DNA of 64,000 nt, taken from Gordonia bronchialis DSM 43247. Lineage in GTDB: Bacteria; Actinomycetota; Actinomycetes; Mycobacteriales; Mycobacteriaceae. Position 1 is the first letter of the stretch. Every line of letters begins with the position of its first letter. Where the stretch lies: NCBI RefSeq assembly GCF_000024785.1, contig NC_013441.1, forward strand, positions 558,001 through 622,000, given 5' to 3'. Below the pieces are notes generated by a model. That model worked only from the letters and a program-made list of their open reading frames with translations. It was not told the origin of the DNA and searched no databases. This document shows positions 1 through 64,000 of this stretch, piece after piece. Both the position numbers and the translations under genes were made by a program.

Positions 1-1
1 G

Positions 2-517
2 GGAGCGGATCGCACCGAACTCGAGGAGATGATCCGCACCACCGGCTTCTACCGGAACAAGGCGAACTCCATCATCGGGCTCGGGCAGGCACTGATCGAG
101 CGGTTCGACGGCGAGGTGCCGCACACGCTGAATGAACTCGTGTCGCTGCCGGGCTTCGGTCGCAAGACCGCCAACGTGGTGCTCGGGAACGCCTTCGGGG
201 TGCCGGGCATCACCGTCGACACGCACTTCGGCCGACTCGTCCGGCGCTGGGAGTGGACCACCGAGACCGATCCGGTGAAGGTGGAGCACGCCGTCGGCGA
301 ACTCATCGAACGCAAGGAATGGACCGACCTGTCGCATCGCGTGATCTTCCACGGCCGCCGTGTCTGCCACGCGCGCAAACCCGCCTGCGGGGTGTGCATC
401 CTGGCCAAGGACTGCCCGTCGGTGGGCACCGGGCCGATGGACAAGGCGCAGGCCGCCGCGCTGGTGAAGGGCCCGGAGACCGATCATCTCCTCGAGCTGG
501 CGGGGATTTCGGCGTAG
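2..517 (+). CDS. nth: Endonuclease III (5'-truncated by window)
   Basis: Base-excision repair glycosylase and AP lyase for oxidised pyrimidines. The gene begins before the window; 171 C-terminal residues are visible. They show the helix-hairpin-helix [12 protein letters not shown] with the catalytic lysine, the catalytic aspartate in TVDTHFGRL, and a C-terminal [4Fe-4S] ligand set with C-x6-C-x2-C-x5-C spacing (CHARKPAC then two more Cys). All key residues are present, so the protein should be active. The TAG stop overlaps the GTG of the next gene by one base, so the two are translationally coupled. In M. tuberculosis the same neighbour pair is Rv3674c/Rv3673c. Confidence 0.95.
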
Positions 518-1263
518 TGAAGGACATCTCGACGACGTCGGGTCCAACGCCCCCGAGTCCCGAATCCCAGGTTTCTGACCCGCAACCTCGTACGTCCCGC
601 TTCCCACCCGCGGCGCGCTGGACGCTGGTGTTCGTCGTGGTCATGGTGGCGCTCATCGTGGCGATCTGGCCCCGCGGCGACGACCCGGCACCGTCGCAGT
701 CGGGGTCCCCGGTGGCGTCGGGACCGCGGGCCACCGACGCGCCCGTCAGCGACGACGAACTCGCCGCCGCCCGCCGGGATGCGGCGATCAACCCCTGCCC
801 GGCGACCGGTGGCGTGCCTGGTCCCGACGCCGTGCTGGCCGGGATCACGGTGCCGTGTCTGGCGACCGGCGCCCCGATCGACGTCGGCGCGGCAACCGCC
901 GGCCGGCCGCTGGTCATCAACATCTGGGCGACGTGGTGTCTGCCCTGCCGCAAGGAACTGCCCTACTTCGAGGAGTTCGCGCAGCGCGCGGGAGACCGCG
1001 TCACCGTCCTCGGTGTGCATGCCGCCGAAGGCGCGAGCAGCCCGGTCCTCGTCCTGAAGTTCCTCGCCGAGAACGGAATTCACCTGCCCAGCGTGCTCGA
1101 CACCAAGGGTGCGGTGTCGGCGGCGCTGGGTGCGCCGCCGGTCTTCCCGAGCACGATCCTGGTGCGACCCGACGGCACCGTGGCCAAGGTGCTGCCGATC
1201 CTGTTCCACAGCCCGGATCAGATCGCGGCGGCGGTTGCGGAGAACCTCGGGGTGACGGTGTGA
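517..1263 (+). CDS. Membrane-anchored TlpA/ResA-like thioredoxin
   Basis: Predicted extracytoplasmic thiol-disulfide oxidoreductase, 248 residues, Rv3673c-like. A GTG start overlaps the nth stop. An N-terminal tail of about 35 residues is followed by one hydrophobic segment (WTLVFVVVMVALIVAIW), then a linker and a thioredoxin fold with the active site WATWCLPCRKELP. The CLPC dithiol is of the TlpA/ResA kind used for cytochrome c or envelope protein thiol reduction; the actual substrate cannot be told from sequence. It is the second gene of a tightly overlapping four-gene run (nth, this gene, NUDIX, marP). Confidence 0.88.
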   Translation: MKDISTTSGPTPPSPESQVSDPQPRTSRFPPAARWTLVFVVVMVALIVAIWPRGDDPAPSQSGSPVASGPRATDAPVSDDELAAARRDAAINPCPATGGVPGPDAVLAGITVPCLATGAPIDVGAATAGRPLVINIWATWCLPCRKELPYFEEFAQRAGDRVTVLGVHAAEGASSPVLVLKFLAENGIHLPSVLDTKGAVSAALGAPPVFPSTILVRPDGTVAKVLPILFHSPDQIAAAVAENLGVTV

Positions 1264-2135
1264 GTAGCGAACCGACGGTCGGGCCACTGGTTGACGCGGC
1301 GCAGATCCCGCCGTGGCTGCGCGGCCTCACCGGCAACGTCGACGCGGTGGCGCAGAGCGTGCTCAATCGTGGCGGCGACCGCGCCCGCTGGGCCACCATG
1401 TTCAACCGCAACCGCCGTGCGGCCGCGGTACTCGTGTTGTTCGCCGGCTCCTGGGACGCCGACCCGCAGCGGCCGGGTGGACTGCCCAGCGACGCCGAGG
1501 TGCTGCTGACCGAGCGCGCCCCGACCCTGCGCCAACACAGCGGGCAGGTTGCCTTTCCCGGCGGCGGCGCCGACCCGGGTGACGACTACCCGGTCGGCAC
1601 GGCACTGCGCGAGGCGACCGAGGAGACCGGACTCGACGCCGCGGGCGTGCACGTCGTCGCGAATCTGCCCAGCTTCCCGGTTCCGGTGTCGAGCTTCGAC
1701 GTGACGCCCGTGCTGGGCTACTGGCGCGAACCGAGCGAGGTGCGGGTGGTCGACGAAGGCGAGACGGCGCGGGTGGCCCGGGTCAACGTTCGCGAGATGC
1801 TCGCACCCGAGAACCGCTTCCAGGTCCGTCGGTCGGTCCTCGGCGGCCGGGTCTATCAGGGACCCGCGTTCTTTGTCGACGGCCTGCTCGTCTGGGGCTT
1901 CACCGGCGGGCTGATCGCCGCGATCAGCGAGGTCGCCGGGTGGGACGTGCCGTGGGACACCGACGACGTCCGTCCGCTCGACGAGACGATCGAGCGAGCG
2001 GGTAGCCGCCAGCAGTCCGGTTTTTCCGCGGTCCATCCGCCCGGGCCTGCGGTGTCGGACCCCGCGGTGTCGGACCCAGCGGTGCCGGATTCGTTGCCGT
2101 CGGATTCGTCGGCCGACGCCGGTGGTGGCCGATGA
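1260..2135 (+). CDS. NUDIX hydrolase, CoA pyrophosphatase type
   Basis: Predicted NUDIX pyrophosphohydrolase of the CoA/acyl-CoA pyrophosphatase group, 291 residues. The GTG start overlaps the preceding stop by four bases. The subgroup signature LRQHSGQVAFPGGG precedes the NUDIX box, which ends REATEETGL; the Glu normally found five residues into the box is Asp here, a conservative change. The C-terminal 40 residues are a Pro/Ser/Asp-rich tail with repeated AVSDP units, probably disordered. Equivalent to Rv3672c by position and family. The substrate (CoA versus other nucleotide pyrophosphates) is inferred. Confidence 0.88.
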   Translation: MSSEPTVGPLVDAAQIPPWLRGLTGNVDAVAQSVLNRGGDRARWATMFNRNRRAAAVLVLFAGSWDADPQRPGGLPSDAEVLLTERAPTLRQHSGQVAFPGGGADPGDDYPVGTALREATEETGLDAAGVHVVANLPSFPVPVSSFDVTPVLGYWREPSEVRVVDEGETARVARVNVREMLAPENRFQVRRSVLGGRVYQGPAFFVDGLLVWGFTGGLIAAISEVAGWDVPWDTDDVRPLDETIERAGSRQQSGFSAVHPPGPAVSDPAVSDPAVPDSLPSDSSADAGGGR

Positions 2136-3331
2136 GTGGGTCGGCCTGGGTCGACCTCATCCTGATCGTCGTCGCACTGCTCGCCGCCGCGAGTGGCTAC
2201 CGGCACGGGGCGGTCGCGTCGGCGCTGGCGTTCATCGGGGTGGCCCTCGGGGCCGTCGCCGGGCTGCTGCTCGCGCCGCACCTGATGTCGAAGTTCGACG
2301 ACGTGCAGGCCCGGCTGCTGGTCGGGGTGGCCGTGCTGATCGTGCTGGTGGTCATCGGTGAGATCGCCGGCATGGTGCTCGGCCGGGCCGCGCGCAGCGG
2401 TATCCGCTCGCCGGGTCTGCGGGCCGTCGACAGCGGCGTCGGATCGGTTCTGCAGGTGGTCGCGGTGCTCGTCGCGGCCGGTCTGCTGGCCATCCCGCTG
2501 CGGGAGTCCGCCGAACCCGCGGTCGCCGACGCCGTCGGTGACTCCAAGGTGCTCGGCGGGGTCGAGGTGCTCTCCCCGCAGTGGGTCAAGGATCTGCCCA
2601 GCGACTTCAAGGCGCTCGTGGAGAGCTCTGGGCTGCCCAAGATCCCGTACTTCAACACCACCAACGTCGACCCGCCCGATCCGGCGCTGCTCGCGCTGCC
2701 CGCGGTAGCGCAGGCCCGCCAGAGCGTCGTGAAGATCGAGGGTCTCGCGCCGAGTTGCCGGCAGGCGCTCGAGGGCAGCGGCTTTGTGGTGTCCCCGGAG
2801 CGGGTCATGACCAACGCGCACGTCGTCGCCGGCACCCAGCGCCTCGAGGTGGAGGTGGAATCCGGCGAGAAGCTGACGGCCAGGGTGGTCCTGTTCGACC
2901 CGCTGACCGACATCGCTGTCCTCGACGTCCCCGGATTGAGTGCTCCGGCACTGAAATTCGCCGAACGGCCGGCGAAACCCGGTGACGACGCGGTGGCTCT
3001 CGGTTTCCCGGAGGCCGGACCGTTCAACGTGAGCCCGCTACGGGTGCGGACGCTGTTCATGCATACCGGCACCACCATCTATCAGACCGGTGACGTCACC
3101 CGCGAGGTCTACGCGGTGCGCGGCCTGATCCGTCAGGGCAATTCCGGTGGGCCGCTGCTGAATTCGGATGGCCAGGTGCTCGGGGTCATCTTCGGTGCCG
3201 CCGAGGATCCCGCGGAGGAGACCGGCTTCGCGCTCACCGCGGCCCAAGTTCAGCCCGACTTCACCCGCTCCGAACGCAGCAACCAGCGGGTCAGCACGCA
3301 GTCGTGTGTGCACCTCGAGCAGGGTGGGTGA
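2132..3331 (+). CDS. marP: Membrane serine protease MarP, acid resistance
   Basis: 399 residues; ATG overlaps the NUDIX stop. About 130 N-terminal residues form several hydrophobic helices of the CvpA type, followed by a linker and a trypsin-like protease domain. The catalytic triad is visible as His in NAHVVAG (about residue 230), Asp in PLTDIAVLD (about 259) and Ser in QGNSGGPLL (about 338). In M. tuberculosis, MarP (Rv3671c) is an oxidation-regulated periplasmic protease needed for acid tolerance. Cys residues near the start of the protease domain and near the C-terminus could form the regulatory disulfide. It ends the four-gene run. Confidence 0.92.
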   Translation: MSGSAWVDLILIVVALLAAASGYRHGAVASALAFIGVALGAVAGLLLAPHLMSKFDDVQARLLVGVAVLIVLVVIGEIAGMVLGRAARSGIRSPGLRAVDSGVGSVLQVVAVLVAAGLLAIPLRESAEPAVADAVGDSKVLGGVEVLSPQWVKDLPSDFKALVESSGLPKIPYFNTTNVDPPDPALLALPAVAQARQSVVKIEGLAPSCRQALEGSGFVVSPERVMTNAHVVAGTQRLEVEVESGEKLTARVVLFDPLTDIAVLDVPGLSAPALKFAERPAKPGDDAVALGFPEAGPFNVSPLRVRTLFMHTGTTIYQTGDVTREVYAVRGLIRQGNSGGPLLNSDGQVLGVIFGAAEDPAEETGFALTAAQVQPDFTRSERSNQRVSTQSCVHLEQGG

Positions 3332-3373
3332 AGCGATGCTCTCGTGAGTCGTCAGTACCACCAGGTCCGAGAC

Positions 3374-4309
3374 TCACACCGTGACATGTAGCAGCTTGCC
3401 GAGCTGTTCGGTCACCGCATCGGGCTGTTCCTGATGGGCGAAGTGGGCGCTGCCCTCGATCTGCCTGTACTTGAGATGTGCGGCCCAACGCTCACTGGCG
3501 GCCATCACGCCGTCGAGGATGAACGGGTCGTCGGCTCCGCGGAGCGCCAGCACGGGGATGTGCAGCCGCTGATTCATCAGCTCCATGAACCGGAAGCCGT
3601 CGGGCCGGAACTGTGATCGGAACGCCCATCGCCGGTACTCCAGGCTGCAGTGGGCGACGTAGGGGATCTGTACCGCCGAGCGGTTGCGGGCCAGCGTCTC
3701 GGTGTAGTCGTCGGTGGCCTGCCAGGCCGCCGACGAGCGGGTTGCGAAGTAGTCGGCGATGAAAGCGCCGTCGTTGCGGGTCAATTCGCGTTCGCCGAGC
3801 CGCGGGAGCTGATTGCGCAGGAAGCCGCCGAGGAACTCCGATCGCTGCTCGGATTCCCGCACGACGCTGTGCCGCAACGCCCGCGGGTGGGGTGAGGCGA
3901 TCACCGCGATGCGGTTGACCACCCGCGGATGCAGGGTGGCGGTGGCCCAGCAGACCAGCCCGCCGTCGGCGTGCCCGACGAGCGTCGCGTCGGTGTGTCC
4001 GAGCGCGCGGACCAGACCATTGGTGTCACCGGCCAGGGTCCAGCCGTCGTAGCCGCGGGGCGGTTTGTCGGAGTCGCCGTACCCACGCAGATCGACGGCG
4101 ACGGCCCGGTAGCCGGCGTCGGTCAGTGAGACGAGCTGATGCCGCCAGCTCCACCAGAACTCGCCGAAGCCGTGCAGCAGCAGGATCAGCGGACGGTCGG
4201 TGAGACCCCGTCGGTCGAGCTCGACGGCATGGAAGCGCACGCCGTTGGCGCGCACATCGAAGTGGTGCCAGTCACCGGATATCCGCACGCTCGACGGATC
4301 GGGAGCCAC
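3374..4309 (-). CDS. Alpha/beta hydrolase, epoxide-hydrolase-like (EphE position)
   Basis: 311 residues. The fold is clear: oxyanion strand LILLLHGFGE, DLRGYGDSD, a nucleophile elbow, a cap region rich in Arg and aromatics, and a C-terminal catalytic His (GSAHFAHQEQP). Position matches ephE (Rv3670) of M. tuberculosis. The elbow reads VGHADGG: the middle position of the G-x-Nu-x-G motif, normally Asp, is Ala, with Asp one residue later. Catalysis by the standard epoxide hydrolase route is therefore doubtful. It is followed seven bases upstream, on the same strand, by the holin-like gene, so they are probably cotranscribed. Confidence 0.8.
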   Translation of the reverse strand: MAPDPSSVRISGDWHHFDVRANGVRFHAVELDRRGLTDRPLILLLHGFGEFWWSWRHQLVSLTDAGYRAVAVDLRGYGDSDKPPRGYDGWTLAGDTNGLVRALGHTDATLVGHADGGLVCWATATLHPRVVNRIAVIASPHPRALRHSVVRESEQRSEFLGGFLRNQLPRLGERELTRNDGAFIADYFATRSSAAWQATDDYTETLARNRSAVQIPYVAHCSLEYRRWAFRSQFRPDGFRFMELMNQRLHIPVLALRGADDPFILDGVMAASERWAAHLKYRQIEGSAHFAHQEQPDAVTEQLGKLLHVTV

Positions 4310-4315
4310 GGAGGC

Positions 4316-4843
4316 TCAGCCCTCGCGCGCGGCCGGGATCTGCGGGTGAACCTTGCCGTCGGCGCCGGAGTCACTCGAACCGCGGTGCGGCAGCACCGTC
4401 GGCACCTCCTTGACTGTCTCGATCGTCTTGGTGGGCCCGCGCACCTTCTTGAACAGCACGTAGCCGACAACGGCGACGACGATCGTGATCACCAGCAGCA
4501 GGATCAGCACGATCAGATAGGCCAGCCATTGCGGCAGCCACACGTCGAGCAGCACCGCGAGGAAGATGAAGAAGAAGAAGCTCATGTAGAGCGCCATCAG
4601 GCCGGCGACGGCCAGCGCGGCGGTACCGGCGCCCGCCTTCTTGGCCTCCCCGACCAGCTCCGCCTTGGCCAGCGCCACCTCGGAGCGGAACAGGGTCGAC
4701 ACGCTGGCACTGGCATCCTTCACCAGGTTGCCGATGGTGGGTTCCCCGTTGCGGCCGAGGCTCGCGTCGGAGAGCGGGATCGATGGGACCGAACCGTGGG
4801 GGTCACGGGCGGGTTCGGGCAGGCCGGGCTCGTTGCGGCTCAC
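4316..4843 (-). CDS. Holin-X/phage-holin superfamily III membrane protein (Rv3669-like)
   Basis: 175 residues. I chose the GTG start at 4843 because a GGAGG lies six bases upstream; the longer reading frame has no such site. A cytoplasmic N-terminal stretch (LFRSEVALAKAELVGEAKKAG) leads into two long hydrophobic segments, about residues 70-100 and 105-130, then a charged tail ending PQIPAAREG. Small proteins of this type are widespread in actinobacteria and are named after a holin fold, but a lytic function has not been shown. The gene precedes the alpha/beta hydrolase by seven bases. Confidence 0.8.
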   Translation of the reverse strand: MSRNEPGLPEPARDPHGSVPSIPLSDASLGRNGEPTIGNLVKDASASVSTLFRSEVALAKAELVGEAKKAGAGTAALAVAGLMALYMSFFFFIFLAVLLDVWLPQWLAYLIVLILLLVITIVVAVVGYVLFKKVRGPTKTIETVKEVPTVLPHRGSSDSGADGKVHPQIPAAREG

Positions 4844-4987
4844 AGCATCCTCCGTTGATCGGGTGATGGCCCATATGTTGCCATGCAGACCATCGTGGGG
4901 TCTCGCGCCACCCATGCAACCGCGCGCCGCCGGATGTGGGCATCCGACGGCGCGCGGTTCGGGGGCACTCGCCACGCGGACGCGAGA

Positions 4988-6943
4988 TCAGGCCTTTCGG
5001 GCGCGGATGGCCTCGAAGACGGACGGGTCGACCAGTGTCGAGGTGTCGCCGAGTTCGCGGCCCTCGGCGACGTCTTTGAGCAGCCGTCGCATGATCTTGC
5101 CCGAGCGGGTCTTGGGCAGCTCGGGGACGACGTTGATCTCGCGGGGTTTGGCGATCGGGGAGATCTCCACCGACACCTGCTGGCGCAGTTCGGCGATGAG
5201 CTGGTCGCCGGTGTTCTCCACGCCTTCGCGCAGGATGACGAAGGCGACGATGCCCTGACCGGTGGTCTCGTCGGCGGCACCGATGACCGCGGCCTCGGCG
5301 ACACCGGAGTGTCCGACGAGGGCGGACTCGACTTCCGCGGTGGAGATGCGGTGCCCGGAGATGTTCATGACGTCGTCGACTCGCCCGAGCACCCAGAGGG
5401 CGTGGTCGTCGTCGTAGCGCGCGCCGTCACCGGCGAAGTACCAGCCCTGTTCGGCGAAGCGCGACCAGTAGGTCTCGCGGAAGCGCTCGTCGTCGCCCCA
5501 GATGCCGCGCAGCATCGACGGCCACGGCTGATCGAGCACGAGGTAGCCCTGTTCACCGGCGCCGACGGGGTTGCCCTGGTCGTCGACGATGTTGGCCGAG
5601 ATGCCGGGCAGCGGCTTCATCGCCGATCCCGGCTTGGTCGCGGTCACGCCGGGCAGCGGGGAGATCATGATGGCGCCGGTCTCGGTCTGCCACCAGGTGT
5701 CCACGATGGGGGCCTTGTCGCCGCCGATGACCTCGCGGTACCACTTCCACGCCTCGGGGTTGATCGGCTCGCCCACCGAGCCGAGCAGCCGCACGCTGGA
5801 CAGGTCGTGGGCGTCGGGGATCTCCCGGCCCCACTTCATGAAGGTGCGGATCAGCGTCGGCGCGATGTAATAGATTGTGACACCGTACTTTTCGATGATC
5901 TCGAAGTGGCGGTGCTCGTTGGGGGAGTTGGGCGTGCCCTCGTAGACCACCTCGGTGGCGCCGTTGGAGAGCGGGCCGTAGACGAGGTAGGAGTGTCCGG
6001 TCACCCAGCCGATGTCGGCGCCGCACCAGAAGACGTCACGGCCTTCCTTGTGGTCGAACACGTTGTGGAAGGTGTACGACGTCTGGGTGAGATAGCCGCC
6101 CGAGGAATGCACGATGCCCTTGGGCTTGCCGGTCGTGCCGGAGGTGTAGAGCAGGAACAGGGGGTGCTCGGAGTCGAAGGCCTCCGGGGTGTGCTCGGTG
6201 GACTGCTCGTCGACGGTGTCGGCCCACCACACGTCGCGGCCCTCGACCCAGTTCATCTCGGGATCGTGGTTGGTGCGGCGCACCACGAGGACCTTCTCGA
6301 CGGATTTCGCCGCGTCGTCGCCGGTGCCCAGCGCCTCGTCGACCTGAGTCTTCAGCGGCGCCGGCTTACCGCGCCGGTACTGGCCGTCGGTGGTGATGAC
6401 GAGTTTGGCCTCGGCGTCGTCGACGCGGGAGCGCAGGGCACCCGAGGAGAACCCGGCGAAAACCACCGAGTGAGTCAGGCCGAGGCGGGCGCAGGCGAGC
6501 ATCGAGATGAGGGCTTCGGGGACCATCGGCATGTAGATGGCCACCCGGTCGCCGGCTTCGAGGCCGATCGAGGAGAAGTAGTTGGCCGCCTTGGACACCT
6601 CGTCCTTGAGCTGGGCGTAGGTCAGGTCGCGGTGATCGCCGGGCTCGCCGACCCAGTGGATCGCGACCCGGTCACCCTTGCCCGCATCGACATGGCGATC
6701 CACACAGTTGTAGGCGACGTTGAGTTTGCCGCCGACGAACCACTTGGCGAACGGGGCATCCGACCAGTCGAGAACCTGATCGAAATCGGTGTCCCAGTCG
6801 AGGCGGCGGGCCTGCTCGGCCCAGAACTCGAGCCGGTCGGCGTCGGCGCGATCGTAGAGTTCGGCGGGCGCGTTGGCTTGCGCGGCGAACTCGTCGGACG
6901 GCGGGTAGGCCTTGGTGGGGGTTGGCTGTGTGGCGGAAGACAT
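4988..6943 (-). CDS. acs: Acetyl-CoA synthetase
   Basis: 651 residues, full length for the family. AMP-forming activation of acetate to acetyl-CoA via acetyl-AMP, in the cytoplasm. Visible are the adenylation P-loop [14 protein letters not shown], the acetate-pocket region with [11 protein letters not shown], and the C-terminal [11 protein letters not shown], whose Lys is the known regulatory acetylation site. The order relative to marP matches Rv3667. Upstream, 173 bp separate it from a divergent gene. Confidence 0.96.
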
Positions 6944-7116
6944 GGGACTGGCGTGTGCCTTTCACTCTCGACGACAGTGGGAGATTCCTGTGACGGGGAC
7001 CCATTGTGAGGGTAGTCACGTTGGGAAGTCGTTGCAGGTGCCGGTCCGTTCGGCAGCCCGGTATTCGCGGTGAGCGGTGTCGGCACGACGACGAACGGCA
7101 ACTATCGTCGAGAGTC

Positions 7117-7872
7117 GTGACTACTGATCCGCTCGCGCCGCTGTTGGATCTGCCCGGCGTGCGCGATGCCGCCGACCGCGCGCGCGACGCACTGTCCGCG
7201 GTCCATCGTCACCCCGCCAACCTGCGCGGATGGGACAAAACGGCCACCGAGGCGTCGTGGCGTGCCGGTCGTTCGTCGGCGGCCATCGACGGCGGCAGTG
7301 TCGAACTCCGGCGGGACGGCGACTTCGACGACCCGATCCTGGCGGGGGCGATCCGGGTGGCGCAGGCTCTCGACGGTGATTCGCTGGACGGTTTGACGAC
7401 CGTGTTCCGCCGGGCCCCGGCGCAGGCATTCGCGCGGCTGCACATGCTGGCCGCCGCGGGCCTGGTCGACGACGCCGACGATCTCGGTCGCCCCCGGGCG
7501 GGTGATGACGTCCCCGGTCGCCTCGACCTGCTCGGTCAACTGATCACGGGCGCGACGTCGGCGCCGGCGCCTGTGCTGGCTGCCGTTGTGCACGGCGAGT
7601 TACTCGGGCTGGCGGCCTTCCCCACCGCGAACGGGATCGTCGCGCGCGCCGCGTCGAGGCTGGTCAGTACGGCCACCGGCCTGGATCCGCACAATCTGGG
7701 CGTCCCGGAGGTGACCTGGCTCAAACGGGTGGCCGAGTACCGGACGTTGTCGCGGGCCTTCGCCTCCGGCACGCCGGCCGGGGTGGGGGAGTGGATCGTG
7801 TTCTGCTGCGAGGCGCTCGAAGCCGGTGCGGGCGAGGCGCGTTCGATCGCCGAAGCCGCGCGGGCGGGATAG
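7117..7872 (+). CDS. Conserved hypothetical protein (Rv3662c position), Fic-like remnant possible
   Basis: 251 residues from GTG 7117; the ribosome binding site is weak, so the start is uncertain. The protein is helical and Ala/Arg rich. A segment reading AAFPTANGIVARAASRL resembles the HPFxxGNGRxxR Fic active site but lacks the catalytic His and has Thr-Ala in place of the acidic-Gly pair, so AMP-transferase activity is not expected. I place it by synteny with Rv3662c. It converges on the HAD phosphatase across a 590-bp region without genes. Confidence 0.6.
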   Translation: MTTDPLAPLLDLPGVRDAADRARDALSAVHRHPANLRGWDKTATEASWRAGRSSAAIDGGSVELRRDGDFDDPILAGAIRVAQALDGDSLDGLTTVFRRAPAQAFARLHMLAAAGLVDDADDLGRPRAGDDVPGRLDLLGQLITGATSAPAPVLAAVVHGELLGLAAFPTANGIVARAASRLVSTATGLDPHNLGVPEVTWLKRVAEYRTLSRAFASGTPAGVGEWIVFCCEALEAGAGEARSIAEAARAG

Positions 7873-8463
7873 GTCGGCCCGGGGCGAAATCTGTACGTGG
7901 GGGGTCGGCGGGGTGCACTATCCGATTGGGGCACCGCACAGGTTCAGATCTCGTCCTACCCCGGACAGCACCGCGGGCGGCCTCCCTGCCGGTTGTACCG
8001 GCCAGGTTGCCGCCCGCGTAAGCACGGACCCAAGTTACCAAGCGTGCAAGGTGGGTTGTGTTTGTCGCCTCGGCGAGGGATTACGAGCCAGGTCCCGGTG
8101 TCGGTCACCGATGCTGCCGTGTCGAATGGCCTCGAAGGGCCTCTGGGGTTTCTCCGCTGGGCTGGTTCCGGGGAACTCGCTCCGCCAGTGGATATCCCAT
8201 GGGCGCTACCTGGTGATCGACTGTTCTCTGACCGCAATGTCGCAGGCGCACAACGCTTTTGCCTCTATGCGGCGCGCTCCGCGTGGGTACTTGCCGCCCG
8301 TGCTGGGAAGTGCTCGGCGTGGGGGTTCGATCCTTCTCTTCCGGGTCGAACTTTGCCTTCCGAGATTCCGTAACCCCCTTTCTACACCGTGACCACGGTC
8401 ACATCAAGGGTCTGATGGGCCAATGTTGGGTGGCGTCGTCGCAGGGTCGGCTCTCTTACCGGA
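7873..8463. other. Gene-free convergent interval with a strong hairpin at 7972-8018
   Basis: No reading frame here is convincing. The notable structure is a perfect 10-bp stem (7972-7981 pairing with 8009-8018) closed by an inner six-pair hairpin GCCGGT/ACCGGC. No T-run follows, so it is not a standard intrinsic terminator. It may be a structured RNA or a factor-dependent termination region between the two converging genes. Nothing else was recognised in the remaining 440 bp. Confidence 0.4.
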
Positions 8464-9282
8464 CTAGGTTCCAGATTGCAAGCGGCGCAAGGTAACTGAC
8501 CCGATCGCCGCGGCTGAGGCGACGACGAGCGCACCCGCGACGAGCGCCGGCCCACGTCCGGTGAACCGTGCGTGGGCGGGTTCGGGATGGGCAAAGCTCA
8601 GCACGCCCCAGCCGTGCTCGAGGGCGTGGCGTCGAAGTCGTTTGTCGGGATTGACGGCCACCGGATGGCCCACCGCGGCCAGCATCGGGAGGTCGGTGAC
8701 CGAGTCGGAGTAGGCATAGCAATCGGCCAGACAGTATCCGTGGGTGGCCGCCATCGCGGTGACCGCGACCGCCTTTTCCTCTCCGTAGCAATAGAACTCG
8801 AGCTCACCCGAGTAGTGACCGTCGACGACGCGCATCTCGCTCGCGCGGATGTGGTCGGCGCCCAGCAGCTTCCCGATCGGCTCCACCAGTTCGCGGCCCG
8901 ACGCCGAGACCAGGACGACGTCGTGTCCGCGCCGATGATGGTCGGCGATCAGTTCGGCCGCTTCGGCGAAGACGAGCGGGGCCACCACGTCCTGGAGGGT
9001 CTCGCGGACGATCGTCGCGACCTGATCGACGTCCCAGCCGCGGCACATGTCGGTGATGTGTTTGCGCAGTTGCTCCACCTGGTCGTGGTCGGCAGAGGAC
9101 AGCAGGAATACCAATTGCGCGTACCCGGACTTGAGGACGGCACGGCGATTGAGCAGTCCGCCGGCGTAGAAGGGGCGGGAGAAGGCCAGCACGCTGGACT
9201 TGGCGATGACCGTCTTGTCGAGGTCGAAGAAGGCGGCGATCCGACGGCCGGGCGGCGGGCCGTTCGACGTGGTGTCGGTCAC
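8464..9282 (-). CDS. HAD-IB family phosphatase (Rv3661-like)
   Basis: 272 residues from GTG 9282. HAD motifs are intact: nucleophile FFDLDKTVI, the Ser motif VSASGRE, and the acidic motif AYSDSVTDLPML. The intervening helical cap and the overall length fit the SerB-like HAD-IB group; the true substrate is unknown. About 40 C-terminal residues include a hydrophobic segment (GPALVAGALVVASAAAIGSV) that could anchor the protein. A longer GTG start at 9333 exists, but conservation begins near AAFFDLDK and the shorter start fits family length. The gene is divergent from the 6C RNA promoter. Confidence 0.85.
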   Translation of the reverse strand: MTDTTSNGPPPGRRIAAFFDLDKTVIAKSSVLAFSRPFYAGGLLNRRAVLKSGYAQLVFLLSSADHDQVEQLRKHITDMCRGWDVDQVATIVRETLQDVVAPLVFAEAAELIADHHRRGHDVVLVSASGRELVEPIGKLLGADHIRASEMRVVDGHYSGELEFYCYGEEKAVAVTAMAATHGYCLADCYAYSDSVTDLPMLAAVGHPVAVNPDKRLRRHALEHGWGVLSFAHPEPAHARFTGRGPALVAGALVVASAAAIGSVTLRRLQSGT

Positions 9283-9417
9283 GTTCGCAAGCGTACGGCC
9301 CACGGCCGACAGCGTCGGACACTTCGGTCCCACCAGCCCTTACCTTAACTTACGGTACGGTAATAAAACTGCAGGTCCGATATGAAATCGTGACCTGGCA
9401 AAGTTCCTTTGTTGTAG

Positions 9418-9447
9418 TTGCAATGAATCGAACGGCGTGTGTATAGT
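9418..9447 (+). promoter_or_regulatory. Sigma-70-type promoter for 6C RNA
   Basis: TTGCAA at 9418-9423 and TATAGT at 9442-9447 with an 18-bp spacer, placed so that transcription would begin near 9453-9455, just before the first of three stem-loops. Confidence 0.6.
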
Positions 9448-9452
9448 CGGGG

Positions 9453-9560
9453 CTACCCGATCGATTCACTTCGATCGGCGCCTTTCAGCCCGACCCCCCG
9501 GGGCTGAAACGCGACGACCCCGGCCTCCTCCCCCCCTGGCCGGGGTTGTCCTCTTTCTGG
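9453..9560 (+). ncRNA. 6C RNA
   Basis: Three successive hairpins are visible: CCGATCGA/TCGATCGG (9457-9478), TTTCAGCCC/GGGCTGAAA (9483-9509) with a run of six C in its loop, and ACCCCGGCC/GGCCGGGGT (9517-9546) with seven C in its loop. Two stem-loops with C-rich loops are the defining trait of the actinobacterial 6C RNA, known as B11 in M. tuberculosis, where it lies between Rv3660c and Rv3661 as here. Orientation, the same as ssd, also agrees. It is thought to act on mRNA targets through the C loops. The ends are approximate. Confidence 0.85.
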
Positions 9561-9620
9561 GGGCCGTTTCTTCGGCCCCGACAGTTGCGGCGTAAGCCTC
9601 GGTTGTGCGGCCCCGATGTG

Positions 9621-9998
9621 TCAGTCCACGGCGTCCGGGTCGACATCACGTTCGCGGCGTCGTCGTTCCTGTTCCCGCGCGGTTCGTCGCTGCTCCTCGG
9701 CGCGGTCACGAAGCTGCTGGAGGAACTCGCGGTCGGCGTCGGGGTCGGTGGGCACGTAGCGACCCGGACTGTCGTATTCGGGAAACTCCGACGCCGCGCC
9801 CCGCGGACGCCGAGGCAGATCGTCGGCGGTGGGCCGGCCCACCGCCAGCCAGACCAGTGCACCCACCAACGGGAGGATGACCACCAGGATCACCCAGGCC
9901 ATCTTCGGCAGGCCGCGCACCCGCGACTCGTCGGTGTTGATGATGTCGATCAATGCGATCACCAAGATGACGAGATAGATCAACCCCAGATATGGCAA
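9621..9998 (-). CDS. PLDc_N-type two-helix membrane protein
   Basis: 125 residues. I chose TTG 9998 because GGGGAGG sits four bases upstream (10002-10008) and the hydrophobic segment begins at once (LPYLGLIYLVILVIALIDI). A second segment (MAWVILVVILPLVGALVWLA) follows, then a charged C-terminal tail rich in Arg and Glu. The two-helix hairpin with Trp-Val-Ile-Leu-Pro resembles the phospholipase D nuclease N-terminal domain. Function is unknown. It is divergent from ssd. Confidence 0.75.
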   Translation of the reverse strand: MPYLGLIYLVILVIALIDIINTDESRVRGLPKMAWVILVVILPLVGALVWLAVGRPTADDLPRRPRGAASEFPEYDSPGRYVPTDPDADREFLQQLRDRAEEQRRTAREQERRRRERDVDPDAVD

Positions 9999-10197
9999 CG
10001 CGCCTCCCCTGCGTGATGTGAATTCCGGGTTGACTATAGACAATCTGGTGTCATTCGGTCGATCGTCCAGCTCGATAGTCACGGGCCGGGTCGGCGTCTT
10101 CCACAGGTCGTGCACCGACGGGCGGGTTGTCCCCAGAAGACGTTCCCCGGTGCGGCACCGGCGATTCGAGCCGGTTGGAGGTACGACGATTGGCTTC

Positions 10198-11256
10198 ATG
10201 ACCGATGACCTGCTCGCCCTGGTGGGCCCGGACCTGCTCGACGATGCGGCACGGTGCGCGGCCGCCGCGGGCTACCGGATGATCGTCGCCGATGCCGCCG
10301 ACTGCCGGCGCGCGTGGCTCACATCGCGTGCGGTGCTGGTGGATCCGGCCGCCCTCGATCTGCTCACCGCGGCCCGCCCGCCCCGCCGCGACGGCGTCAT
10401 CCTGGTCACCGGCGGTGAACCACCACCCCGGAGCTGGCGGCTCGCCCTCGACCTCGGGGCCGCGGATGTACTCACCCTGCCGGGCGACGACGGCCGACTC
10501 GTGCGGCTACTCAGCGAACTGCGCGCGCCGCGTCGCAGCCCGGCCGGCGCAGTCGCGTTGATGTCTGCGCACGGTGGAGCTGGGGCTTCCGTGCTCGCCG
10601 TGGCCGTGGGACTCACCGCGGCACGCGCGGCGACGCGGACCCTGCTGCTCGACCTCGACGATCTCGGCCCGGGCGCCGACCTTCTGCTCGGCATCGAGGA
10701 CCGATCCGGTCTGCGATGGGGAGACCTGTCTCTCGAGGGTGGCGTCGTCGTCGGCGGGGCACTGCACCACGCGCTGCCGAAGGCCGAGGAGATGTTGTCG
10801 GTGCTGGCCTCGCGCGGCGACGATCCCCGCCCGCCGCGCGCCGACGCGGTGACCGCGGTGATCGATGCCGGCCGCGGCAACGGGGACCTCGTGGTCATCG
10901 ATCTGCCCCGCACCGAGGGGGCGGTGACGCGGGCGGCGATCGAATCGGTCGACCTCGTCGTCCTGGTCACCACCCCGACGGTGCTGGGCTGCGCGGCCGC
11001 ACGTCGCACCGTCGGGCGGCTGCTCGACGGTGTCCGCGTCGAACTGTGCATTCGCGGTCCGTCGCCCGGCGGGTTGCGCGCCGGTCAGGTCGCCGACGCG
11101 GTGGGACTGCCGCTGCTGGCGTCCTACCGGCCCGATCCCCGGATGGCCGCCCGGCTGGAATCCGGTCGGCCGCGGGTGACCCCGCGTAATCCGCTGGGTC
11201 GCGCGGCCGAGGTGATCTACCGGCGGGCCGCGCCCACCGAACGGGCCGTCGCATGA
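10198..11256 (+). CDS. ssd: Ssd/CpaE-like septum-site and Tad-locus ATPase
   Basis: 352 residues, Rv3660c-like. An N-terminal receiver-like domain is followed by a MinD/ParA-type fold. The Walker A equivalent reads SAHGGAGASVL, lacking the signature lysines of active MinD proteins, as is typical for Ssd. Other strands (LLLDLDDLGPGADLLLG, LVVIDLPRTEG) are kept. In M. tuberculosis Ssd affects septation; as the CpaE/TadZ equivalent it probably positions the Tad pilus machine. Its stop overlaps the tadA ATG, placing it first in the tad operon. Confidence 0.88.
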   Translation: MTDDLLALVGPDLLDDAARCAAAAGYRMIVADAADCRRAWLTSRAVLVDPAALDLLTAARPPRRDGVILVTGGEPPPRSWRLALDLGAADVLTLPGDDGRLVRLLSELRAPRRSPAGAVALMSAHGGAGASVLAVAVGLTAARAATRTLLLDLDDLGPGADLLLGIEDRSGLRWGDLSLEGGVVVGGALHHALPKAEEMLSVLASRGDDPRPPRADAVTAVIDAGRGNGDLVVIDLPRTEGAVTRAAIESVDLVVLVTTPTVLGCAAARRTVGRLLDGVRVELCIRGPSPGGLRAGQVADAVGLPLLASYRPDPRMAARLESGRPRVTPRNPLGRAAEVIYRRAAPTERAVA

Positions 11257-12422
11257 GCGCACACACCGACGAGGAACTCCTCGACCGGGTACGCGCGCGG
11301 CTGGCCTCCGACGCCGCCGAGCCGACCGCCGAGGTGATCGCCGCCGCAATCCGCGCCGAATCCGGCGGGGTGCTCGGTGACACCGATCTGCTTGCCGCAC
11401 TCCGGTTTCTGCAGACCGAGCTGACCGGGGCCGGCAAACTCGAGCAGCTCCTCGCCGAACCCGACATCGCCGACATCCTGGTCGCCGGGCCCGACGACGT
11501 CTGGGTGGATCGCGGACAGGGACTACGACGCGCGCCGATCACCTTCGCCGACGAATCATCGGTCCGCCGACTGGCCGGACGGCTCGCGCTCGGTGCCGGC
11601 CGTCGCCTCGACGACGCGCAGCCCTGGGTCGACGGACAACTCGCCAACATCGGCCGTCGCGGCTACACGGTGCGCCTGCACGCGATCATCCCGCCGCTCG
11701 CCGCCGACGGTACCTGCATCTCCCTGCGGGTTCTGCGCTCGGCCACCAAGAATTTCGACAACCTCATCTCGTCCGGCGCCATCCCCGACGAGGTGGTCGG
11801 CGTGCTGCGCGAGATGCTGCGGGCGCGACTCGCCTTCCTGATCGTCGGCGGCACCGGGTCCGGAAAGACGACGCTGCTCAATGCCCTTGTGGGCGAGATG
11901 AATCCGGCGCAGCGCGTGCTGTGCGTGGAGGATGCGTCGGAGCTCGCGCCGCAACATCCGCAGGTGGTGCGGCTGGTGGCGCGCGCACCGAATGTGGAGG
12001 GTGTCGGCGAGGTTCCCGTCCGCGCGCTGGTCCGGCAGGCGCTGCGCATGCGGCCCGACCGCATCATCGTCGGCGAGGTCCGCGGCGCCGAGGTCATCGA
12101 CCTGCTCACCGCACTCAACACCGGACACGACGGCAGTGCGGGCACCGTCCACGCCAACTCCACCGCTGAGGTGCCGGCCCGCATGGAGGCTCTCGCCGCG
12201 CTCGGCGGGATGAACCGCGACGCCCTGCACAGTCAGCTGGCGGCGGCGTTGCAGGTGGTGCTCGGCGTGGCGCGCACCGCAGACGGCGACCGCGGTCTCG
12301 TCGAGATCGGTCTGGTGTCCCGAGGCGACGACGGACTGGTCCGGGTAGCCCCGATGTGGTTGCGTCACAGCGGTTTCACCTCGGCCAAAGCCGTCTTCGA
12401 CGAGCTGGTGGCCACCCGATGA
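11253..12422 (+). CDS. tadA: TadA/CpaF secretion ATPase
   Basis: 389 residues. Hexameric motor ATPase for type IVb (Flp) pilus assembly, cytoplasmic. Walker A is VGGTGSGKTTLLNAL (about residues 197-211); further motifs are VEDASELAPQHPQVVRL (Asp box), MRPDRIIVGEVRG (Walker B) and GHDGSAGTVHANS (His box). ATG overlaps the ssd stop and the stop overlaps tadB, so the four genes form one unit. Confidence 0.95.
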   Translation: MSAHTDEELLDRVRARLASDAAEPTAEVIAAAIRAESGGVLGDTDLLAALRFLQTELTGAGKLEQLLAEPDIADILVAGPDDVWVDRGQGLRRAPITFADESSVRRLAGRLALGAGRRLDDAQPWVDGQLANIGRRGYTVRLHAIIPPLAADGTCISLRVLRSATKNFDNLISSGAIPDEVVGVLREMLRARLAFLIVGGTGSGKTTLLNALVGEMNPAQRVLCVEDASELAPQHPQVVRLVARAPNVEGVGEVPVRALVRQALRMRPDRIIVGEVRGAEVIDLLTALNTGHDGSAGTVHANSTAEVPARMEALAALGGMNRDALHSQLAAALQVVLGVARTADGDRGLVEIGLVSRGDDGLVRVAPMWLRHSGFTSAKAVFDELVATR

Positions 12423-13234
12423 CGGGAGGGTCGGGGTGGGTGCCGTTGCTCATCGCCGGCGCGCTGACCTGCCTGTGGTGGCCGGCAACGCACGGCGAAC
12501 ATCGGTTGCGTGTCCACCGGAGGATGCGGCGCCCCACCGACCTGCGGCCGATGCTGCTGGGTGTGGTTCCGTTGGCTGCCGTGCTCTTCGGCGGGGTCGC
12601 GGCCGCGGTGGCTGCCGCGGTGGTGGTGGCCGTCGTCGCCTGGCGGCAGCGGCGTCGACGTTCCGAACGAGACGCCGACCGTCGGATCGACGACATGACG
12701 CGTGCGTTGTCGATGATGATCTCGGAACTGTCGGTGGGTACCCCACCGAATCGTGCGGCGCAGGTCGCCGTCGTCGAATTGCGCAGACGCGGAGGCGATT
12801 GCCAGGTCGCCGATGGGCTGGAGGGAATGGCGTGCCGGGCCGAACTCGGTGGGGCGGTCATCGACGCCGCCGAGAAGTGGGACGCGACGTGGGGGCCCGT
12901 GTCGTGGCAGCGGATCGGGGTGGCGTGGCAGACCGCGGAACGGCACGGCCTGCCGATGGCGGACCTGCTCGGTGCACTGCGCTCGGATCTGTTGGCACGC
13001 AGGGCATTCGTCGATCGGACCCGCGCCGGATTGGCCGGCCCACGGGCGACCGCGCTGGTACTCGCCGGGCTACCGGTGCTCGGTATCGCACTCGGCCAGG
13101 CCACCGGCGCTCGACCGTTGGGTGTCTTGCTCGGCGGTGGGATCGGTGGACTGCTGCTCGTGATCGGGACCTCGCTCGCGGCGACCGGACTCGTCTGGAC
13201 CGAACGTCTCACCGCGCGGGTGCTGACCCCGTGA
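12419..13234 (+). CDS. tadB: TadB-like inner-membrane platform protein
   Basis: 271 residues, Rv3658c-like. A hydrophobic N-terminal region with two membrane segments (residues about 5-20 and 40-70) precedes the cytoplasmic F domain, and two more segments occur at the C-terminus (TALVLAGLPVLGIALG and GGIGGLLLVIGTSLA). With TadC it forms the platform on which TadA acts. ATGA overlap with tadA and GTGA overlap with tadC indicate coupling. Confidence 0.85.
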   Translation: MTGGSGWVPLLIAGALTCLWWPATHGEHRLRVHRRMRRPTDLRPMLLGVVPLAAVLFGGVAAAVAAAVVVAVVAWRQRRRRSERDADRRIDDMTRALSMMISELSVGTPPNRAAQVAVVELRRRGGDCQVADGLEGMACRAELGGAVIDAAEKWDATWGPVSWQRIGVAWQTAERHGLPMADLLGALRSDLLARRAFVDRTRAGLAGPRATALVLAGLPVLGIALGQATGARPLGVLLGGGIGGLLLVIGTSLAATGLVWTERLTARVLTP

Positions 13235-13839
13235 CGGTGTCGATCGCGCTGATGGTGGCGGGCGCGGCGGCCGTGCTCTGGCCGGCACCACGATGGCTGC
13301 TGTACCGGGTCGTCGACCCGCCGCCGGCACCCACGCGGGAGCCGCGATGGCTCGGCGTCCGGTCGGACTCCGACGACCCCTTCGCGGTGGCGGCCGCCTT
13401 CGACCTGTTCGCGGTCTGTCTACGCGCCGGACTCCCGGTGGGGACCGCCGCGGCCACCGTCGCCGCCTCGGCGCCGGCCTCGCTGGCCGGCCCGCTCACC
13501 GAGGTGGCCGATCTACTCGGCCTCGGTGCCGACCCGGACACCGCGTGGTCGGTGCTCACCGCGTCGGACACGCCCGTCGTCGGTGCGCAGCCGCACCTCG
13601 ACGCGCTGGCATCGATGGCCCGACGCAGTGCCCGGGCCGGGTCGTCGTTGGCGGCCGGTCTCGCCGAACTCGCCGACGAGACCCGACGTCAGGCGCACGA
13701 CACCGCCACCGCCGCCGCGGAACGCGCCGGTGTGGCCATCAGCGGGCCGCTCGGGCTGTGCTTCTTGCCGGCCTTCGTCTGCCTGGGCATCGTGCCGGTC
13801 GTCATCGGGTTGGCGTCGACGGTGCTGGGCGGGATGTGA
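13231..13839 (+). CDS. tadC: TadC-like inner-membrane platform protein
   Basis: 202 residues from GTG 13231. A short hydrophobic N-terminus (VSIALMVAGAAAVLWPAP), a cytoplasmic type II secretion F domain (FDLFAVCLRAGLPVGTAAATV; MARRSARAGSSLAAGLAEL) and a C-terminal membrane segment (LCFLPAFVCLGIVPVVIGLA) are visible. It should be followed by the Flp pilin gene; here a cold-shock gene on the other strand and then the split pilin follow. Confidence 0.85.
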   Translation: MTVSIALMVAGAAAVLWPAPRWLLYRVVDPPPAPTREPRWLGVRSDSDDPFAVAAAFDLFAVCLRAGLPVGTAAATVAASAPASLAGPLTEVADLLGLGADPDTAWSVLTASDTPVVGAQPHLDALASMARRSARAGSSLAAGLAELADETRRQAHDTATAAAERAGVAISGPLGLCFLPAFVCLGIVPVVIGLASTVLGGM

Positions 13840-13953
13840 GCCGGCAGCGTCGTCGCGCCGGCCTGTGCCGGCGAAACCGGTACCAGGTGAGCCCACGAGA
13901 TGGATAGTCCACACCGTCTCGTCGGTGAGTACAGATAACATCCCCGCGAAACG

Positions 13954-13989
13954 CAGAACCCCGGCATCCTGATGGATGCCGGGGTTCTG
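13954..13989 (-). terminator. Hairpin terminator of the cold-shock gene
   Basis: Perfect 15-bp stem CAGAACCCCGGCATC / GATGCCGGGGTTCTG with a 6-base loop, 15 bases beyond the cspA stop. Placed between two convergent genes, it could act in both directions. Confidence 0.75.
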
Positions 13990-14004
13990 GTGAAGATCGT
14001 GTCG

Positions 14005-14208
14005 TCAGATGACGGAGACGTTGGTGGCCTGGAGCCCCTTGGCTCCCTGCTCGACGTCGAACTCGACCCGCTGTGCCTCTTCAAGGTTGCGGAAGCCGCT
14101 GCCCTGAATCGCAGAGAAGTGGACGAAGACGTCTGCGCCCTGATCGTCGGGAGCGATGAAGCCGAAGCCCTTTTCGCCGTTGAACCACTTGACGGTTCCT
14201 TGTGCCAT
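14005..14208 (-). CDS. cspA: Cold-shock protein (CspA family), copy 1
   Basis: 67 residues. RNA-binding cold-shock domain with RNP1 KGFGFIAPD and RNP2 VFVHFS intact. A probable long 5' leader reaches toward 14280. It lies inside the tad locus, between tadC and the pilin, on the opposite strand, so any antisense transcript would run through the end of tadC. A close paralogue occurs at 50979 on the other side of the tad locus. Confidence 0.95.
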
Positions 14209-14308
14209 TGCTTTGTACCTTTTTCCTGTGTTGCTGAGAACCATCGTGGCTCTCGGCCTCCATTGTCGCACAGATTCCGGGATGGATCCGAAACGGCGTC
14301 CGATACGT

Positions 14309-14330
14309 CCAAGTAGGTGAGCCGACTTGG
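14309..14330. promoter_or_regulatory. Inverted repeat upstream of the pilin gene
   Basis: CCAAGT (14309-14314) and ACTTGG (14325-14330) are separated by 10 bases, 46 bases before the pilin start. It lies in the pilin-csp divergent interval and is a candidate operator. No factor can be named. Confidence 0.35.
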
Positions 14331-14375
14331 GCATGTCACCAGGCGGCTGTCCGACGATCATCCGGGAGGAAATCC

Positions 14376-14507
14376 ATGTCACCCATCCAGAGCGTGCGCC
14401 ACACCGTCGACCGCCTCGGCGCCCACACGATGCGCGTCATCGCCGACGAGGACGGCATGTCCACGGCGGAATACTCCATAGAACCTAATTACACCCTGCG
14501 ACACTGA
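14376..14507 (+). pseudogene. Flp/Tad pilin (DUF4244), 5' part, cut by the element
   Basis: ATG 14376 has a strong GGGAGGA six bases upstream. The first 31 codons plus Glu-Tyr encode the basic leader and the start of the class IV pilin core (DEDGMSTAEY). After Tyr33 the frame runs into element DNA and stops after ten foreign residues, giving a 43-residue product without the hydrophobic helix. The missing 40 residues, preceded by a second Glu-Tyr, are intact at 46854-46982. Joined, they give a 73-residue Rv3656c-like pilin. The break falls at the conserved Glu+5/Tyr+6 after the prepilin cleavage site. Confidence 0.9.
14469..14477. other. Left attachment site (attL) crossover region
   Basis: The pilin reading GAA-TAC departs from its expected continuation right after 14474. 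Compared with the right end (GAG-TAC-GCG at 46854-46862), the shared bases are TAC, so the serine integrase core lies within 14472-14474. Host sequence is to the left, element to the right. Confidence 0.75.
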
Positions 14508-14589
14508 GACCTTCTCGGCGCCTACCGCGATTGACTGTGACAACATAAAGGGCTGTGCCGCAGTAGATTTCGTCGGTACAATCGACACT

Positions 14590-14985
14590 ATGAGCACCCG
14601 ATCCAGCGCGCCCCGCGAATCCGCCATCGAGCGGCATCTCGTCCAGCGCTGCGCCGAGATCGGCGTCCTCTGCCTGAAGTTCACGTCACCAGGGCACGTC
14701 GGCGTACCCGACCGAGTCCTGATGGGCCACGACGCCAACGACGACTCGGTAACCCTGTTCGTCGAGGTCAAGCGGCCCGACGAGGCGCCCCGCCCCAGCC
14801 AGGTCGCGATGATCCGGAGGATGCGCGACCACGGCCAGCACGCGGTGGTCGCCGACAGCAAGGCATCCGTCGACGCTCTCATCAGTGACTACTTCACTCA
14901 CCCCACGGTTCCCATCGCCAAACGCGACCCTCACGCAGCCCCGCTGCCCGGTCGCACCGGGGCCGTCATCACCGCACTGAGATAG
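14590..14985 (+). CDS. VRR-NUC domain protein
   Basis: 131 residues. Residues about 10-100 match the small virus-type replication-repair nuclease fold: an N-terminal helix with Glu (SAIERHLVQRC), the strand GVPDRVLM with catalytic Asp, and FVEVKRPDEAPRPSQ with the Glu-x-Lys and downstream Gln. Such proteins act on branched DNA or as Holliday-junction nucleases. TACAAT at 14577-14582 lies seven bases before the ATG, suggesting a leaderless transcript. It is the first gene inside the element. Confidence 0.8.
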   Translation: MSTRSSAPRESAIERHLVQRCAEIGVLCLKFTSPGHVGVPDRVLMGHDANDDSVTLFVEVKRPDEAPRPSQVAMIRRMRDHGQHAVVADSKASVDALISDYFTHPTVPIAKRDPHAAPLPGRTGAVITALR

Positions 14986-15011
14986 ACACCACCGGCGCAG
15001 CCGGCGGCAAG

Positions 15012-15041
15012 GACCTCCTCGACACCCATGTCGAGGAGGTC
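15012..15041 (+). promoter_or_regulatory. Hairpin that buries a Shine-Dalgarno site
   Basis: GACCTCCTCGAC (15012-15023) pairs perfectly with GTCGAGGAGGTC (15030-15041) across a six-base loop. The right arm contains AGGAGG, seven bases before the ATG at 15047. In the RNA the ribosome site would be closed. A terminator role is possible but only TTCT follows. Confidence 0.55.
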
Positions 15042-15046
15042 TTCTC

Positions 15047-15430
15047 ATGTCCGCACCCACCACCACCGTCACCGATCCGTGGATCGAACGCCAGATCCAG
15101 GCCCATCACCTGTCGCCCGGCGCCCGCGGGCTCACCCGCGAGGAGGCCGCGCACCAGCACAACAGCACAAACGCCCTGACCCCCGAGGACGTCGACTACC
15201 TCTACACCCCGGGTCAGGCCCAGGTCGTCGCCCGCGACGCGCTGGCCGTCATCGGCATCGAGGTCGACCCCGACACCCGCGTCGTCCTCACCGACGGTCG
15301 CGCCGGGCCACGGTGCAGCTACTACCTGCTCAACCCTGGCCAGGTCGAGGCCGCCGTCGAGCAGCACCGCCTAACCACCAGCGAGAATCTCTCCGCCGAC
15401 GCACTTATCGCGAGCTTGCCGTGGGAGTGA
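15047..15430 (+). CDS. Hypothetical element protein
   Basis: 127 residues, not recognised. It begins SAPTTTVTDPWIERQIQAHH and ends with Trp-Glu; no signal peptide or membrane segment. Codons are GC-rich at the third position, as in a real gene. AGGAGG seven bases upstream lies in a stable hairpin, so translation may be gated. Its stop overlaps the next start, followed by a further overlapping gene and ArdA, so these three are one operon. Confidence 0.6.
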   Translation: MSAPTTTVTDPWIERQIQAHHLSPGARGLTREEAAHQHNSTNALTPEDVDYLYTPGQAQVVARDALAVIGIEVDPDTRVVLTDGRAGPRCSYYLLNPGQVEAAVEQHRLTTSENLSADALIASLPWE

Positions 15431-15612
15431 CCGTCACCGCCGCCGAGGCCCTCATCACCCGCGCCTGGGACGTCGCCGAGGCTCACCGCCTCACCGGCAG
15501 TCACGCCCTCGTGCAGGCCATTTGGACCCTTGAGTACGCGCTGGACCACAACACCACCGACACCGGCCATGCCGCCGCCCGCGTTGAGACCCTGATCGGA
15601 GAGCTGCCATGA
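15427..15612 (+). CDS. Small hypothetical protein before ardA
   Basis: 61 residues from GTG 15427, which overlaps the previous stop (GTGA). Entirely helical by composition (AEALITRAWDVAEAHRL). Its own stop overlaps the ardA start (ATGA). A GTG two codons earlier is also possible. No known family. Confidence 0.5.
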   Translation: MTVTAAEALITRAWDVAEAHRLTGSHALVQAIWTLEYALDHNTTDTGHAAARVETLIGELP

Positions 15613-16169
15613 CCACCGCCCACGACCGCCCCGCCGTCGACGAGCCGCGAGTCTGGATCGGGTGCTTGGAGTGCTACAACGCCGGCCGACTCGTCGGCGA
15701 CTGGTACGACTGTGCCGACGCTGCCGAGGTCACCACCTCCCAGCTGCACGGTCGGCCGATCCGCGAGCACACGCACGAAGAGCTATGGTGCCTCGACACC
15801 GACAACATCCCGGTGGACCGCGAGATGTCGCCGGTGGAGGCCGGCGAGTGGGCCGAGACGTACGACGAGGTCGGCCCCGAGCAGTGGCCAGCACTGTGCG
15901 CCTGGGTCCGGTCGGGGAGCTACGTCGCTCAGGGCGACAGCGACCTTCCCTGTGTCGGCGACTTCGAGGAGCGCTACGCGGGAGAGTGGGATAGCTTTCG
16001 CGACTACGCATTCCAGCTCGCTGAGGATCTCGCATTGTTCGACGGCCTCGACGACGACCACGTCGCCGTCAGGTACTTCAACTGGGACAGCTGGATCTCC
16101 GACCTCGAATCCGACTTCACCGTCGTTCCCACAGGTCACGGAGGCGTCCACGTCTTCCGGAGCCTGTGA
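15609..16169 (+). CDS. ardA: ArdA-family antirestriction protein
   Basis: 186 residues, the usual ArdA length, very acidic (DNA-mimic character). The N-terminal YNAGRLVGDWYDC and the later FEERYAGEWDSFRDYAFQLAEDL followed by VRYFNWDSWISDLE match the conserved ArdA blocks. ArdA blocks type I restriction enzymes by mimicking bent DNA, protecting incoming elements after conjugation. It sits near the left end of the element in an operon with two small genes. One caution is that the acidic domain alone is shared by other DNA mimics. Confidence 0.8.
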   Translation: MTTAHDRPAVDEPRVWIGCLECYNAGRLVGDWYDCADAAEVTTSQLHGRPIREHTHEELWCLDTDNIPVDREMSPVEAGEWAETYDEVGPEQWPALCAWVRSGSYVAQGDSDLPCVGDFEERYAGEWDSFRDYAFQLAEDLALFDGLDDDHVAVRYFNWDSWISDLESDFTVVPTGHGGVHVFRSL

Positions 16170-16170
16170 C

Positions 16171-16329
16171 ATGGAGGATCTCTACCCGTCCGAGCCCTCG
16201 ATCCTGCGGTGCCCGACGTGCCGCCGCACGGCCCTCCACGACAAGCGGGGTTGCCGGCTGTGCCGCAATGAGGCGCTCGACCGCCTCATCGACAAGACCG
16301 CCGGGCAGCCTGGTGTGGATGACAGTTGA
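16171..16329 (+). CDS. Small zinc-ribbon protein
   Basis: 52 residues. Two CxxC pairs (RCPTCRR and GCRLCRN), 14 residues apart, form a probable zinc ribbon; a helical tail follows. ATG is two bases after the ardA stop, so it is likely the last gene of that operon. Function unknown; such proteins often bind nucleic acid. Confidence 0.55.
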   Translation: MEDLYPSEPSILRCPTCRRTALHDKRGCRLCRNEALDRLIDKTAGQPGVDDS

Positions 16330-16411
16330 CCGCCGTCGCGCGGTGGCCGGCCGGAGAGCGTGGCAGGCCACCACGGGCGGACATGTCGTACCCCCACGAC
16401 AGGATGGCGCG

Positions 16412-16639
16412 GTGACCGCCATCCGCCACACCGTCGCTGCCCGTGACCTGCGCGGCGGGGACCGGATCGTCGGCTTCACCCACGACGCCGACGTCGGGAT
16501 CACCGGCATCGAGGTCATGGAATCCGGCGGCATCATGCTGTCGATGGTCGTCATCGACCACGACGGCCACGAAATCGCCGGCCGGACGGTCTTCATTGCC
16601 CATCCCGACGTCGAATACAGCATCCGACGTCATCTATAA
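16412..16639 (+). CDS. Small hypothetical beta-rich protein
   Basis: 75 residues from GTG 16412, with AGGA seven bases upstream. Pattern VAARDLRGGDRIVGF then VGITGIEVM suggests a small beta barrel. The next gene starts with the related FADLRRGDVLIDV, so the two are paralogues. Function unknown. Confidence 0.45.
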   Translation: MTAIRHTVAARDLRGGDRIVGFTHDADVGITGIEVMESGGIMLSMVVIDHDGHEIAGRTVFIAHPDVEYSIRRHL

Positions 16640-16648
16640 GGAGGGACC

Positions 16649-16993
16649 ATCTTCTGCGAGTCCACATTCCAGCGAATCAAGTTCGCCGATCTTCGACGCG
16701 GTGACGTGCTGATCGACGTGCCCAACATGGTGGGCGTCGCGAACATCGACGGTCCCGTCCATGTCGACGGCCCGGGCCTGGCCCTGGTCACACTCAGGGC
16801 CTACACGCCGGGCGGCGCGCGGATCGGCACTCGGGACCAGGCCATTGCGATCGTCGACGACCTCGACAGTGTCCGCCTCGTGGCGGTCCGGGACCGTCCG
16901 AGATGGCGGCCGGACCCTCGGATCGCCACCGTTGACCGTTTGATGGCGCGCGTTGGGCCGATCGACCCGACCAGCACGAGGAGTGAGGAGTGA
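16649..16993 (+). CDS. Small hypothetical protein, non-standard start
   Basis: 114 residues if begun at ATC 16649. GGAGGG at 16640-16645 is correctly placed for that codon, and the region between there and the first standard start (GTG 16706) encodes FADLRRGD, related to the previous gene. Either ATC is used, the original ATG has mutated by one base, or translation starts at GTG 16706 giving 95 residues. Function unknown. Confidence 0.45.
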   Translation: MFCESTFQRIKFADLRRGDVLIDVPNMVGVANIDGPVHVDGPGLALVTLRAYTPGGARIGTRDQAIAIVDDLDSVRLVAVRDRPRWRPDPRIATVDRLMARVGPIDPTSTRSEE

Positions 16994-16996
16994 CTA

Positions 16997-17383
16997 ACGG
17001 GAACCTTCGACGAGCTTGAGATCGACGGGATCACTTGGCAGACAAGGGCTTTCGGCAAGCGCATGGGCGTCCGCCGCCCCGGCGACCCCGTCGAGGTGCA
17101 GCGGGTGGCCGGCCCTGACGATCCGGCAGACGTCGCCGCCTACACCTACGGCGCGGTGCCCGAGCGCTACGTCGTGCAGGTCCAGGCACTCGCGTACGCC
17201 CTGGTCGTGGACGGCAAACTCGTCGGCCTGGCCAGCGAGACCGATCGCGAGGCGTTGAGCGACGCCGCTTTCGACTACCTCGGCCGTGACGAGCATGACC
17301 TGCTCACCCACGACGGGCCGTTCGATCCGCAACGTCCGCGCCGCGCGATGACGCCGGTCCCGCGGTGCAACGGCGACGCGTAA
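16997..17383 (+). CDS. Small hypothetical protein, non-standard start
   Basis: 128 residues if begun at ACG 16997, six bases after GAGGAG (16985-16990). The first internal ATG is 17063 (106 residues). Upstream codons (TFDELEIDGITWQTRAFGKR) look coding. Unrecognised; repeated VQ/VA strands suggest a beta-rich fold. Like its neighbour it differs from a normal start by one base. Confidence 0.42.
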   Translation, partial: TGTFDELEIDGITWQTRAFGKRMGVRRPGDPVEVQRVAGPDDPADVAAYTYGAVPERYVVQVQALAYALVVDGKLVGLASETDREALSDAAFDYLGRDEHDLLTHDGPFDPQRPRRAMTPVPRCNGDA

Positions 17384-17547
17384 GGTCGACCGCGATTGAC
17401 CGGTACCCCTTCACCGGCTCACGAGGACCCCGCACCCGACGGCGCGGTGTCCTCGTCTTCATCGTCACAGTCCCGCCGCCGATACCACCTGGCCGGTCCT
17501 CTGCGTGACGTGCATGACTCAGCTGGTCAATCGCCTGTGTCCCCGAC

Positions 17548-17775
17548 CTACCCACTCGAAGGCCTGGGCGGTTTGCCGCGCCCACCAGCCGAGCGCTCCT
17601 TCATCCACGCTTCGACAGTTTCCCTGCTCCACCCGCGGATCGGCCGGGTCGTATCCCGCCCGATCTCGACGTCGGGGGCGGGCAACTGGCCTCGTCGGTG
17701 CATCGACCTGACAGTCTCCACGGGCATCCCGGCGACCTCGGCGAACTGCGCGATCGACAGAGCTTGAATGGTCAT
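17548..17775 (-). CDS. MerR/excisionase-type HTH protein
   Basis: 75 residues from ATG 17775. A winged-helix pattern AQFAEVAGMPVETVRSMHRR followed by SRETVEAWMKERS is typical of small AlpA/Xis-like DNA binders. TACAAT on the minus strand ends seven bases before the ATG, so the message is probably leaderless, which supports this start over GTG 17796. It is divergent from the 17912 gene and could repress it or act as recombination directionality factor for the integrase. Confidence 0.6.
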   Translation of the reverse strand: MTIQALSIAQFAEVAGMPVETVRSMHRRGQLPAPDVEIGRDTTRPIRGWSRETVEAWMKERSAGGRGKPPRPSSG

Positions 17776-17820
17776 GATCGGATTGTACACCGACACCGAC
17801 TCAAACTTTTAGGAAAATTC

Positions 17821-17841
17821 CAGTATTATCGCTTGATACTG
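17821..17841. promoter_or_regulatory. Dyad operator over a -35 box
   Basis: CAGTAT (17821-17826) and ATACTG (17836-17841) form an inverted repeat with a 9-base gap that covers the -35 of the promoter for the 17912 gene; the divergent HTH protein is a plausible ligand. Confidence 0.45.
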
Positions 17842-17861
17842 CATCAGTGTCGGTGCATAAT
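17833..17861 (+). promoter_or_regulatory. Sigma-70-type promoter
   Basis: TTGATA (17833-17838) and CATAAT (17856-17861) with an ideal 17-bp spacer, 50 bases ahead of the ATG at 17912. Confidence 0.65.
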
Positions 17862-17911
17862 TGAGTCATGCGAAGGCATTCCGCCGACGCGCCAGGCAAA
17901 GGAGAGCGAAC

Positions 17912-18667
17912 ATGATCACTGCGAACACCACCGACACCCACATCGACGATGACCGCACGCTGGTCGAGGTCGTCCACATCCACAAGGACACGGTTGTCTA
18001 CACCCAGTACCAGGGCGAATTCGAACCGCAGCCCGTCTCCATCGAGGTCTCGCTCGACACGGGACTGATCATCGTCGACATCGACTCTGAGGTCGGTTGC
18101 GTATTCACGCCGCGCCAGTTCGGCGGAGTCGACCGCAACTACTCCATCCCTGCCACCGCGTCGGCCACCGACATCAACAAGCTGCTCGACGTGATCGCCC
18201 CGCTGGCCCAGCAGATGATCGACAACGCCGAGACCGGGCTCGACCGCGACGGCAACCCGGTCGGACGGGTGGACGACGATGATGACCAGGAACTCACCGA
18301 CACCGACATCGAGTTAGGGCTGGACGCCCACGACCCGATCTCGTTGGCGATCGCACGCTTCCCGTTCGAGGGGCAGCACTCTCAGGCGGCGATCGACGGG
18401 TTGATCCGCGAAGTCGCCTGCAAATGGGTGCCGGTTCTCAAGAAGGAGTGGGCCGAGCTCGTTGCCGATCCCGACTACGACTTCGAGCCGTTCGCCCTGA
18501 TCGAGGCCGCCGGCTACGTCGAGAACGCGCTGAGCTTCGATCAGGGCGTTGGGGGTATTTACCCGATTCCGTACGCTCTCGACTACGTCATGGGTGGTAC
18601 GGAGTTTTCCATGTTCGAGCTGGCCCTGAGGGAGGGCACCGTGCCGGCGGTCGAACTCATCGACTGA
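17912..18667 (+). CDS. Acidic hypothetical element protein
   Basis: 251 residues, ATG preceded by AAAGGAGAG. Strongly acidic, with a DDDDDQE run in the middle (about residue 113). The N-terminal half is beta-rich, the C-terminal half helical. No family recognised; a DNA-mimic antirestriction or anti-defence role would fit the acidity and location but is only a guess. It is followed by a strong terminator. Confidence 0.5.
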   Translation: MITANTTDTHIDDDRTLVEVVHIHKDTVVYTQYQGEFEPQPVSIEVSLDTGLIIVDIDSEVGCVFTPRQFGGVDRNYSIPATASATDINKLLDVIAPLAQQMIDNAETGLDRDGNPVGRVDDDDDQELTDTDIELGLDAHDPISLAIARFPFEGQHSQAAIDGLIREVACKWVPVLKKEWAELVADPDYDFEPFALIEAAGYVENALSFDQGVGGIYPIPYALDYVMGGTEFSMFELALREGTVPAVELID

Positions 18668-18685
18668 CAGCGAACTCGCCCACAA

Positions 18686-18728
18686 CGACCGAAGGCCCGC
18701 AATGCGTTACATTGCGGGCCTTCGGTCG
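18686..18728 (+). terminator. Strong hairpin terminator
   Basis: Perfect 19-bp stem (18686-18704 with 18710-18728), loop CGTTA, starting 19 bases after the stop of the acidic protein gene. No T-run, but the stem is very stable. Confidence 0.75.
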
Positions 18729-18730
18729 TA

Positions 18731-18814
18731 CATCCCCGATACGCGGGGAAAAGGTGACCGTTGCGCAAAGCCGAAGCGTCGCGTTTTCGATTCATCCCCG
18801 CTTCGCGGGGAAAA
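18731..18814. repeat. Pair of CRISPR-like 22-bp repeats, 62-bp period
   Basis: CATCCCCG-NTNC-GCGGGGAAAA occurs at 18731-18752 and 18793-18814. Core CCCCG...CGGGG hairpin and 62-bp spacing resemble one type I-E repeat-spacer unit. The flanks beyond 22 bp differ, only two copies exist and no cas gene is in the window, so this may just be two small hairpins. Confidence 0.3.
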
Positions 18815-18925
18815 GTGCCCATACCTGCCGGGCGCTAGTTCCATTCTCCCTTACTCTAGCGGCGCATGCAAGGGATCGGCTTGACTCGCGTAATCTGCCC
18901 GCGAAACATCCTCGGTGGTGCTCGC

Positions 18926-19057
18926 TCAGTCGGACTCGTGCCGGTACCACGGCGGCGCGTCGATGCCCACCTCCCACAGCTCGCGTTCGTGCGCCAGCAG
19001 CGACTCGATCGCCTCCCACATGCCGGGCGGCGGGTCGGGCGGCAGCGGGTCATCCAC
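18926..19057 (-). CDS. Small acidic protein downstream of vsr
   Basis: 43 residues from GTG 19057, nine bases after the vsr stop. It reads MWEAIESLLAHEREL then WEVGIDAPPWYRHESD, compact and codon-biased like its neighbours. Probably cotranscribed with vsr. No family known. Confidence 0.5.
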   Translation of the reverse strand: MDDPLPPDPPPGMWEAIESLLAHERELWEVGIDAPPWYRHESD

Positions 19058-19066
19058 GCGCCCAAC

Positions 19067-19534
19067 CTATCCCGGGCCGGGACCGTCGGCCGTTCGTCGG
19101 TCCACAGGCGCATGGGCGCGGACCTCGTCCGCGACGGCGTCGGCGACCTCCGCCGCCGGTTCGTGCTCCCAGAACCGCAGCACGGTCCAGCCTGCCCCCT
19201 CCAGCATCGCGGTTACGCGCCTGTCCCGCTCGCGATTCCCCTCGATCTTCGCCGACCAGAAGTTCGCGTTCCTCCGCGCGGGGCGGTAGTGATCCGGGCA
19301 CTTGTGCCAGTAGCACCCGTCGATGAACACCGCGACCCGCGCTCGGATGAACACGATGTCGGCGCGATTCCGTCGGGACTCGGGCAGGGGCGCGAGGTCG
19401 ACCCGGTAGCGCAGCCCCATCGCGTGCAGGAGCCGGCGCACCTCCAGCTCCGGCCGGGTGTCGCGGCGGCGGTTGCCCCGCATCGAGGCCCGCGCCGCGG
19501 GGCTCGACGCCCAGCTCTCGCCCATACCAGCCAT
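19067..19534 (-). CDS. vsr: Very short patch repair endonuclease
   Basis: 155 residues. Nicks 5' of the T in T:G mismatches made by deamination of 5-methylcytosine, protecting genomes that carry a C5 methyltransferase. Visible: TRPELEVRRLLHAMGLRYRV, the catalytic Asp region NRADIVF, and VAVFIDGCYWHKCPDH with zinc-binding Cys/His and the intercalating Trp. Start could also be ATG 19558. It is divergent from the methyltransferase, the usual Vsr arrangement. Confidence 0.92.
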   Translation of the reverse strand: MAGMGESWASSPAARASMRGNRRRDTRPELEVRRLLHAMGLRYRVDLAPLPESRRNRADIVFIRARVAVFIDGCYWHKCPDHYRPARRNANFWSAKIEGNRERDRRVTAMLEGAGWTVLRFWEHEPAAEVADAVADEVRAHAPVDRRTADGPGPG

Positions 19535-19606
19535 TGTCGCCGATCGATCCGAGGACATGCCGTGACCCCGCGTGGAATCCCGACCCCGACTGGCTATCCT
19601 CGAGGC

Positions 19607-20806
19607 ATGCGAAGTGTCGAGCTGTTCGCCGGCGGGGGCGGTCTGACGCTCGGGACCCACCTGGCCGGGTTCACCACCGAGGTCGTGGCCGAGTGGGACC
19701 GGTGGTCCTGCGACACCCTGCGCGAGAACCGCGACGGCGGCTACCCACTCGTCCGCGACATCGACGTCGAGGAGGGCGACGTCCGCTATGTCGATTGGTC
19801 GAGCGTCCCCGAGGGAATCGACCTGGTCAGCGGGGGGCCGCCGTGCCAGCCGTTCTCCGCCGGCGGCAAGGGCGCCGCCGCCGACGACAAGCGCGACATG
19901 TTCCCGGCCACCGCCGAGGTCATCCGCCAACTCCGTCCCCGCGCGTTCATCGTCGAGAACGTCCGCGGTCTGACCCGCTCGGCGTTCTCCGACTACTACA
20001 GCTACATCCAGCTGCGCCTGGGCCACCCCGAGATCGTGGCCAAGGCGGGCGAATCCTGGGGTGACCACTTCGCGCGTCTGCAAGCCGAGCACACCTCCGT
20101 GCGCTCCGACCTCCAGTACAAGGTAATGCCGACCCTGGTCAACGCCGCCGACTATGGTGTGCCACAGCAGCGTTGGCGCGTGTTCTTCGTCGGTTTCCGT
20201 TCCGACGTCGACGCCGAGTGGAGCTTCCCGTCGCCCACGCACTCCGCGGCGGCGCTGCGCGCCGCGCAGGACAACGGCTCCTATTGGGAATGGCACAAGG
20301 TCGCCAAGAAGTACCGAACCCCCACGGTGCGGACCGCCGCGCTCGTCGATGGCCCGCTCAAGCCGTGGCGGACGGTCCGCGACGCGCTGCGCGGGTTGCC
20401 CGAACCCACGCGCAACGGGAGTACCAAGTACCTCAACCACGTGCTGCAGCCGGGAGCCAGGTCCTACCCCGGACACACCGGCTCCTACATCGACGCCCCG
20501 GCCAAGGCGCTCAAGGCCGGCGTCCACGGCGTGCCCGGCGGCGAGAACATGCTGCGCGACGTCGACGGCTCGGTGCGGTACTTCACCGTCCGCGAGGCGG
20601 CCCGCCTGCAGACCTTCCCCGACCGCTACCGACTGCACGGTCCGTGGTCCGAGGCGATGCGCCAACTCGGCAACGCGGTTCCGGTGATGCTGGCCGAGAC
20701 CGTGGCCCTGTCGGTCCGCGAGCACCTGGACGTCGCCGACTTCAACGCGGCCAGGGCTCAGGCGGTGTCGCGCCAGAGGGCCAAGCGCGGTTCGGCGAGC
20801 GCGTGA
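19607..20806 (+). CDS. C5-cytosine DNA methyltransferase
   Basis: 399 residues. Motif I ELFAGGGGLTLG, motif IV GGPPCQPFSAGG with the catalytic Cys (about residue 81), motif VI ENVRGL, motif VIII QQRWRVFFVG and motif X QLGNAVPVMLAE are all intact, so it should be active. It protects DNA against the GIY-YIG nuclease whose GTG start overlaps its stop. Eco29kI-type systems recognise CCGCGG; that specificity for this enzyme is an inference from the partner nuclease. Confidence 0.93.
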   Translation: MRSVELFAGGGGLTLGTHLAGFTTEVVAEWDRWSCDTLRENRDGGYPLVRDIDVEEGDVRYVDWSSVPEGIDLVSGGPPCQPFSAGGKGAAADDKRDMFPATAEVIRQLRPRAFIVENVRGLTRSAFSDYYSYIQLRLGHPEIVAKAGESWGDHFARLQAEHTSVRSDLQYKVMPTLVNAADYGVPQQRWRVFFVGFRSDVDAEWSFPSPTHSAAALRAAQDNGSYWEWHKVAKKYRTPTVRTAALVDGPLKPWRTVRDALRGLPEPTRNGSTKYLNHVLQPGARSYPGHTGSYIDAPAKALKAGVHGVPGGENMLRDVDGSVRYFTVREAARLQTFPDRYRLHGPWSEAMRQLGNAVPVMLAETVALSVREHLDVADFNAARAQAVSRQRAKRGSASA

Positions 20807-21408
20807 GCGCGCCGTTCAACCCCCTCGACATGGGCAACCTCGCGAAATCGGTCGTCAACCAGATCGAGGAGATGGAACCGGTCCCGCTCGACGACGTCAA
20901 GGCCTTCTACGGGGCCGGTGTCTACGCGCTGTATTATACCGGCGATTTCCCCGCCTACGCCGAACTGGCCGCCGCGAACGCCGAGTCGCTGGTTCAGCCG
21001 ATCTACGTCGGCAAGGCCGTGCCCAAGGGCGGTCGCCGCGGCCTGGAAGCCGTGTCGCACACCGACACCAAGACACTGTCGTCGCGAATCCGCGAGCACG
21101 CGAAGAGCGTCCGCGCCGCCGAGAACCTCGACATCGCCGACTTCCGCGCGCGCTGGCTCGTCGTCGAGGACATCTGGATCGCCCTCGGCGAGTCCGCGAT
21201 GATCCGCCGCTACCGGCCCGTGTGGAACGCGGTTCTCGACGGCTTCGGCAATCATGATCCCGGCAGCGGCCGCGTCAACGGCAAGCGCTCTATGTGGGAC
21301 ACCCTGCATCCGGGGAGGCCGTGGGCCACCAAATACCCCGAGCGCGACGACACCGCCGCCCAGATCGCCCAGGACGTCACGCAGTACATCGCCGACCGCC
21401 TCAACTGA
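20803..21408 (+). CDS. Eco29kI-type GIY-YIG restriction endonuclease, copy 1
   Basis: 201 residues, near the 214 of Eco29kI. GTG overlaps the methyltransferase stop. The GIY-YIG core is visible: GVYALYYTGDF, PIYVGKAV, SSRIREHAKS with the catalytic Arg region, GESAMIRRYRPVWN with the metal-binding Glu, and LHPGRPWA. It is a type IIP homodimeric nuclease and forms, with the methyltransferase and Vsr, a complete restriction-modification unit. Confidence 0.88.
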   Translation: MSAPFNPLDMGNLAKSVVNQIEEMEPVPLDDVKAFYGAGVYALYYTGDFPAYAELAAANAESLVQPIYVGKAVPKGGRRGLEAVSHTDTKTLSSRIREHAKSVRAAENLDIADFRARWLVVEDIWIALGESAMIRRYRPVWNAVLDGFGNHDPGSGRVNGKRSMWDTLHPGRPWATKYPERDDTAAQIAQDVTQYIADRLN

Positions 21409-21429
21409 GCGAGGCCCCCGACGGGCCCC

Positions 21430-22344
21430 TCAGCTCTCGTCCTCGTCATCCTCGACGATCGGCGGCGCCTCGCCCCGAGTCATGCTGTCCACCAACCTCT
21501 TGACGACGTCATCCGCCTTCGCGATCGGCGGGTTATCGGCGAAGTGTTTGGCGATCAGCGCCTCGATCTCTGCACGCTCCATTTGGTTCTTTGTCGGTCT
21601 CGTCGGGTCCTTGTCGTTCGCCCAAGGGCGTCCCGGATGCAGGGTGTCCCACGGAGACCTTCCGTTGTTCCGCGTGTCCGCGTCATCACCGTTCTTGCCG
21701 AACCCATGGACGTATCTCACCGCCCTCCCGGTCACCGGGTCTTTGGACGCCGCCCGCTTGTTCCACACCGGGCGGAACAGGTTGATCAGAGCACCCTCGG
21801 TCACCGGCTCCCAGCCGGGGGCGATGACTAGGCGCCGATAGTCGAAGTCATCGACGTCGAGACCGTGGCCCCAGCCGATGGATTTGAAGTGCTTGGTCAG
21901 GCGGTCGGTGAGCGCGACACCCTGCTCGACGAGAACGCCGGACGTGGGCGTCTTCGTCTTCCCGACATAGATGGGCGTCTGAGTGCCGAGCAACGGTCGA
22001 TACAGGTCATTGTCACCCCGGTAGTACAGCGCATAGACCCCGGACCCATAGGTCTTGACGATGTCGTTGAGGGGTTCGAGATCCTGATGCACCAGGCCCA
22101 CCGCCGCGACGAGCCCAAACAGTCCGGGGTCGGCGGGATTGAACACGCCCGCCGGCATCTCGTGTCTGTACAACTGGCCATCCACGGTCCTGATGAGGTG
22201 ATCGCGCGCCGCCACGATCGCCGCCCGGTCGTTCTTGACGGGGGCGTCCCAACCGTCGAGTTGTCCGCTTAGGGTCACCGCCGAGTTCAGCGCGTCGATC
22301 AGCTCCTGGATCGCCGCGGTCTTCGTCAGGTTCTTCCGTCCCAT
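21430..22344 (-). CDS. Eco29kI-type GIY-YIG endonuclease, copy 2, with N-terminal extension
   Basis: 304 residues. The same core as copy 1 (GSGVYALYYRGD, TPIYVGKTKTP, EGALINLFRPVWN, SPWDTLHPGRPWA) follows about 100 extra N-terminal residues that are not recognised. It converges on copy 1 with 21 bp between stops. It could be a second nuclease sharing the same methylation protection, or one with a different target and no cognate methylase. The sequences differ too much for a recent duplication. Confidence 0.82.
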   Translation of the reverse strand: MGRKNLTKTAAIQELIDALNSAVTLSGQLDGWDAPVKNDRAAIVAARDHLIRTVDGQLYRHEMPAGVFNPADPGLFGLVAAVGLVHQDLEPLNDIVKTYGSGVYALYYRGDNDLYRPLLGTQTPIYVGKTKTPTSGVLVEQGVALTDRLTKHFKSIGWGHGLDVDDFDYRRLVIAPGWEPVTEGALINLFRPVWNKRAASKDPVTGRAVRYVHGFGKNGDDADTRNNGRSPWDTLHPGRPWANDKDPTRPTKNQMERAEIEALIAKHFADNPPIAKADDVVKRLVDSMTRGEAPPIVEDDEDES

Positions 22345-22457
22345 CCGCAGAGCCTAACCGGCCGCCGGACCGCCTCGGGGGACCGCGCGGGTCGTTTGGC
22401 CTCGGTCATCAGCGCGAACGATCTCATCCGATTAGCACAGAGGGGTAATCTTCAGCC

Positions 22458-22724
22458 ATGCCAAGCACTTTCACCATCGACGGCTTCGAGCCCGAGCACG
22501 TATGGACCGCCGTGCGCTACGGCCGGCCCTGGAACGGGTGGGCCACCCCGGTCGTCACCCGCGACGTGCTGGAGTCGGTGATCGCCGCCGCCGAGGGCGA
22601 GACACTGCACTTCATCGAGACCACCGCCGTCATCTCCGGCGACAAGCTGCGACCCGACGCCGACGGCAACTACGACCTCGGCCAGATCGGCTGGTGCTTC
22701 ATCGAGACCGATCGGTGGGACTGA
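22458..22724 (+). CDS. Small hypothetical protein
   Basis: 88 residues, ATG 22458. It begins STFTIDGFEPEHVWTAVRYG and ends IGWCFIETDRWD; no membrane segment. Divergent from the second GIY-YIG nuclease. Unrecognised. Confidence 0.55.
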   Translation: MPSTFTIDGFEPEHVWTAVRYGRPWNGWATPVVTRDVLESVIAAAEGETLHFIETTAVISGDKLRPDADGNYDLGQIGWCFIETDRWD

Positions 22725-22787
22725 GCAGCGCAGCCGCAGGCACCGAGTTCGGCGCCTATTGTCGGTCCGCCGTTCTAGTGTCGTCGC

Positions 22788-23510
22788 ATGCTGCAGATCA
22801 CCGACTACACGGGCGCCGATCAGTACGATCAGTGCCTGCACTGCGCCCGGAAGCTGGACGCGAAGCCCACGCGAGACCACGTCCCGTCGCTCGGTTTGCT
22901 CGCGTCCCCTTATCCCGACAACCTGCCGACGGTGGACATCTGCCCCGAGTGCAACAACGGGTTCAGCGATGATGAGCGGTACCTCTTCCTGCTGCTTGAC
23001 TGCGTCCTCAGCGGTAGCGCGGACCCGAACGATCAGCCCGACCCGCGCGTCGCCGAACGATTGGGCAAAGCACCGGGTCTTGCGCGCCGCATCGCCGACC
23101 AGCAGGTCCTGACACTCCCGCTCGACGTCGAGACGGTGTGGTGGCAGCCAGAGAGCGCCCGCATCAACACTGTGATTGTCAAGAACGCTCGGGGGCACGT
23201 CATGTACGAAACCGGTGTCCCGCTGCACCGGCAGCCCGATTCGGTCGCATTCAGCGCGTTGTCCATTCTGACCGCCGAACAGCGACAGGCGTTTGAGCGG
23301 GGCGCTGACGACTCCGCGCACGGAGTCTTGCTGCCGGAGGTCGGCACGAGAGCGCTGGCGCGGGCGTTCACGCCCGATGTAGTCGACGGCTGGGTCGTCG
23401 TTCAAACCAGCCGGTACCGCTTCGCCGTCGACACCGGAGACTCCGCGGTGAGGGTGCGCTCGGTCATTCGCGAGTATCTAGCGACGGAGACGATCTGGTG
23501 TCTCGACTGA
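22788..23510 (+). CDS. HNH-like endonuclease domain protein
   Basis: 240 residues. Residues about 15-65 carry CLHCARK, then TRDHVPS and CPECNNGFSDDE, the Cys4/DH-N arrangement of HNH nucleases. The remaining 170 residues are not recognised. Lying next to the restriction-modification genes it may be a further defence nuclease, possibly modification-dependent; that is inference. Confidence 0.7.
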   Translation: MLQITDYTGADQYDQCLHCARKLDAKPTRDHVPSLGLLASPYPDNLPTVDICPECNNGFSDDERYLFLLLDCVLSGSADPNDQPDPRVAERLGKAPGLARRIADQQVLTLPLDVETVWWQPESARINTVIVKNARGHVMYETGVPLHRQPDSVAFSALSILTAEQRQAFERGADDSAHGVLLPEVGTRALARAFTPDVVDGWVVVQTSRYRFAVDTGDSAVRVRSVIREYLATETIWCLD

Positions 23511-23706
23511 GGGGCGCGGCGAACGACCGCCGAAACGCCTGTCCGCAAGCCGGTCGTTGACCGAGACACGTCAACACGCACTGCCCGACCGGCGAATCCG
23601 CAGGCCGGACAGTCTCATAAGACCCGTACTCGCCCGAGTCGCACGATCGCCCGCGGAACGGACAGTTTCACCACGCTCCGAGCGGACCCGAAATAGGGCA
23701 CGGACA

Positions 23707-23746
23707 GATCAGCCCCGTCACACCGATTGCCGTGACGGGGCTGATC
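23707..23746. terminator. Bidirectional hairpin terminator
   Basis: Perfect 15-bp stem GATCAGCCCCGTCAC / GTGACGGGGCTGATC with a 10-base loop, between two convergent genes. The preceding 200 bp (23511-23706) show no gene. Confidence 0.7.
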
Positions 23747-23758
23747 GACTCTGTCTCG

Positions 23759-24364
23759 TTACACCAGCGCGCAGATCGGCCCGCCCGGGGTGCTGATCCA
23801 GGCTCCGGAACCCAGCCACTCACGTACGGGGTCCGGTGCCGGGTCAGTCACGAAGAAGTACCGATCGCCCACGGGCTCGACGTCGACGATCCGACGCATG
23901 TGATCCGGACCGACGTAGTCACGCATGCTCGCGTACACCAGCGCCCGCTCGTCGACCAGCTCTGCCAGCAGCTCGCGGTTGACCGGCCACACGCCGGCCC
24001 AGCCGCCGAGCTCGTCGTCGCCAGCCGGATTGTCGGTGAAGTCCACCCCGACCCACGAATACGTGACGCCCCGGACGTGATAGACAGCGGAACGCGGCTG
24101 ACGCGGTTTCACCGAGACGCGGTAGACCAGCCCGTCAGGGTGCAGCGCCCGCACCTCGTCGAGGTCGATGACGAACCGCGTCCGGGCGACGAACTCCTCG
24201 ACCTGGGCCTGGTCGAACATGTAGCGCGCGCCACTGCCGACGTTCGTCAAACTGCCCGCGTGCGCGAGCGAGACAACCTTGTCGGCGAATACGCTCGGCT
24301 CGTGGCCGTCACGGCCGAGGCCGTCTCTGATTGTGTCCGCGGTCTGAGTGGTGGTTAGCAACAT
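23759..24364 (-). CDS. Hypothetical protein
   Basis: 201 residues. The first 60 residues (GLGRDGHEPSVFADKVV; DQAQVEEFVARTRF) look like a helix-turn-helix-plus-helix; the rest alternates strands (GLVYRVSVKPRQ; TYSWVGVDF). No family recognised. Upstream, 24365-24666, there is no gene: the region holds several short imperfect inverted repeats around GTTCA near 24520-24620, suitable for a resolution site of the adjacent resolvase. Confidence 0.5.
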   Translation of the reverse strand: MLLTTTQTADTIRDGLGRDGHEPSVFADKVVSLAHAGSLTNVGSGARYMFDQAQVEEFVARTRFVIDLDEVRALHPDGLVYRVSVKPRQPRSAVYHVRGVTYSWVGVDFTDNPAGDDELGGWAGVWPVNRELLAELVDERALVYASMRDYVGPDHMRRIVDVEPVGDRYFFVTDPAPDPVREWLGSGAWISTPGGPICALV

Positions 24365-24666
24365 GGCCTGTCCTTCCGTCTGTGCCCGTCCATCTCGCCT
24401 TCCGCGGTTTTGCGGTTCGGACCTGTGACGGGCACGAGTTCAATGTGTACATCACCCTTATAGATTTCGCAATGGCCGATCTTGGGGGCGGTCATCAGTC
24501 AACTTCCCTCGCGCCGTCACCGTTCAACAAACGGTCGTTGGCCGAACGTCATGAACGCTCCACCGGCACACGTTGATTCGCGCTCAGAACTGTTCATAAA
24601 CCCGTTCAATAACTGGTAGCCTGGAACCAGGATTACGAACACGATTGTGGAACGGAGACGCGCCTC

Positions 24667-25239
24667 ATGGCCCTCGTCGGACTGGTGCGGGTGAGCACCG
24701 ACAAGCAGGAGACCCGTCGCCAGCACGACGCGCTCGACGCTGCGTGCGTGAAGGTGTTCGAGGAGAAGGTCTCCGGCAAGCTCGGCGTCGACGACCGGCC
24801 GGGCCTCAGGGCCGCGCTGGACTACCTGCGCCCCGACGACATGCTCGCGGTGCTGGAGGTCGACCGACTCGGCCGCAACCTCCTCGAAGGCCTCATCGTG
24901 CTGACCGACCTGTTCGAGCGGGGCGTCGGCGTGAAGGTATTGGAGGGCGTCGCCGCCGGCGAGCACACCGAACGGTCGCTGATCCTCGACCTGGCCCTCG
25001 CATTGGCCGAGGATCGCCGCCGCGACATCAGCCGCAAGACCCGCAGCGGACTGGAGGCGGCACGTCGCCGAGGCAAGGTCGGTGGCCGGCCGAGCGTCGT
25101 CGACGACGACAAGCGTGCCGCGATCCTGGCCCGCCGGGAGCGCGACGAGTCGATCCGCGAGATCGCGGCGGGCGTCGGGGTCTCAGTGGGCACTGTGCAC
25201 CGAGTCATCACCGCCGATGGAGCCAGGCAGACAGCATGA
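24667..25239 (+). CDS. Small serine recombinase (resolvase/invertase)
   Basis: 190 residues. Catalytic Ser in VGLVRVSTDKQ (residue about 11), LEVDRLGRNL, and the E-helix region EDRRRDISRKTRSG lead into a C-terminal helix-turn-helix (SIREIAAGVGVSVGTVHRV). Size and layout are those of Tn3-type resolvases. On a replicating element it could resolve dimers. A strong terminator follows. Confidence 0.92.
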   Translation: MALVGLVRVSTDKQETRRQHDALDAACVKVFEEKVSGKLGVDDRPGLRAALDYLRPDDMLAVLEVDRLGRNLLEGLIVLTDLFERGVGVKVLEGVAAGEHTERSLILDLALALAEDRRRDISRKTRSGLEAARRRGKVGGRPSVVDDDKRAAILARRERDESIREIAAGVGVSVGTVHRVITADGARQTA

Positions 25240-25241
25240 CC

Positions 25242-25276
25242 ACAGCACCCCGCGTCATCACGACGTGGGGTGCTGT
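25242..25276 (+). terminator. Intrinsic terminator after the resolvase
   Basis: ACAGCACCCC (25242-25251) pairs with GGGGTGCTGT (25267-25276), with an inner CGTC/GACG pairing, and is followed by TTCT. Confidence 0.75.
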
Positions 25277-25334
25277 TTCTGTCATCGCAGCGGCGCCGCC
25301 GCTGCACAGGTCTTCTTCGACAGGGAGGCTTCCG

Positions 25335-25805
25335 ATGTCAGCGCAGACCGCTATCCTCGACCGCGTGACACCCAACCCCTACGACCAGCTGGCCGGCCGC
25401 CTGTGGCGCGCGGCTTGGCTCGTCGAGCAGGTCGGGACGCTCATGCAGCGCCGCCGCGGTGCCGCCGGGACCGAACTCGCGCGCATCGACGCCGAGCTGC
25501 ACCGTCTCCGCGCCGATTTCGCCGCTACCGCGGGCGGCCTGATCCCAAAGGCCCTCATCGACGCCGACTCCATCGCCGCCCTCGCGCGCATCGTCGAGAC
25601 CGGCCGCGCGGCGACCGTTCCCGACGCGCTGCGCGTGCTCGACGCCGATCGGCGTGCCGCCCAGCGCCAGCGTTCCGATGATCGCGTCCGCGCCATCGAG
25701 CGGCGGGCCGCCGACCAGGCCCAATTCGCCGCCCGCGAGGCCGTCCACGCCAACGCGCGCCGGACCCGTCGGGCGATCAGGGACCTCGGCCGCAAGCTCC
25801 GCTGA
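25335..25805 (+). CDS. Helical hypothetical protein
   Basis: 156 residues, ATG preceded by GGGAGG. Almost wholly helical and Ala/Arg-rich, with probable coiled coil at residues 30-70 and 105-150. Ends in a basic tail (RAIRDLGRKLR). Not recognised; could be a DNA-associated structural protein. Confidence 0.5.
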   Translation: MSAQTAILDRVTPNPYDQLAGRLWRAAWLVEQVGTLMQRRRGAAGTELARIDAELHRLRADFAATAGGLIPKALIDADSIAALARIVETGRAATVPDALRVLDADRRAAQRQRSDDRVRAIERRAADQAQFAAREAVHANARRTRRAIRDLGRKLR

Positions 25806-25810
25806 TCCGG

Positions 25811-26317
25811 CTACCGGGTTCGCTCGGTGGGCACATCCGGTCCCGACCCGTCGTCAGGCATGTGCCGGTCGAGCTTGCCGATCACCGACTCCGTCCGCTC
25901 CCGCGTCTGCCCATGCTCGGCTTCCCACGCGTCCAGAGCGATCCGGCCGTCGTCCAGTTCGGTGTCGCCGAGGAAGTCCCGGACATCCGCGGCGTCCCCC
26001 GGGCTCAGCGGGCCATCGCCCAAGGCTGTTGCACCCTGTTCCCGGCGGCGCTGTTCGTAACGGCTGGCCAGCGCGCGACTGTTCCGGTCCCGCATCCTCT
26101 GCATCCAGATGATGACCAGCGCGGCGGGTACGCCGATCAGCGGATTCTCCTCGACGAGATCGCCGACCACGTGCGCCCGCGCTTGGCGCGTCTGCATGAT
26201 GCGCGACACGCGCGCCTGGTCCGCCGCAGCCGCCTCGCGCTGCGCGTCGGCGTCGGCCACCGCGGCCTGCGCCTTGTGCCTCTTCCCGGCCATGAAGTCG
26301 CCGAAATTCCCCGTCAT
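25811..26317 (-). CDS. Hypothetical protein with single membrane segment
   Basis: 168 residues. N-terminal coiled coil (residues 10-45), then NPLIGVPAALVIIWMQRMR, a short hydrophobic stretch, then an acidic tail. Not recognised. It converges on the 25335 gene with five bases between stops. Confidence 0.5.
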   Translation of the reverse strand: MTGNFGDFMAGKRHKAQAAVADADAQREAAAADQARVSRIMQTRQARAHVVGDLVEENPLIGVPAALVIIWMQRMRDRNSRALASRYEQRRREQGATALGDGPLSPGDAADVRDFLGDTELDDGRIALDAWEAEHGQTRERTESVIGKLDRHMPDDGSGPDVPTERTR

Positions 26318-26724
26318 CGTCCCTCTTTCGCTGTCCCTACCTGCGGTTTCAAGGCTAGGTCGTCACGAGCACCAGGTCCACTCAAAGTCACAGTCGCATA
26401 ACAGATTTGGTGCCGTCTGATAGGATTGGCCGGGTATAGAGCGCACAGGAATTTCTATGGCCCTGACCAGGCACTTCTCGCCGCGCCGCCTCCCAGGCAT
26501 TCGCCTTCTTCCTTGCGTATAAACGTTCCTTGTGGCGTTTACGCAGTTCAATCGGGGTCATCCGGCCGGATTACTTTCTCTGGCCATTCCCCACCCGCCC
26601 TCGCGGTCCGCTCGGGTCGCCACTACGCTCGCCGTGTAGCTCTAGCGCTACAGACGCAGTTCGGCGTCGTACAAGAAGGAGAGACGCGGAGAGATGATTC
26701 GTCGGCTCATGGGATCATCGTCGG
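26318..26724. other. Gene-free regulatory interval upstream of XRE gene
   Basis: No convincing gene. Contains an imperfect hairpin GCGTATAAACG ... CGTTTACGC (about 26514-26547), and TGTAGC/GCTACA as an inverted repeat with a 6-base gap (26635-26652), a candidate operator. A 29-codon leader frame starts at ATG 26694 after AAGGAGAGA and ends inside the XRE gene in another frame. Confidence 0.35.
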
Positions 26725-26742
26725 GTGCCAGCACCCGACGAT
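26717..26742. promoter_or_regulatory. Perfect 26-bp dyad at the XRE start codon
   Basis: Twelve-base arms with a 2-base centre (CGTCGGGTGC ... GCACCCGACG as the core) contain the GTG at 26725. It suits an autoregulatory operator or an RNA hairpin limiting translation. Confidence 0.55.
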
Positions 26743-27015
26743 CGCCTCGACGAGGCCCAGCTCAGGGTCCGGCGCGTGCGTAGGCAGGCGCTGGCCAAAG
26801 CGCTGGTCACGGCCCGTCATAAGGCGGGACTGACCCAGGGCCAATTGGCCGAACGATCGGGCCTGTCCCGGTCTGCCATCGCCCGCGCTGAGGCCGGCGA
26901 GGCTAGCTTGTCCAGCGACCGGTTCTGGGACTTGGCCAAGGCATTGGGCATCCGCCCCAGCGCACTGTGGCTTGCGGCCGAGGCCGACGAGGCCGCGTCC
27001 CGCACGCTCGACTGA
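26725..27015 (+). CDS. XRE-family transcriptional regulator
   Basis: 96 residues from GTG 26725. Helix-turn-helix QGQLAERSGLSRSAIARAEA with the following helix SSDRFWDLAKALGIRPSALW matches the Cro/CI type. No effector domain. The start lies within a perfect dyad and no Shine-Dalgarno is visible, so expression may be leaderless or auto-controlled. It precedes the membrane-protein operon. Confidence 0.85.
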   Translation: MPAPDDRLDEAQLRVRRVRRQALAKALVTARHKAGLTQGQLAERSGLSRSAIARAEAGEASLSSDRFWDLAKALGIRPSALWLAAEADEAASRTLD

Positions 27016-27029
27016 TCATCTCTCCGCGT

Positions 27030-27051
27030 CTCCTCATCACCACATGAGGAG
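27030..27051 (+). promoter_or_regulatory. Second hairpin that buries a Shine-Dalgarno site
   Basis: CTCCTCAT (27030-27037) pairs with ATGAGGAG (27044-27051) over a six-base loop. The AGGAGG at 27047-27052, six bases before the GTG at 27059, is largely in the stem. Confidence 0.5.
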
Positions 27052-27058
27052 GAGACAC

Positions 27059-28078
27059 GTGCCCGGAATAGACCTGTACCAAATCTACGGCCTCGACAGG
27101 ACCCACCCGCCCGAGGCGCTGGCGGCGGCGCTGACCGACCAGCTGAACCGCGTCGATCCGCGAGACACATTGACGCGCAGCAGGATTGACACGGCTCGCG
27201 CCATCCTCGGTGATCCGCAGCGTCGTGCCGCGTACGACCGACAGCTCGGCGATCCGTCGGCGCCGTCCGTCACCGAAGAAGCGCTGGCCCGGATCTCGGG
27301 CCGGCCGGTGCCCACTGCACCGCGACCGTCGCTCCGCGCGCAGTTCGCATCCAAGCAGGTGCGCATCGTGTCCGCGATCACCGCCGCCCTCGCGCTGGTC
27401 CTCGTCGTCGGCATCACCGCCGTCGCGTGCAGCGGTGGTGGCGACAGCGGCACCGCGGCCAGCGGCGGCGATGCCGGGAACGGGAGCACCGCCGCCGCGC
27501 CGTCATCTGGGGACGCCGGGTGCGAACCGAGCAATAACGAGTACACGTCCCGGGCGAAGTGGGACGGGTCGCGCTCGACGGCCCCGTCCTACGAGGTGGC
27601 CCTGACGCGGCGGATCGCACTCCCTCGCAGCATGCCCTGGACCGACCGAGTTCTCGGCGGCACCGATTACTACCGGATTGGCGACGGTTTCAGGATCAAC
27701 TATCGGGGGTTGGCACAGCTGCAGGACCGCTCGATCGGTGTCTTCCAGGGGCCCGACCCCAGCGATGCCTCGACCCCGACGGCCATCGTCACCACGGTGA
27801 GCCAGGACGGCGCAATTGTTTCCACTCGCGACTACGCGGGCGCCGACGCGCCCCTGCCCGCCGGCTTCGACCTCGCCCGGACGACCTTGGCAGGCTATTT
27901 CCGCATCTCTGCGGCTGACGGCGTGAGCATCCCCGCCGCGGCGACCGGCACAGAGCAGGAGCAGGCGTACGCCGAACAGATCCTGCCCGACGCGTTCGAT
28001 GAGCACACGGTGTGGGTGATCATGCGCGGCGAGGAGGGCGCCATCTTCAAGGCCACGTTCCAACGATGCACGAATTAG
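27059..28078 (+). CDS. Membrane protein with degenerate J-domain and extracytoplasmic domain
   Basis: 339 residues. Residues 1-60 follow the DnaJ pattern (IDLYQIYGLD; SRIDTARAILGDPQRRAAYD), but the HPD loop that activates Hsp70 is absent. One membrane helix (about residues 105-125, ITAALALVLVVGITAVA) ends in a lipobox-like VACSGG. The outer part has a Ser/Gly linker and about 190 residues of unknown fold. The J-like part may bind a partner inside while the rest works at the surface. Confidence 0.6.
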   Translation: MPGIDLYQIYGLDRTHPPEALAAALTDQLNRVDPRDTLTRSRIDTARAILGDPQRRAAYDRQLGDPSAPSVTEEALARISGRPVPTAPRPSLRAQFASKQVRIVSAITAALALVLVVGITAVACSGGGDSGTAASGGDAGNGSTAAAPSSGDAGCEPSNNEYTSRAKWDGSRSTAPSYEVALTRRIALPRSMPWTDRVLGGTDYYRIGDGFRINYRGLAQLQDRSIGVFQGPDPSDASTPTAIVTTVSQDGAIVSTRDYAGADAPLPAGFDLARTTLAGYFRISAADGVSIPAAATGTEQEQAYAEQILPDAFDEHTVWVIMRGEEGAIFKATFQRCTN

Positions 28079-28112
28079 GAACAGTCACAACACTATTCGA
28101 GAGGAGAGCACC

Positions 28113-28505
28113 ATGAACAGATTCCGCAAGCCCGCTACTGCACTGGCAGCCGCCGGGGCCATCGTCGCCGGCACCCTGGCCGGCACCGTCGTAGGCGCGG
28201 GCGACGCCGCCGCCCGCGTCGACGCCGGGAATTACATCTGGACTACGACCAAGACGCTCACGGGAGCCCGTGGCGCCTACCCGGTGACGATCCGCGGCAA
28301 CGTCCTCACCGTCGACCTGCCCGGCACGGTCATCGGCGCGCCGAGGCACGCACGCCTGCATCCCACCCGCGCTGGCGCGTGGATGGACTACGGCGGCAAC
28401 CGGTACACCTTCGGCCGCAAGGGGAACAGATACGTTGGCCAAGAGCTGTGGCTGACCATCAACGGCGCCGTCGTCGGCACCACCACGCTGACCCCGCGCC
28501 GCTGA
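28113..28505 (+). CDS. Secreted small protein, paralogue 1
   Basis: 130 residues. A Sec signal peptide of about 34 residues (cleavage near DAAAR) precedes a beta-rich domain of about 95 residues: GNYIWTTTKT, PVTIRGNVLTVDLPG, then LWLTINGAVVG. It resembles the convergent gene at 28725 (GNY, PVTV, GVLTV, ING in the same order). GAGGAG is seven bases ahead of the ATG. Function unknown. Confidence 0.6.
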   Translation: MNRFRKPATALAAAGAIVAGTLAGTVVGAGDAAARVDAGNYIWTTTKTLTGARGAYPVTIRGNVLTVDLPGTVIGAPRHARLHPTRAGAWMDYGGNRYTFGRKGNRYVGQELWLTINGAVVGTTTLTPRR

Positions 28506-28521
28506 CCCGCACAACCCAAAA

Positions 28522-28557
28522 CAGAACCCCCGCACCGAGATCGGTGCGGGGGTTCTG
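28522..28557 (+). terminator. Strong terminator
   Basis: A 17-bp stem (28522-28538 with 28541-28557) with a very short loop, 17 bases past the stop of the secreted protein; TGCTCTTA follows. Confidence 0.8.
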
Positions 28558-28724
28558 CTCTTACTCATCAGTCCTCGGGCCACCCCAGCCGAAAACAGGT
28601 GGTGACGAACCAGTCTGCCGACTGATCCCAAGCCGCCGTACCCGCGTTGCGCGCCAACGCTTTTCCCGGGTCCGCGAGCTCGCGGCCGCACTGGCCAGAA
28701 CTGCCCTCGTCGCCATCATCCCCA

Positions 28725-29090
28725 TCACTTAGCGGCCAGGAGGTGGGCCCACGTGCTGCCGTTGATGACGATGCCGTAGGTGCCGTTCCAGCCGTCGGAC
28801 AGCACGACCGGCTGCCCGGCAAGGGTCGTGCGCGCGCCGTCCGCCGTCGGCGTGAGGCGGCCGGACAACCCTCCGACGGTGAGCACGCCGTCGGACACCG
28901 TCACCGGCACGGTGGCCACCGGCGGCGACGTGACGGGCCGGATCGGATTCAGGACCTCCGCGCTGTAATTGCCGTCGGGCACGCCAGCCGTGTCGGCGGC
29001 CGCGGTGCCCGTGCCCGTGCCCAGGGCCAGGGCGCCTGCGGCAGCGCCGGCCAGAGCGGTTGCGGCGAGCATGTTCTTGGTGTTCTTCAT
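28725..29090 (-). CDS. Secreted small protein, paralogue 2
   Basis: 121 residues, ATG with AAGGAG six bases upstream. Signal peptide of about 32 residues ending TAAADTAG, then a domain related to the 28113 product: GNYSAEVLN, VPVTVSDGVLTVGGLSG, GIVINGSTW. No Cys. Role unknown; possibly an extracellular partner of the membrane proteins encoded upstream. Confidence 0.6.
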   Translation of the reverse strand: MKNTKNMLAATALAGAAAGALALGTGTGTAAADTAGVPDGNYSAEVLNPIRPVTSPPVATVPVTVSDGVLTVGGLSGRLTPTADGARTTLAGQPVVLSDGWNGTYGIVINGSTWAHLLAAK

Positions 29091-29158
29091 TGTGACTCCT
29101 TGCGTTGCAACTATTTTGATGGCTGCGGACCGCTCAAACAGGGCGACGACTGGCTGGA

Positions 29159-30163
29159 CTATTTGCTCGGGACTGCGCTGCTCGACGCCGACGCATCACC
29201 CCCTTCCGCGTCGTCGGACGCGGCGAGCGTCACCAGGGCGATCGCGTCGCCCATGACCGCCACCGCTTTCGTCGGCTGACCCGCGACACCCTGAATTAGG
29301 TGCACCGTCGCGGTGCCGTCCACCAACCCCGCTGCGCCCGCCGGGATCTGCCCCGACACCGCGTACGCGCCAGGTGTGCCGTGCTCGCACGACCCGGCCG
29401 TCGGTGCGTCGCCGCCGGGCCAATCGCGGTCGCCGGTCACCGTGATGTCACCGTCAGCGACGGTGACATCGGCCTTGCGCCACGCCGGTGCGGGCGCGTC
29501 GTCGGGTGCGGTGTACGCGTAGGCGGCCCAGGAGTCCTTACCGAGCTGGATCAGGTCCAGACGCTTCGCATTCCGCGCCAGCAGTTTCTTCCCCTGACCT
29601 GCATCGGCGGCCTCGGCCCCGGCTTTGGCCCGCACAAACGTCGTCGGCAGTGGTGCGGTCGCGTCGATCACCAACTCCAACCGCGGCCGTGCCGACCCCG
29701 TCATCACGGCGTCTGCGAGTGTGCCCGTCGGCGATGACGCGGCGGCGGCGCCCACCCGGCACGTGTCGACCGCACCAACCGTCGCGTCGACCTCGCTGCG
29801 CACCGCCGATGACTTCGACGCGACCGCACTCGATGCCTGCGCGTACTTGCTCGACGCGCCGGCCTTGACGTCGGCCGCTGTATTCTCGCTGCCAATCTTC
29901 GACAGTCCGACCACCAGCGCCCCGCCAACCGCGAGCGCCACCAACCCGACCGCTCCCAAAGTGAGCTTCACGCTCTTGGGCATTCCCGATCCCGTAGCTG
30001 TACCCCCGCCGTGGTCACCCGTCACGGGCACTGGTGCTGCCTCGTCCACCGGTTCGGTGACCACTTCTTCGTCAACGATCTCGTACTCGTCGCCCAGTTC
30101 GCTGGGATCGACGACATTGCCGTCCTCGTCGACGTACTCAAATTCATTGTCACTCATGATCAT
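29159..30163 (-). CDS. Bitopic membrane protein, acidic N-terminus
   Basis: 334 residues. About 55 very acidic N-terminal residues (FEYVDEDGNVVDPSELGDEY), one membrane helix (LTLGAVGLVALAVGGALVVG, about residues 70-90) and a 240-residue outer domain with two Cys. The start at 30163 uses AAGGA five bases upstream; ATG 30157 is possible. It overlaps the previous gene by 14 bases, so both belong to one operon. Topology resembles T4SS VirB8-like or ESX accessory proteins, but no motif confirms either. Confidence 0.55.
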   Translation of the reverse strand: MIMSDNEFEYVDEDGNVVDPSELGDEYEIVDEEVVTEPVDEAAPVPVTGDHGGGTATGSGMPKSVKLTLGAVGLVALAVGGALVVGLSKIGSENTAADVKAGASSKYAQASSAVASKSSAVRSEVDATVGAVDTCRVGAAAASSPTGTLADAVMTGSARPRLELVIDATAPLPTTFVRAKAGAEAADAGQGKKLLARNAKRLDLIQLGKDSWAAYAYTAPDDAPAPAWRKADVTVADGDITVTGDRDWPGGDAPTAGSCEHGTPGAYAVSGQIPAGAAGLVDGTATVHLIQGVAGQPTKAVAVMGDAIALVTLAASDDAEGGDASASSSAVPSK

Positions 30164-31124
30164 TCACATCCTTCTTCTTTACGACGCGGCGCACGACCTT
30201 CTTCGTCGCTGGTGAGCTGGTTGTGGGGGTGACAACACTCGTCGTCGGGGCCGCGTTGGCCACGGTGGGTATCACCACCTGTGCAGGGGCGGCCGGTGCC
30301 GCGCTGGCCTCGTCGGTGACCTCGCGGTCTCGCAGTGCCTTGAGCATCGTGGGGATCAGCGTCGGCATGACGACCAGCGATCCGATGGCCAACGCAACGC
30401 CGCCCGCGATCCACAAATTCTGAAAAACGCTCATAGCCTGCGTCACGATCTCGCGCACGGCCAGCGTCAGCACGCCATATCCCGCCGCCACCGGTAGCAA
30501 CATCGCCCAGTGGCAGCGCCGCACGAAACCGTCGCTGTTGCTGGTCAATTCGCGAGCAATCCGGTAAACGTGATCGATGCCCTCCTCACCCGGCAACGAG
30601 TTCCACTCGATGACTCGTGGCCCTTCACGCCGTGGTGGACCGAACCGACGGTCGGCGAGGTGCTGCGCCAGGAACCCCAATGCCGCCGTCATCGCGATGC
30701 TCAGGTACACCGCCGCACCGTCTCCAAAGATCGATGCCATTGCAACGACGATGACCTCGCGGACGAACAAGAACACGAATCCGATACCGATGGCGATGAT
30801 CAGCAGCGTGAGCGCCCCCCGTCGCGCCAGCTGGGTGGTGACCGCGTTGACCAGCGACTGTCCCAGCGACGCGCCACCGGCGGGCGTGGCCACCGACGGA
30901 ACGCCGACGACACCGCGCCGCCACAACTGCCGGGCGAAGAACATCGATCCGGCGGCCGCGACGATCGATGCTTGTTCGGCGAGCGGTCCCTGGGATACCG
31001 CCCAGACGAGCACGCCGAGACCGCCGAACAATAGCAAGGTGGCCACGATCCTGATCAGTTCCATGCCCGCATTGCTTTGACCCGCGTGGACGTGGATTTC
31101 AGGGGTTGGTGTCGGTGCAGTCAT
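30150..31124 (-). CDS. Polytopic membrane protein
   Basis: 324 residues. Hydrophobic segments near residues 20-40, 105-130, 140-160, 210-230 and 240-262, then a Pro/Thr/Ala-rich tail ending in a basic cluster (ATKKVVRRVVKKKD). AGAAGG precedes the ATG. Possibly a conjugation-channel subunit in the style of actinobacterial TrbL/VirB6, judged on topology alone. Confidence 0.5.
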   Translation of the reverse strand: MTAPTPTPEIHVHAGQSNAGMELIRIVATLLLFGGLGVLVWAVSQGPLAEQASIVAAAGSMFFARQLWRRGVVGVPSVATPAGGASLGQSLVNAVTTQLARRGALTLLIIAIGIGFVFLFVREVIVVAMASIFGDGAAVYLSIAMTAALGFLAQHLADRRFGPPRREGPRVIEWNSLPGEEGIDHVYRIARELTSNSDGFVRRCHWAMLLPVAAGYGVLTLAVREIVTQAMSVFQNLWIAGGVALAIGSLVVMPTLIPTMLKALRDREVTDEASAAPAAPAQVVIPTVANAAPTTSVVTPTTSSPATKKVVRRVVKKKDVNDHE

Positions 31125-31125
31125 G

Positions 31126-31427
31126 TCAGTTCGCCTTCTTTCTTTCAAATCCATTGTCGTGGTTATCTTTTGCGAGTCCCGGCACCACGACCCGCGCGAC
31201 GAGCGAGGGCGTGCCCGCGGTCACCGCCGGGGTGCCATGATCAGCCCGCCCACCACGCACGCGAGACCGAGACTCAGCCAGAGATTTCCGAAAACCGCGA
31301 GAATGGTGCCCTCGAAGGCCCCGGTGTCGGCGATGCCCCAGAGGCCGACGCCGATGAGCAGCACGGCGGCGACGCCCGCCAGATCCCAAGCCAGCTCCCG
31401 ACGCGGTTCGGGGTCGGTGTCCTTCAT
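31126..31427 (-). pseudogene. Small two-helix membrane protein, probable frameshift
   Basis: The open frame 31221-31427 gives 68 residues with two membrane helices and stops at APRR. A one-base shift at the CCCC run near 31229 would continue through PSLVARVVVPGLAKDN to NGFERKK, ending just before the next gene. That tail matches the end of the upstream paralogue (VAPGFVKDKCDNDIEEKK). So the gene is either frameshifted, sequenced with an error, or has lost its tail. Confidence 0.5.
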
Positions 31428-31633
31428 TTCTTCTCCTCGATGTCGTTGTCACACTTGTCTTTTACGAATCCCGGCGCCACGATCGCCGCGATGCCGACCG
31501 CCACCGCCGCGCCCGACGCCCACCGCCACGGCCCGCCCAGGGCGATTCCCGCGACGATGGCGGCGAGGCCGGCCAGCACCGCGAGCATCGCGAGCACGGC
31601 GGGTAGTCGACTGACCAGCGATTGCTTTGTCAC
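31424..31633 (-). CDS. Small two-helix membrane protein
   Basis: 69 residues. Two hydrophobic segments (LPAVLAMLAVLAGLAAIVAG and ASGAAVAVGIAAIVAPG) and a charged C-terminal tail. Start and stop both overlap neighbouring genes (ATGA type), so it is a coupled member of the membrane operon and a paralogue of the following gene. Confidence 0.55.
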   Translation of the reverse strand: MTKQSLVSRLPAVLAMLAVLAGLAAIVAGIALGGPWRWASGAAVAVGIAAIVAPGFVKDKCDNDIEEKK

Positions 31634-32070
31634 GACCCGTACAGCTCGTCGAGCACGTCACGGGTGCTGTCGGGCTCGTCGGATGCCGTATTCGACTTCG
31701 CGATCTGCGCGTCCAGGTCGAGCTGATCCGCCGCCCGCTCCAGCGCCCAGAGCTCGTGGCCATTGCCCGACAGTCGGGGATGCTCACGCAGGTATTCGCC
31801 GAGCGCCGTCTCCAACTCCTCGTTGAGCCGCGGCGATACGCCTTCGGCCTTGACGCGGTGCCGCGCGGCTGCGAGCAGCGCCTCCCACAACCCCGGCACG
31901 GCATCCACCTGGGCGACCGCCTCGATCACCGCGACGGTGTCGGCCACCCGGGCCAGGGCCACCAGATCGTGCTCGCGGTCCTCGCGGTCGACCTCGTTCG
32001 CCGCGGCCAACCGGCCGACACCGGCGACCATCTTGCGGGCACGGCGGGCGTAGATGTTCAGATCAGTCAT
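31630..32070 (-). CDS. Soluble helical operon protein
   Basis: 146 residues, all helical and acidic, no membrane segment or signal. It starts TDLNIYARRARKMVAGVG and ends DVLDELYGS. Overlaps both neighbours by four bases. Not recognised. Confidence 0.5.
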   Translation of the reverse strand: MTDLNIYARRARKMVAGVGRLAAANEVDREDREHDLVALARVADTVAVIEAVAQVDAVPGLWEALLAAARHRVKAEGVSPRLNEELETALGEYLREHPRLSGNGHELWALERAADQLDLDAQIAKSNTASDEPDSTRDVLDELYGS

Positions 32071-32747
32071 TTCTGTTCTCCTTGCTCTTCATCGATCCCA
32101 TTGCGGGTCACGGTGACCCGCACGGTCTTCACCGGCACCGGCCGCACCGGCTCGGTCGGCTCGGTCTCGGGCAGCGTCGGTTCGTCGCCGATGCGCACCC
32201 TGATCGGCGCGGGCGCGTCGGCGTCCCGAGCGGGCACCGCATCCCAGCCGTAGGCGTAGGACAACCACGCGGCGTAGGCGATGCCCGCCACCGGCTGGGC
32301 GAGCAGCCACCAGCCCCACAGCGGCACACCGCTTCCGAGCCACGCGACCGCGGCGATCACCGCGACCGGGATGGTCGAGGCACTGGCGGCGACCGCCAGC
32401 GCCTTCCACCTCAGCGGACCCCACTGGGGGACCGACCGGTACCAGATGCCGTAGATCGCCCAGCCGAGCCCGATCGCCGGACCCGCCAGCAGAATCCGGG
32501 CCGCCTCGTGCAGCGCCGCGATCAGCGTCCACCGGCCTTTGTGCTCGTCGCGCTCGAAGGCGATTCGGCGGAACCGTCGCTGCACGAGGGCCTCGGCGGC
32601 GGCGGAGTCGCCGGCGCCGGCCTCGTATCGGGCCCGGCGGTTCGCGCGAACCGCGAGCTGCTGGCCACGCCGCTGGGCCGCCGCGCTGTGCCCGGCCCGG
32701 GCCTTGACCCAGTTGGCCCGCTCACGGGTGGCGTGCGCGTCAGCCAT
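32067..32747 (-). CDS. Membrane protein with basic N-terminus
   Basis: 226 residues. A 65-residue Arg/Ala-rich N-terminal part (RRGQQLAVRANRRARYEAG) is followed by three or four hydrophobic segments between residues 80 and 170 and a Pro/Glu/Val-rich tail. Overlaps both neighbours. Unrecognised conjugation- or envelope-type protein. Confidence 0.5.
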   Translation of the reverse strand: MADAHATRERANWVKARAGHSAAAQRRGQQLAVRANRRARYEAGAGDSAAAEALVQRRFRRIAFERDEHKGRWTLIAALHEAARILLAGPAIGLGWAIYGIWYRSVPQWGPLRWKALAVAASASTIPVAVIAAVAWLGSGVPLWGWWLLAQPVAGIAYAAWLSYAYGWDAVPARDADAPAPIRVRIGDEPTLPETEPTEPVRPVPVKTVRVTVTRNGIDEEQGEQK

Positions 32748-32907
32748 CGGTGGTGACCGAAGCCGGTGCGCCGCAGCGAGGATTCGCGTCGCGGGTGATC
32801 TGGGCCCCGGCGCCGACGGTGAGGCCGACCGCGAACGACGCGATCATCGCGATGGCGATCAGCACCCACCTCCGGCGCCAGATGCGGGGTTTCGCGGCCT
32901 TGGCCAT
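32740..32907 (-). CDS. Small single-helix membrane protein, operon leader
   Basis: 55 residues, ATG 32907 with GGAGG five bases upstream. Basic start (AKAAKPRIWRRRW), one helix (VLIAIAMIASFAVGLTVGAG), short outer part with one Cys. Its stop overlaps the next start by eight bases. It is the first gene of the minus-strand membrane operon that runs to 29159. Confidence 0.6.
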   Translation of the reverse strand: MAKAAKPRIWRRRWVLIAIAMIASFAVGLTVGAGAQITRDANPRCGAPASVTTDG

Positions 32908-32968
32908 CGCGGTCCTCCGGTCTGTGTGAAGCTAAGGAAGTAATTGCATCTCCACTTTAGCAAGAGAT

Positions 32969-32993
32969 GTAGGACTTGCAACAGTAGTTGCTA
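32969..32993 (+). promoter_or_regulatory. Transfer operator, copy 1 (dyad GCAAC-N4-GTTGC)
   Basis: A 25-bp block containing GCAAC-AGTA-GTTGC at 32978-32991, overlapping an extended -10 (TTGCTATGAT) 22 bases before the ATG at 33015. The same block, 22 of 25 bases identical, precedes mobC at 39481-39505. Confidence 0.6.
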
Positions 32994-33014
32994 TGATCAG
33001 ATCGGAGACGCCAC

Positions 33015-33293
33015 ATGGCCGACCCCACCGAAGACCCGACTGCCCCGACCGTGAGGACCGCGATGACCGTCAGCCCGATCGACGCCAAACGCCTCAAACA
33101 GGTCGGCCTCGACTTCGGCACGCCCGCGGCCGTAGCGGCTCGCACGTTCGTTAATTACTGCCTCGACCGGCTCGACGATCCAGCCATCTCCGGTGCGCTG
33201 ACCGAGGCCGCGAAGGCCGAGCGCGAGCGGCGCAGCAGAGCCGCGGCCATGGGGGGCAGACTCGGCGGTGGTTCCAATAAGAAAAAGGAGTAG
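33015..33293 (+). CDS. Small basic protein before the coupling gene
   Basis: 92 residues. The central region TVSPIDAKRLKQVGLDFGT and AAVAARTFVNYCLDRL resembles a ribbon-helix-helix-like DNA binder or relaxosome helper; the tail is basic (SNKKKE). GGAGA precedes the ATG. Six bases separate its stop from the TraG-like start. It is a candidate for the protein binding the shared dyad operator. Confidence 0.5.
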   Translation: MADPTEDPTAPTVRTAMTVSPIDAKRLKQVGLDFGTPAAVAARTFVNYCLDRLDDPAISGALTEAAKAERERRSRAAAMGGRLGGGSNKKKE

Positions 33294-33741
33294 TGCCCGA
33301 TGTCGCTGTACCGCAAGGACTCCGGCCCCTACAAGCCGAAGCCGACACCGTTCGGGGGTTTCATCGACGGGGCGCGCGCGATCACCGCCCCGCACCTGCT
33401 CTGCGTCGGGCCCACCGGGCGTGGCAAGTCTCGGCGCGTCCTGGGACCGGCACTGCTCATGTGGGAGGGCCCCGGCGTCGCGATCTCGTCGAAGCCCGAC
33501 TTGATCGAGCTGGCGATCGAGAAGCGTCTGGGCATGGGCGGCCACGGCAAGACCTATGTGCTCGACCTGTCCGGCAAGGTGCCGGCGAGTGTCATGCCGG
33601 ACGGGGCGGAAATGGTCGTGGCCGATCCTGTCGCCCTGATCACCGACGACGACACCGCGATCGACATGACCGAGATCCTGCTGCGCACTTCGGGATCGAG
33701 CGCCGGTGGCGGCGACTCAGCCAAAAAGGACCCATTTTTTG

Positions 33742-35139
33742 GGCTCTCCTGACCGATCCGTGGGTCATGACCGGCCGGGGAGGACTGGTCGGTGGCCGCC
33801 GAGGTTGAGCATGGCCAAGGCGATGAGAGCCTCGGGAGACCTGAATCCGAAGGCAACGCGGGTGATCAGCCGGATCTTGGTGTTGACCGACTCGATGCGA
33901 CCGTTGGACAGACCGTGCTCGATCGCTGCGAGGATCGAGGCCTGGTGTTTGACGATGCGACGCTGCAGCTCCACGAAGGCGGGAATCCGGCAGCGCCGCG
34001 CCCACCGGATCCAGACCTCGAGCGCCTCCGCGGCCTCGGCGTGGGGCAGCTGGAAGACCAGTCGCAGGCCTTCTTTGAGCAGGTAGGCACGGTGCAGCCG
34101 CGGGTCGGTCTTGGCGACCCAGGCCAGCTTGGCCTGCTGCCTGACCGTGAGGTTCTCGGGGTTCTTCCACAGCGCGTAGCGGGCATGCTTCAACGCCTTC
34201 GCGTGTCCCGATGCGCGGCCGGCACGGCGCTGGGTGGCCGCTCCGCGGGCCTGGTTCCAGGCAGCTCGGCGGACCTCGTCGAGGGCGTCGGTGGCCCACC
34301 GGACGACGTGGAAGGGGTCGGCGCAGCGGACCGCGTGGGGGCAGTGGTCGGCGACCACAGTGCTGATCCAGTCCGCACCGTCGGCGGAGACGTGGGTGAT
34401 CTGGCTGCACCGCTCCTCACCGAGGGCGTCGAAGAAGCCCTCGAGGGTGGCCTTGTCCCGGCCGGGGGCGGCCCAGACCAGCCGACCGGTGTCGTGGTCG
34501 ACGACCACGGTCAGGTAGCGGTGGCCGCGCTTGTAGGAGATCTCATCGATCCCGATCCGGCGTAGGTCGGCGAACCGGTCATGCAGCTTCTCGACGTCGG
34601 CCCAGACCCGGGTGATGATCGCCCCCACGGTGCGCCAGGCGATCCGCATCAACTCGGTGACCGCGCTCTTGGAGCACTGGGTGGCCAGCCAGGCGACCTG
34701 CTCATCGAACCCGGTGGTGTGTCCGGCGCCATGCCGGGCCCAGGGCACCGCGCGGACCGTGGGCCCGTGCTCGCGGCAGTTGACCCGCGGTGCGTCGGCC
34801 TCGAGATGGACCTGGATGGTGCCCAGGTCCAGCGCCCGCCACCGACGACGTCCCTCGCCACGGTCGTACCAAGGAGACCGTCGCTGACATCGTCCGCAGC
34901 GAGCTCCCGCACGTCGCGTGGGCCGAACGCAGGCCACCAGAGTCTGCTCGTCCTCGTCGAACTCGATGTCCTCCACGACTGTCTTCTCGACCCCCAACAG
35001 GGCTCGCCATAAGGTGGCGTTCTGCACGCCGTTCTCCGCTCACTGGTTCCTGGTCCTAGACAGCTCAGAAACCTAGACAGGGAACGGCGTGCTCACGTTT
35101 CAGGCGCGCTCAACCACCCACGGATGCGTCAGGAGAGCC
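33742..35139. mobile_element. ISL3-family insertion sequence, 1398 bp
   Basis: Terminal inverted repeats of 24 bp with two mismatches (GGCTCTCCTGAC at both tips). The 8-bp target duplication ATTTTTTG is present at 33734-33741 and 35140-35147, typical of ISL3. One transposase gene fills it. Perfect duplication and an intact gene suggest recent insertion. Confidence 0.95.
33765..35027 (-). CDS. ISL3-family transposase
   Basis: 420 residues from GTG. An N-terminal zinc-finger region (GARCGRCQRR; PRVNCREHG) and helix-turn-helix precede the DDE domain: Asp in RIGIDEISYKRGHRY, Asp in SADGADW, Glu in GRIESVNTKIRLI. Full length and intact, so probably active. Confidence 0.95.
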   Translation of the reverse strand: MQNATLWRALLGVEKTVVEDIEFDEDEQTLVACVRPTRRAGARCGRCQRRSPWYDRGEGRRRWRALDLGTIQVHLEADAPRVNCREHGPTVRAVPWARHGAGHTTGFDEQVAWLATQCSKSAVTELMRIAWRTVGAIITRVWADVEKLHDRFADLRRIGIDEISYKRGHRYLTVVVDHDTGRLVWAAPGRDKATLEGFFDALGEERCSQITHVSADGADWISTVVADHCPHAVRCADPFHVVRWATDALDEVRRAAWNQARGAATQRRAGRASGHAKALKHARYALWKNPENLTVRQQAKLAWVAKTDPRLHRAYLLKEGLRLVFQLPHAEAAEALEVWIRWARRCRIPAFVELQRRIVKHQASILAAIEHGLSNGRIESVNTKIRLITRVAFGFRSPEALIALAMLNLGGHRPVLPGRS

Positions 35140-36080
35140 ATTTTTTGAAGACTCGTCCGTGGCACCGCTGGCCGGGCTGTTGCGCGCCGCTGGCGAAGAC
35201 GGCATCCGATGGGTCCGACGGGCGGTGGGCCGCATAGAGCCACCGACGCCGGAGGACAGGGCCACCCCCTGCTGGCTCAACGCCATCGGGCGGCTCGAAC
35301 AGCTCGGAAGCATGATGCTCGCCGAGGAGCTGGTCAATACCGCGGCTTTCTCGGATCGCTTGCGCGACTCCATCCAGGCGACGATGAAAGTTGCCGTGGC
35401 GCCCTGGTGGCGCGAGGCCGTCGTCGGGCCGACCGACGCCAAGCCGTTCATTCCCGCGATGCTCGAAGACCCGCGAAGCACGCTGTTCATGGTCGCTCCG
35501 GCCGACGGCATCGCCGCCGCGGCGGCCGTCGGCGTCGTCGACGCGATCAGCGCCCACTGGCGCGATGGCCAGACACGACCAGTTCCGTTGCAGCACTTGC
35601 TGATCGTCTGTGATGAGATGTGCAATACCTTGCCCTGGCAAAAACTCCCGATCGTCATAACCGAATCACGAAGCATGGGCATTTCCGTCCTAGCCGCGGT
35701 GCAAGACACACAGCAGTTCGCCCGACGCTACAACCGCGAGATCATGGAGGAGCTTCGCCGAGTCTTCCCGAGCATCCTCATCCTCTCCGGCAGCGAGGAG
35801 AAGGAACTCCTCGACAAGGCGGCATGGGCCGCCGGACGGACCGAGCGTCACAAACTCTCCCGCGACCACGCCGGAAAGCAGTCCCAGTCCTCGGAGATGG
35901 CACCGGCCTATGAGGGGAGCGACCTGCTTCCCAAGCGCATCGGCGAGGGCCGGCTGCTACGCGGCACCCGGCCCGGCGCCAGCCCCGACGATCCGATCGA
36001 ACCCGCCGGGCTGCTCGTCGACCTGTTCGACATCAGCCAACTCGACATCGACATCGACGTCGCCTGAATCCCGGCAGCGA

Positions 36081-36113
36081 CAGTGCCCGGCAGTCATCGC
36101 TGCCGGGGCACTG
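36081..36113. terminator. Hairpin terminator between convergent genes
   Basis: CAGTGCCCGGCA (36081-36092) pairs with TGCCGGGGCACTG (36101-36113) with one bulge, 14 bases past the coupling-gene stop. Confidence 0.6.
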
Positions 36114-36125
36114 CCGCATCTTCGG

Positions 36126-36578
36126 TCACCGACCGCGGGAGGTGTCGCGCTCACGCTCGCGACCCTGCTGCTGCTTCACCGCCGCATCGCGCAGCGGGGT
36201 GCGCGATGCCTCGCGTGACCGGGCCTCGTCGACCCCGCGCTCCATCGCCTCCCTCCCACGCCGTTGTGCGGACCGCTGCTGTGCGCGCGCCTTGGCCGCC
36301 TCGGGTGACTTCACCGCCGCACCGCCGAACCTTCGGCGCACCGCGTCGTCACCACCCTTGGCCAGCTCGTGCCGGATCTGTCCAACCCTCTCGGCGTCAA
36401 GATCCCGCTGCCCCGGCGCTGAGCGCTTCTCCGCGTCATCGAGCACCCGGCGCCGATCGGCCACCTCGCGAGCCGCGTCCTCCTGCTCCCGGCGGCGCTC
36501 CTCGATCCGACGATCCGCCTCCTTGGCGGCGTCGAGCCGGTCCCGCACCGACGTCGATTCCTTCGACTCGTCACTCAT
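36126..36578 (-). CDS. Charged coiled-coil protein
   Basis: 150 residues, more than 40 percent Arg/Lys/Glu/Asp, with a long coiled coil at residues 10-70. Last gene of the mobC-relaxase operon. No known family; may help assemble the relaxosome. Confidence 0.5.
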   Translation of the reverse strand: MSDESKESTSVRDRLDAAKEADRRIEERRREQEDAAREVADRRRVLDDAEKRSAPGQRDLDAERVGQIRHELAKGGDDAVRRRFGGAAVKSPEAAKARAQQRSAQRRGREAMERGVDEARSREASRTPLRDAAVKQQQGRERERDTSRGR

Positions 36579-36609
36579 GGTCTCTCCTCCACTGGTTCGG
36601 CCCCGTCAA

Positions 36610-36822
36610 TCAGAGCCACTTGATCTCGCGGATCATCCCGCGAGGGCTTCGGTAGTCGACCTCCTCGTCGGCGTGGTCGGCGCAGCACCACGTCTCGCCC
36701 CAGGTGTCCCCGCGGCTGTAGCGCGTGGTGTAGGTGATGCGCACGACGGCGTTGCGGCCGCACAGCGCGCACTTCGGCCGCGTGGCCTCGATGTGTGCGG
36801 TGAGCCTGTCCAGGATCGACAT
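36610..36822 (-). CDS. Small zinc-binding protein
   Basis: 70 residues. PKCALCGRNA and later WCCADHADEE supply a Cys/Cys/Cys-x-x-His set for one zinc. Probably nucleic-acid binding. It lies between the membrane protein and the coiled-coil gene in the mobilisation operon. Confidence 0.5.
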   Translation of the reverse strand: MSILDRLTAHIEATRPKCALCGRNAVVRITYTTRYSRGDTWGETWCCADHADEEVDYRSPRGMIREIKWL

Positions 36823-36830
36823 TCGCGACC

Positions 36831-37559
36831 TCACTTCCTGTAAATCCGCGCCAGCGCGTGACCGGCCTTGTAGACGCCAAAGCCGAGCACGCCGAGCGCG
36901 GCGAACCAGCCCGAGGCGATGGCCGCGCGCATCGGCCAGCCGTCCGCCGTCTCGAAGCCGCCCCAGACCCACCGCGACAGCGGGCCGATCCCGGTCACCT
37001 CGGCGGCGGGGACCACGAGGAACAGCAGCAGCGCGATCACCACCGCGTACGGGATCGCGGCCAGCGCCAGCTTGGTCAGCCCGGCCACCGCCAGCGAATC
37101 GTTCAACCGCGCCGCCCGGTCGCCTACCCGATCCAGACGATCGGTCGCCCGGTCGAGCGCGGCCGCCACCTCGTCCGCGTGCTGCACCGCGCGCTGTGAC
37201 ACCTCATCGCCAAGATTGGCCACGAGGTGTTTGCCGACCGCGGTGCTGTTCAACAACGGGTTGAGGTCGGCGATCCCCGCCTCAATCACCGATTTCACGG
37301 CCTCCGTCATCGCGTCCAACTGCGTCGGCGACAGCTCGGTCCCGGAGCGGGGTCGCTCGTTCAGCGCATTGATCCGCTCCTCCAGGCCCGCCACCCGATC
37401 GGTCAGCGTCTTCGTCGCGGCCTCGCGCGCCTCCACCGCCGACGTGAGCGACTTCAGCCCGGCCACCGCCTCGTTCTGCGCCGCGGCCAGCTCCTTCAGC
37501 AGCTCCGCCGAACCGCTCGATCTCGATCCCGTCGAGGTCGATGATGTCGTCGAGGTCAT
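36831..37559 (-). CDS. Coiled-coil protein with two C-terminal membrane helices (MobB-like)
   Basis: 242 residues. ATG 37559 follows AGGAGGAGG. Coiled coil about residues 20-70, then helices, then two membrane segments (YAVVIALLLFLVVPAAEV and IASGWFAALGVLGFGVYKAG) and a basic tail LARIYRK. Position after the relaxase and topology fit mobilisation proteins that tether the relaxosome to the membrane. Its first 278 bases overlap the relaxase frame. Confidence 0.55.
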   Translation of the reverse strand: MTSTTSSTSTGSRSSGSAELLKELAAAQNEAVAGLKSLTSAVEAREAATKTLTDRVAGLEERINALNERPRSGTELSPTQLDAMTEAVKSVIEAGIADLNPLLNSTAVGKHLVANLGDEVSQRAVQHADEVAAALDRATDRLDRVGDRAARLNDSLAVAGLTKLALAAIPYAVVIALLLFLVVPAAEVTGIGPLSRWVWGGFETADGWPMRAAIASGWFAALGVLGFGVYKAGHALARIYRK

Positions 37560-38967
37560 CCCGCTCCTCCTCCTTCGCTGATTCGTTGATGTCGATGCGG
37601 TCGATGCGGTCCACCCGCACTTCGCCCAGGTCGAGCGGCTCGACCGAGCGCACCCGCTCGGCCCTCTCGGTATCGAGCGCGACCGCGACCCGCCCGCGCC
37701 TGCCGGACCGGACCCGGACGGTGTCGTCCCCGGCGATCTCCACCCCGTGCTCGGCGGCCACCGCCACCAGGTCGTCGCGGTCGAGCGCGTCGGCGAGCGC
37801 CGCGTCCACGGCCTCTCGCGCCCGCCCCTCATACGTGCCGCCCGATTCCCGGACCCGCGCGGCGAAAGCATCGGCGTCGCGCTCCCACGGAGGCCGCCCG
37901 CCCGGGGTCAAATACACCGGCACCGGCCGTTCCGCCGGCGCCGGAGGCGCGGGCACCGGCGCTCGTTCGGGCACGTCGAGGGTCTCGCCCCGCCCGATCC
38001 GTTCGGCGTTGATCGCGCACTGCGCCTCGACCTCGGCCCGGGTGAAGTCGTTGCCCAAGCCGTCCCGGCCCTTTCGGCTGCGCGCCGACGCCTTGTGCTC
38101 CACACCGTCGTCGCTCACCCACGCATAGGAGACACCGCTCGCACCAGTCACACGGGTGTGTACTCCGTCGGCGGCCAACCGCGCGGTGTAGTCATCCCAC
38201 GAGTCGGCCAGCGCCCGCGCCGCACGGAGCTTGACCCGCACCTCGTCGTGGTTGCTGTACCCACGGCCGTCGGGATCGGCCCGCTGGACCACGTCCCTCG
38301 TCGTCGCCCGGTCGCCGCGACCCTTGGCCGCGCTCCGGCACTCCTCGACATATCGAGCGTTGTCGTAGCCGAAGTGTTCGAGGATCTGCTCGTCGGTGCC
38401 ACCAGGGCCGTGACGGATCTGGTGGATGTTTTTCTTCGCCCCGTCGATCGCGCGGCCGGCGGCATAGTGCCGTTCGTGCCGTTCGTGCGGCGTGCCATCC
38501 TTGTCGACCAGCTCCAGCACCGCTTCACGGCTGGAGACATTTGCGATGATGCAATGCGTATGCCATTTGCCCGGCTGCCAGACTCGCTCGCCGTCGACCT
38601 CGACCCATCTGCCGTTGTCGCGCTGGGTCACCAGCTTGGCCATGTGACCCGGGAACCGACGCCTCGCCAGCTCTCGGACCATCGTGTGCTGACGGTGCCC
38701 GGCCTGCGGGTCGCGCTGGTCGGCCTCCTCATGCGTCTGGCTGACGATCAGGTGATACGCCTCGTGCTTCAGTTTCTCCTTGCCGAACCGGCGGGCGTTC
38801 GCGCGGACTCGATCAACGAAGTGCTCCGGCGTGCAGTCGCCGATCGTCGAGACGAACTCATCACGTTGCGTCGGCTCCGGAGAATCCGCGTCCTTCGCCG
38901 CGATGCTGCCGGTATAGCGGTCGAGCGCTTCGAGGTTCCCGGCCGGAGAGATCTCGGTGATCGCCAT
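37282..38967 (-). CDS. Relaxase / mobilisation nuclease
   Basis: 561 residues as read. The N-terminal 230 residues form the MobA/VirD2-type domain: AYHLIVSQTHEEAD and the metal-binding histidines in GKWHTHCIIANVS; the nucleophilic Tyr is not assigned with confidence. It nicks oriT and leads the strand out. ATG overlaps the mobC stop. The frame stays open 278 bases into the next gene, where it turns Gly/Arg-rich, so the real C-terminus may be near 37540. Confidence 0.85.
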   Translation of the reverse strand: MAITEISPAGNLEALDRYTGSIAAKDADSPEPTQRDEFVSTIGDCTPEHFVDRVRANARRFGKEKLKHEAYHLIVSQTHEEADQRDPQAGHRQHTMVRELARRRFPGHMAKLVTQRDNGRWVEVDGERVWQPGKWHTHCIIANVSSREAVLELVDKDGTPHERHERHYAAGRAIDGAKKNIHQIRHGPGGTDEQILEHFGYDNARYVEECRSAAKGRGDRATTRDVVQRADPDGRGYSNHDEVRVKLRAARALADSWDDYTARLAADGVHTRVTGASGVSYAWVSDDGVEHKASARSRKGRDGLGNDFTRAEVEAQCAINAERIGRGETLDVPERAPVPAPPAPAERPVPVYLTPGGRPPWERDADAFAARVRESGGTYEGRAREAVDAALADALDRDDLVAVAAEHGVEIAGDDTVRVRSGRRGRVAVALDTERAERVRSVEPLDLGEVRVDRIDRIDINESAKEEERDDLDDIIDLDGIEIERFGGAAEGAGRGAERGGGRAEVAHVGGGGARGRDEDADRSGGGPGGADQCAERATPLRDRAVADAVGRDDGGREIGD

Positions 38968-39464
38968 CAGCGCGCCTCCACCAGGACGGCCAACTCTTGC
39001 CGGATGAATCGCAGCTGGGTCAAAATCTGCTCGCGCTGGACAACTATTTTCGAGACTTCCTCTCTCAACCCCACCGGAAGCTCGCGATACGTGTTTAAGA
39101 AATGCTGCATCTGGTTGTAGTTCCGGGCCACCCCGGCCTCCTGATGCGCCACCTCGGCGAGCCGATCGCCGATCGCCGACAGCTCCGCCGCCAGGTGATC
39201 CCGCAGCACCGGATCGACCTCGGCGACCTTGCGGCCGAGCCAGGCGTCGACCGCCAACTCGACCTCGTGCGAGATCGACCGACCGCCCGCCCGCTTCGCC
39301 AGACGGGCCCGCGTACCCGGCCGCGGACGGAACGCGATCGGCGCCTCTTTCCGCGCTCCGCGCGGCTTCGGCGACCTCTCCGCCGCGGCAGTGCCGACAG
39401 CGCCCGGCACGCCGGGATCGGGCGCTGTCGCGCCCTGCCCCTCTGTGCCGATCACCGTCGTCAT
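38967..39464 (-). CDS. MobC-like relaxosome accessory protein
   Basis: 165 residues. Basic disordered N-terminus, a ribbon-helix-helix-like stretch (SISHEVELAVDAWLGRK), and a helical C-terminal part with ARNYNQMQHFLNTYREL, similar to the Asn-rich motif of MobC proteins. First gene of the mobilisation operon, immediately next to the candidate oriT. Confidence 0.7.
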   Translation of the reverse strand: MTTVIGTEGQGATAPDPGVPGAVGTAAAERSPKPRGARKEAPIAFRPRPGTRARLAKRAGGRSISHEVELAVDAWLGRKVAEVDPVLRDHLAAELSAIGDRLAEVAHQEAGVARNYNQMQHFLNTYRELPVGLREEVSKIVVQREQILTQLRFIRQELAVLVEAR

Positions 39465-39480
39465 CGCTTCGCTCCTGCCC

Positions 39481-39505
39481 TAGCAACTGCTGTTGCAGTT
39501 CCTAC
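39481..39505 (-). promoter_or_regulatory. Transfer operator, copy 2 (dyad GCAAC-N4-GTTGC)
   Basis: On the minus strand this 25-bp block matches 32969-32993 at 22 positions and contains GCAAC-AGCA-GTTGC. It ends 17 bases before the mobC start, nearly the same distance as copy 1 from its gene. Confidence 0.6.
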
Positions 39506-39519
39506 GACAGTAGCTCAGA

Positions 39520-39680
39520 TCCTGCGATGCCGCAACGGGGATAGACCCCGGCAAGCATCCCCGTTGTAAACACTTCGGCCTTCGGCCTCGCGTTTCCACC
39601 CTCGCTGCGCTCGGGACCGGGGACTCGCCAAGGAGGGGCTGCGCCCCTCCCTGGACCCTCCCCAAAGAGCCTGTGGCGTC
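39520..39680. other. Candidate oriT
   Basis: Two inverted repeats lie directly upstream of mobC: CAACGGGGAT/ATCCCCGTTG (39534-39567 region) and GGAGGGGC/GCCCCTCC (39632-39650, three-base loop) followed by CTGGACCCTCCCC. A hairpin followed by a C-rich strand next to mobC-mobA is the usual oriT layout. The nic site is not identified. The interval 39690-40055 shows nothing definite. Confidence 0.45.
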
Positions 39681-40059
39681 CGGTATCCCGACGTTGATCC
39701 CAACGGGGGCCTGGGGCGGTGCCGGGGCCGGCGGGCCACCACACAACGCATCGGCACCGGCCCCCGGTCCCACCTGCTCGGCGGGATCGTCGGACCGGTC
39801 GCTCGACCGGATGAGCCGGCCTCGACCACTCGCTCGCTCGCGGTCGTCGGCAGGCCACCGGCGGAGGGGACGAAACCCAGCGGCTGCGGATCTGCTGCCC
39901 CCACACCGACGCCCGCCACGGCCACCGGCACCGGTGCGCCGACCCGGCCAGCCGGGGTCGTGACGACGGCATCGGAATGGGTGTCGTGGGGAAGTGAAAG
40001 GGCCTGCGAGACGGCCGAATTGAGCCCCCGAACTTTTTCTGCGGGTATTTTCGGACGTC

Positions 40060-40556
40060 ACTGTTGGCTACGTTGGCCTTCTGTGACGGCTTTTCATGGT
40101 CGACACTGTTGGCTACGTTCGCCTCTTGACAGCACTACTGTCCCTTGATGGTCGACAGCGTCGGCTATTGATAGCCAACACTGTTGGCTACGTTCGCCTC
40201 TCGTAGAGCCTGTTGACCATCAAGGGACAGTATTGTCGTCCCGATTCGCCTCCACTGCTGTCCTTGTTCGCCTCCACTGTCGACCACGTTCGCCTCTTCG
40301 GGGCGGTAGAGGCGAATTGGGACGGTAATGCTGGCTACGTTCGCCTCTCGTGTCGACCATCGACAGCCACCTATGTCGGCTACGTTCGCCTCTTGGCCAT
40401 GAAGCGGCTCTTAGCAGCCAGCAGTGTTGGCTATCAATAGCCAACAATGCTGTCCACGTTCGCCTCTACCGAAGCCTGTCGACCATCAAACGGCTCTTGA
40501 AGGACGGCAATGTCGTCCATCTTCGCCTCCTCTGTCGGCTATGTTCGCCCTACAGA
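40060..40556. other. Iteron-type replication origin
   Basis: About eleven copies of a 20-22-bp iteron, consensus TGTYGGCTACGTTCGCCTCT, some degenerate, with at least one inverted copy (40307-40320). Also present are the dyad TGTTGGCTAT/ATAGCCAACA at 40426-40447 and a 16-bp inverted repeat CTGTCCCTTGATGGTC (40138-40153) with 40215-40230. Base composition is lower in GC than the flanks. It lies close to the primase-helicase gene. This supports autonomous, plasmid-like replication. Confidence 0.75.
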
Positions 40557-40565
40557 CGACAGGAA

Positions 40566-40593
40566 CCCCGTCCCAGATCGATCCGGGACGGGG
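40566..40593 (-). terminator. Terminator of the rep-nrdH operon
   Basis: CCCCGTCCC / GGGACGGGG stem (40566-40574, 40585-40593), 23 bases past the glutaredoxin stop. Confidence 0.65.
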
Positions 40594-40616
40594 CTTCTTG
40601 CTCGCGGGGAAACGCG

Positions 40617-40847
40617 TTACGCCACCGCGGCGAGCTTCCTGATCCTCTCGGGACGGAAGCCGGACCAGTGCTGGTCGCCCGCGACCACGACCGGCGCCTG
40701 GAGGTACCCCAGGGCCATCACGTAGTCGCGCGCGGCGTCGTCCTGACTGATGTCGACGACGTCGTACTCGAGGCGGGCCTTGTCGAGTGCCGCCTTGGTG
40801 GCCCTGCACGGGCCGCACGAGGGTCGGGTGTAAACGGTAATGCTCAT
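40617..40847 (-). CDS. NrdH-like glutaredoxin
   Basis: 76 residues. Thioredoxin-fold mini-redoxin with YTRPSCGPCRATK; the CGPC pair is complete. Later APVVVAGDQHWSGFRPERI matches the NrdH pattern. NrdH feeds electrons to class Ib ribonucleotide reductase, so on the element it may raise dNTP supply during replication. Its start is one base after the primase-helicase stop, one operon. Confidence 0.85.
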   Translation of the reverse strand: MSITVYTRPSCGPCRATKAALDKARLEYDVVDISQDDAARDYVMALGYLQAPVVVAGDQHWSGFRPERIRKLAAVA

Positions 40848-40848
40848 G

Positions 40849-43068
40849 TCACTCTCCTGCGTCCGGTGCGTACGGATTGTTGATGAACGTGTAGCCGGGG
40901 GCGAACGGATTGCACCCGGGTTCGGCCGGTACGGGCGGCGTGGGCCGCTTCACCCGCTTGGGTTTCGACCTCGGCGTCGTGGGCTTGGCCGGCGGTGCGG
41001 GCGTCGGCCGCTCTCCCGTGGCCACCAGGCCGCCGACCACCGCCGGGCCCATCGATGCCTGATCGACCGGAGGGTCGACAGGGCCGTCGGTGTCGGCTAA
41101 TGGATCGGCGAACCCTACGTTGACCACGTCGACGTCGTCGCGGCGCAACAGGCCGCGGTAGTTGGCCTTGAGCATGTCGCCGGGGATGGTGGCCCGGCGG
41201 GTCCGGTAGTTCTTGTCGCCGGGCTTGGTCGAGGTGTCGCCCCAGTTGACCAGGGAGTACTCGACGATCAGCGGCTCGGGGTCGACCATGCGCCGGGCCG
41301 GACGATGCTGGGCGGTGTGGTCGTCGCAGTACCACTGCGAGGTGGGATCGGCGTCGACGAGCTGGACCAGCTCGGAGATGAACTTGTTCTTGCCGATCGG
41401 CTTGGAGTTGGGCATGTAGCGGCCCATCCAGGCCACGTAGAACTCGTGCAGGAACGGGAACGGCAGCAGATCCCACTGGAAGAGCATCTGGTTCTCGTTC
41501 CAGAACGCGCGCACGGGGTCGTTGGACTCGCGGAACTGGTTGAGCGCGGCCTGCACGGCGGCGGGCTCGGGCAGCTCGTAGTAGTCCATGGTGAGCACCC
41601 GGCGGAGCACGTACTCGAGCACCTCGGGCCGGCGGAGGTAGTCGTCCTTGATGTATTTGCGCTCGGCGCCGGTGAAGCACTTCTCGAAGGGCACGAAGAT
41701 CTGCCGGCGGTAGATCGACTCCGACTTGTCCTTGAAGACGGGCTCGTCGTTGAGGCACTGCACCATGAAGCCGAAGTGCTGGTGGGCGATCGGCGCCTTG
41801 TACTTGCGGTTGATGGTGATCACGTCGTTGGTGATCACCGCCTTGAAGTTGGCGGCCTTCTCCACGAAGGTGCCCACGTCGTTCTCGTCGACGAGGATGG
41901 CATTGGCCCTGGTCAGCGGCTCCAGCAGAAAGTCCTTGCCGAAGTCGGCCAGCGGGATGGAGGCGTAGTTGCCCACCCCGAGCATGTTGCGCATGAGCGA
42001 CAACAGCGTGCCCTTGCCGTTGTTGCCCTTGCGCGAATAGAAGAACATGGCTTTGTTCCAGCTGTTGTAGGGCCGCGCGATGGCGCCGATGCCCTTCCAC
42101 AGCAGGTCGACGACCTCGGGATCGTCGGACAGGCTGGCCATCCAGCTCTCGACGTCCCACTGGTCGCCGTCGGGGGTGTCGAAGACGGGGTTCTGCGCAT
42201 CGGGGTTCCAGTCGACGTCGAGCTTGGCCAGGAAGACGTACTTCGGATCAAATTCGTGGAACACCGGCGAGCCGCCGTTGTAGTCGACCACGCCGTTGCG
42301 GCAAGCGATCAGGTCGCGGTCGCCGCCGCGGGTGACGGTGGGCGCGAAATCACCCATCGCGGCGAGCACGTCGGAGAACTCCTTGACCGACATGTTCGGC
42401 TGGTAACGGCGCGCGATCTTGCGCAGGTGGCCGACCTCGGAGCGGTAGGTGCCGAAGTGCTCGCTGGTGGGGTCGTCGTCGTAGGCGGCCAGGATGTTGA
42501 GGTCGGGATCGGTGTTGGAGGTCGAGGGCGTGATCGACACGACCGAGTAGAGAGCGCCCATCAGGCGGGCGACCTCGGCGAAACCGAGCTGCGTGAGCAT
42601 GTTGCGCTTGGTACCGATCAGCGCCGGCGGATTGTCCTCAGAGCCCTTGATCAGGGCGTTCTCATACGCGATGCGGTCGTTGATGCGGCCGACGAGATCC
42701 TGGGCCACATCGCGGGTGCCCTGCTTGGCGCATTCGGCGCGCTGGGCGGGGGTGCCCTTGGTGCCGCCGGAGACCATGTGGCGCAGCGTCGGCAGGTTGT
42801 CGGGCGAGAGGTAATCATCGGTGACCGTGGCCGCGAGGATGGCGGTCGGGGTGGCATAGGGGATGCCGTCGCGGTTACGCCCGGGAGCGGTGCTGGCCGA
42901 CCCCCGGAGGGACTCTTTGACATCCGCGACGCGCCGTAGCAGCGCTTCCTCGGGATCTGTCGGCCCGCCCGGAACAGCCTCGACGACGTCGTCGGGGAGG
43001 TCCGGAGCAGAAATTGAATCGAGATCAACGGCGTCGAAATCGACGCCGTTGCTTTCATTGTTATACAC
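40849..43068 (-). CDS. Primase-helicase replication protein (SF3, P4/D5 type)
   Basis: 739 residues from GTG 43068. The C-terminal helicase has Walker A RKGNNGKGTLLSLMRNM, Walker B region ANAILVDENDVG and motif C NDVITINRKYKAPIAHQH with FMVQCLND. The N-terminal 300 residues carry the D5-N region (GDRDLIACRNGVVDY). It probably initiates at the iteron origin downstream of its operon. No Shine-Dalgarno is visible; the start may be leaderless. Confidence 0.88.
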   Translation of the reverse strand: MYNNESNGVDFDAVDLDSISAPDLPDDVVEAVPGGPTDPEEALLRRVADVKESLRGSASTAPGRNRDGIPYATPTAILAATVTDDYLSPDNLPTLRHMVSGGTKGTPAQRAECAKQGTRDVAQDLVGRINDRIAYENALIKGSEDNPPALIGTKRNMLTQLGFAEVARLMGALYSVVSITPSTSNTDPDLNILAAYDDDPTSEHFGTYRSEVGHLRKIARRYQPNMSVKEFSDVLAAMGDFAPTVTRGGDRDLIACRNGVVDYNGGSPVFHEFDPKYVFLAKLDVDWNPDAQNPVFDTPDGDQWDVESWMASLSDDPEVVDLLWKGIGAIARPYNSWNKAMFFYSRKGNNGKGTLLSLMRNMLGVGNYASIPLADFGKDFLLEPLTRANAILVDENDVGTFVEKAANFKAVITNDVITINRKYKAPIAHQHFGFMVQCLNDEPVFKDKSESIYRRQIFVPFEKCFTGAERKYIKDDYLRRPEVLEYVLRRVLTMDYYELPEPAAVQAALNQFRESNDPVRAFWNENQMLFQWDLLPFPFLHEFYVAWMGRYMPNSKPIGKNKFISELVQLVDADPTSQWYCDDHTAQHRPARRMVDPEPLIVEYSLVNWGDTSTKPGDKNYRTRRATIPGDMLKANYRGLLRRDDVDVVNVGFADPLADTDGPVDPPVDQASMGPAVVGGLVATGERPTPAPPAKPTTPRSKPKRVKRPTPPVPAEPGCNPFAPGYTFINNPYAPDAGE

Positions 43069-43134
43069 TGATCGTGACTTTCTGGTCAGAGCGCGTCAGG
43101 TCCGTCAAAAACGTGAAGCGCTTGGTTTTCGGAG

Positions 43135-43157
43135 ACGCCGCCCCCTTCGGGCGGCGT
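43135..43157 (+). terminator. Hairpin with T-rich tail
   Basis: ACGCCGCCC / GGGCGGCGT with a five-base loop, followed on the + strand by a T-rich tract. It lies between the HTH gene and the rep gene and so faces any incoming + strand transcript. Confidence 0.55.
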
Positions 43158-43167
43158 TTCTGCTTTC

Positions 43168-43368
43168 TTATGCGGCCGGCGCGGCAGGCGAATCGGCCCC
43201 GGCTTCGGCCGGGACGGCCGCGCGCGGAATCCGATAGGTCGCACCCTTTGCGATCTGGTGGACGCCCGGGATGAGCCCAGCCCGAATCCGGTCGTAGACG
43301 GCCCATTTCGAGATCCGCATCAAGGCGGCGTATTCCGAAACTGTCAAGTATCCCGCCGTTTTCGCCAT
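43168..43368 (-). CDS. AlpA/excisionase-type HTH protein
   Basis: 66 residues. TVSEYAALMRISKWAVYDRIRAG is a winged helix-turn-helix of the excisionase/MerR-like type with a short Ala/Pro tail. Located upstream of rep on the same strand. Candidate recombination directionality factor or rep regulator. Confidence 0.7.
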   Translation of the reverse strand: MAKTAGYLTVSEYAALMRISKWAVYDRIRAGLIPGVHQIAKGATYRIPRAAVPAEAGADSPAAPAA

Positions 43369-43561
43369 TGTCGCCCCGCTTCCATTCGTCGAATTCCTGA
43401 CCCCAAATCTACCCACAGAAACACCCTTGTCCACGGCATCGCCGCAGGCAGTGGCCGATTCTGTCCTCGTCAGGGCATCGATTTCCGACCCGTCACAAAG
43501 AACTCGACTTTCACATTTACCCAGGTCGCAGAAAATGGGACTTTCTTCATATGAATTCACT

Positions 43562-43990
43562 TCAGGCCTCCGACGCGCGCGCAGAAACACCAGTGTGATC
43601 CTGGTCATAATCACGTCGGTGAGTAGCCCGGAGTCCGTCGCCGACCGCTCGCGCGACAACGCCGATCTGCGCATCGGTCAGCGGCGGTGCGGCGGCCACC
43701 AGCGCGGCGACGGCGGCATCCACCTCGCTCGGCACCGTTGGCGGGATCGAGGGTCGGCAGCGCCCGGCCATCCAGGCGGCCCAGTCGGCCTCGGTGACGC
43801 GCCACCCCGTGCTGACGAAGACGGCGGGTAGACGGCCGGACCTGATCGCGCGCAGCACTGTAGCCCTGCACGGCGCACCAGGCAGAGCTATGTAATGGGC
43901 GACGGGACGGTAGCCGGGGTCGGCGGTGATGGCGATGGATTCAAAAACGGCAGGCAAGGCCCACTCCTCGGAGTTGGGCACCCTGCACAT
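43562..43990 (-). CDS. Hypothetical HTH-containing protein
   Basis: 142 residues from ATG 43990. The middle part GAPCRATVLRAIRSGRLPAVFVSTGWRVTEADWAAWMAG looks like a helix-turn-helix with wing of the Xis/AlpA kind. The start lies in a small hairpin (CCCTGC/GCAGGG). Possible third small regulator of the element. Confidence 0.5.
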   Translation of the reverse strand: MCRVPNSEEWALPAVFESIAITADPGYRPVAHYIALPGAPCRATVLRAIRSGRLPAVFVSTGWRVTEADWAAWMAGRCRPSIPPTVPSEVDAAVAALVAAAPPLTDAQIGVVARAVGDGLRATHRRDYDQDHTGVSARASEA

Positions 43991-44275
43991 TTCGCAGGGC
44001 CCCTGCCGGGGTAGATCCCTGCTAGCGCGGTTATGGCCCGCGCGGGCCTCGTCGTCAGTCGATCCCCCGGCATACGCAGCTGACGGCCTGCTGTGCCGGA
44101 TCGGCGGGAATAAACGTTACAGCCGGGGGGAATCCCACCCCGCACCCGGCGTGGTGCATTGGTAAGTCGGCAACAACGATACCGCACCAGAACAACCGGC
44201 ACCACCCAAAACACACCATTGCAGACCGGTATTCCGATCCGCGACAGACTGTCCTAAATGTCCGATTATCCGCCA

Positions 44276-44637
44276 TGTACCGTTTTTGCACCGTCTTCGC
44301 GAATCAGTCCGCGGTGCACAATTCACGGCATCGTCGCAGGTCAGACAGGGTGTGTCCTGTTGTCCCGAAAGATGCCCCCATTTCAAAAAGTCCTACGCCT
44401 CCGACTGGCTCGAGGCGGATTCACGATGTTGGCCATAGAAGTTGTCGACGATGTCGCAATCCGCGGTGCAAATCGCCACCACAACCCTGTGACCTGCGGA
44501 AACGATGGAATTGCACCTGTACCGCGGATTTCCAAGATCCGGTACACGATGTCGCTAGGCGGCTGACCTGCGACGATGCTTAATTACTTGTACCTACTTT
44601 GAGCTTAGAAAAACGGTACACGAGAAAAAGCGGTACA
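44276..44637. promoter_or_regulatory. Cluster of TGTACCG/CGGTACA motifs
   Basis: The 7-mer or its complement occurs at 44276, 44519, 44540, 44614 and 44631, with a near copy (TGTACC) at 44590. Two pairs are inverted (44519 with 44540, 44590 with 44614). The interval 43991-44640 has no convincing gene and is less GC-rich than its surroundings. It is likely a control region for the 43990 gene or the adjacent array. Confidence 0.45.
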
Positions 44638-44646
44638 GAAGGAGAT

Positions 44647-45076
44647 GAGAGCGGCGGTTGAGGTGGCCGACACGGGAAGAGATGAGAGCGGCGGTTGAGG
44701 TGGCCGACACGGGAAGAGATGAGAGCGGCGGTTGAGGTGGCCGACACGGGAAGAGATGAGAGCGGCGGTTGAGGTGGCCGACACGGGAAGAGATGAGAGC
44801 GGCGGTTGAGGTGGCCGACACGGGAAGAGATGAGAGCGGCGGTTGAGGTGGCCGACACGGGAAGAGATGAGAGCGGCGGTTGAGGTGGCCGACACGGGAA
44901 GAGATGAGAGCGGCGGTTGAGGTGGCCGACACGGGAAGAGATGAGAGCGGCGGTTGAGGTGGCCGACACGGGAAGAGATGAGAGCGGCGGTTGAGGTGGC
45001 CGACACGGGAAGAGATGAGAGCGGCGGTTGAGGTGGCCGACACGGGAAGAGATGAGAGCGGCGGTTGAGGTGGCCG
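44647..45076. repeat. Perfect 37-bp tandem array, 11.6 copies
   Basis: Eleven full identical units plus 23 bases of a twelfth; unit begins GAGAGCGGCGGTTGAGGTGG. No spacers, so not CRISPR. It stops five bases before the stop codon of the integrase gene. Each unit contains GGGAAGAG then ATG, opening a 17-codon frame that closes in the next unit. Identity of all copies implies recent amplification or selection. Confidence 0.95.
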
Positions 45077-45081
45077 TCGTC

Positions 45082-46815
45082 TTACTCCACCGAATCGCCC
45101 TCGTCAGGATCTCCCTGCGTCCAATGGATCTGAGCGAGTACATCCGGCAGCGACTCCTCCGCCCGCTTCAAAACCGGATCATCGACGGACCATGCCCAGC
45201 CGCCCCGCGCTTTTAGTTCCGCCGCCGATGCCACCCACCCCGGCAGTGCCCCCGACTCCAAATTCGGCGCGCCCATGTCGATCTCGAAAGAATCGATCTT
45301 CGTCCGACCGCCCTCGGTGCTCGACAACCACGTCGCTCGTATCCCGTGCTCCCGCAACCAAGCCGTCCGCGTCGCCGAGTCCGATCTTTCCCACCACGCC
45401 CGCACGGTCTCACCGGTGCCCTCGTACCGCCACGACGGCGCTTCGACGGGCCGGACGCGCAACTCCTCCTGCCGTTCCGTCAGCGCTCGGATGCGGCCAT
45501 CCAGCCGTTCACGCTGCGGCGTGCCGCGCCTGAACGCCCCCGTGCCGAGTTGGTCGGTGAGGTCGCCGAGCAGCTCGTCGACCTCAGCCAGCTCGCTGCG
45601 CGAATCGTTGCCGCTGAACCAGACTCGCGTCATCCGCTCCATCGAGCCCAGCCGCTCCAGGACGTGCGCCTCGACCTCGTGGTCGGCCCAGTCGAGCGGC
45701 ACGCTCCTGTTGTCGCACGGACCGAGCGCCCCGGCCGCACCCGAACGGTCTTGGGCGAACGCGCAGCGATACCGCGGCTTGCGGCCCGGTCCGCCCGTGA
45801 GCCGGTATGCGGGTCTGCCACACTCGCCGCAAAACAGGACCTGTAAGAGCAATCCCGACGTCACCGTCGCGGTGCGATCGACCTCGCGCGACCGCAGCGC
45901 CGCGCCGAGACGGTCGAAAACCGCTCGGGTCAGGATCGGCTCGGCCCGCACCACCGGAGCCCCCGTCTCGTCGGTGACGACGAACTCAGGACCTAAGATC
46001 CGCTGTCCCTTGGCGTCACGCTGAATCTCCCCCTTCGCGTCGAGCACGGGGTCGCGGGTGACGATCTGACCCAACAGCGTTCGCGACAGCAAGCTCTCTT
46101 TCATCCTCTGGCTCGACCACGCGTAGCCCTTGACCTCCCGTCCCTTGACCTGGGCGAATCGGTCTTTTGGCGTCAGTACCCCGCGCTTGGTCAGGTCCGC
46201 GGCAATCGGCCGCAGCCGCTCGCCAGCCAGGACGCGCTCGGCGACCTCCTGGATGACCTCGACCTGCTGCGGATCTTGAACGAGCCGCCACACTTTGTCG
46301 TCGCCGCGCTCGGGCACGTACCCCCACGGCGGCACCCCGCCGCGCCACTTGCCCGACCTGATGTTGTGCGTCGACGCCGAGGCGTTACGGGCGCTGATCG
46401 CCGCCAGCTCCATCTCCGCCGTTTTGGCGACGAGCATCGCGATGATGTCACCGAACGGCGCGGTCAGGTCCAGAAACGCCTCGGTCGCGCTCACGATCGC
46501 GACGTCGCGCTCCTGTCCCCAACGGATCACGTCGGCGAGGTCAAGGAGCCGCCTGACAAGCCGGTCCATGCGATACATGACGATCACGTCGATCTCGTTG
46601 TGTCTGTTGGCCAGCCAAGGACCGAGCTGCGGCCGATCGAAAGGCGTTGTCGCACCGGCACTTACATCGAGGTCTTCGGCGACGCCTACAACCTCGTATC
46701 CGCGCTGATCGCACAACTCGCGACACGCCTCCAGTTGGCGCTCCGGCGATGTGGTCGCGTCGGTGACCCGCGACAGTCGGACGACGATCAGCGCCCTCGG
46801 CCTCGATTTCCCCAT
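45082..46815 (-). CDS. Large serine integrase
   Basis: 577 residues. Catalytic Ser in IVVRLSRVTDATTSPERQ (about residue 15), VMYRMDRLVRR, and EMELAAISARNA lead to the recombinase domain (SGKWRGGVPPWGYVP), the zinc ribbon (LFCGECGRPAYR ... YRCAF ... CDN) and a coiled-coil C-terminus. It integrated the element into the pilin gene; its start is about 40 bp from the right junction, so attP lies just upstream. Intact. Excision needs a directionality factor; small HTH genes at 17548, 43168 and 43562 are candidates. Confidence 0.95.
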   Translation of the reverse strand: MGKSRPRALIVVRLSRVTDATTSPERQLEACRELCDQRGYEVVGVAEDLDVSAGATTPFDRPQLGPWLANRHNEIDVIVMYRMDRLVRRLLDLADVIRWGQERDVAIVSATEAFLDLTAPFGDIIAMLVAKTAEMELAAISARNASASTHNIRSGKWRGGVPPWGYVPERGDDKVWRLVQDPQQVEVIQEVAERVLAGERLRPIAADLTKRGVLTPKDRFAQVKGREVKGYAWSSQRMKESLLSRTLLGQIVTRDPVLDAKGEIQRDAKGQRILGPEFVVTDETGAPVVRAEPILTRAVFDRLGAALRSREVDRTATVTSGLLLQVLFCGECGRPAYRLTGGPGRKPRYRCAFAQDRSGAAGALGPCDNRSVPLDWADHEVEAHVLERLGSMERMTRVWFSGNDSRSELAEVDELLGDLTDQLGTGAFRRGTPQRERLDGRIRALTERQEELRVRPVEAPSWRYEGTGETVRAWWERSDSATRTAWLREHGIRATWLSSTEGGRTKIDSFEIDMGAPNLESGALPGWVASAAELKARGGWAWSVDDPVLKRAEESLPDVLAQIHWTQGDPDEGDSVE

Positions 46816-46853
46816 GTTGGATCATCCTACAAGGGCATGAATAACGACTTACT

Positions 46854-46862
46854 GAGTACGCG
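46854..46862. other. Right attachment site (attR) crossover region
   Basis: GAG-TAC-GCG is the point where pilin coding sequence resumes. Only TAC is shared with attL at the crossover, consistent with the 2-3-bp cores of serine integrases. Confidence 0.75.
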
Positions 46863-46982
46863 ATCGGCACCATCGCGGCCGCGGCCTTCGGCGCCATCCT
46901 CTACACGGTCGTCACCGGCGACAACATTGTCAGCGCGCTCACCGGCATCATCGGTAAGGCGCTCAACACCTCGGTCGGGTGA
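46854..46982 (+). pseudogene. Flp/Tad pilin (DUF4244), 3' part
   Basis: 42 residues starting Glu-Tyr, with the hydrophobic helix AIGTIAAAAFGAILYTVVTG and the C-terminal NTSVG. There is no start codon in frame: a TAA lies four codons upstream. It cannot be made unless the element leaves. The tadE start overlaps its stop, so downstream translation may also suffer. Confidence 0.9.
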
Positions 46983-47383
46983 GCTCGCCGGAGTGCATCT
47001 GGAAGCGGTTGCGCCGCATCGCCTCCGACGAGCGGGGGATGGTCACTGTGGAGGCGGCGTATGCGATCGCCGCAATCGTGGTGACCGTTCTCATCGCCGT
47101 CGGCGGGGTCAGCGCGATGATCGCGCAGATCCGCTGTACCGACGCCGCGCGTGAGGTGGCGCGGCTGACCGCGGCAGGTGACGGTGGTGCGCGCGACGCC
47201 GGGCAGCGGATGGTCGGCGACGATGTGACCATCGCGATTGCCGAAGAGCACGAACGGGTTTCGGTGGTCGTCAGCTCGCATGTGCTGTTCCTGCCCGGGC
47301 TGACGGTATCGGCGACGGCGGTGGCCGTGAAGGAGCCGCGGGGTGAGGACCAGGTGGACTTCGCACCGGGTGTGACGCCGTGA
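46979..47383 (+). CDS. tadE: TadE-like minor pilin
   Basis: 134 residues from GTG overlapping the pilin stop. RRIASDERGMVTVEAAYAI carries the prepilin-like cleavage region with Glu+5, followed by the hydrophobic helix AAIVVTVLIAVGGVSAMI. Rv3655c-like. Its natural promoter is on the far side of the element, so transcription now depends on an element promoter or read-through. Confidence 0.85.
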   Translation: MSSPECIWKRLRRIASDERGMVTVEAAYAIAAIVVTVLIAVGGVSAMIAQIRCTDAAREVARLTAAGDGGARDAGQRMVGDDVTIAIAEEHERVSVVVSSHVLFLPGLTVSATAVAVKEPRGEDQVDFAPGVTP

Positions 47384-47751
47384 GGGCAACCGGATCGCTG
47401 GTCTCCGACGAGCGTGGCGTCGCAACGGTGTTGGGCGCCTTTGTGATTGCCGCACTCGCGGCCGTCACCGTGCTGGTGCTCTACATCGGTGCCGCGGTCG
47501 TGGCCAGGCATCGCGCGCAGTCGGCGGCGGATCTGTCGGCGCTGGCGGCGACCGTCGCCCACGCCGAGGCGCAGCAGGAGCCCTGCGTGGCGGCGCGGGA
47601 GCTGGCGTCGGCGCAGCGTCCGCCGGCACAGCTGACCGACTGCCGCATCGACGGCGACGACGTGATCGTGCGGACGACCATTCCGATCGACCTGGGTCTA
47701 TTCGGGGTGCGGGCGGCGTCGGCGCAGGCCCGGGCGGGTCCGGTCGGATGA
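47380..47751 (+). CDS. TadG/Rv3654c-like pseudopilin
   Basis: 123 residues from GTG 47380, overlapping tadE. DERGVATVLGAFVIAALAAVTVL is the TadE/G-type N-terminal helix; AQSAADLSALAAT follows as in the helicase/secretion-neighbourhood family. Last gene of the tad operon. Confidence 0.8.
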   Translation: MRATGSLVSDERGVATVLGAFVIAALAAVTVLVLYIGAAVVARHRAQSAADLSALAATVAHAEAQQEPCVAARELASAQRPPAQLTDCRIDGDDVIVRTTIPIDLGLFGVRAASAQARAGPVG

Positions 47752-47760
47752 GATCACCGG

Positions 47761-48318
47761 TCAGTCCTCGGTGTCGTCGCCGCTGTCGACGACGATCTCC
47801 TTGGGATACACCCGCACCGATTTCAGTGGCGCGAACCAGATCTGGTGGAAGTGCACGGCGGTGTCGCCGCGGTAGGCGAGTTCGAAGATCTCCGCGGTGC
47901 CCGGCGTGGGAATCCACGGACGCACCGCCCGCACGAATGCCGACCAGTGGATGAGCTCACCCTCGGTGAGGAAGCCGCCGGCCGCGGCCCAGGTCTCCCC
48001 GGAGTGGTTGTCGGTCGCGGCGAGGTAGACCTCGCCGAGCGCGGGTGCGATCCGCGGCCCCACCAGCGCGCTCTGCAGATACCACTGGGCGGTGGTCACC
48101 ACGCGGGTGAACCCGCCGGAACGGGCGGCGCACCACGCGTAGTGCACATCGAGGGCGTCGAGTGCCTCCGCCTCGGAGAAGAACACGTCGCTCTCACCGA
48201 TGGAAGAGGGCAGGCTGTCGGTGTCCTCGATGGGCCGCGCCAGCAGGAAGTACACCTGCGACTGGCGGGTGATCAGGCGAGGCGCGTCGATCCCCCGGTT
48301 TGACGCATCGTCATACAT
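47761..48318 (-). CDS. Conserved hypothetical protein
   Basis: 185 residues, no membrane segment or signal. Trp-rich strands (VHYAWCAARSGGFTRVV; HFHQIWFAPLKSV). Its start overlaps the helicase stop by eight bases, so it is cotranscribed with it. Function unknown. Confidence 0.6.
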   Translation of the reverse strand: MYDDASNRGIDAPRLITRQSQVYFLLARPIEDTDSLPSSIGESDVFFSEAEALDALDVHYAWCAARSGGFTRVVTTAQWYLQSALVGPRIAPALGEVYLAATDNHSGETWAAAGGFLTEGELIHWSAFVRAVRPWIPTPGTAEIFELAYRGDTAVHFHQIWFAPLKSVRVYPKEIVVDSGDDTED

Positions 48319-50638
48319 GTGTCAAGTATTGCCGACCGAGCAACTCCAGGACGGCTACCGCACCGGATTTGTCGAGCGGCTCGTTCCCGTTCCCGCATTT
48401 CGGGCTCTGCACGCACGACGGGCACCCCGAATCGCACTCGCATCCGGCGACCGCGGCGCGGGTGGCCTCGATCCACGTCGCGAACGCGCCATACCCGCGG
48501 TCGGCGAAGCCGGCGCCACCGAGGTAGCCGTCGTAGACGAACACCGTCGGCAATCCGGTGTCGGGATGCAGATCGGTCGACAGGCCACCGATATCGGCGC
48601 GATCACAGGTAGCCACGAGCGGCAGCAACCCGATCGCGGCGTGTTCGGCCGCGTGCAACGATCCGGGCAGTCGGGTGGCGTCGATACCGGCGGACTCCAG
48701 CGACTCCGGGGTGAGGGTGTACATGACGGCCCGGGTATGCAGCGTCTGGCGTGGCATGTCGAGTTCGACGGCGTCGAGGACCTCGCCGGAGTAGAGCGTG
48801 CGCAGATAGCCGACGACCTGATGGGTCACATCCACCTCCACGAGTGCCACGGTCAGCGGGCCGTACACCTCGCTCTCGATGACGCGGATGATCGAGACGT
48901 CGGTGATGTCACGGGCCGATGTGGTCCAGTCGGGTTCCTCGGGATGCGCCAGGGCCAGCCCGTCGTCGAGGTCGAGCTCGTCGATCAGGTAGGTACGTCC
49001 CTGATGAATGTGCACCGCACCCGGATGGACGGTGCCGGGAGCGCGCCCGGAGTCGACGGTGCCCAGCAACTGGGAGGTGGTGGTGTCCACGATCAGTACC
49101 TGGCCACCGATGCCGCCGCGAATGTCGATGTCGGCGTGCGGTTCCACGCCCGGCGTCACATACCAGCCGGCCTTGCGTCGGCGCAGCAGACCGTCGGCCG
49201 CGAGTTCCGCGGCGACCTCGCTCGCGCCCCAGGCGTCGATCTCCTTGTCCGACAGTGGTATCTCGGCGGCCGCGCACAGTAGATGCGGACCCAGGACATA
49301 CGGGTTGCCCGGGTCGAAGACGGTCGCCTCCACCGGTTTACCCAGCAGGGCGGCGGGATGGTGTACCAGGTACGTGTCGAGCGGATCGTCGCGCGCCACC
49401 AGCACCACCAGCGAATCGCCCGATTCCCGCTGGCGCCCGGCGCGGCCGGCCTGCTGCCAGAACGACGCGACCGTCCCCGGGTAGCCGCTGACGATCACCG
49501 CGTCCAAACCACTGATGTCGACACCCAATTCGAGTGCGTTGGTGGTCGCGACCCCCACCAGCGACCCGTCGTTGATCGCCTGCTCGAGCCGCCGTCGATC
49601 CTCGGCGAGATACCCGGCGCGGTAGGCGGCCACCCGGTCGACGAGTTGCGGGGCGCTTTCGGCCAGCAGCCGCGCAGCGCCGAGCGCGGTGAGTTCGACG
49701 CCGCGCCGGCTGCGCGCGAAACACAGTGTCCGGGCGCCCTCCACCACGAAATCGGCCAGCAGACGCGCGGATTCGGAGCCGGCGGAGCGTCGGACCGGGG
49801 CTCCGTTCTCCCCGGTCACCGCCGGCAGGAAGTCCGGTTCCCACAACGCGACGGTCCGTTCGCCGCGTGGGGATCCGTCCTGGGTCACCGCGACCGCGGG
49901 CTCGCCTATCAAGCGGCTCAACGACTCTGCCGGATCGGCCACCGTTGCGCTGGCCGCGATCACGGTGACCTCGGCACCCGCGGCCCGCGCGATCCGCAGC
50001 AGACGCCGCATCACCAGCGAGGTGTGGGCGCCGAAGACGCCACGGTAGTGGTGACATTCGTCGATCACGATGTAGCGCAGATGCCGAAAGAACTGGCGCC
50101 AGCGGGCATGCCCACTGAGGATGCCGATATGGAGCATGTCCGGATTGGTGAAGATCCATCGCGAGTGGGCGCGAGCCCATTGACGTATTTCCGGGTCGGT
50201 GTCTCCGTCGTACGCACATGGTTGCAAATGGGAATACTCTTCGCGACCGGCAATGAGAGCGGACACCGACCTGATCTGATCAGCACCCAATGCCTTTGTG
50301 GGGGAGAGGTATAGGGCGGTGGAATGTGGGTCGGTGAGCAACTCGGTGAGTATTGGCATCTGGTACGCCAACGATTTGCCAGATGCTGTACCGGTGCATA
50401 TCACGACATGCTCGCCGCGTCGGGCAGCACACGCCGCACTCACCTGGTGTGTCCACGGCCGCTGGATCCCGTCGGCGCCGAAGGCGTCGATCAGCGCAGG
50501 CGGCAGCCATTCCGGCCAGTCGTCGAAAGACGGTGGGGCTGAGGGTATTACTTCGATGTGGGTGATCGGTGAACTCTCGGAGTCGCTGCCGGCGAGGCTG
50601 CGGCGCAGGAGCTCGGTGCCGTAGGTCGAGTTATGCAT
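48311..50638 (-). CDS. DEAD/DEAH-box helicase with DUF1998 (MrfA/Rv3649 type)
   Basis: 775 residues. Motif I CTGTASGKSLAYQMP, motif II VIDECHHYRG, motif III ASATVADP and motif VI QQAGRAGR are present. The C-terminal DUF1998 carries four Cys (CECDSGCPSCVQSPKC) for metal. Bacillus MrfA is a DNA repair helicase for mitomycin crosslinks. ATG 50638 chosen; no clear ribosome site. Confidence 0.9.
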   Translation of the reverse strand: MHNSTYGTELLRRSLAGSDSESSPITHIEVIPSAPPSFDDWPEWLPPALIDAFGADGIQRPWTHQVSAACAARRGEHVVICTGTASGKSLAYQMPILTELLTDPHSTALYLSPTKALGADQIRSVSALIAGREEYSHLQPCAYDGDTDPEIRQWARAHSRWIFTNPDMLHIGILSGHARWRQFFRHLRYIVIDECHHYRGVFGAHTSLVMRRLLRIARAAGAEVTVIAASATVADPAESLSRLIGEPAVAVTQDGSPRGERTVALWEPDFLPAVTGENGAPVRRSAGSESARLLADFVVEGARTLCFARSRRGVELTALGAARLLAESAPQLVDRVAAYRAGYLAEDRRRLEQAINDGSLVGVATTNALELGVDISGLDAVIVSGYPGTVASFWQQAGRAGRQRESGDSLVVLVARDDPLDTYLVHHPAALLGKPVEATVFDPGNPYVLGPHLLCAAAEIPLSDKEIDAWGASEVAAELAADGLLRRRKAGWYVTPGVEPHADIDIRGGIGGQVLIVDTTTSQLLGTVDSGRAPGTVHPGAVHIHQGRTYLIDELDLDDGLALAHPEEPDWTTSARDITDVSIIRVIESEVYGPLTVALVEVDVTHQVVGYLRTLYSGEVLDAVELDMPRQTLHTRAVMYTLTPESLESAGIDATRLPGSLHAAEHAAIGLLPLVATCDRADIGGLSTDLHPDTGLPTVFVYDGYLGGAGFADRGYGAFATWIEATRAAVAGCECDSGCPSCVQSPKCGNGNEPLDKSGAVAVLELLGRQYLTHV

Positions 50639-50978
50639 TGATGATGTGAATTTTCTACGTCGGCAGCACGTCCGAGTGCCGCCCACCGGGCGCCGATGTT
50701 ACTTCGCGATGTCGTTTTGCTGAAATCTGCCAGGTTTTCGCTCTCGTTGGTTGGTGCGACTATCGCGGCGCGACCGAACATGATTGACTAGGTGCGGCCG
50801 CAAGCTTTCGCCCATCACCGAGGGGTGGTGTCCGCGGGATCGAGTTGCAGCCGTGGTACTGAGGTTAGTTTGGCGGATCAGTTCTGATCTTCGCGGGGCT
50901 CTTTGAGGTATGGCGGTCAGACCGGCCACGGCACGGTGACCATCGTGTCGCGACATGAGGATGTAAAGGATTGCAGTA
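50639..50978. promoter_or_regulatory. Divergent intergenic region, csp leader
   Basis: 340 bp between the helicase and cspA. It should hold both promoters and a long cold-shock 5' leader. I could not place confident -35/-10 boxes. Confidence 0.3.
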
Positions 50979-51182
50979 ATGGCACAGGGAACTGTGAAGT
51001 GGTTCAACGCGGAAAAGGGCTTCGGCTTCATCGCACCTGATGAGGGGTCCGACGACGTGTTCGTCCACTACTCCGAGATCCAGGGATCCGGTTTCCGCAC
51101 TCTCGAAGAGAACCAGCGGGTCGAGTTCGAAGTTGGCCAGGGCACCAAGGGCCCGCAGGCCACCGGTGTTCGCGCCGTCTAG
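50979..51182 (+). CDS. cspA: Cold-shock protein (CspA family), copy 2
   Basis: 67 residues, RNP1 [10 protein letters not shown] and RNP2 [10 protein letters not shown]. Positionally equal to Rv3648c. Very similar to the copy at 14005; the two bracket the tad locus on opposite strands. Confidence 0.96.
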
Positions 51183-51286
51183 GACGCACCCGCACACTGC
51201 GTGACACGCAGCTTCACCCGCCCCCGGTCGTCTGGCCGGGGGTGGGTTCGTGTCTGGAGCGTTTGCGTCTCACCGAAGGGAGGGGC

Positions 51287-51886
51287 ATGGGTAATGTCGA
51301 TCACGTGGGCCAGTTGTCGTTCTACTCGGCGGAAACCGAGCAGCCCGCATACGACGACCTCGCGGGACTGCTGGCCGCGCACGGGCAATCGGCGCGCTCC
51401 GATTCCGGTACGCGGGTCTCGATCGTCGTGCCCGCACGGTGGCGCGCCGAGCACATCGTCGAAGAGATGACCGCCGCCGGCCTCACCGCCGAGTCCGCCA
51501 CCTCCGACGAGGGCACCCCGCTGGCGCGGACCGCGGCCTGTCCCGAACTCGACGCCCTGCACCGCGCCTGGACGTCGGGAGCGGTCAAGGCCGTGCCGGC
51601 CGGGTGGACCCCGACCCCACGGGTCCTGCGGCTGTGGGTACTGGCCGCCGGCCGCCCCGAAGGCGACCGGTACCTGCTCGGACTCGACCCGTATGCCCCC
51701 GACACCCACAGCCCGCTTGCCACCGCATTGATGCGGGTGGGTATCGCACCCACACTGGTCGGAGCGCGCAGCGGACACCCACCCGCCCTGCGCGTCGCGG
51801 GCCGTCGTCGGCTGACCCGCCTCGTCGAGTACATCGGCGACCCGCCCTCGGCGGCCGCGACCGCCGACTGGCCGACGGCGATGTGA
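51287..51886 (+). CDS. Conserved hypothetical protein (Rv3647c position)
   Basis: 199 residues, ATG after GAAGGGAGGGG. No membrane segment. Contains RVSIVVPARWRAEHIVEEM and VLRLWVLAAGRPEGDRYLLGL. Found between cspA and topA in mycobacteria too. Function unknown. Confidence 0.7.
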   Translation: MGNVDHVGQLSFYSAETEQPAYDDLAGLLAAHGQSARSDSGTRVSIVVPARWRAEHIVEEMTAAGLTAESATSDEGTPLARTAACPELDALHRAWTSGAVKAVPAGWTPTPRVLRLWVLAAGRPEGDRYLLGLDPYAPDTHSPLATALMRVGIAPTLVGARSGHPPALRVAGRRRLTRLVEYIGDPPSAAATADWPTAM

Positions 51887-52124
51887 TCGCCGGTCACCGA
51901 CAGAATGGGGATTTGGTCCCACCGGAGGGCGCTGACCAGCGACGAATGCGGGTCGACGACGCGTTCTCGGTCACACCCGGGGGTGCCGGGCGGAATTCAG
52001 ATGTGCAAATGACGCTATACATAAGGTACAAACCAGTCGAACAGGCTTGCTCGATGCACATCCTGCCGAAGCAGGCACGAGACCACGCTCGTTCACACTC
52101 CGAGTTCAACGCGAAGGATCGCCG

Positions 52125-55100
52125 GTGGCCGATACCAGCACCGCAACCCCCACGAATGGGCGCACGCTCCGACGACTCGTGATCGTCGAGTCCCCGACCA
52201 AGGCCCGCAAGATCGCCGGCTACCTCGGGTCGAACTACGTCGTGGAGTCGTCTCGCGGACACATCCGTGACCTGCCGCGCGGCGCCGCCGATGTGCCGGC
52301 CAAGTACAAGGGCCAGCCGTGGGCGCGTCTCGGCGTGAACGTCGACGAGAACTTCGAGCCGCTCTATGTGGTCTCGCCGGACAAGAAGTCCACGGTCACC
52401 GAGCTGAAGTCGCTGATGCGGGACGTCGACGAGCTCTACCTCGCCACCGACGGTGACCGCGAGGGTGAGGCGATCGCCTGGCATCTGCTTGAGACGCTCA
52501 AGCCCAAGATCCCGGTCAAGCGGATGGTGTTCCACGAGATCACCGAACCCGCCATCCGCGCCGCCGCCGAGAACCCCCGCGACCTCGACATCGACCTCGT
52601 CGACGCCCAGGAGACCCGCCGCATCCTCGACCGCCTATACGGCTACGAGGTGTCGCCGGTGCTGTGGAAGAAGGTCATGCCGAAGCTGTCGGCGGGCCGC
52701 GTGCAGTCGGTGGCCACCCGCATCATCGTCGAGCGCGAACGTGAGCGGATGGCGTTCGTGTCCGCCGAGTACTGGGACATCGACGCCAACATGGATGCGG
52801 GCAAGGACGCCAGCCCGCAGACCTTCAACGCGCGGTTGGTGGGCGTCGACGACGCCCGGGTCGCGACCGGACGCGACTTCGACTCGCGGGGTGCGCTCAA
52901 GCGTGCCGACGGTGTGGTGGTGCTCGACGAGACACGTGCCCGGGCACTGGCCGACGCCCTCGACGGCGCCGACATCACCGTCAGCTCGGTGGAGGAGAAG
53001 CCCTACACCCGTCGCCCGTACGCGCCGTTCATGACCTCGACGCTGCAGCAGGAGGCCGGCCGCAAGCTGCGGTTCTCCTCCGACCGCACTATGCGCATCG
53101 CGCAGCGCCTGTACGAGAACGGTTTCATCACCTACATGCGTACCGACTCGACGACGCTGAGCGAGTCGGCGATCAACGCGGCACGCGCGCAGGCACGAGA
53201 GCTGTACGGCGACAACTACGTTCACCCGACCCCGCGCCAGCACACCCGCAAGGTGAAGAACGCGCAGGAGGCACACGAGGCGATCCGCCCGGCCGGCGAG
53301 TCGTTCCGGACGCCCGGTCAGGTGGCGGGGCAGCTCGAAGCCGACGAGTTCCGTCTCTACGAGCTGATCTGGCAGCGCACCGTCGCCTCCCAGATGGCTG
53401 ACGCCAAGGGCACCACCCTGAGCCTGCGGATGACCGGCACCGCGTCCACCGGCGAGACCTGTGTGTTCGCCGCGTCGGGCCGTACCATCACCTTCCCCGG
53501 CTTCCTGTCGGCCTACGTGGAGACCGTCGACGATCTCGCCGGTGGTCAGGCCGACGACGCCGAGAACCGTCTGCCGCAGCTGCGCGAGGGGCAGGCGCTG
53601 CGGGCCACCGAGCTCTCGGCCGACGGGCACTCCACCAACCCGCCCGCCCGGTTCACCGAGGCGTCGCTGGTCAAGGTGCTCGAAGAACTCGGCATCGGCC
53701 GGCCGTCGACGTACGCGTCGATCATCGGGACCATCCAGGACCGCGGTTACGTCGTCAAGAAGGGCAACGCCCTGGTGCCGTCGTGGATCGCGTTCGCGGT
53801 CGTCGGGCTGCTCGAGGCGTACTTCCAGGGCCTGGTGGACTACGACTTCACCGCATCCCTCGAGGACGACCTCGACGAGATCGCCAGCGGCCGCGAGAAC
53901 CGGACACGCTGGCTGACCGAGTTCTACTTCGGCGACGCGGCACCCAACGCGGAGCACGACGCTGAAATAGCCGGTTCGGAGATCGCCAAGCACGGTGGCC
54001 TGAAGAAGCTCGTGGGCGTCAATCTCGAGGAGATCGACGCCCGCGAGGTCAACTCCATCCGGCTCTTCGACGACGAGCAGGGCCGGCCGGTGTACGTGCG
54101 TGTCGGACGGTTCGGCCCGTACCTGGAACGCAATCTGTCTGCCGCCTCAGCAGCCTCGCCGGACGCCGAGCCGGATCTGCAGCGAGCCAACCTGCCCGCC
54201 GACATCACCCCGGACGAACTGACCCTCGCCCTCGCCGAAAAGCTGTTCTCGACGCCGCAGGAGGGACGCTCGCTGGGCGTCGACCCGGTGACCGGGCACG
54301 AGATCGTCGCCAAGGAGGGCCGCTTCGGTCCGTACGTCACCGAGATCCTGCCGTCGGACGACGACGATGACGATGGCAACAGCCCCGCAACCGTGCCGGC
54401 CGGTCCGACGCCGCGCGATGGTGGTGGCACGGGTGGTCAGGGCTCCGACGCCGAGGTGGTCCCGCTGGACACGCCGTCGGGTGGCGGAACGGCCACCAAG
54501 ACCGCGGCCAAGGCTGCCGCCAAGAAGACCACCGCGAAGAAGGCGGCCAAGAAGGCAGGGCCGAAGCCGCGGACCGGTTCGCTGTTCAAGACGATGGACA
54601 TCTCCACCGTCACCCTCGACGACGCACTGAAGTTGCTGTCGCTGCCCCGCGTCGTCGGCGTCGACCCGGAGTCGGGTGACGAGATCACCGCACAGAACGG
54701 CCGGTACGGTCCGTATCTGAAGAAGGGGACCGACTCGCGGTCGCTGACCAGCGAGGAGCAGCTCTTCTCGATCACCCTCGACGAGGCGCTGAAGATCTAT
54801 TCCGAGCCCAAACGCCGCGGTCGTCAGGCCGCTGCGCCGCCGCTGCGCGACCTGGGCAAGGAGGATTCGGTGAGCGGGAAGCCGATGGTGATCAAGGACG
54901 GCCGCTTCGGCCCGTACGTCACCGACGGCGAGACCAACGCCAGCCTGCGCAAGGGCGACGAGGTGGCCACCATCACCCCTGAGCGGGCGATGGAGCTGCT
55001 CGCCGATCGCCGGGCCCGCGGTCCGGCCACCAAGCGCGCCAAGAAGGCCCCGGCCAAGAAGGCGACGGCTGCGAAGAAGACTGCCGCGAAGAAGACTGCT

Positions 55101-55220
55101 GCCAAGAAGACCGCCGCGAAGAAGACGACAGCGAAGAAGACGACAGCGAAGAAGACGACAGCGAAGAAGACCGCCGCGAAGAAGACCACCGCGAAGAAGA
55201 CCACCGACACCGGCGAGTAG
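52125..55220 (+). CDS. topA: DNA topoisomerase I
   Basis: 1031 residues from GTG 52125 with AAGGA upstream. Relaxes negative supercoils. TOPRIM motifs IVESPTKARKIAGYLG and DREGEAIAWHL; catalytic Tyr in FITYMRTDS (about residue 337). Four C-terminal repeats contain GRFGPY or GRYGPY, and a Lys/Ala/Thr repeat tail (AAKKT units) of about 60 residues ends the protein, as in mycobacteria and relatives. No zinc fingers, as expected. Confidence 0.97.
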   Translation: MADTSTATPTNGRTLRRLVIVESPTKARKIAGYLGSNYVVESSRGHIRDLPRGAADVPAKYKGQPWARLGVNVDENFEPLYVVSPDKKSTVTELKSLMRDVDELYLATDGDREGEAIAWHLLETLKPKIPVKRMVFHEITEPAIRAAAENPRDLDIDLVDAQETRRILDRLYGYEVSPVLWKKVMPKLSAGRVQSVATRIIVERERERMAFVSAEYWDIDANMDAGKDASPQTFNARLVGVDDARVATGRDFDSRGALKRADGVVVLDETRARALADALDGADITVSSVEEKPYTRRPYAPFMTSTLQQEAGRKLRFSSDRTMRIAQRLYENGFITYMRTDSTTLSESAINAARAQARELYGDNYVHPTPRQHTRKVKNAQEAHEAIRPAGESFRTPGQVAGQLEADEFRLYELIWQRTVASQMADAKGTTLSLRMTGTASTGETCVFAASGRTITFPGFLSAYVETVDDLAGGQADDAENRLPQLREGQALRATELSADGHSTNPPARFTEASLVKVLEELGIGRPSTYASIIGTIQDRGYVVKKGNALVPSWIAFAVVGLLEAYFQGLVDYDFTASLEDDLDEIASGRENRTRWLTEFYFGDAAPNAEHDAEIAGSEIAKHGGLKKLVGVNLEEIDAREVNSIRLFDDEQGRPVYVRVGRFGPYLERNLSAASAASPDAEPDLQRANLPADITPDELTLALAEKLFSTPQEGRSLGVDPVTGHEIVAKEGRFGPYVTEILPSDDDDDDGNSPATVPAGPTPRDGGGTGGQGSDAEVVPLDTPSGGGTATKTAAKAAAKKTTAKKAAKKAGPKPRTGSLFKTMDISTVTLDDALKLLSLPRVVGVDPESGDEITAQNGRYGPYLKKGTDSRSLTSEEQLFSITLDEALKIYSEPKRRGRQAAAPPLRDLGKEDSVSGKPMVIKDGRFGPYVTDGETNASLRKGDEVATITPERAMELLADRRARGPATKRAKKAPAKKATAAKKTAAKKTAAKKTAAKKTTAKKTTAKKTTAKKTAAKKTTAKKTTDTGE

Positions 55221-55291
55221 TGCGTCGATCGTCGGATACCGGCGAATTGAGGCATTCGAATTCCGTCGTCGGCTGAGACACACTCGACGAC

Positions 55292-56232
55292 GTGGCGAGC
55301 GTCGACGTCCCGTTGACCCTGCACACCGCGTTGACGTCGTGGCGTGCCGATCCGACGACGCTGGTGCTCGCGATACTGGCGGCTGGGACCTACTGGTTGA
55401 GCTGGCGTCGCTCGTCGCTTCCGCGCTCTCGCGGCTGGTGGTGTTCGGCGCCGCGTGTGTGGTGTGGCTGATCAGCGGATGCGGCTTCGTCGGCGTCTAC
55501 GGCGACACGCTGTTCTGGGTGCGGGCACTGCAGTTCGTGATGATCCTGTTCCTCGCGCCGCTGCTGCTGGCGCTCGCGATGCCGGTGACCGCGCTGCGCG
55601 ACGCGAGTTCACCGCGGTGGCGTGCGCGCGGCCGACGGATGATGGCGAGTCGCGTGGCCCGGATGCTCGCCCATCCGGCCACGACGTCGGCGGCGATGCT
55701 TGTCATGCCGTGGCTGATCTACCTCACCGCCTGGTATCCAGCCCTGCTGGCCGATCGGGTGGTCGACGACGTCACCCGAATCCTGTTGTTGCTCATCGGT
55801 TGTGGCTACTTCTACGTACGCCTGCAGCTCGATCCGGTGCCCCATCGGCGTCCGCAGTCGGTGTCGTTGCTCATCAGTCTCGTCGAGACGCTCGGCGACG
55901 GAGTGCTCGGTGTGGTGATCTGGCAGGGCGCGATCCTGGCACCCGACCACTACTCCGCGTTGCACCGCACGTGGGGTCCGTCGATCCGGACCGATCAGAC
56001 CATCGGGGCCGGGGTGTTCTGGATTCTCGGGGACCTCGTCGGGTTGCCGTTCCTGATGCTGGTGCTCGGCCGGTTCCGTGCCGATGAGCGGGTTCGCGAG
56101 ATCGAGGTCGACGCGGTCCTCGACGGGACGGTCCCTGGCAGGACGGTCCTATACGGCGAGCCGCCGGACGCGCCGACGTCGGATTCCGGTCTGTGGTGGG
56201 AACACGATCCCGCCTTCCGGAACCGCCGTTAG
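55292..56232 (+). pseudogene. CtaG-type cytochrome oxidase assembly protein, frameshifted
   Basis: The N-terminal part (from GTG 55292: DPTTLVLAILAAGTYWLSWRR) and the rest (RLVVFGAACVVWLISGCG onward) are in different frames; the switch is needed near 55425-55440. Together they give the usual multi-helix CtaG layout with the segments FWVRALQFVMILFLAPLLLAL and AAMLVMPWLIYLTAWYPALL. If only the downstream frame is used, the first helix is lost. This could be a true mutation or a base-call error. Confidence 0.6.
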
Positions 56233-56261
56233 CCCCCGTCAGCGCAGCCTCGGACGGGCCG

Positions 56262-57818
56262 TCAGGCCTGGCGATACGGTGCCATCAGCGGCCGCGCGAG
56301 CAGTGTCTCGATGCCGCGGCCCCGTAGTTCCACGCCTTCGCCGATCTCCCAGTGCTCGGCCTCCTCGCGCGACGCGAGGAACACCGCGCGGGCCGAGCCG
56401 AGCACCCGGGTCGGCTCGTCCTTGGCGAGTTCGGTGAGTCGCGCGGCCTCGTTGACCGGATCGCCGATCACGGTGTACTCGAGTCGCTGCTCGGCCCCGA
56501 TGTGCCCGGCGATCGCCTTGCCCGCGGACACCCCGATCCCGATGTCGGTGTCGCCGAGGGTCTCGTACAGTTCGGCGCGCAGTTCGCGGGCCGATGCCAG
56601 GGCCCGGCCGGCGAAGTCCTCGAGATCGAGCGGCGCCCCGAAGATGGCCAGCGCCGCGTCGCCCTGGAATTTGTTGACGAACCCGCCATGGCGTCCGACC
56701 ACCTCGACCACCACGCGGAAGAACTCGTTGAGCAGTTCGACGATCTCGCGGGGCGGCCGGTTGACGGCCAGCCGGGTCGATCCGACGATGTCGACGAACA
56801 GCACCCCCACGTAGCGTTCCTCGCCGCCGAGTTCGGTGCCGGTCTCGATGGCCTTGCGGGCCACGTCCTCGCCCACGTACCGGCCGAACAGGTTGCGCAG
56901 CTGCTGGCGTTCGCGCAGGTCGGACACCATGTCGTTGAACCCGGCTTGCAGCAGGCCCAGGTCGCTGCCGTCGTAGATCTTGACCGCGACGTCGAGGTTG
57001 CCCGCGCTGACCTGGCTCTGCGCACGCCGAAGCTGCTTGATGGGGTCGTTGATGGCCGACACCACCCGCACGATCGCGAGGAGGCTGAACGCGAGCGCCG
57101 ACAACGCCATCCACAGGATGGGGCGCTCGAGGCCGGTGGCGTCGGCTTCGATGAACCCGAGTCGGTGCAACACGATGAGGCCGACGATCACCATCATCGG
57201 CGCCACCGCGCTGATCACCCAGAAGGTGGTGATGCGGGTGGTGACGCTCGGGGCGATGGCGTTGTCGGGATCGTTGGCCATCGCCGCGACGGTGATCGGG
57301 CGCAGCACCTTCTCGGCCTGCATGTAACTGAGGGCACAGGTGACGAGCGCACCGATGACGCTCGCGATCGCCACGATGAAGGCGTTCTTGTTCGACACGG
57401 TCAGGTTGACCAGCGTGAACAGCACCCCACCGATCATCCACAGCGCGGCGTTGACCGCCGACAGCAACATCGGCAGGGCCAGCGCGCGGCGTCGGGCCGA
57501 CTCGTTGTCCAGGCGCGTACGTCGTCGATGCCAGATCAGGACCGGCAACGAGAGCTGGATACTGAGGAACCCGCCGACCAGCATCGCGATGATCAGATAG
57601 AACGCGAAGATCACCTGGTTGAGCGCGGTGATCTCGTCGAGACTGATGGAATCCTGTAGCGGCATCCCGAACCGCAGGAACGCGAACGTGAACAGCGCAC
57701 CGACGAGATTCGCCCGCAACATGTCGAGGGCGAGAATCGGCCACGGCGTATGCACCAGCCATCGGGCGAGATGCACGCCCTTTGACCACCGAGACCGTTG
57801 CTGTATCACGCCAACCAC
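56262..57818 (-). CDS. Membrane adenylate cyclase (Rv3645 type)
   Basis: 518 residues from GTG 57818; a further upstream start is possible. Six hydrophobic segments in the first 300 residues, a HAMP region (NDPIKQLRRAQSQVSAGNLD), then a class III cyclase domain with metal Asp in LFVDIVGSTRLA, NKFQGDAALAIFGAP and EYTVIGDPVNEAARL. Rv3645 is a cAMP-producing cyclase. Confidence 0.9.
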   Translation of the reverse strand: MVGVIQQRSRWSKGVHLARWLVHTPWPILALDMLRANLVGALFTFAFLRFGMPLQDSISLDEITALNQVIFAFYLIIAMLVGGFLSIQLSLPVLIWHRRRTRLDNESARRRALALPMLLSAVNAALWMIGGVLFTLVNLTVSNKNAFIVAIASVIGALVTCALSYMQAEKVLRPITVAAMANDPDNAIAPSVTTRITTFWVISAVAPMMVIVGLIVLHRLGFIEADATGLERPILWMALSALAFSLLAIVRVVSAINDPIKQLRRAQSQVSAGNLDVAVKIYDGSDLGLLQAGFNDMVSDLRERQQLRNLFGRYVGEDVARKAIETGTELGGEERYVGVLFVDIVGSTRLAVNRPPREIVELLNEFFRVVVEVVGRHGGFVNKFQGDAALAIFGAPLDLEDFAGRALASARELRAELYETLGDTDIGIGVSAGKAIAGHIGAEQRLEYTVIGDPVNEAARLTELAKDEPTRVLGSARAVFLASREEAEHWEIGEGVELRGRGIETLLARPLMAPYRQA

Positions 57819-58038
57819 GGTAGCTGGCTGCTTGCAATTGTTAAACAACACCGATGTGGCTCGATCGGCGTCGAATCGCCGCAATCGGGCACATCGCCCT
57901 GTTCAGCGCGGTGCTTCGTCGAGCGGGCCGGGTGGGAGGGTGTGACAAACTTGGCGTGCGAGCGGTCGCTTCCGGGGGGTTGTGGAGTCATCGCGTCCGG
58001 TCAGGGACATGTCCGTGCAGCCGATTACGCTGTGGCGT

Positions 58039-59334
58039 GTGACAAGTGTCTTCGATCGGCTGACGGGTCAGACGGCCATCGCCGACGATCTGCGATCGGC
58101 CGCCCGGGCCGCCCGCGGCCTCGCCAATCGCCTCGACGAGGGTGACGTCGGGGCGGAGAGCATGTTCGCCGACACCGCAGAGCAGGCCGACGACGTCTGC
58201 GACGCGGCCTCACGCGCCTCGATGACGCACTCCTGGCTGTTCACCGGGCCACCCGGCAGCGGTCGGTCGGTGGCGGCCACCTGTTTCGCGGCCGCGCTGC
58301 AATGCCAGGCCGACGACCCGGCCGACATCGGCTGCGGGCAGTGCCGGGCCTGCGTCACCGTGATGGCCGGCACCCACGCCGACGTGCGCAGCATCGCCCC
58401 CGACGGTCTGACATTGTCGGTGAAGTCGATGCGCGAGATCGTGCAGACGGCGTCTCGACGGCCGGGCACCGGACGCTGGCAGATCGTCATCGTCGAAGAC
58501 GCCGACCGTCTGACCGAGCAGGCGGCCAACGCGCTGCTGAAGGTTGTGGAGGAGCCGCCGTCGCGGACCGTGTTCCTGCTGTGCGCACCGTCGGTGGACC
58601 CCGACGACATCTCGGTCACGCTGCGGTCGCGTTGCCGGCATGTCGCGCTGACGAGCCCGTCGGTGGCCGACATCGAGCGGGTGCTGGTCGACCGCGACGG
58701 CATCGATCCGGCCCAGGCCGCGTGGGCCGCGTCGGTCTGTGGCGGTCACATCGGTCGCGCTCGGCGCCTGGCCACCGACGCCGACGCGCGCGAACAACGC
58801 GAGATGGCACTGCGGCTGGCCCGCGCGGCGACCGTCGACTCGACCGCCTACAAAGCCGCCGAGGAACTCGTCCGCACCGCCGAGGCCGCGTCCAAGGCGA
58901 TCGCCGCCGAACTCAACGAGCCCGAACTCGAGGAGATGAAGACCGCGCTCGGCGCCGGCGGCACCGGTAAGGGCACCGCCCGCGCGCCCCGCGGCAGTGC
59001 CGGTGCGATCAAGGAACTCGAGAAGCGGCAGAAGTCGCGGGAGACCCGCGTCGGCCGGGACGTCCTCGACCGCGCGCTCGTCGACCTCGCCGCCCTGTTC
59101 CGTGATGCGCTGGTGGTGGGTGTCGGGGCGCAGGTGACACCGATGCACCCGGACAAGGCCGACGACGTCGTCATCCCGATGGCCGGCTTCGCCCGCCCCG
59201 AGCAACTCCTGCAATGCGTCGAGGCCGTGCTGGCCTGTCGTGAGGCTCTCGACGTGAACGTCAAACCCAAGTTCGCGGTGGACGCGATGGTCGCGAGTAT
59301 CGGACTTGCCATGCGGCGCAACGCTTCTGCTTGA
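58039..59334 (+). CDS. holB: DNA polymerase III delta' subunit
   Basis: 431 residues from GTG 58039 (VTSVFDRLTGQTA). Clamp-loader AAA+ fold: FTGPPGSGRSVAA as a P-loop with Arg for Lys, as in non-hydrolysing delta' subunits, zinc ligands CGQCRAC, VIVEDADRL, and LRSRCRHV (SRC motif). Rv3644c-like by family and position before tRNA-Thr. Confidence 0.92.
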   Translation: MTSVFDRLTGQTAIADDLRSAARAARGLANRLDEGDVGAESMFADTAEQADDVCDAASRASMTHSWLFTGPPGSGRSVAATCFAAALQCQADDPADIGCGQCRACVTVMAGTHADVRSIAPDGLTLSVKSMREIVQTASRRPGTGRWQIVIVEDADRLTEQAANALLKVVEEPPSRTVFLLCAPSVDPDDISVTLRSRCRHVALTSPSVADIERVLVDRDGIDPAQAAWAASVCGGHIGRARRLATDADAREQREMALRLARAATVDSTAYKAAEELVRTAEAASKAIAAELNEPELEEMKTALGAGGTGKGTARAPRGSAGAIKELEKRQKSRETRVGRDVLDRALVDLAALFRDALVVGVGAQVTPMHPDKADDVVIPMAGFARPEQLLQCVEAVLACREALDVNVKPKFAVDAMVASIGLAMRRNASA

Positions 59335-59348
59335 GATGGTCCGATCTG

Positions 59349-59515
59349 TTTTGACACGGCTCGGGCTCGCTACGCTCGGCCGTGCCGGCTAAACCGGGCT
59401 CAACCGGGAGTGGAGGCCCTATTGCTGGTTGAGCCGCCCACCCCCTGTGCTGGTTGAGCCGAGACAGACGAGCTTGCGAGTCTGCCTCGTGTCGAAACCA
59501 CCAGTGAGACAACGA
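59349..59515. repeat. Dispersed intergenic repeat, complex copy
   Basis: Contains GGCTCGGGCTCGCTACGCTC (59358-59377) and, in inverse orientation, GGTTGAGCCGAGACAGACGA with TCGAAACCACCAG. The first part is nearly identical to 63538-63600. Such palindromic elements occur between genes and may stop transcription. No gene in this interval. Confidence 0.6.
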
Positions 59516-59534
59516 CGTCCGCAACCGCCGACAC

Positions 59535-60434
59535 TCACGAACCCGGAACAGCAACCTCCAGCAGATCCCGTGCCGGCCCGCGCAGCGTAACGTGCGGCGT
59601 CCACACCGCACGCAGTGGCCGGATCATGCGCAGACCCTGCACCGATACCCAAACCAAGCGCCCGGCGGCGATGTCGTCGGCCACCGACAACTGCGAAAGA
59701 ACCGTCGCCACAGGCGAACTGAGAACAGAAGCACGGATCGCGGTGACCGACCGCAGCTCGATGACCGGGTCGGCGGCGCGCAGCCCGAGATCGGCCAGTG
59801 CGGCTTCGAAGGTGACTCGGGTACCCGAGCCCGGTTCGCGTTGGATCAGGGGCGTCGCGGCGAGTTCGTCGACACTCACCCCATCCGACGATGCCCACGG
59901 ATGGTCGGGTGCACACACCACCAGGAGTTCATCCATGGCCACCGTCGTTGAATCGAGTTCCCTTGTCGGTCCGGGTATCTCGATGAAACCCAGATGTGCG
60001 TCGGCGGCCCGCACCGCGTCGAGCACCTCCGTCGAATTCATCGGTCGAACCGAGATCTTGGCGTCCGTGCGGGAGGCCAAGGTAATGATCCACGACGGAA
60101 CCAGGTATTCGGCAACGGTTTTCGACGCGGCGACGATCAGCGTCGCCTGTCGGGCGGCGACGAGCGAGTCGACGCCCGCGGTGAACTCGGCGGCGCGGTC
60201 GACGAGGGCCGTGGCCCATTCGAGCACGATCACACCGTTGGTGGTGGCCTCCACACCGGAGGGGGACCGCAGGAACAGTTCCACGCCGAGTTCGTGTTCG
60301 ATGCTGCGGACGCGAGCGCTGACGGCCTGCTGGCTGAGGCCGAGTTCGCGCGCGGCGGCACCCATGCTGCCGAGCCGGCCGACGGTCACGAGCACTTCGA
60401 GTGCGGCGAGGTCGGGAAGACGGCGCGCGACCAT
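59535..60434 (-). CDS. LysR-family regulator
   Basis: 299 residues, ATG 60434. N-terminal winged helix-turn-helix (LGSMGAAARELGLSQQAVS) and a periplasmic-binding-like effector domain (VASKTVAEYLVPSWI; TPLIQREPGSGTRVTFE). Divergent from the 60507 gene and the alcohol dehydrogenase, either of which it may regulate. Confidence 0.9.
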   Translation of the reverse strand: MVARRLPDLAALEVLVTVGRLGSMGAAARELGLSQQAVSARVRSIEHELGVELFLRSPSGVEATTNGVIVLEWATALVDRAAEFTAGVDSLVAARQATLIVAASKTVAEYLVPSWIITLASRTDAKISVRPMNSTEVLDAVRAADAHLGFIEIPGPTRELDSTTVAMDELLVVCAPDHPWASSDGVSVDELAATPLIQREPGSGTRVTFEAALADLGLRAADPVIELRSVTAIRASVLSSPVATVLSQLSVADDIAAGRLVWVSVQGLRMIRPLRAVWTPHVTLRGPARDLLEVAVPGS

Positions 60435-60506
60435 GCTGAACACCGTAGCCGCTGAGCCGACACATCTATAGTGGGGACGGCAGACACCGACGGCAGGGAG
60501 CGAGCG

Positions 60507-60725
60507 ATGTCGGACTTCATCAAGAAGGTCAAGGACGAGGCCAAGGCGGTGTCCGCGGCCATCGACCAGGAACTGACCGTGCTCGAGGGCGTCGACGGCT
60601 ACGACCCGCTCCGTGGCGACGATGAGTCCCCGACCGATGCAGCCGCACCGACCGACGCGTCCACCGAAGACGCCGAACCGAGCAGCGCCGATCCCACCGA
60701 TGCGGGGCGCGGCGACAAGTCCTGA
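60507..60725 (+). CDS. Small acidic hypothetical protein
   Basis: 72 residues, AGGGAG before ATG. Helical start (SDFIKKVKDEAKAVSAAIDQ), then a disordered Asp/Pro/Thr/Ser tail. No known function; looks like a small stress or scaffold protein. Confidence 0.5.
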   Translation: MSDFIKKVKDEAKAVSAAIDQELTVLEGVDGYDPLRGDDESPTDAAAPTDASTEDAEPSSADPTDAGRGDKS

Positions 60726-60833
60726 GCGTCGTCTGCTGTTCACCTGAATCAGCGCAATAGGCTTGTCGGTGCGCGTTAGGGTCGACGTCGGGGGAGGACC
60801 GGTCCGACATCCTCCGAGAAGTAGGTGAGTGAC

Positions 60834-61863
60834 ATGTCCGAATAGACCTTCAGCGCGGCCGTGGTGACCGAATTCGGTGCGCCCCTGAGCATCAACGAGC
60901 TCCCACTTCCCACGCCGGGCCCCGGTCAGGCCCTCGTCAAACTCGATACCTCGGGTGTGTGCCACACCGATCTGCATGCGGCACATGGTGATTGGCCAGT
61001 CAAGCCGTCGCCGCCCTTTGTGCCCGGGCACGAGGGCTACGGCACGGTCGTCGAGGTGGGGCCCGGTGTCACCGAGATCGCCGTCGGCGACAAAGTGGGC
61101 AACGCGTGGTTGTGGTCGGCGTGCGGGCACTGCGAATACTGCCGCACCGGCTGGGAGACGCTGTGCGAGCGGCAGAGCAACGGTGGCTACTCGGTCAACG
61201 GGTCCTTCGGGACCTACATGCTCGTCGACGAGCGCTTCGCCGCCCGCATCCCCGAGGCCTGCGATCCGGTGGAGGTGGCACCCATTCTGTGCGCCGGCGT
61301 CACCGTCTACAAGGGACTCAAGGTGGCCGACACCAAACCCGGTCAGTGGATGGTGATCTCGGGCATCGGCGGGCTCGGGCACGTCGCCGTGCAGTATGCC
61401 AAGGCGATGGGCATGCGGGTGGCGGCCGTCGACATCGACGACAAACTCGACCTCGCCCGCGAACTCGGCGCCGAGGTGACGGTCAACGCGGCCACCACCA
61501 GCGACGTCGCGGCGGCCATCCAGGAGCAGACCGGCGGCGCGCACGGCGTCCTCGTCACCGCGGTGCATCCGCAGGCGTTCGGTCAGGCGATCGGCATGGC
61601 CCGACGCGGCGGCACCATCGTCTTCGTCGGACTGCCGCCCGGCGACTTCCCGGCTCCCATCTTCGACGTCGTGCTCAAGGGTCTGACGATCCGCGGCTCG
61701 ATCGTCGGGACCCGGCAGGACATGGTCGAGGCCCTCGACTTCTACGCCCGCGGTCTCATCAAACCGACTGTGGCCACCACTCGCCTCGAGGACATCAAAC
61801 GACGTCTTCCGGCAGATGGAGGAGGGCAAGATCGAGGGACGGATCGTCATCGACTATCGGTGA
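60834..61863 (+). pseudogene. Zinc alcohol dehydrogenase (AdhA-type), two lesions
   Basis: Zn-dependent medium-chain dehydrogenase, about 342 residues. Catalytic zinc ligands GVCHTDLH and PGHEGYG and four structural Cys (CGHCEYCRTGWETLC) are intact, as is ISGIGGLGHVAVQ. Two faults: an in-frame TAG at codon 4 (60843) and an extra A at 61797-61799 that shifts the last 20 codons; the correct frame would end KIEGRIVIDYR at 61863. A GTG at 60858 or 60861 can restart after the stop. Either a decaying gene or sequence errors. Confidence 0.75.
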
Positions 61864-61890
61864 GTGCGCGCTCTCCTCGCGGGGAGAGAA

Positions 61891-62202
61891 ATGAAGACTA
61901 CCGGTGGCCGGCCTCGGTCGGGGTGTCCGGAAGTTTTCGGGGGCGGCTATGGTCGGCGCGTGGGTGAGATTCCTGAGCGGAGGTCTTCGCTGCGCCTGGT
62001 CGGGGCGTGGGTGTGGTGGTTGAGTCAGTGCCTGTTTCTGACTGTTATCCAGTTTGTTCCCGGGTCCAGTGTTGTTCCCGACTATCCCGAGGTTCCACGG
62101 CGGGACTGCTCTGATCTTCGTCGGGCGCGCCAGAAGCGTGATGCCGAGGTTGCTCGTTCGCGGGCTGCTCGGCGCCGTTGGGCCGCGAAGTTGCCTCGCT
62201 GA
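61891..62202 (+). CDS. Small hypothetical protein
   Basis: 103 residues from ATG 61891, preceded by GGGGAGAG that pairs with CTCTCC (61871-61876). One short hydrophobic stretch (VGAWVWWLSQCLFLTVIQFV) and a basic tail. Unrecognised; the interval 62203-62449 after it shows nothing. Confidence 0.35.
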   Translation: MKTTGGRPRSGCPEVFGGGYGRRVGEIPERRSSLRLVGAWVWWLSQCLFLTVIQFVPGSSVVPDYPEVPRRDCSDLRRARQKRDAEVARSRAARRRWAAKLPR

Positions 62203-62449
62203 CCCAGGCTGACGCGACGATGACCCGTACCCGGTGCGGGGTCGTGTGGTCTGCGCGTGAGTCCGGCTTCGAGGCGGCAAGTCCACTGTCTAGACCGGGC
62301 CTCTGGCGAACCATGCGTTCCCCTACGGCCTCGGATGGGGACCCGGGGTGCGCTTGACACGTCGGGGGTCGCGCGGGCGTATCCGTGCCCTGAAACGAAT
62401 GAAGGTCGGGAGACGCGGAATGAAAACCGCCATCTACAGGGCCTTTCTG

Positions 62450-62522
62450 AGCCGCCCAGGGGAATCGAACCCCTGACCTATTCATTACGAGTGAATTGCT
62501 CTACCGACTGAGCTAGGGCGGC
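62450..62522 (-). tRNA. tRNA-Thr (anticodon CGT)
   Basis: 73 nt. Acceptor GCCGCCC/GGGCGGC, D arm GCTC/GAGC, anticodon stem ATTCA/TGAAT with loop CTCGTAA (anticodon at 62487-62489), T arm AGGGG TTCGAAT CCCCT. No encoded CCA. No integrated element abuts it. Confidence 0.97.
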
Positions 62523-62577
62523 GTGCTGCACAAGGCAGCGCCCACGAGTGTAGCGAGGACGCGGCGCGGAACAAAAA

Positions 62578-63429
62578 TCAGGCCGGGTAGTCGTGGCCGC
62601 AGGGGACGGCCACCCGGTGAGCCGGGTCGAGGGCGTTGCGGACCAGCGCGGCGACGGTCGGGGAGTAGGCCATGCCGACGTGCCCGATCTTCGACGACGG
62701 GCAGACGTCCTGGATCAGGGTGTTGGTGACGTTGGGGCCGGGCGGCATCAGCGTGATCGGATACGGCGTGGAGATCTCGTCGAAGCGGGTGGCGAGGTTG
62801 ATGTACCGGATGTTGGGGTGGGTGGGGCCCCAGTAGTTTTGACCGGGCTCGCGTGCGGCGGGCAGACGGTCGGTGATCGAGCCGATCCGCGAATGCCCAC
62901 GATTGGGCGACGAGAGGCCGATGATCGTGTCGATCTGGGCCGCCCGCCCGGGCAGTTGCGAGACGAGTTGCGCGATGGCGCCGCCTTGGGAATGCCCCAC
63001 GAAATCGACCTGGCGCGCACCCGTCCGGCGCAACACCTCGCCGAGGAAGTCGGCGACCTGCCGAGCCGAGCGATCCTTGTTGCCCAGCCCGCCGATGTTC
63101 CCGCTCCAACTCGTCTGGCCGTAGGTGAAGCTGAAGACGCAATAGCCCGCGTTGGCCAGAGTCGGCGCGAGGTAGCCCCAGTTCGCGTTCTGGTTCAGCG
63201 ACGTGCCGTGCAGCAGGATCACCGGGTCACGGCCGAACCGATCGCGACAAGTGAAGCGGTTCGACCCGGCAGGTGCGGTGGTGGCCGGTGCGCTGAAACC
63301 GGCGGCGATGGAACGCTCGACCGACGTCGTGACCGGATACGGTGCGGCCTGGGCGGGACCGGCCGTGACGACGCCGCCGATGAGCGCGACGAGGGACGCG
63401 ACGACGGCTACGAGAGTGCTGCGTGGCAT
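62578..63429 (-). CDS. Secreted lipase/esterase
   Basis: 283 residues. Signal peptide of about 28 residues (LVAVVASLVALIGGVVTAGPAQA). Alpha/beta hydrolase: PVILLHGTSLNQN, nucleophile in VDFVGHSQGGAIAQ, catalytic His in KIGHVGMAYSP. Resembles actinobacterial extracellular triacylglycerol lipases; Cys pairs could stabilise it outside the cell. Confidence 0.88.
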   Translation of the reverse strand: MPRSTLVAVVASLVALIGGVVTAGPAQAAPYPVTTSVERSIAAGFSAPATTAPAGSNRFTCRDRFGRDPVILLHGTSLNQNANWGYLAPTLANAGYCVFSFTYGQTSWSGNIGGLGNKDRSARQVADFLGEVLRRTGARQVDFVGHSQGGAIAQLVSQLPGRAAQIDTIIGLSSPNRGHSRIGSITDRLPAAREPGQNYWGPTHPNIRYINLATRFDEISTPYPITLMPPGPNVTNTLIQDVCPSSKIGHVGMAYSPTVAALVRNALDPAHRVAVPCGHDYPA

Positions 63430-63537
63430 GGCGTCATTGTGCCCGGAGGATGCTCGGCGGCGGGGTGGTTCTGTGCCTGCGGGCGATCCGGGTTCTGTTG
63501 GTGTCGGCGCTGGGCGCTGACATTGTTGTCCTGCGGG

Positions 63538-63610
63538 TGGTTTCGACGCGGCTCGGGCTCGCTTCGCTCGCCCGTGCCGGCTCAACCAGCTGGTTGAGGC
63601 GCGGGCTCGG
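63538..63610. repeat. Dispersed intergenic repeat, second copy
   Basis: GGCTCGGGCTCGCTTCGCTC (63550-63569) then CCGTGCCGGCTCAACCAG and a short inverted GGTTGAG. One base differs from the 59358 copy over the first 20. Confidence 0.6.
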
Positions 63611-63632
63611 CAAGGCGACCGAGCGGCGGGGC

Positions 63633-64000
63633 TCAGAGCTCGGCGAAGTTCTCCGCGAGCTGGGTCAGCCGGACGCTGTTGCCGGACGGGTCGCGGAAGC
63701 CGGCGTCGATGCCGTACGGGCGTTGCTCGGGAGCCTCGGTGAACTCGACGCCGCGTGCGACGAGGTCGTCGTAGGCGGCCTGGCAGTCCTCAGTGGTCAG
63801 GAATACCGTTCCGGCAAAGCCTTTCGCGGTGAGAGAGGCGATCTCGTCGGTGAGGGAGGCGTCGATCAGCGGTGGGCCGGGGATGGCCATCAGCACGATG
63901 GTGACGTCGTCTTGTCCGGGTGGCCCGACGGTCAGCCACCGGAAGTTGCCCAACTCGGGCATGGTCACGTCGGAGCGGACCTCCATGCCGACCTTGGTTG
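63633..64000 (-). CDS. VOC/glyoxalase-family protein (5'-truncated by window)
   Basis: About 122 residues visible; the frame continues past the window end (upstream codons read KVG before MEVRSD). VOC features: MEVRSDVTMP, AGTVFLTTEDCQAAYDDLV, and GIDAGFRDPSGNSVRLTQ with the usual metal-site region. Substrate unknown. Confidence 0.85.
   Translation of the reverse strand, partial: TKVGMEVRSDVTMPELGNFRWLTVGPPGQDDVTIVLMAIPGPPLIDASLTDEIASLTAKGFAGTVFLTTEDCQAAYDDLVARGVEFTEAPEQRPYGIDAGFRDPSGNSVRLTQLAENFAEL

Follow-up and report, generated by a model that had tools for sequence, protein, structure and literature searches.

What interrupts the Tad pilin gene of Gordonia bronchialis DSM 43247, and could the gene be restored? 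In the window, that is the whole 64,000-nucleotide stretch of NC_013441.1 analysed here, an insertion of 32,385 bp interrupts the DUF4244 Tad pilin gene at the conserved Glu-Tyr codons. The gene and its neighbours are arranged as follows.

10018-13839, plus strand: upstream tad genes, a ParA-like ATPase and then tadA, tadB and tadC (tadA-C named by position)
14376-14474, plus strand: N-part of the Tad/Flp pilin (DUF4244), codons 1-33, ATG to TAC, ending ...DEDGMSTAEY
46854-46982, plus strand: C-part of the pilin, codons 32-73 and stop, GAGTAC to TGA; EYAIGTIAAAAFGAILYTVVTGDNIVSALTGIIGKALNTSVG
46979-47751, plus strand: downstream pseudopilin genes, a tadE-like gene at 46979-47383 (TadE 18 bits, under the 22.9 cut-off) and the next ORF at 47380-47751

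Beyond Glu-Tyr the frame of the N-part continues through 10 element codons (SIEPNYTLRH) before a stop whose last base is 14507. An in-frame TAA lies just 5′ of the C-part, with no start codon between it and Glu-Tyr. A DUF4244 profile search of the window genome matched the C-part only (profile positions 17-54 of 54) and revealed no empty, rejoined pilin site. The original prediction of a pilin split by a 32.4-kb element, with a 33-codon N-part to 14474 and a C-part from 46854 that both carry Glu-Tyr, was borne out, and the junction positions agree with its claim that precise excision would rejoin Glu-Tyr in frame. The split is not a chance event, because relatives have the same break with other elements inside. 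We infer that integration does away with the pilus and cuts tadE and the gene next to it off from the pilin promoter; with the element in place the pilus is likely to be off, and it would be back on if the element left.

The right end of the element carries the integrase, and the two junctions carry the attachment sites.

14448-14497: attL, with host arm 14448-14471, TA core 14472-14473 and element arm 14474-14497
43168-43990, minus strand: pair of overlapping ORFs, each with an HTH_17-type match, 43168-43674 above and 43562-43990 below the cut-off
44642-45076: perfect 37-bp tandem repeat, 11.8 copies, directly after the integrase stop
45082-46815, minus strand: large serine integrase of 577 aa, with 42 bp between its start codon and the core
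46833-46882: attR, with element arm 46833-46856, TA core 46857-46858 and host arm 46859-46882

A serine integrase had been predicted near the right junction, and it is indeed found there, its gene beginning 42 bp in from the right end. One protein within the 450-700 aa range of large serine integrases combines Resolvase, Recombinase and zinc-ribbon domains, and the reading frame is open with its domains kept. Among the 30 phage matches listed, it is 46-49% identical to actinobacteriophage integrases such as that of Severus; plasmid records gave distant matches only, below 30% identity in the 12 listed of 16. A similar tandem repeat lies beside the integrase of another genome, G004. Calling the HTH_17-type ORFs candidate directionality factors is only a guess, and the ORF at 43562-43990 was set aside in this role, as comparison with the Severus excisionase gave no real match.

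The element length of 32,385 bp follows from the TA common to both junctions. Taken alone, the window allows either TA or AC as the core, and the choice of TA depends on relatives. In all 16 elements with both junctions read, a set that does not include G039 and G288, the common dinucleotide was TA, with which the Tyr codon begins. Between the junctions, the base preceding TA differed in 9 of these 16 and the one following it in 7; bases on both sides differed at once in G023, G052, G242 and G271. The element arms are inverted repeats, with 10-20 matches over 24 positions (13.9 on average across the 16 elements), compared with shuffled means of 5.7-7.1 (p <= 0.016 in 15/16). A two-base crossover common to attL and attR, with inverted-repeat element arms, is the arrangement by which serine integrase sites are recognized, and we infer that TA is the true overlap of the crossover. 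An attP-like pattern gave no match in 401 genomes (2 mismatches) or, searched exactly, in viral contigs; real arms vary and some would escape it. The idea of a Severus attP resembling the pilin arms was rejected after two arm patterns gave no match.

The remaining genes bear on the nature of the element.

14590-14985, plus strand: VRR-NUC-type nuclease (under the Pfam cut-off; endonuclease in PHROGs)
15609-16169, plus strand: ArdA antirestriction protein, in a backbone common to several Gordonia elements
18866-22344: Eco29kI-type restriction-modification, with C5 methylase, endonuclease and second Eco29kI homologue, opposite strand
24667-25239, plus strand: small serine resolvase/invertase
33300-33752, plus strand: first piece of a TraG/VirD4-type coupling protein gene
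33742-35139, minus strand: ISL3-family insertion, transposase at 33765-35027, with 12-bp inverted ends and an 8-bp direct repeat
35159-36067, plus strand: second piece of the coupling protein gene (TraG-D_C, Pfam match)
37282-38967, minus strand: possible relaxase, MobA/VirD2-like (20 bits against a Pfam cut-off of 24.6)
40849-43068, minus strand: D5-type primase/helicase, replication

From this content the element looks mobilizable-type. The first coupling-protein piece has no Pfam match of its own and was assigned because a single ORF of relatives matches both pieces. The ISL3 insertion leaves the coupling protein gene split rather than intact, and the element is therefore predicted to be impaired in transfer now. 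It resembles integrative mobilizable elements (IMEs) in its coupling-protein pieces, weak relaxase match, D5 primase/helicase, ArdA and restriction-modification genes, but differs from them in the broken coupling gene and in that no conjugation apparatus was found among the ORFs scanned. A prophage is not favoured: no head, tail or packaging genes were found in 10 window proteins (PHROGs) or in 28 element ORFs plus the integrase (Pfam), and no closely related phage DNA turned up for 14475-39400, which makes up roughly three quarters of the element. A plasmid origin was also rejected; the relaxase had no match in plasmid records and the integrase only the distant ones. Bxb1 has a GT core and groEL1 as its target. 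Actinobacterial serine-integrase prophages of the Bxb1 type are like the window element in integrase family, an attP by the integrase start, inverted-repeat arms and a protein-coding target, whereas in the window element none of the tested genes had a phage structural match, TA at the crossover is palindromic, relatives lie in both orientations and a Tad pilin is hit.

Broken pilin genes recur in other genomes. In Gordonia the pilin match was solely partial in 10 of 59 genomes, and in other genera 18 further partial copies came from 21 genomes with low scores, chosen by eye from the 401-genome family sample. Three of these 21 were dropped: G182, whose contig ends within the pilin, G303, which matches almost in full, and G127, whose matches are weak. 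The counts leave out genomes that have a second pilin match next to a full one (G042, G184, G190, G226 and G362). Besides the window's genome, 23 others, all of other species, have a large serine integrase where the pilin is broken. The window's integrase family occupies one site in 18 cases; at E 1e-120 or better it is present in 21 of the 401 genomes, and in 15 of these it sits at a split pilin, with G288 counted through its contig ends. The other six (G033, G066, G086, G270, G343 and G224) are not placed at the pilin; G224 has a broken pilin, but on a different contig from the integrase. Some 18 codons further downstream lies site 2, where integrases of a second lineage break the gene.

The window's site holds at least two kinds of element, mobilizable-type and capsid-encoding. 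Ten relatives there are about 10 kb long, and a major head protein was found in seven of them; that of G228 additionally encodes a terminase small subunit and a head-tail adaptor. In this they resemble capsid-forming phage satellites (cf-PICI-like). What the window element shares with them is the integrase and site; no head, adaptor or terminase genes were found among its ORFs scanned with PHROGs, and a search of the seven other Gordonia elements gave no match to these proteins.

Related elements lie at the TA site in both orientations. The integrase is on the C-part side in 8 of 17 orientable elements and on the N-part side in 9. No orientation label was given to G033, G066, G086, G224, G270, G343, Severus or G288, the last because both ends of its element read alike beside the core. 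The integrase tree, counted without G288, requires at least four orientation changes, and one 100/100 clade contains two elements of each orientation; the longest branches, G054, G033 and G224, are unsure. Whole elements are reversed, with ArdA running along the pilin direction in the window, G004 and G039 and against it in G015, G023, G032 and G052. At site 2, where the core is probably GT, 5/5 lie in one orientation, a control that against 9:8 at the TA site gives only p 0.12. PMC3783163, in its available text, cites Ghosh 2003, whose title states that the direction of Bxb1 integration is set by the central dinucleotide alone; the literature covered on palindromic cores comprised the available parts of PMC4111918, PMC3783163 and PMC13044945. 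The palindromic TA would account for the two orientations, which could also have arisen otherwise than by two-way integration. Recurrence, palindromic TA and two orientations had formed no part of the original prediction.

We therefore favour, at a probability of about 0.82, an explanation in which the 32.4-kb element was put into the Tad pilin by its own integrase at the TA of the Tyr codon. Recombination at this conserved codon would split the pilin, the palindromic crossover would permit insertion in either direction, and excision at TA would rebuild Glu-Tyr and the pilin.

Why this gene recurs is a separate question. Slightly better than even, in our estimate, is the reading that the pilin is struck only as a near-universal gene with strongly conserved residues, a landing site whose silencing brings no gain. 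DUF4244 is present in 390 of 401 family genomes, the crossover falls on conserved residues, and at least three break points lie within one short gene, although by itself this reading leaves the choice of the gene by several lineages unexplained. It addresses only the why, and is compatible with insertion by the element's own integrase. We consider it unlikely that several integrase lineages converged on the pilin as silencing pays, capsid-forming satellites and mobilizable elements shutting a surface structure off while resident and returning it on leaving, with one lineage using palindromic TA and random direction.

Equally doubtful is a one-way inactivation, with a dispensable pilin, a domesticated or stuck element and a locus heading to decay. 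The IS in the coupling-protein gene and the failure of both the genome search and the attP pattern to find an excised form are consistent with it, as is G025 (Gordonia), in which the tadA match is split, the C-part has no stop, the tadC-region query gave no match and the N-part was not found by pattern. The halves of the gene had been expected to be neither diverged nor lost in relatives; this fails in G025 but mostly holds, the C-part still being open for 40-41 codons in 18 of 20 checked. Full-length open halves in most carriers, the open integrase frame with its domains, the 49 of 59 Gordonia genomes matching almost the whole pilin profile and the intact pilin beside a leftover junction in G028 all argue against inactivation for good.

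Insertion by the element's own integrase may be compared with active lysogeny (S. aureus phiSa3 in hlb; PMC6597384, in its available text), where the target is likewise off when integrated and restorable by precise excision; such gene-splitting prophages act as switches, a role that is hypothetical for the window element. In G288, three contigs (N-part, an entire 10.9-kb element and C-part) abut precisely at the crossover, as if integrated and excised forms coexisted, although the breaks could be an assembly effect. Least probable is the reversible pilus switch originally proposed, with excision and reintegration regulated and used by the host: remade Glu-Tyr, halves open in most genomes and the G288 contigs would fit it, but the window genome has no empty site, the attP pattern found no match, the G025 locus has decayed, different kinds of element use the one site, other integrases strike the gene elsewhere, the candidate directionality factor does not match the Severus excisionase, and the G288 element is of another kind than the window's.

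Within a literature search that had most subscription papers outside its scope, no report was found of a serine integrase at a Tad pilus or tight adherence pilin, nor, in the same scope, of a DUF4244-prophage link or an actinobacterial phage satellite with a serine integrase. For Flp pilin as an integrase attB, the only match, in its available text, treats pilin as phage cargo. One paper matched serine integrases together with integrative and conjugative elements in Gordonia, and three matched DUF4244 by itself.

If the TA crossover is confirmed, this would be a natural serine integrase family whose core carries no directional information, and a comparison case for integrase engineering, in which a non-palindromic dinucleotide core is named as a requirement in the available part of PMC13044945. 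Genomes with a split pilin may be misscored as pilin losses. The choice of target also raises the questions of whether resident elements alter the surface adhesion of Gordonia and related bacteria, and whether piliated and non-piliated cells occur side by side.

The pilin gene of the window is split by an element, as the original prediction held: both parts, read from the sequence, carry Glu-Tyr, and an integrase lies at the right junction. The crossover points are 32,385 bp apart, and in a profile search of the genome the C-part was the sole DUF4244 match. While the element is in place, the N-part continues for ten codons into it and then stops, and immediately ahead of the C-part there is a stop but no start; a complete pilin reading frame is therefore lacking. 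The features of this region are as follows.

14376-14474, pilin N-part, carrying Glu-Tyr
33742-35139, ISL3-family insertion that interrupts a gene for a TraG-type coupling protein; its inverted ends measure 12 bp and its direct repeat 8 bp
44642-45076, 37-bp tandem repeat, perfect over 11.8 copies, which separates the integrase from the HTH ORFs
46854-46982, pilin C-part, carrying Glu-Tyr

The large serine integrase (577 aa) starts 42 bp from the right junction and is 94% identical to the integrases of G004, a Gordonia genome, and of G. amarae NBRC 15530. Pfam and PHROGs searches of the element gave matches to ArdA, a small resolvase, a D5 primase/helicase, an Eco29kI-type restriction-modification system plus an additional endonuclease homologue and, weakly, a relaxase; two HTH_17-type ORFs are also present. 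The two Eco29kI endonuclease homologues lie end to end (20803-22344), one with a methylase and one on the opposite strand. A single ORF in each of G004, G015 and G023 matches both pieces of the interrupted coupling protein. By gene content it resembles a mobilizable element, with its own transfer probably impaired. ArdA and other backbone parts are common to the window's element and six other Gordonia elements (G004, G015, G023, G032, G039 and G052), and the G054 element has a few other genes in common with it, such as the methylase. The 37-bp repeat is possibly an iteron-like origin; a similar repeat (about 90-92% identical) adjoins the G004 integrase, and contigs of that genome end in this repeat.

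DUF4244 was matched in all 59 Gordonia genomes searched, with only a partial match in ten. One of the 59, G028, has both an intact and a partial copy: at 3100-8940 of its locus L033, the intact pilin, tadE and the next gene are followed by a transposase-like ORF (named by eye), other ORFs and a leftover right junction, which carries another pilin C-part and another tadE pair. A second match was also seen in the Gordonia genome G042 (contig 210, 2898-3044). Of the 401 genomes in a family sample, 390 were matched. Twenty-one low scorers outside Gordonia were chosen from this sample by eye and searched again; after G182, G303 and G127 had been set aside, 18 of the 21 gave a partial match. Many of the partial-pilin breaks have adjoining serine integrases.

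A search with 12 of these integrases found the family in 21 of the 401 genomes; in 15 of these it sits at a split pilin (G288 being counted by its contig ends). Three elements from the genus search that lacked a match row in the integrase search (G032, G039 and G052) were added, which brings the elements at the window's site to 18. A broken pilin with an integrase was found in 23 genomes besides the window's. In five (G014, G179, G109, G100 and G144) a second integrase lineage breaks the gene about 18 codons downstream, at a Val codon, where the crossover dinucleotide is probably GT. The single pilin gene of G144 (L140, L083) is split twice, by one element at each site. A third break point, near Gly-Asp-Ser codons, was found in G218 (L192) and G237 (L203), with the integrase on opposite sides; the right junction of the G218 element was not found.

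Ten elements at the window's site, all from other genera, measure roughly 10-13 kb. The integrase is the only gene that they matched in the window element, except for a methylase in G228. Seven of the ten encode a major head protein, and the G228 element also encodes a terminase small subunit and a head-tail adaptor. These head proteins, set against the mobilizable-type cargo, indicate that two kinds of element use one landing site; by predicted gene content, mobilizable-type elements and capsid-encoding satellites occupy the same place in the pilin. Loci L136, L191, L138 and L133 are about 10-kb capsid-encoding satellites at this pilin site in other genera. IMG/VR records L142 (matching G144) and L191 (containing the G288 contig) as viral.

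Both junctions were readable in 16 elements at the window's site, and all 16 have TA, with which the Tyr codon begins, at both. The junctions differ at the base before TA in nine elements, at the base after it in seven, and on both sides at once in G023, G052, G242 and G271; TA is thus the sole dinucleotide common to all 16. The crossover tyrosine is part of the G/XXXXEY motif of prepilins. The arms of the element form inverted repeats, a usual feature of serine integrase sites (PMC4111918). Unusually, the TA core is palindromic, reading alike on both strands.

In eight elements the integrase sits next to the C-part, antisense to the pilin; in nine it sits next to the N-part and reads in sense; G288 could not be oriented. 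With G288 unlabelled, a tree built from 25 integrases requires at least four changes of orientation, and a single 100/100 clade includes two of either type. Whole elements are turned, as ArdA shows: it shares the pilin's direction in the window, G004 and G039 but is opposed to it in G015, G023, G032 and G052. For Bxb1, the central dinucleotide alone is reported to set the orientation of integration (Ghosh 2003, as cited in PMC3783163). All five GT-site elements share one orientation, as expected of a non-palindromic core, but the contrast with the TA site was not significant (p 0.12).

The original prediction further proposed a reversible pilus switch, with excision restoring the pilin and integration turning the pilus off. 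This is possible. In its favour, both halves are still open in most carriers checked: 18 of 20 C-parts extend 40-41 codons to their stop, and by a simple rule 16 of 17 N-parts have an open frame with both a start and a ribosome site. Loss among relatives was seen in G025 (L037, L063), where the tadA match is split, the C-part lacks its stop, and neither a match to the tadC-region query nor an N-part was found; this tad locus reads as decayed, which counts against a switch. On the side of a switch, three G288 contigs, one with the N-part, one of 10,888 bp with the element and one with the C-part, meet at the crossover without overlapping, and IMG/VR lists the element as a separate 10,900-bp contig with the core at its end. 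Such assembler output is expected where empty and filled sites coexist, but the breaks may instead stem from a repeat or another assembly effect. Also against a switch, no empty site was found in the window's genome and no attP by pattern search. No directionality factor was identified.

The stronger finding is that the pilin gene is hit repeatedly by serine integrases, one lineage of which has a palindromic crossover and both orientations. Excision is plausible and would restore the pilin gene, and a regulated pilus switch is a possible but unproven consequence of the split.
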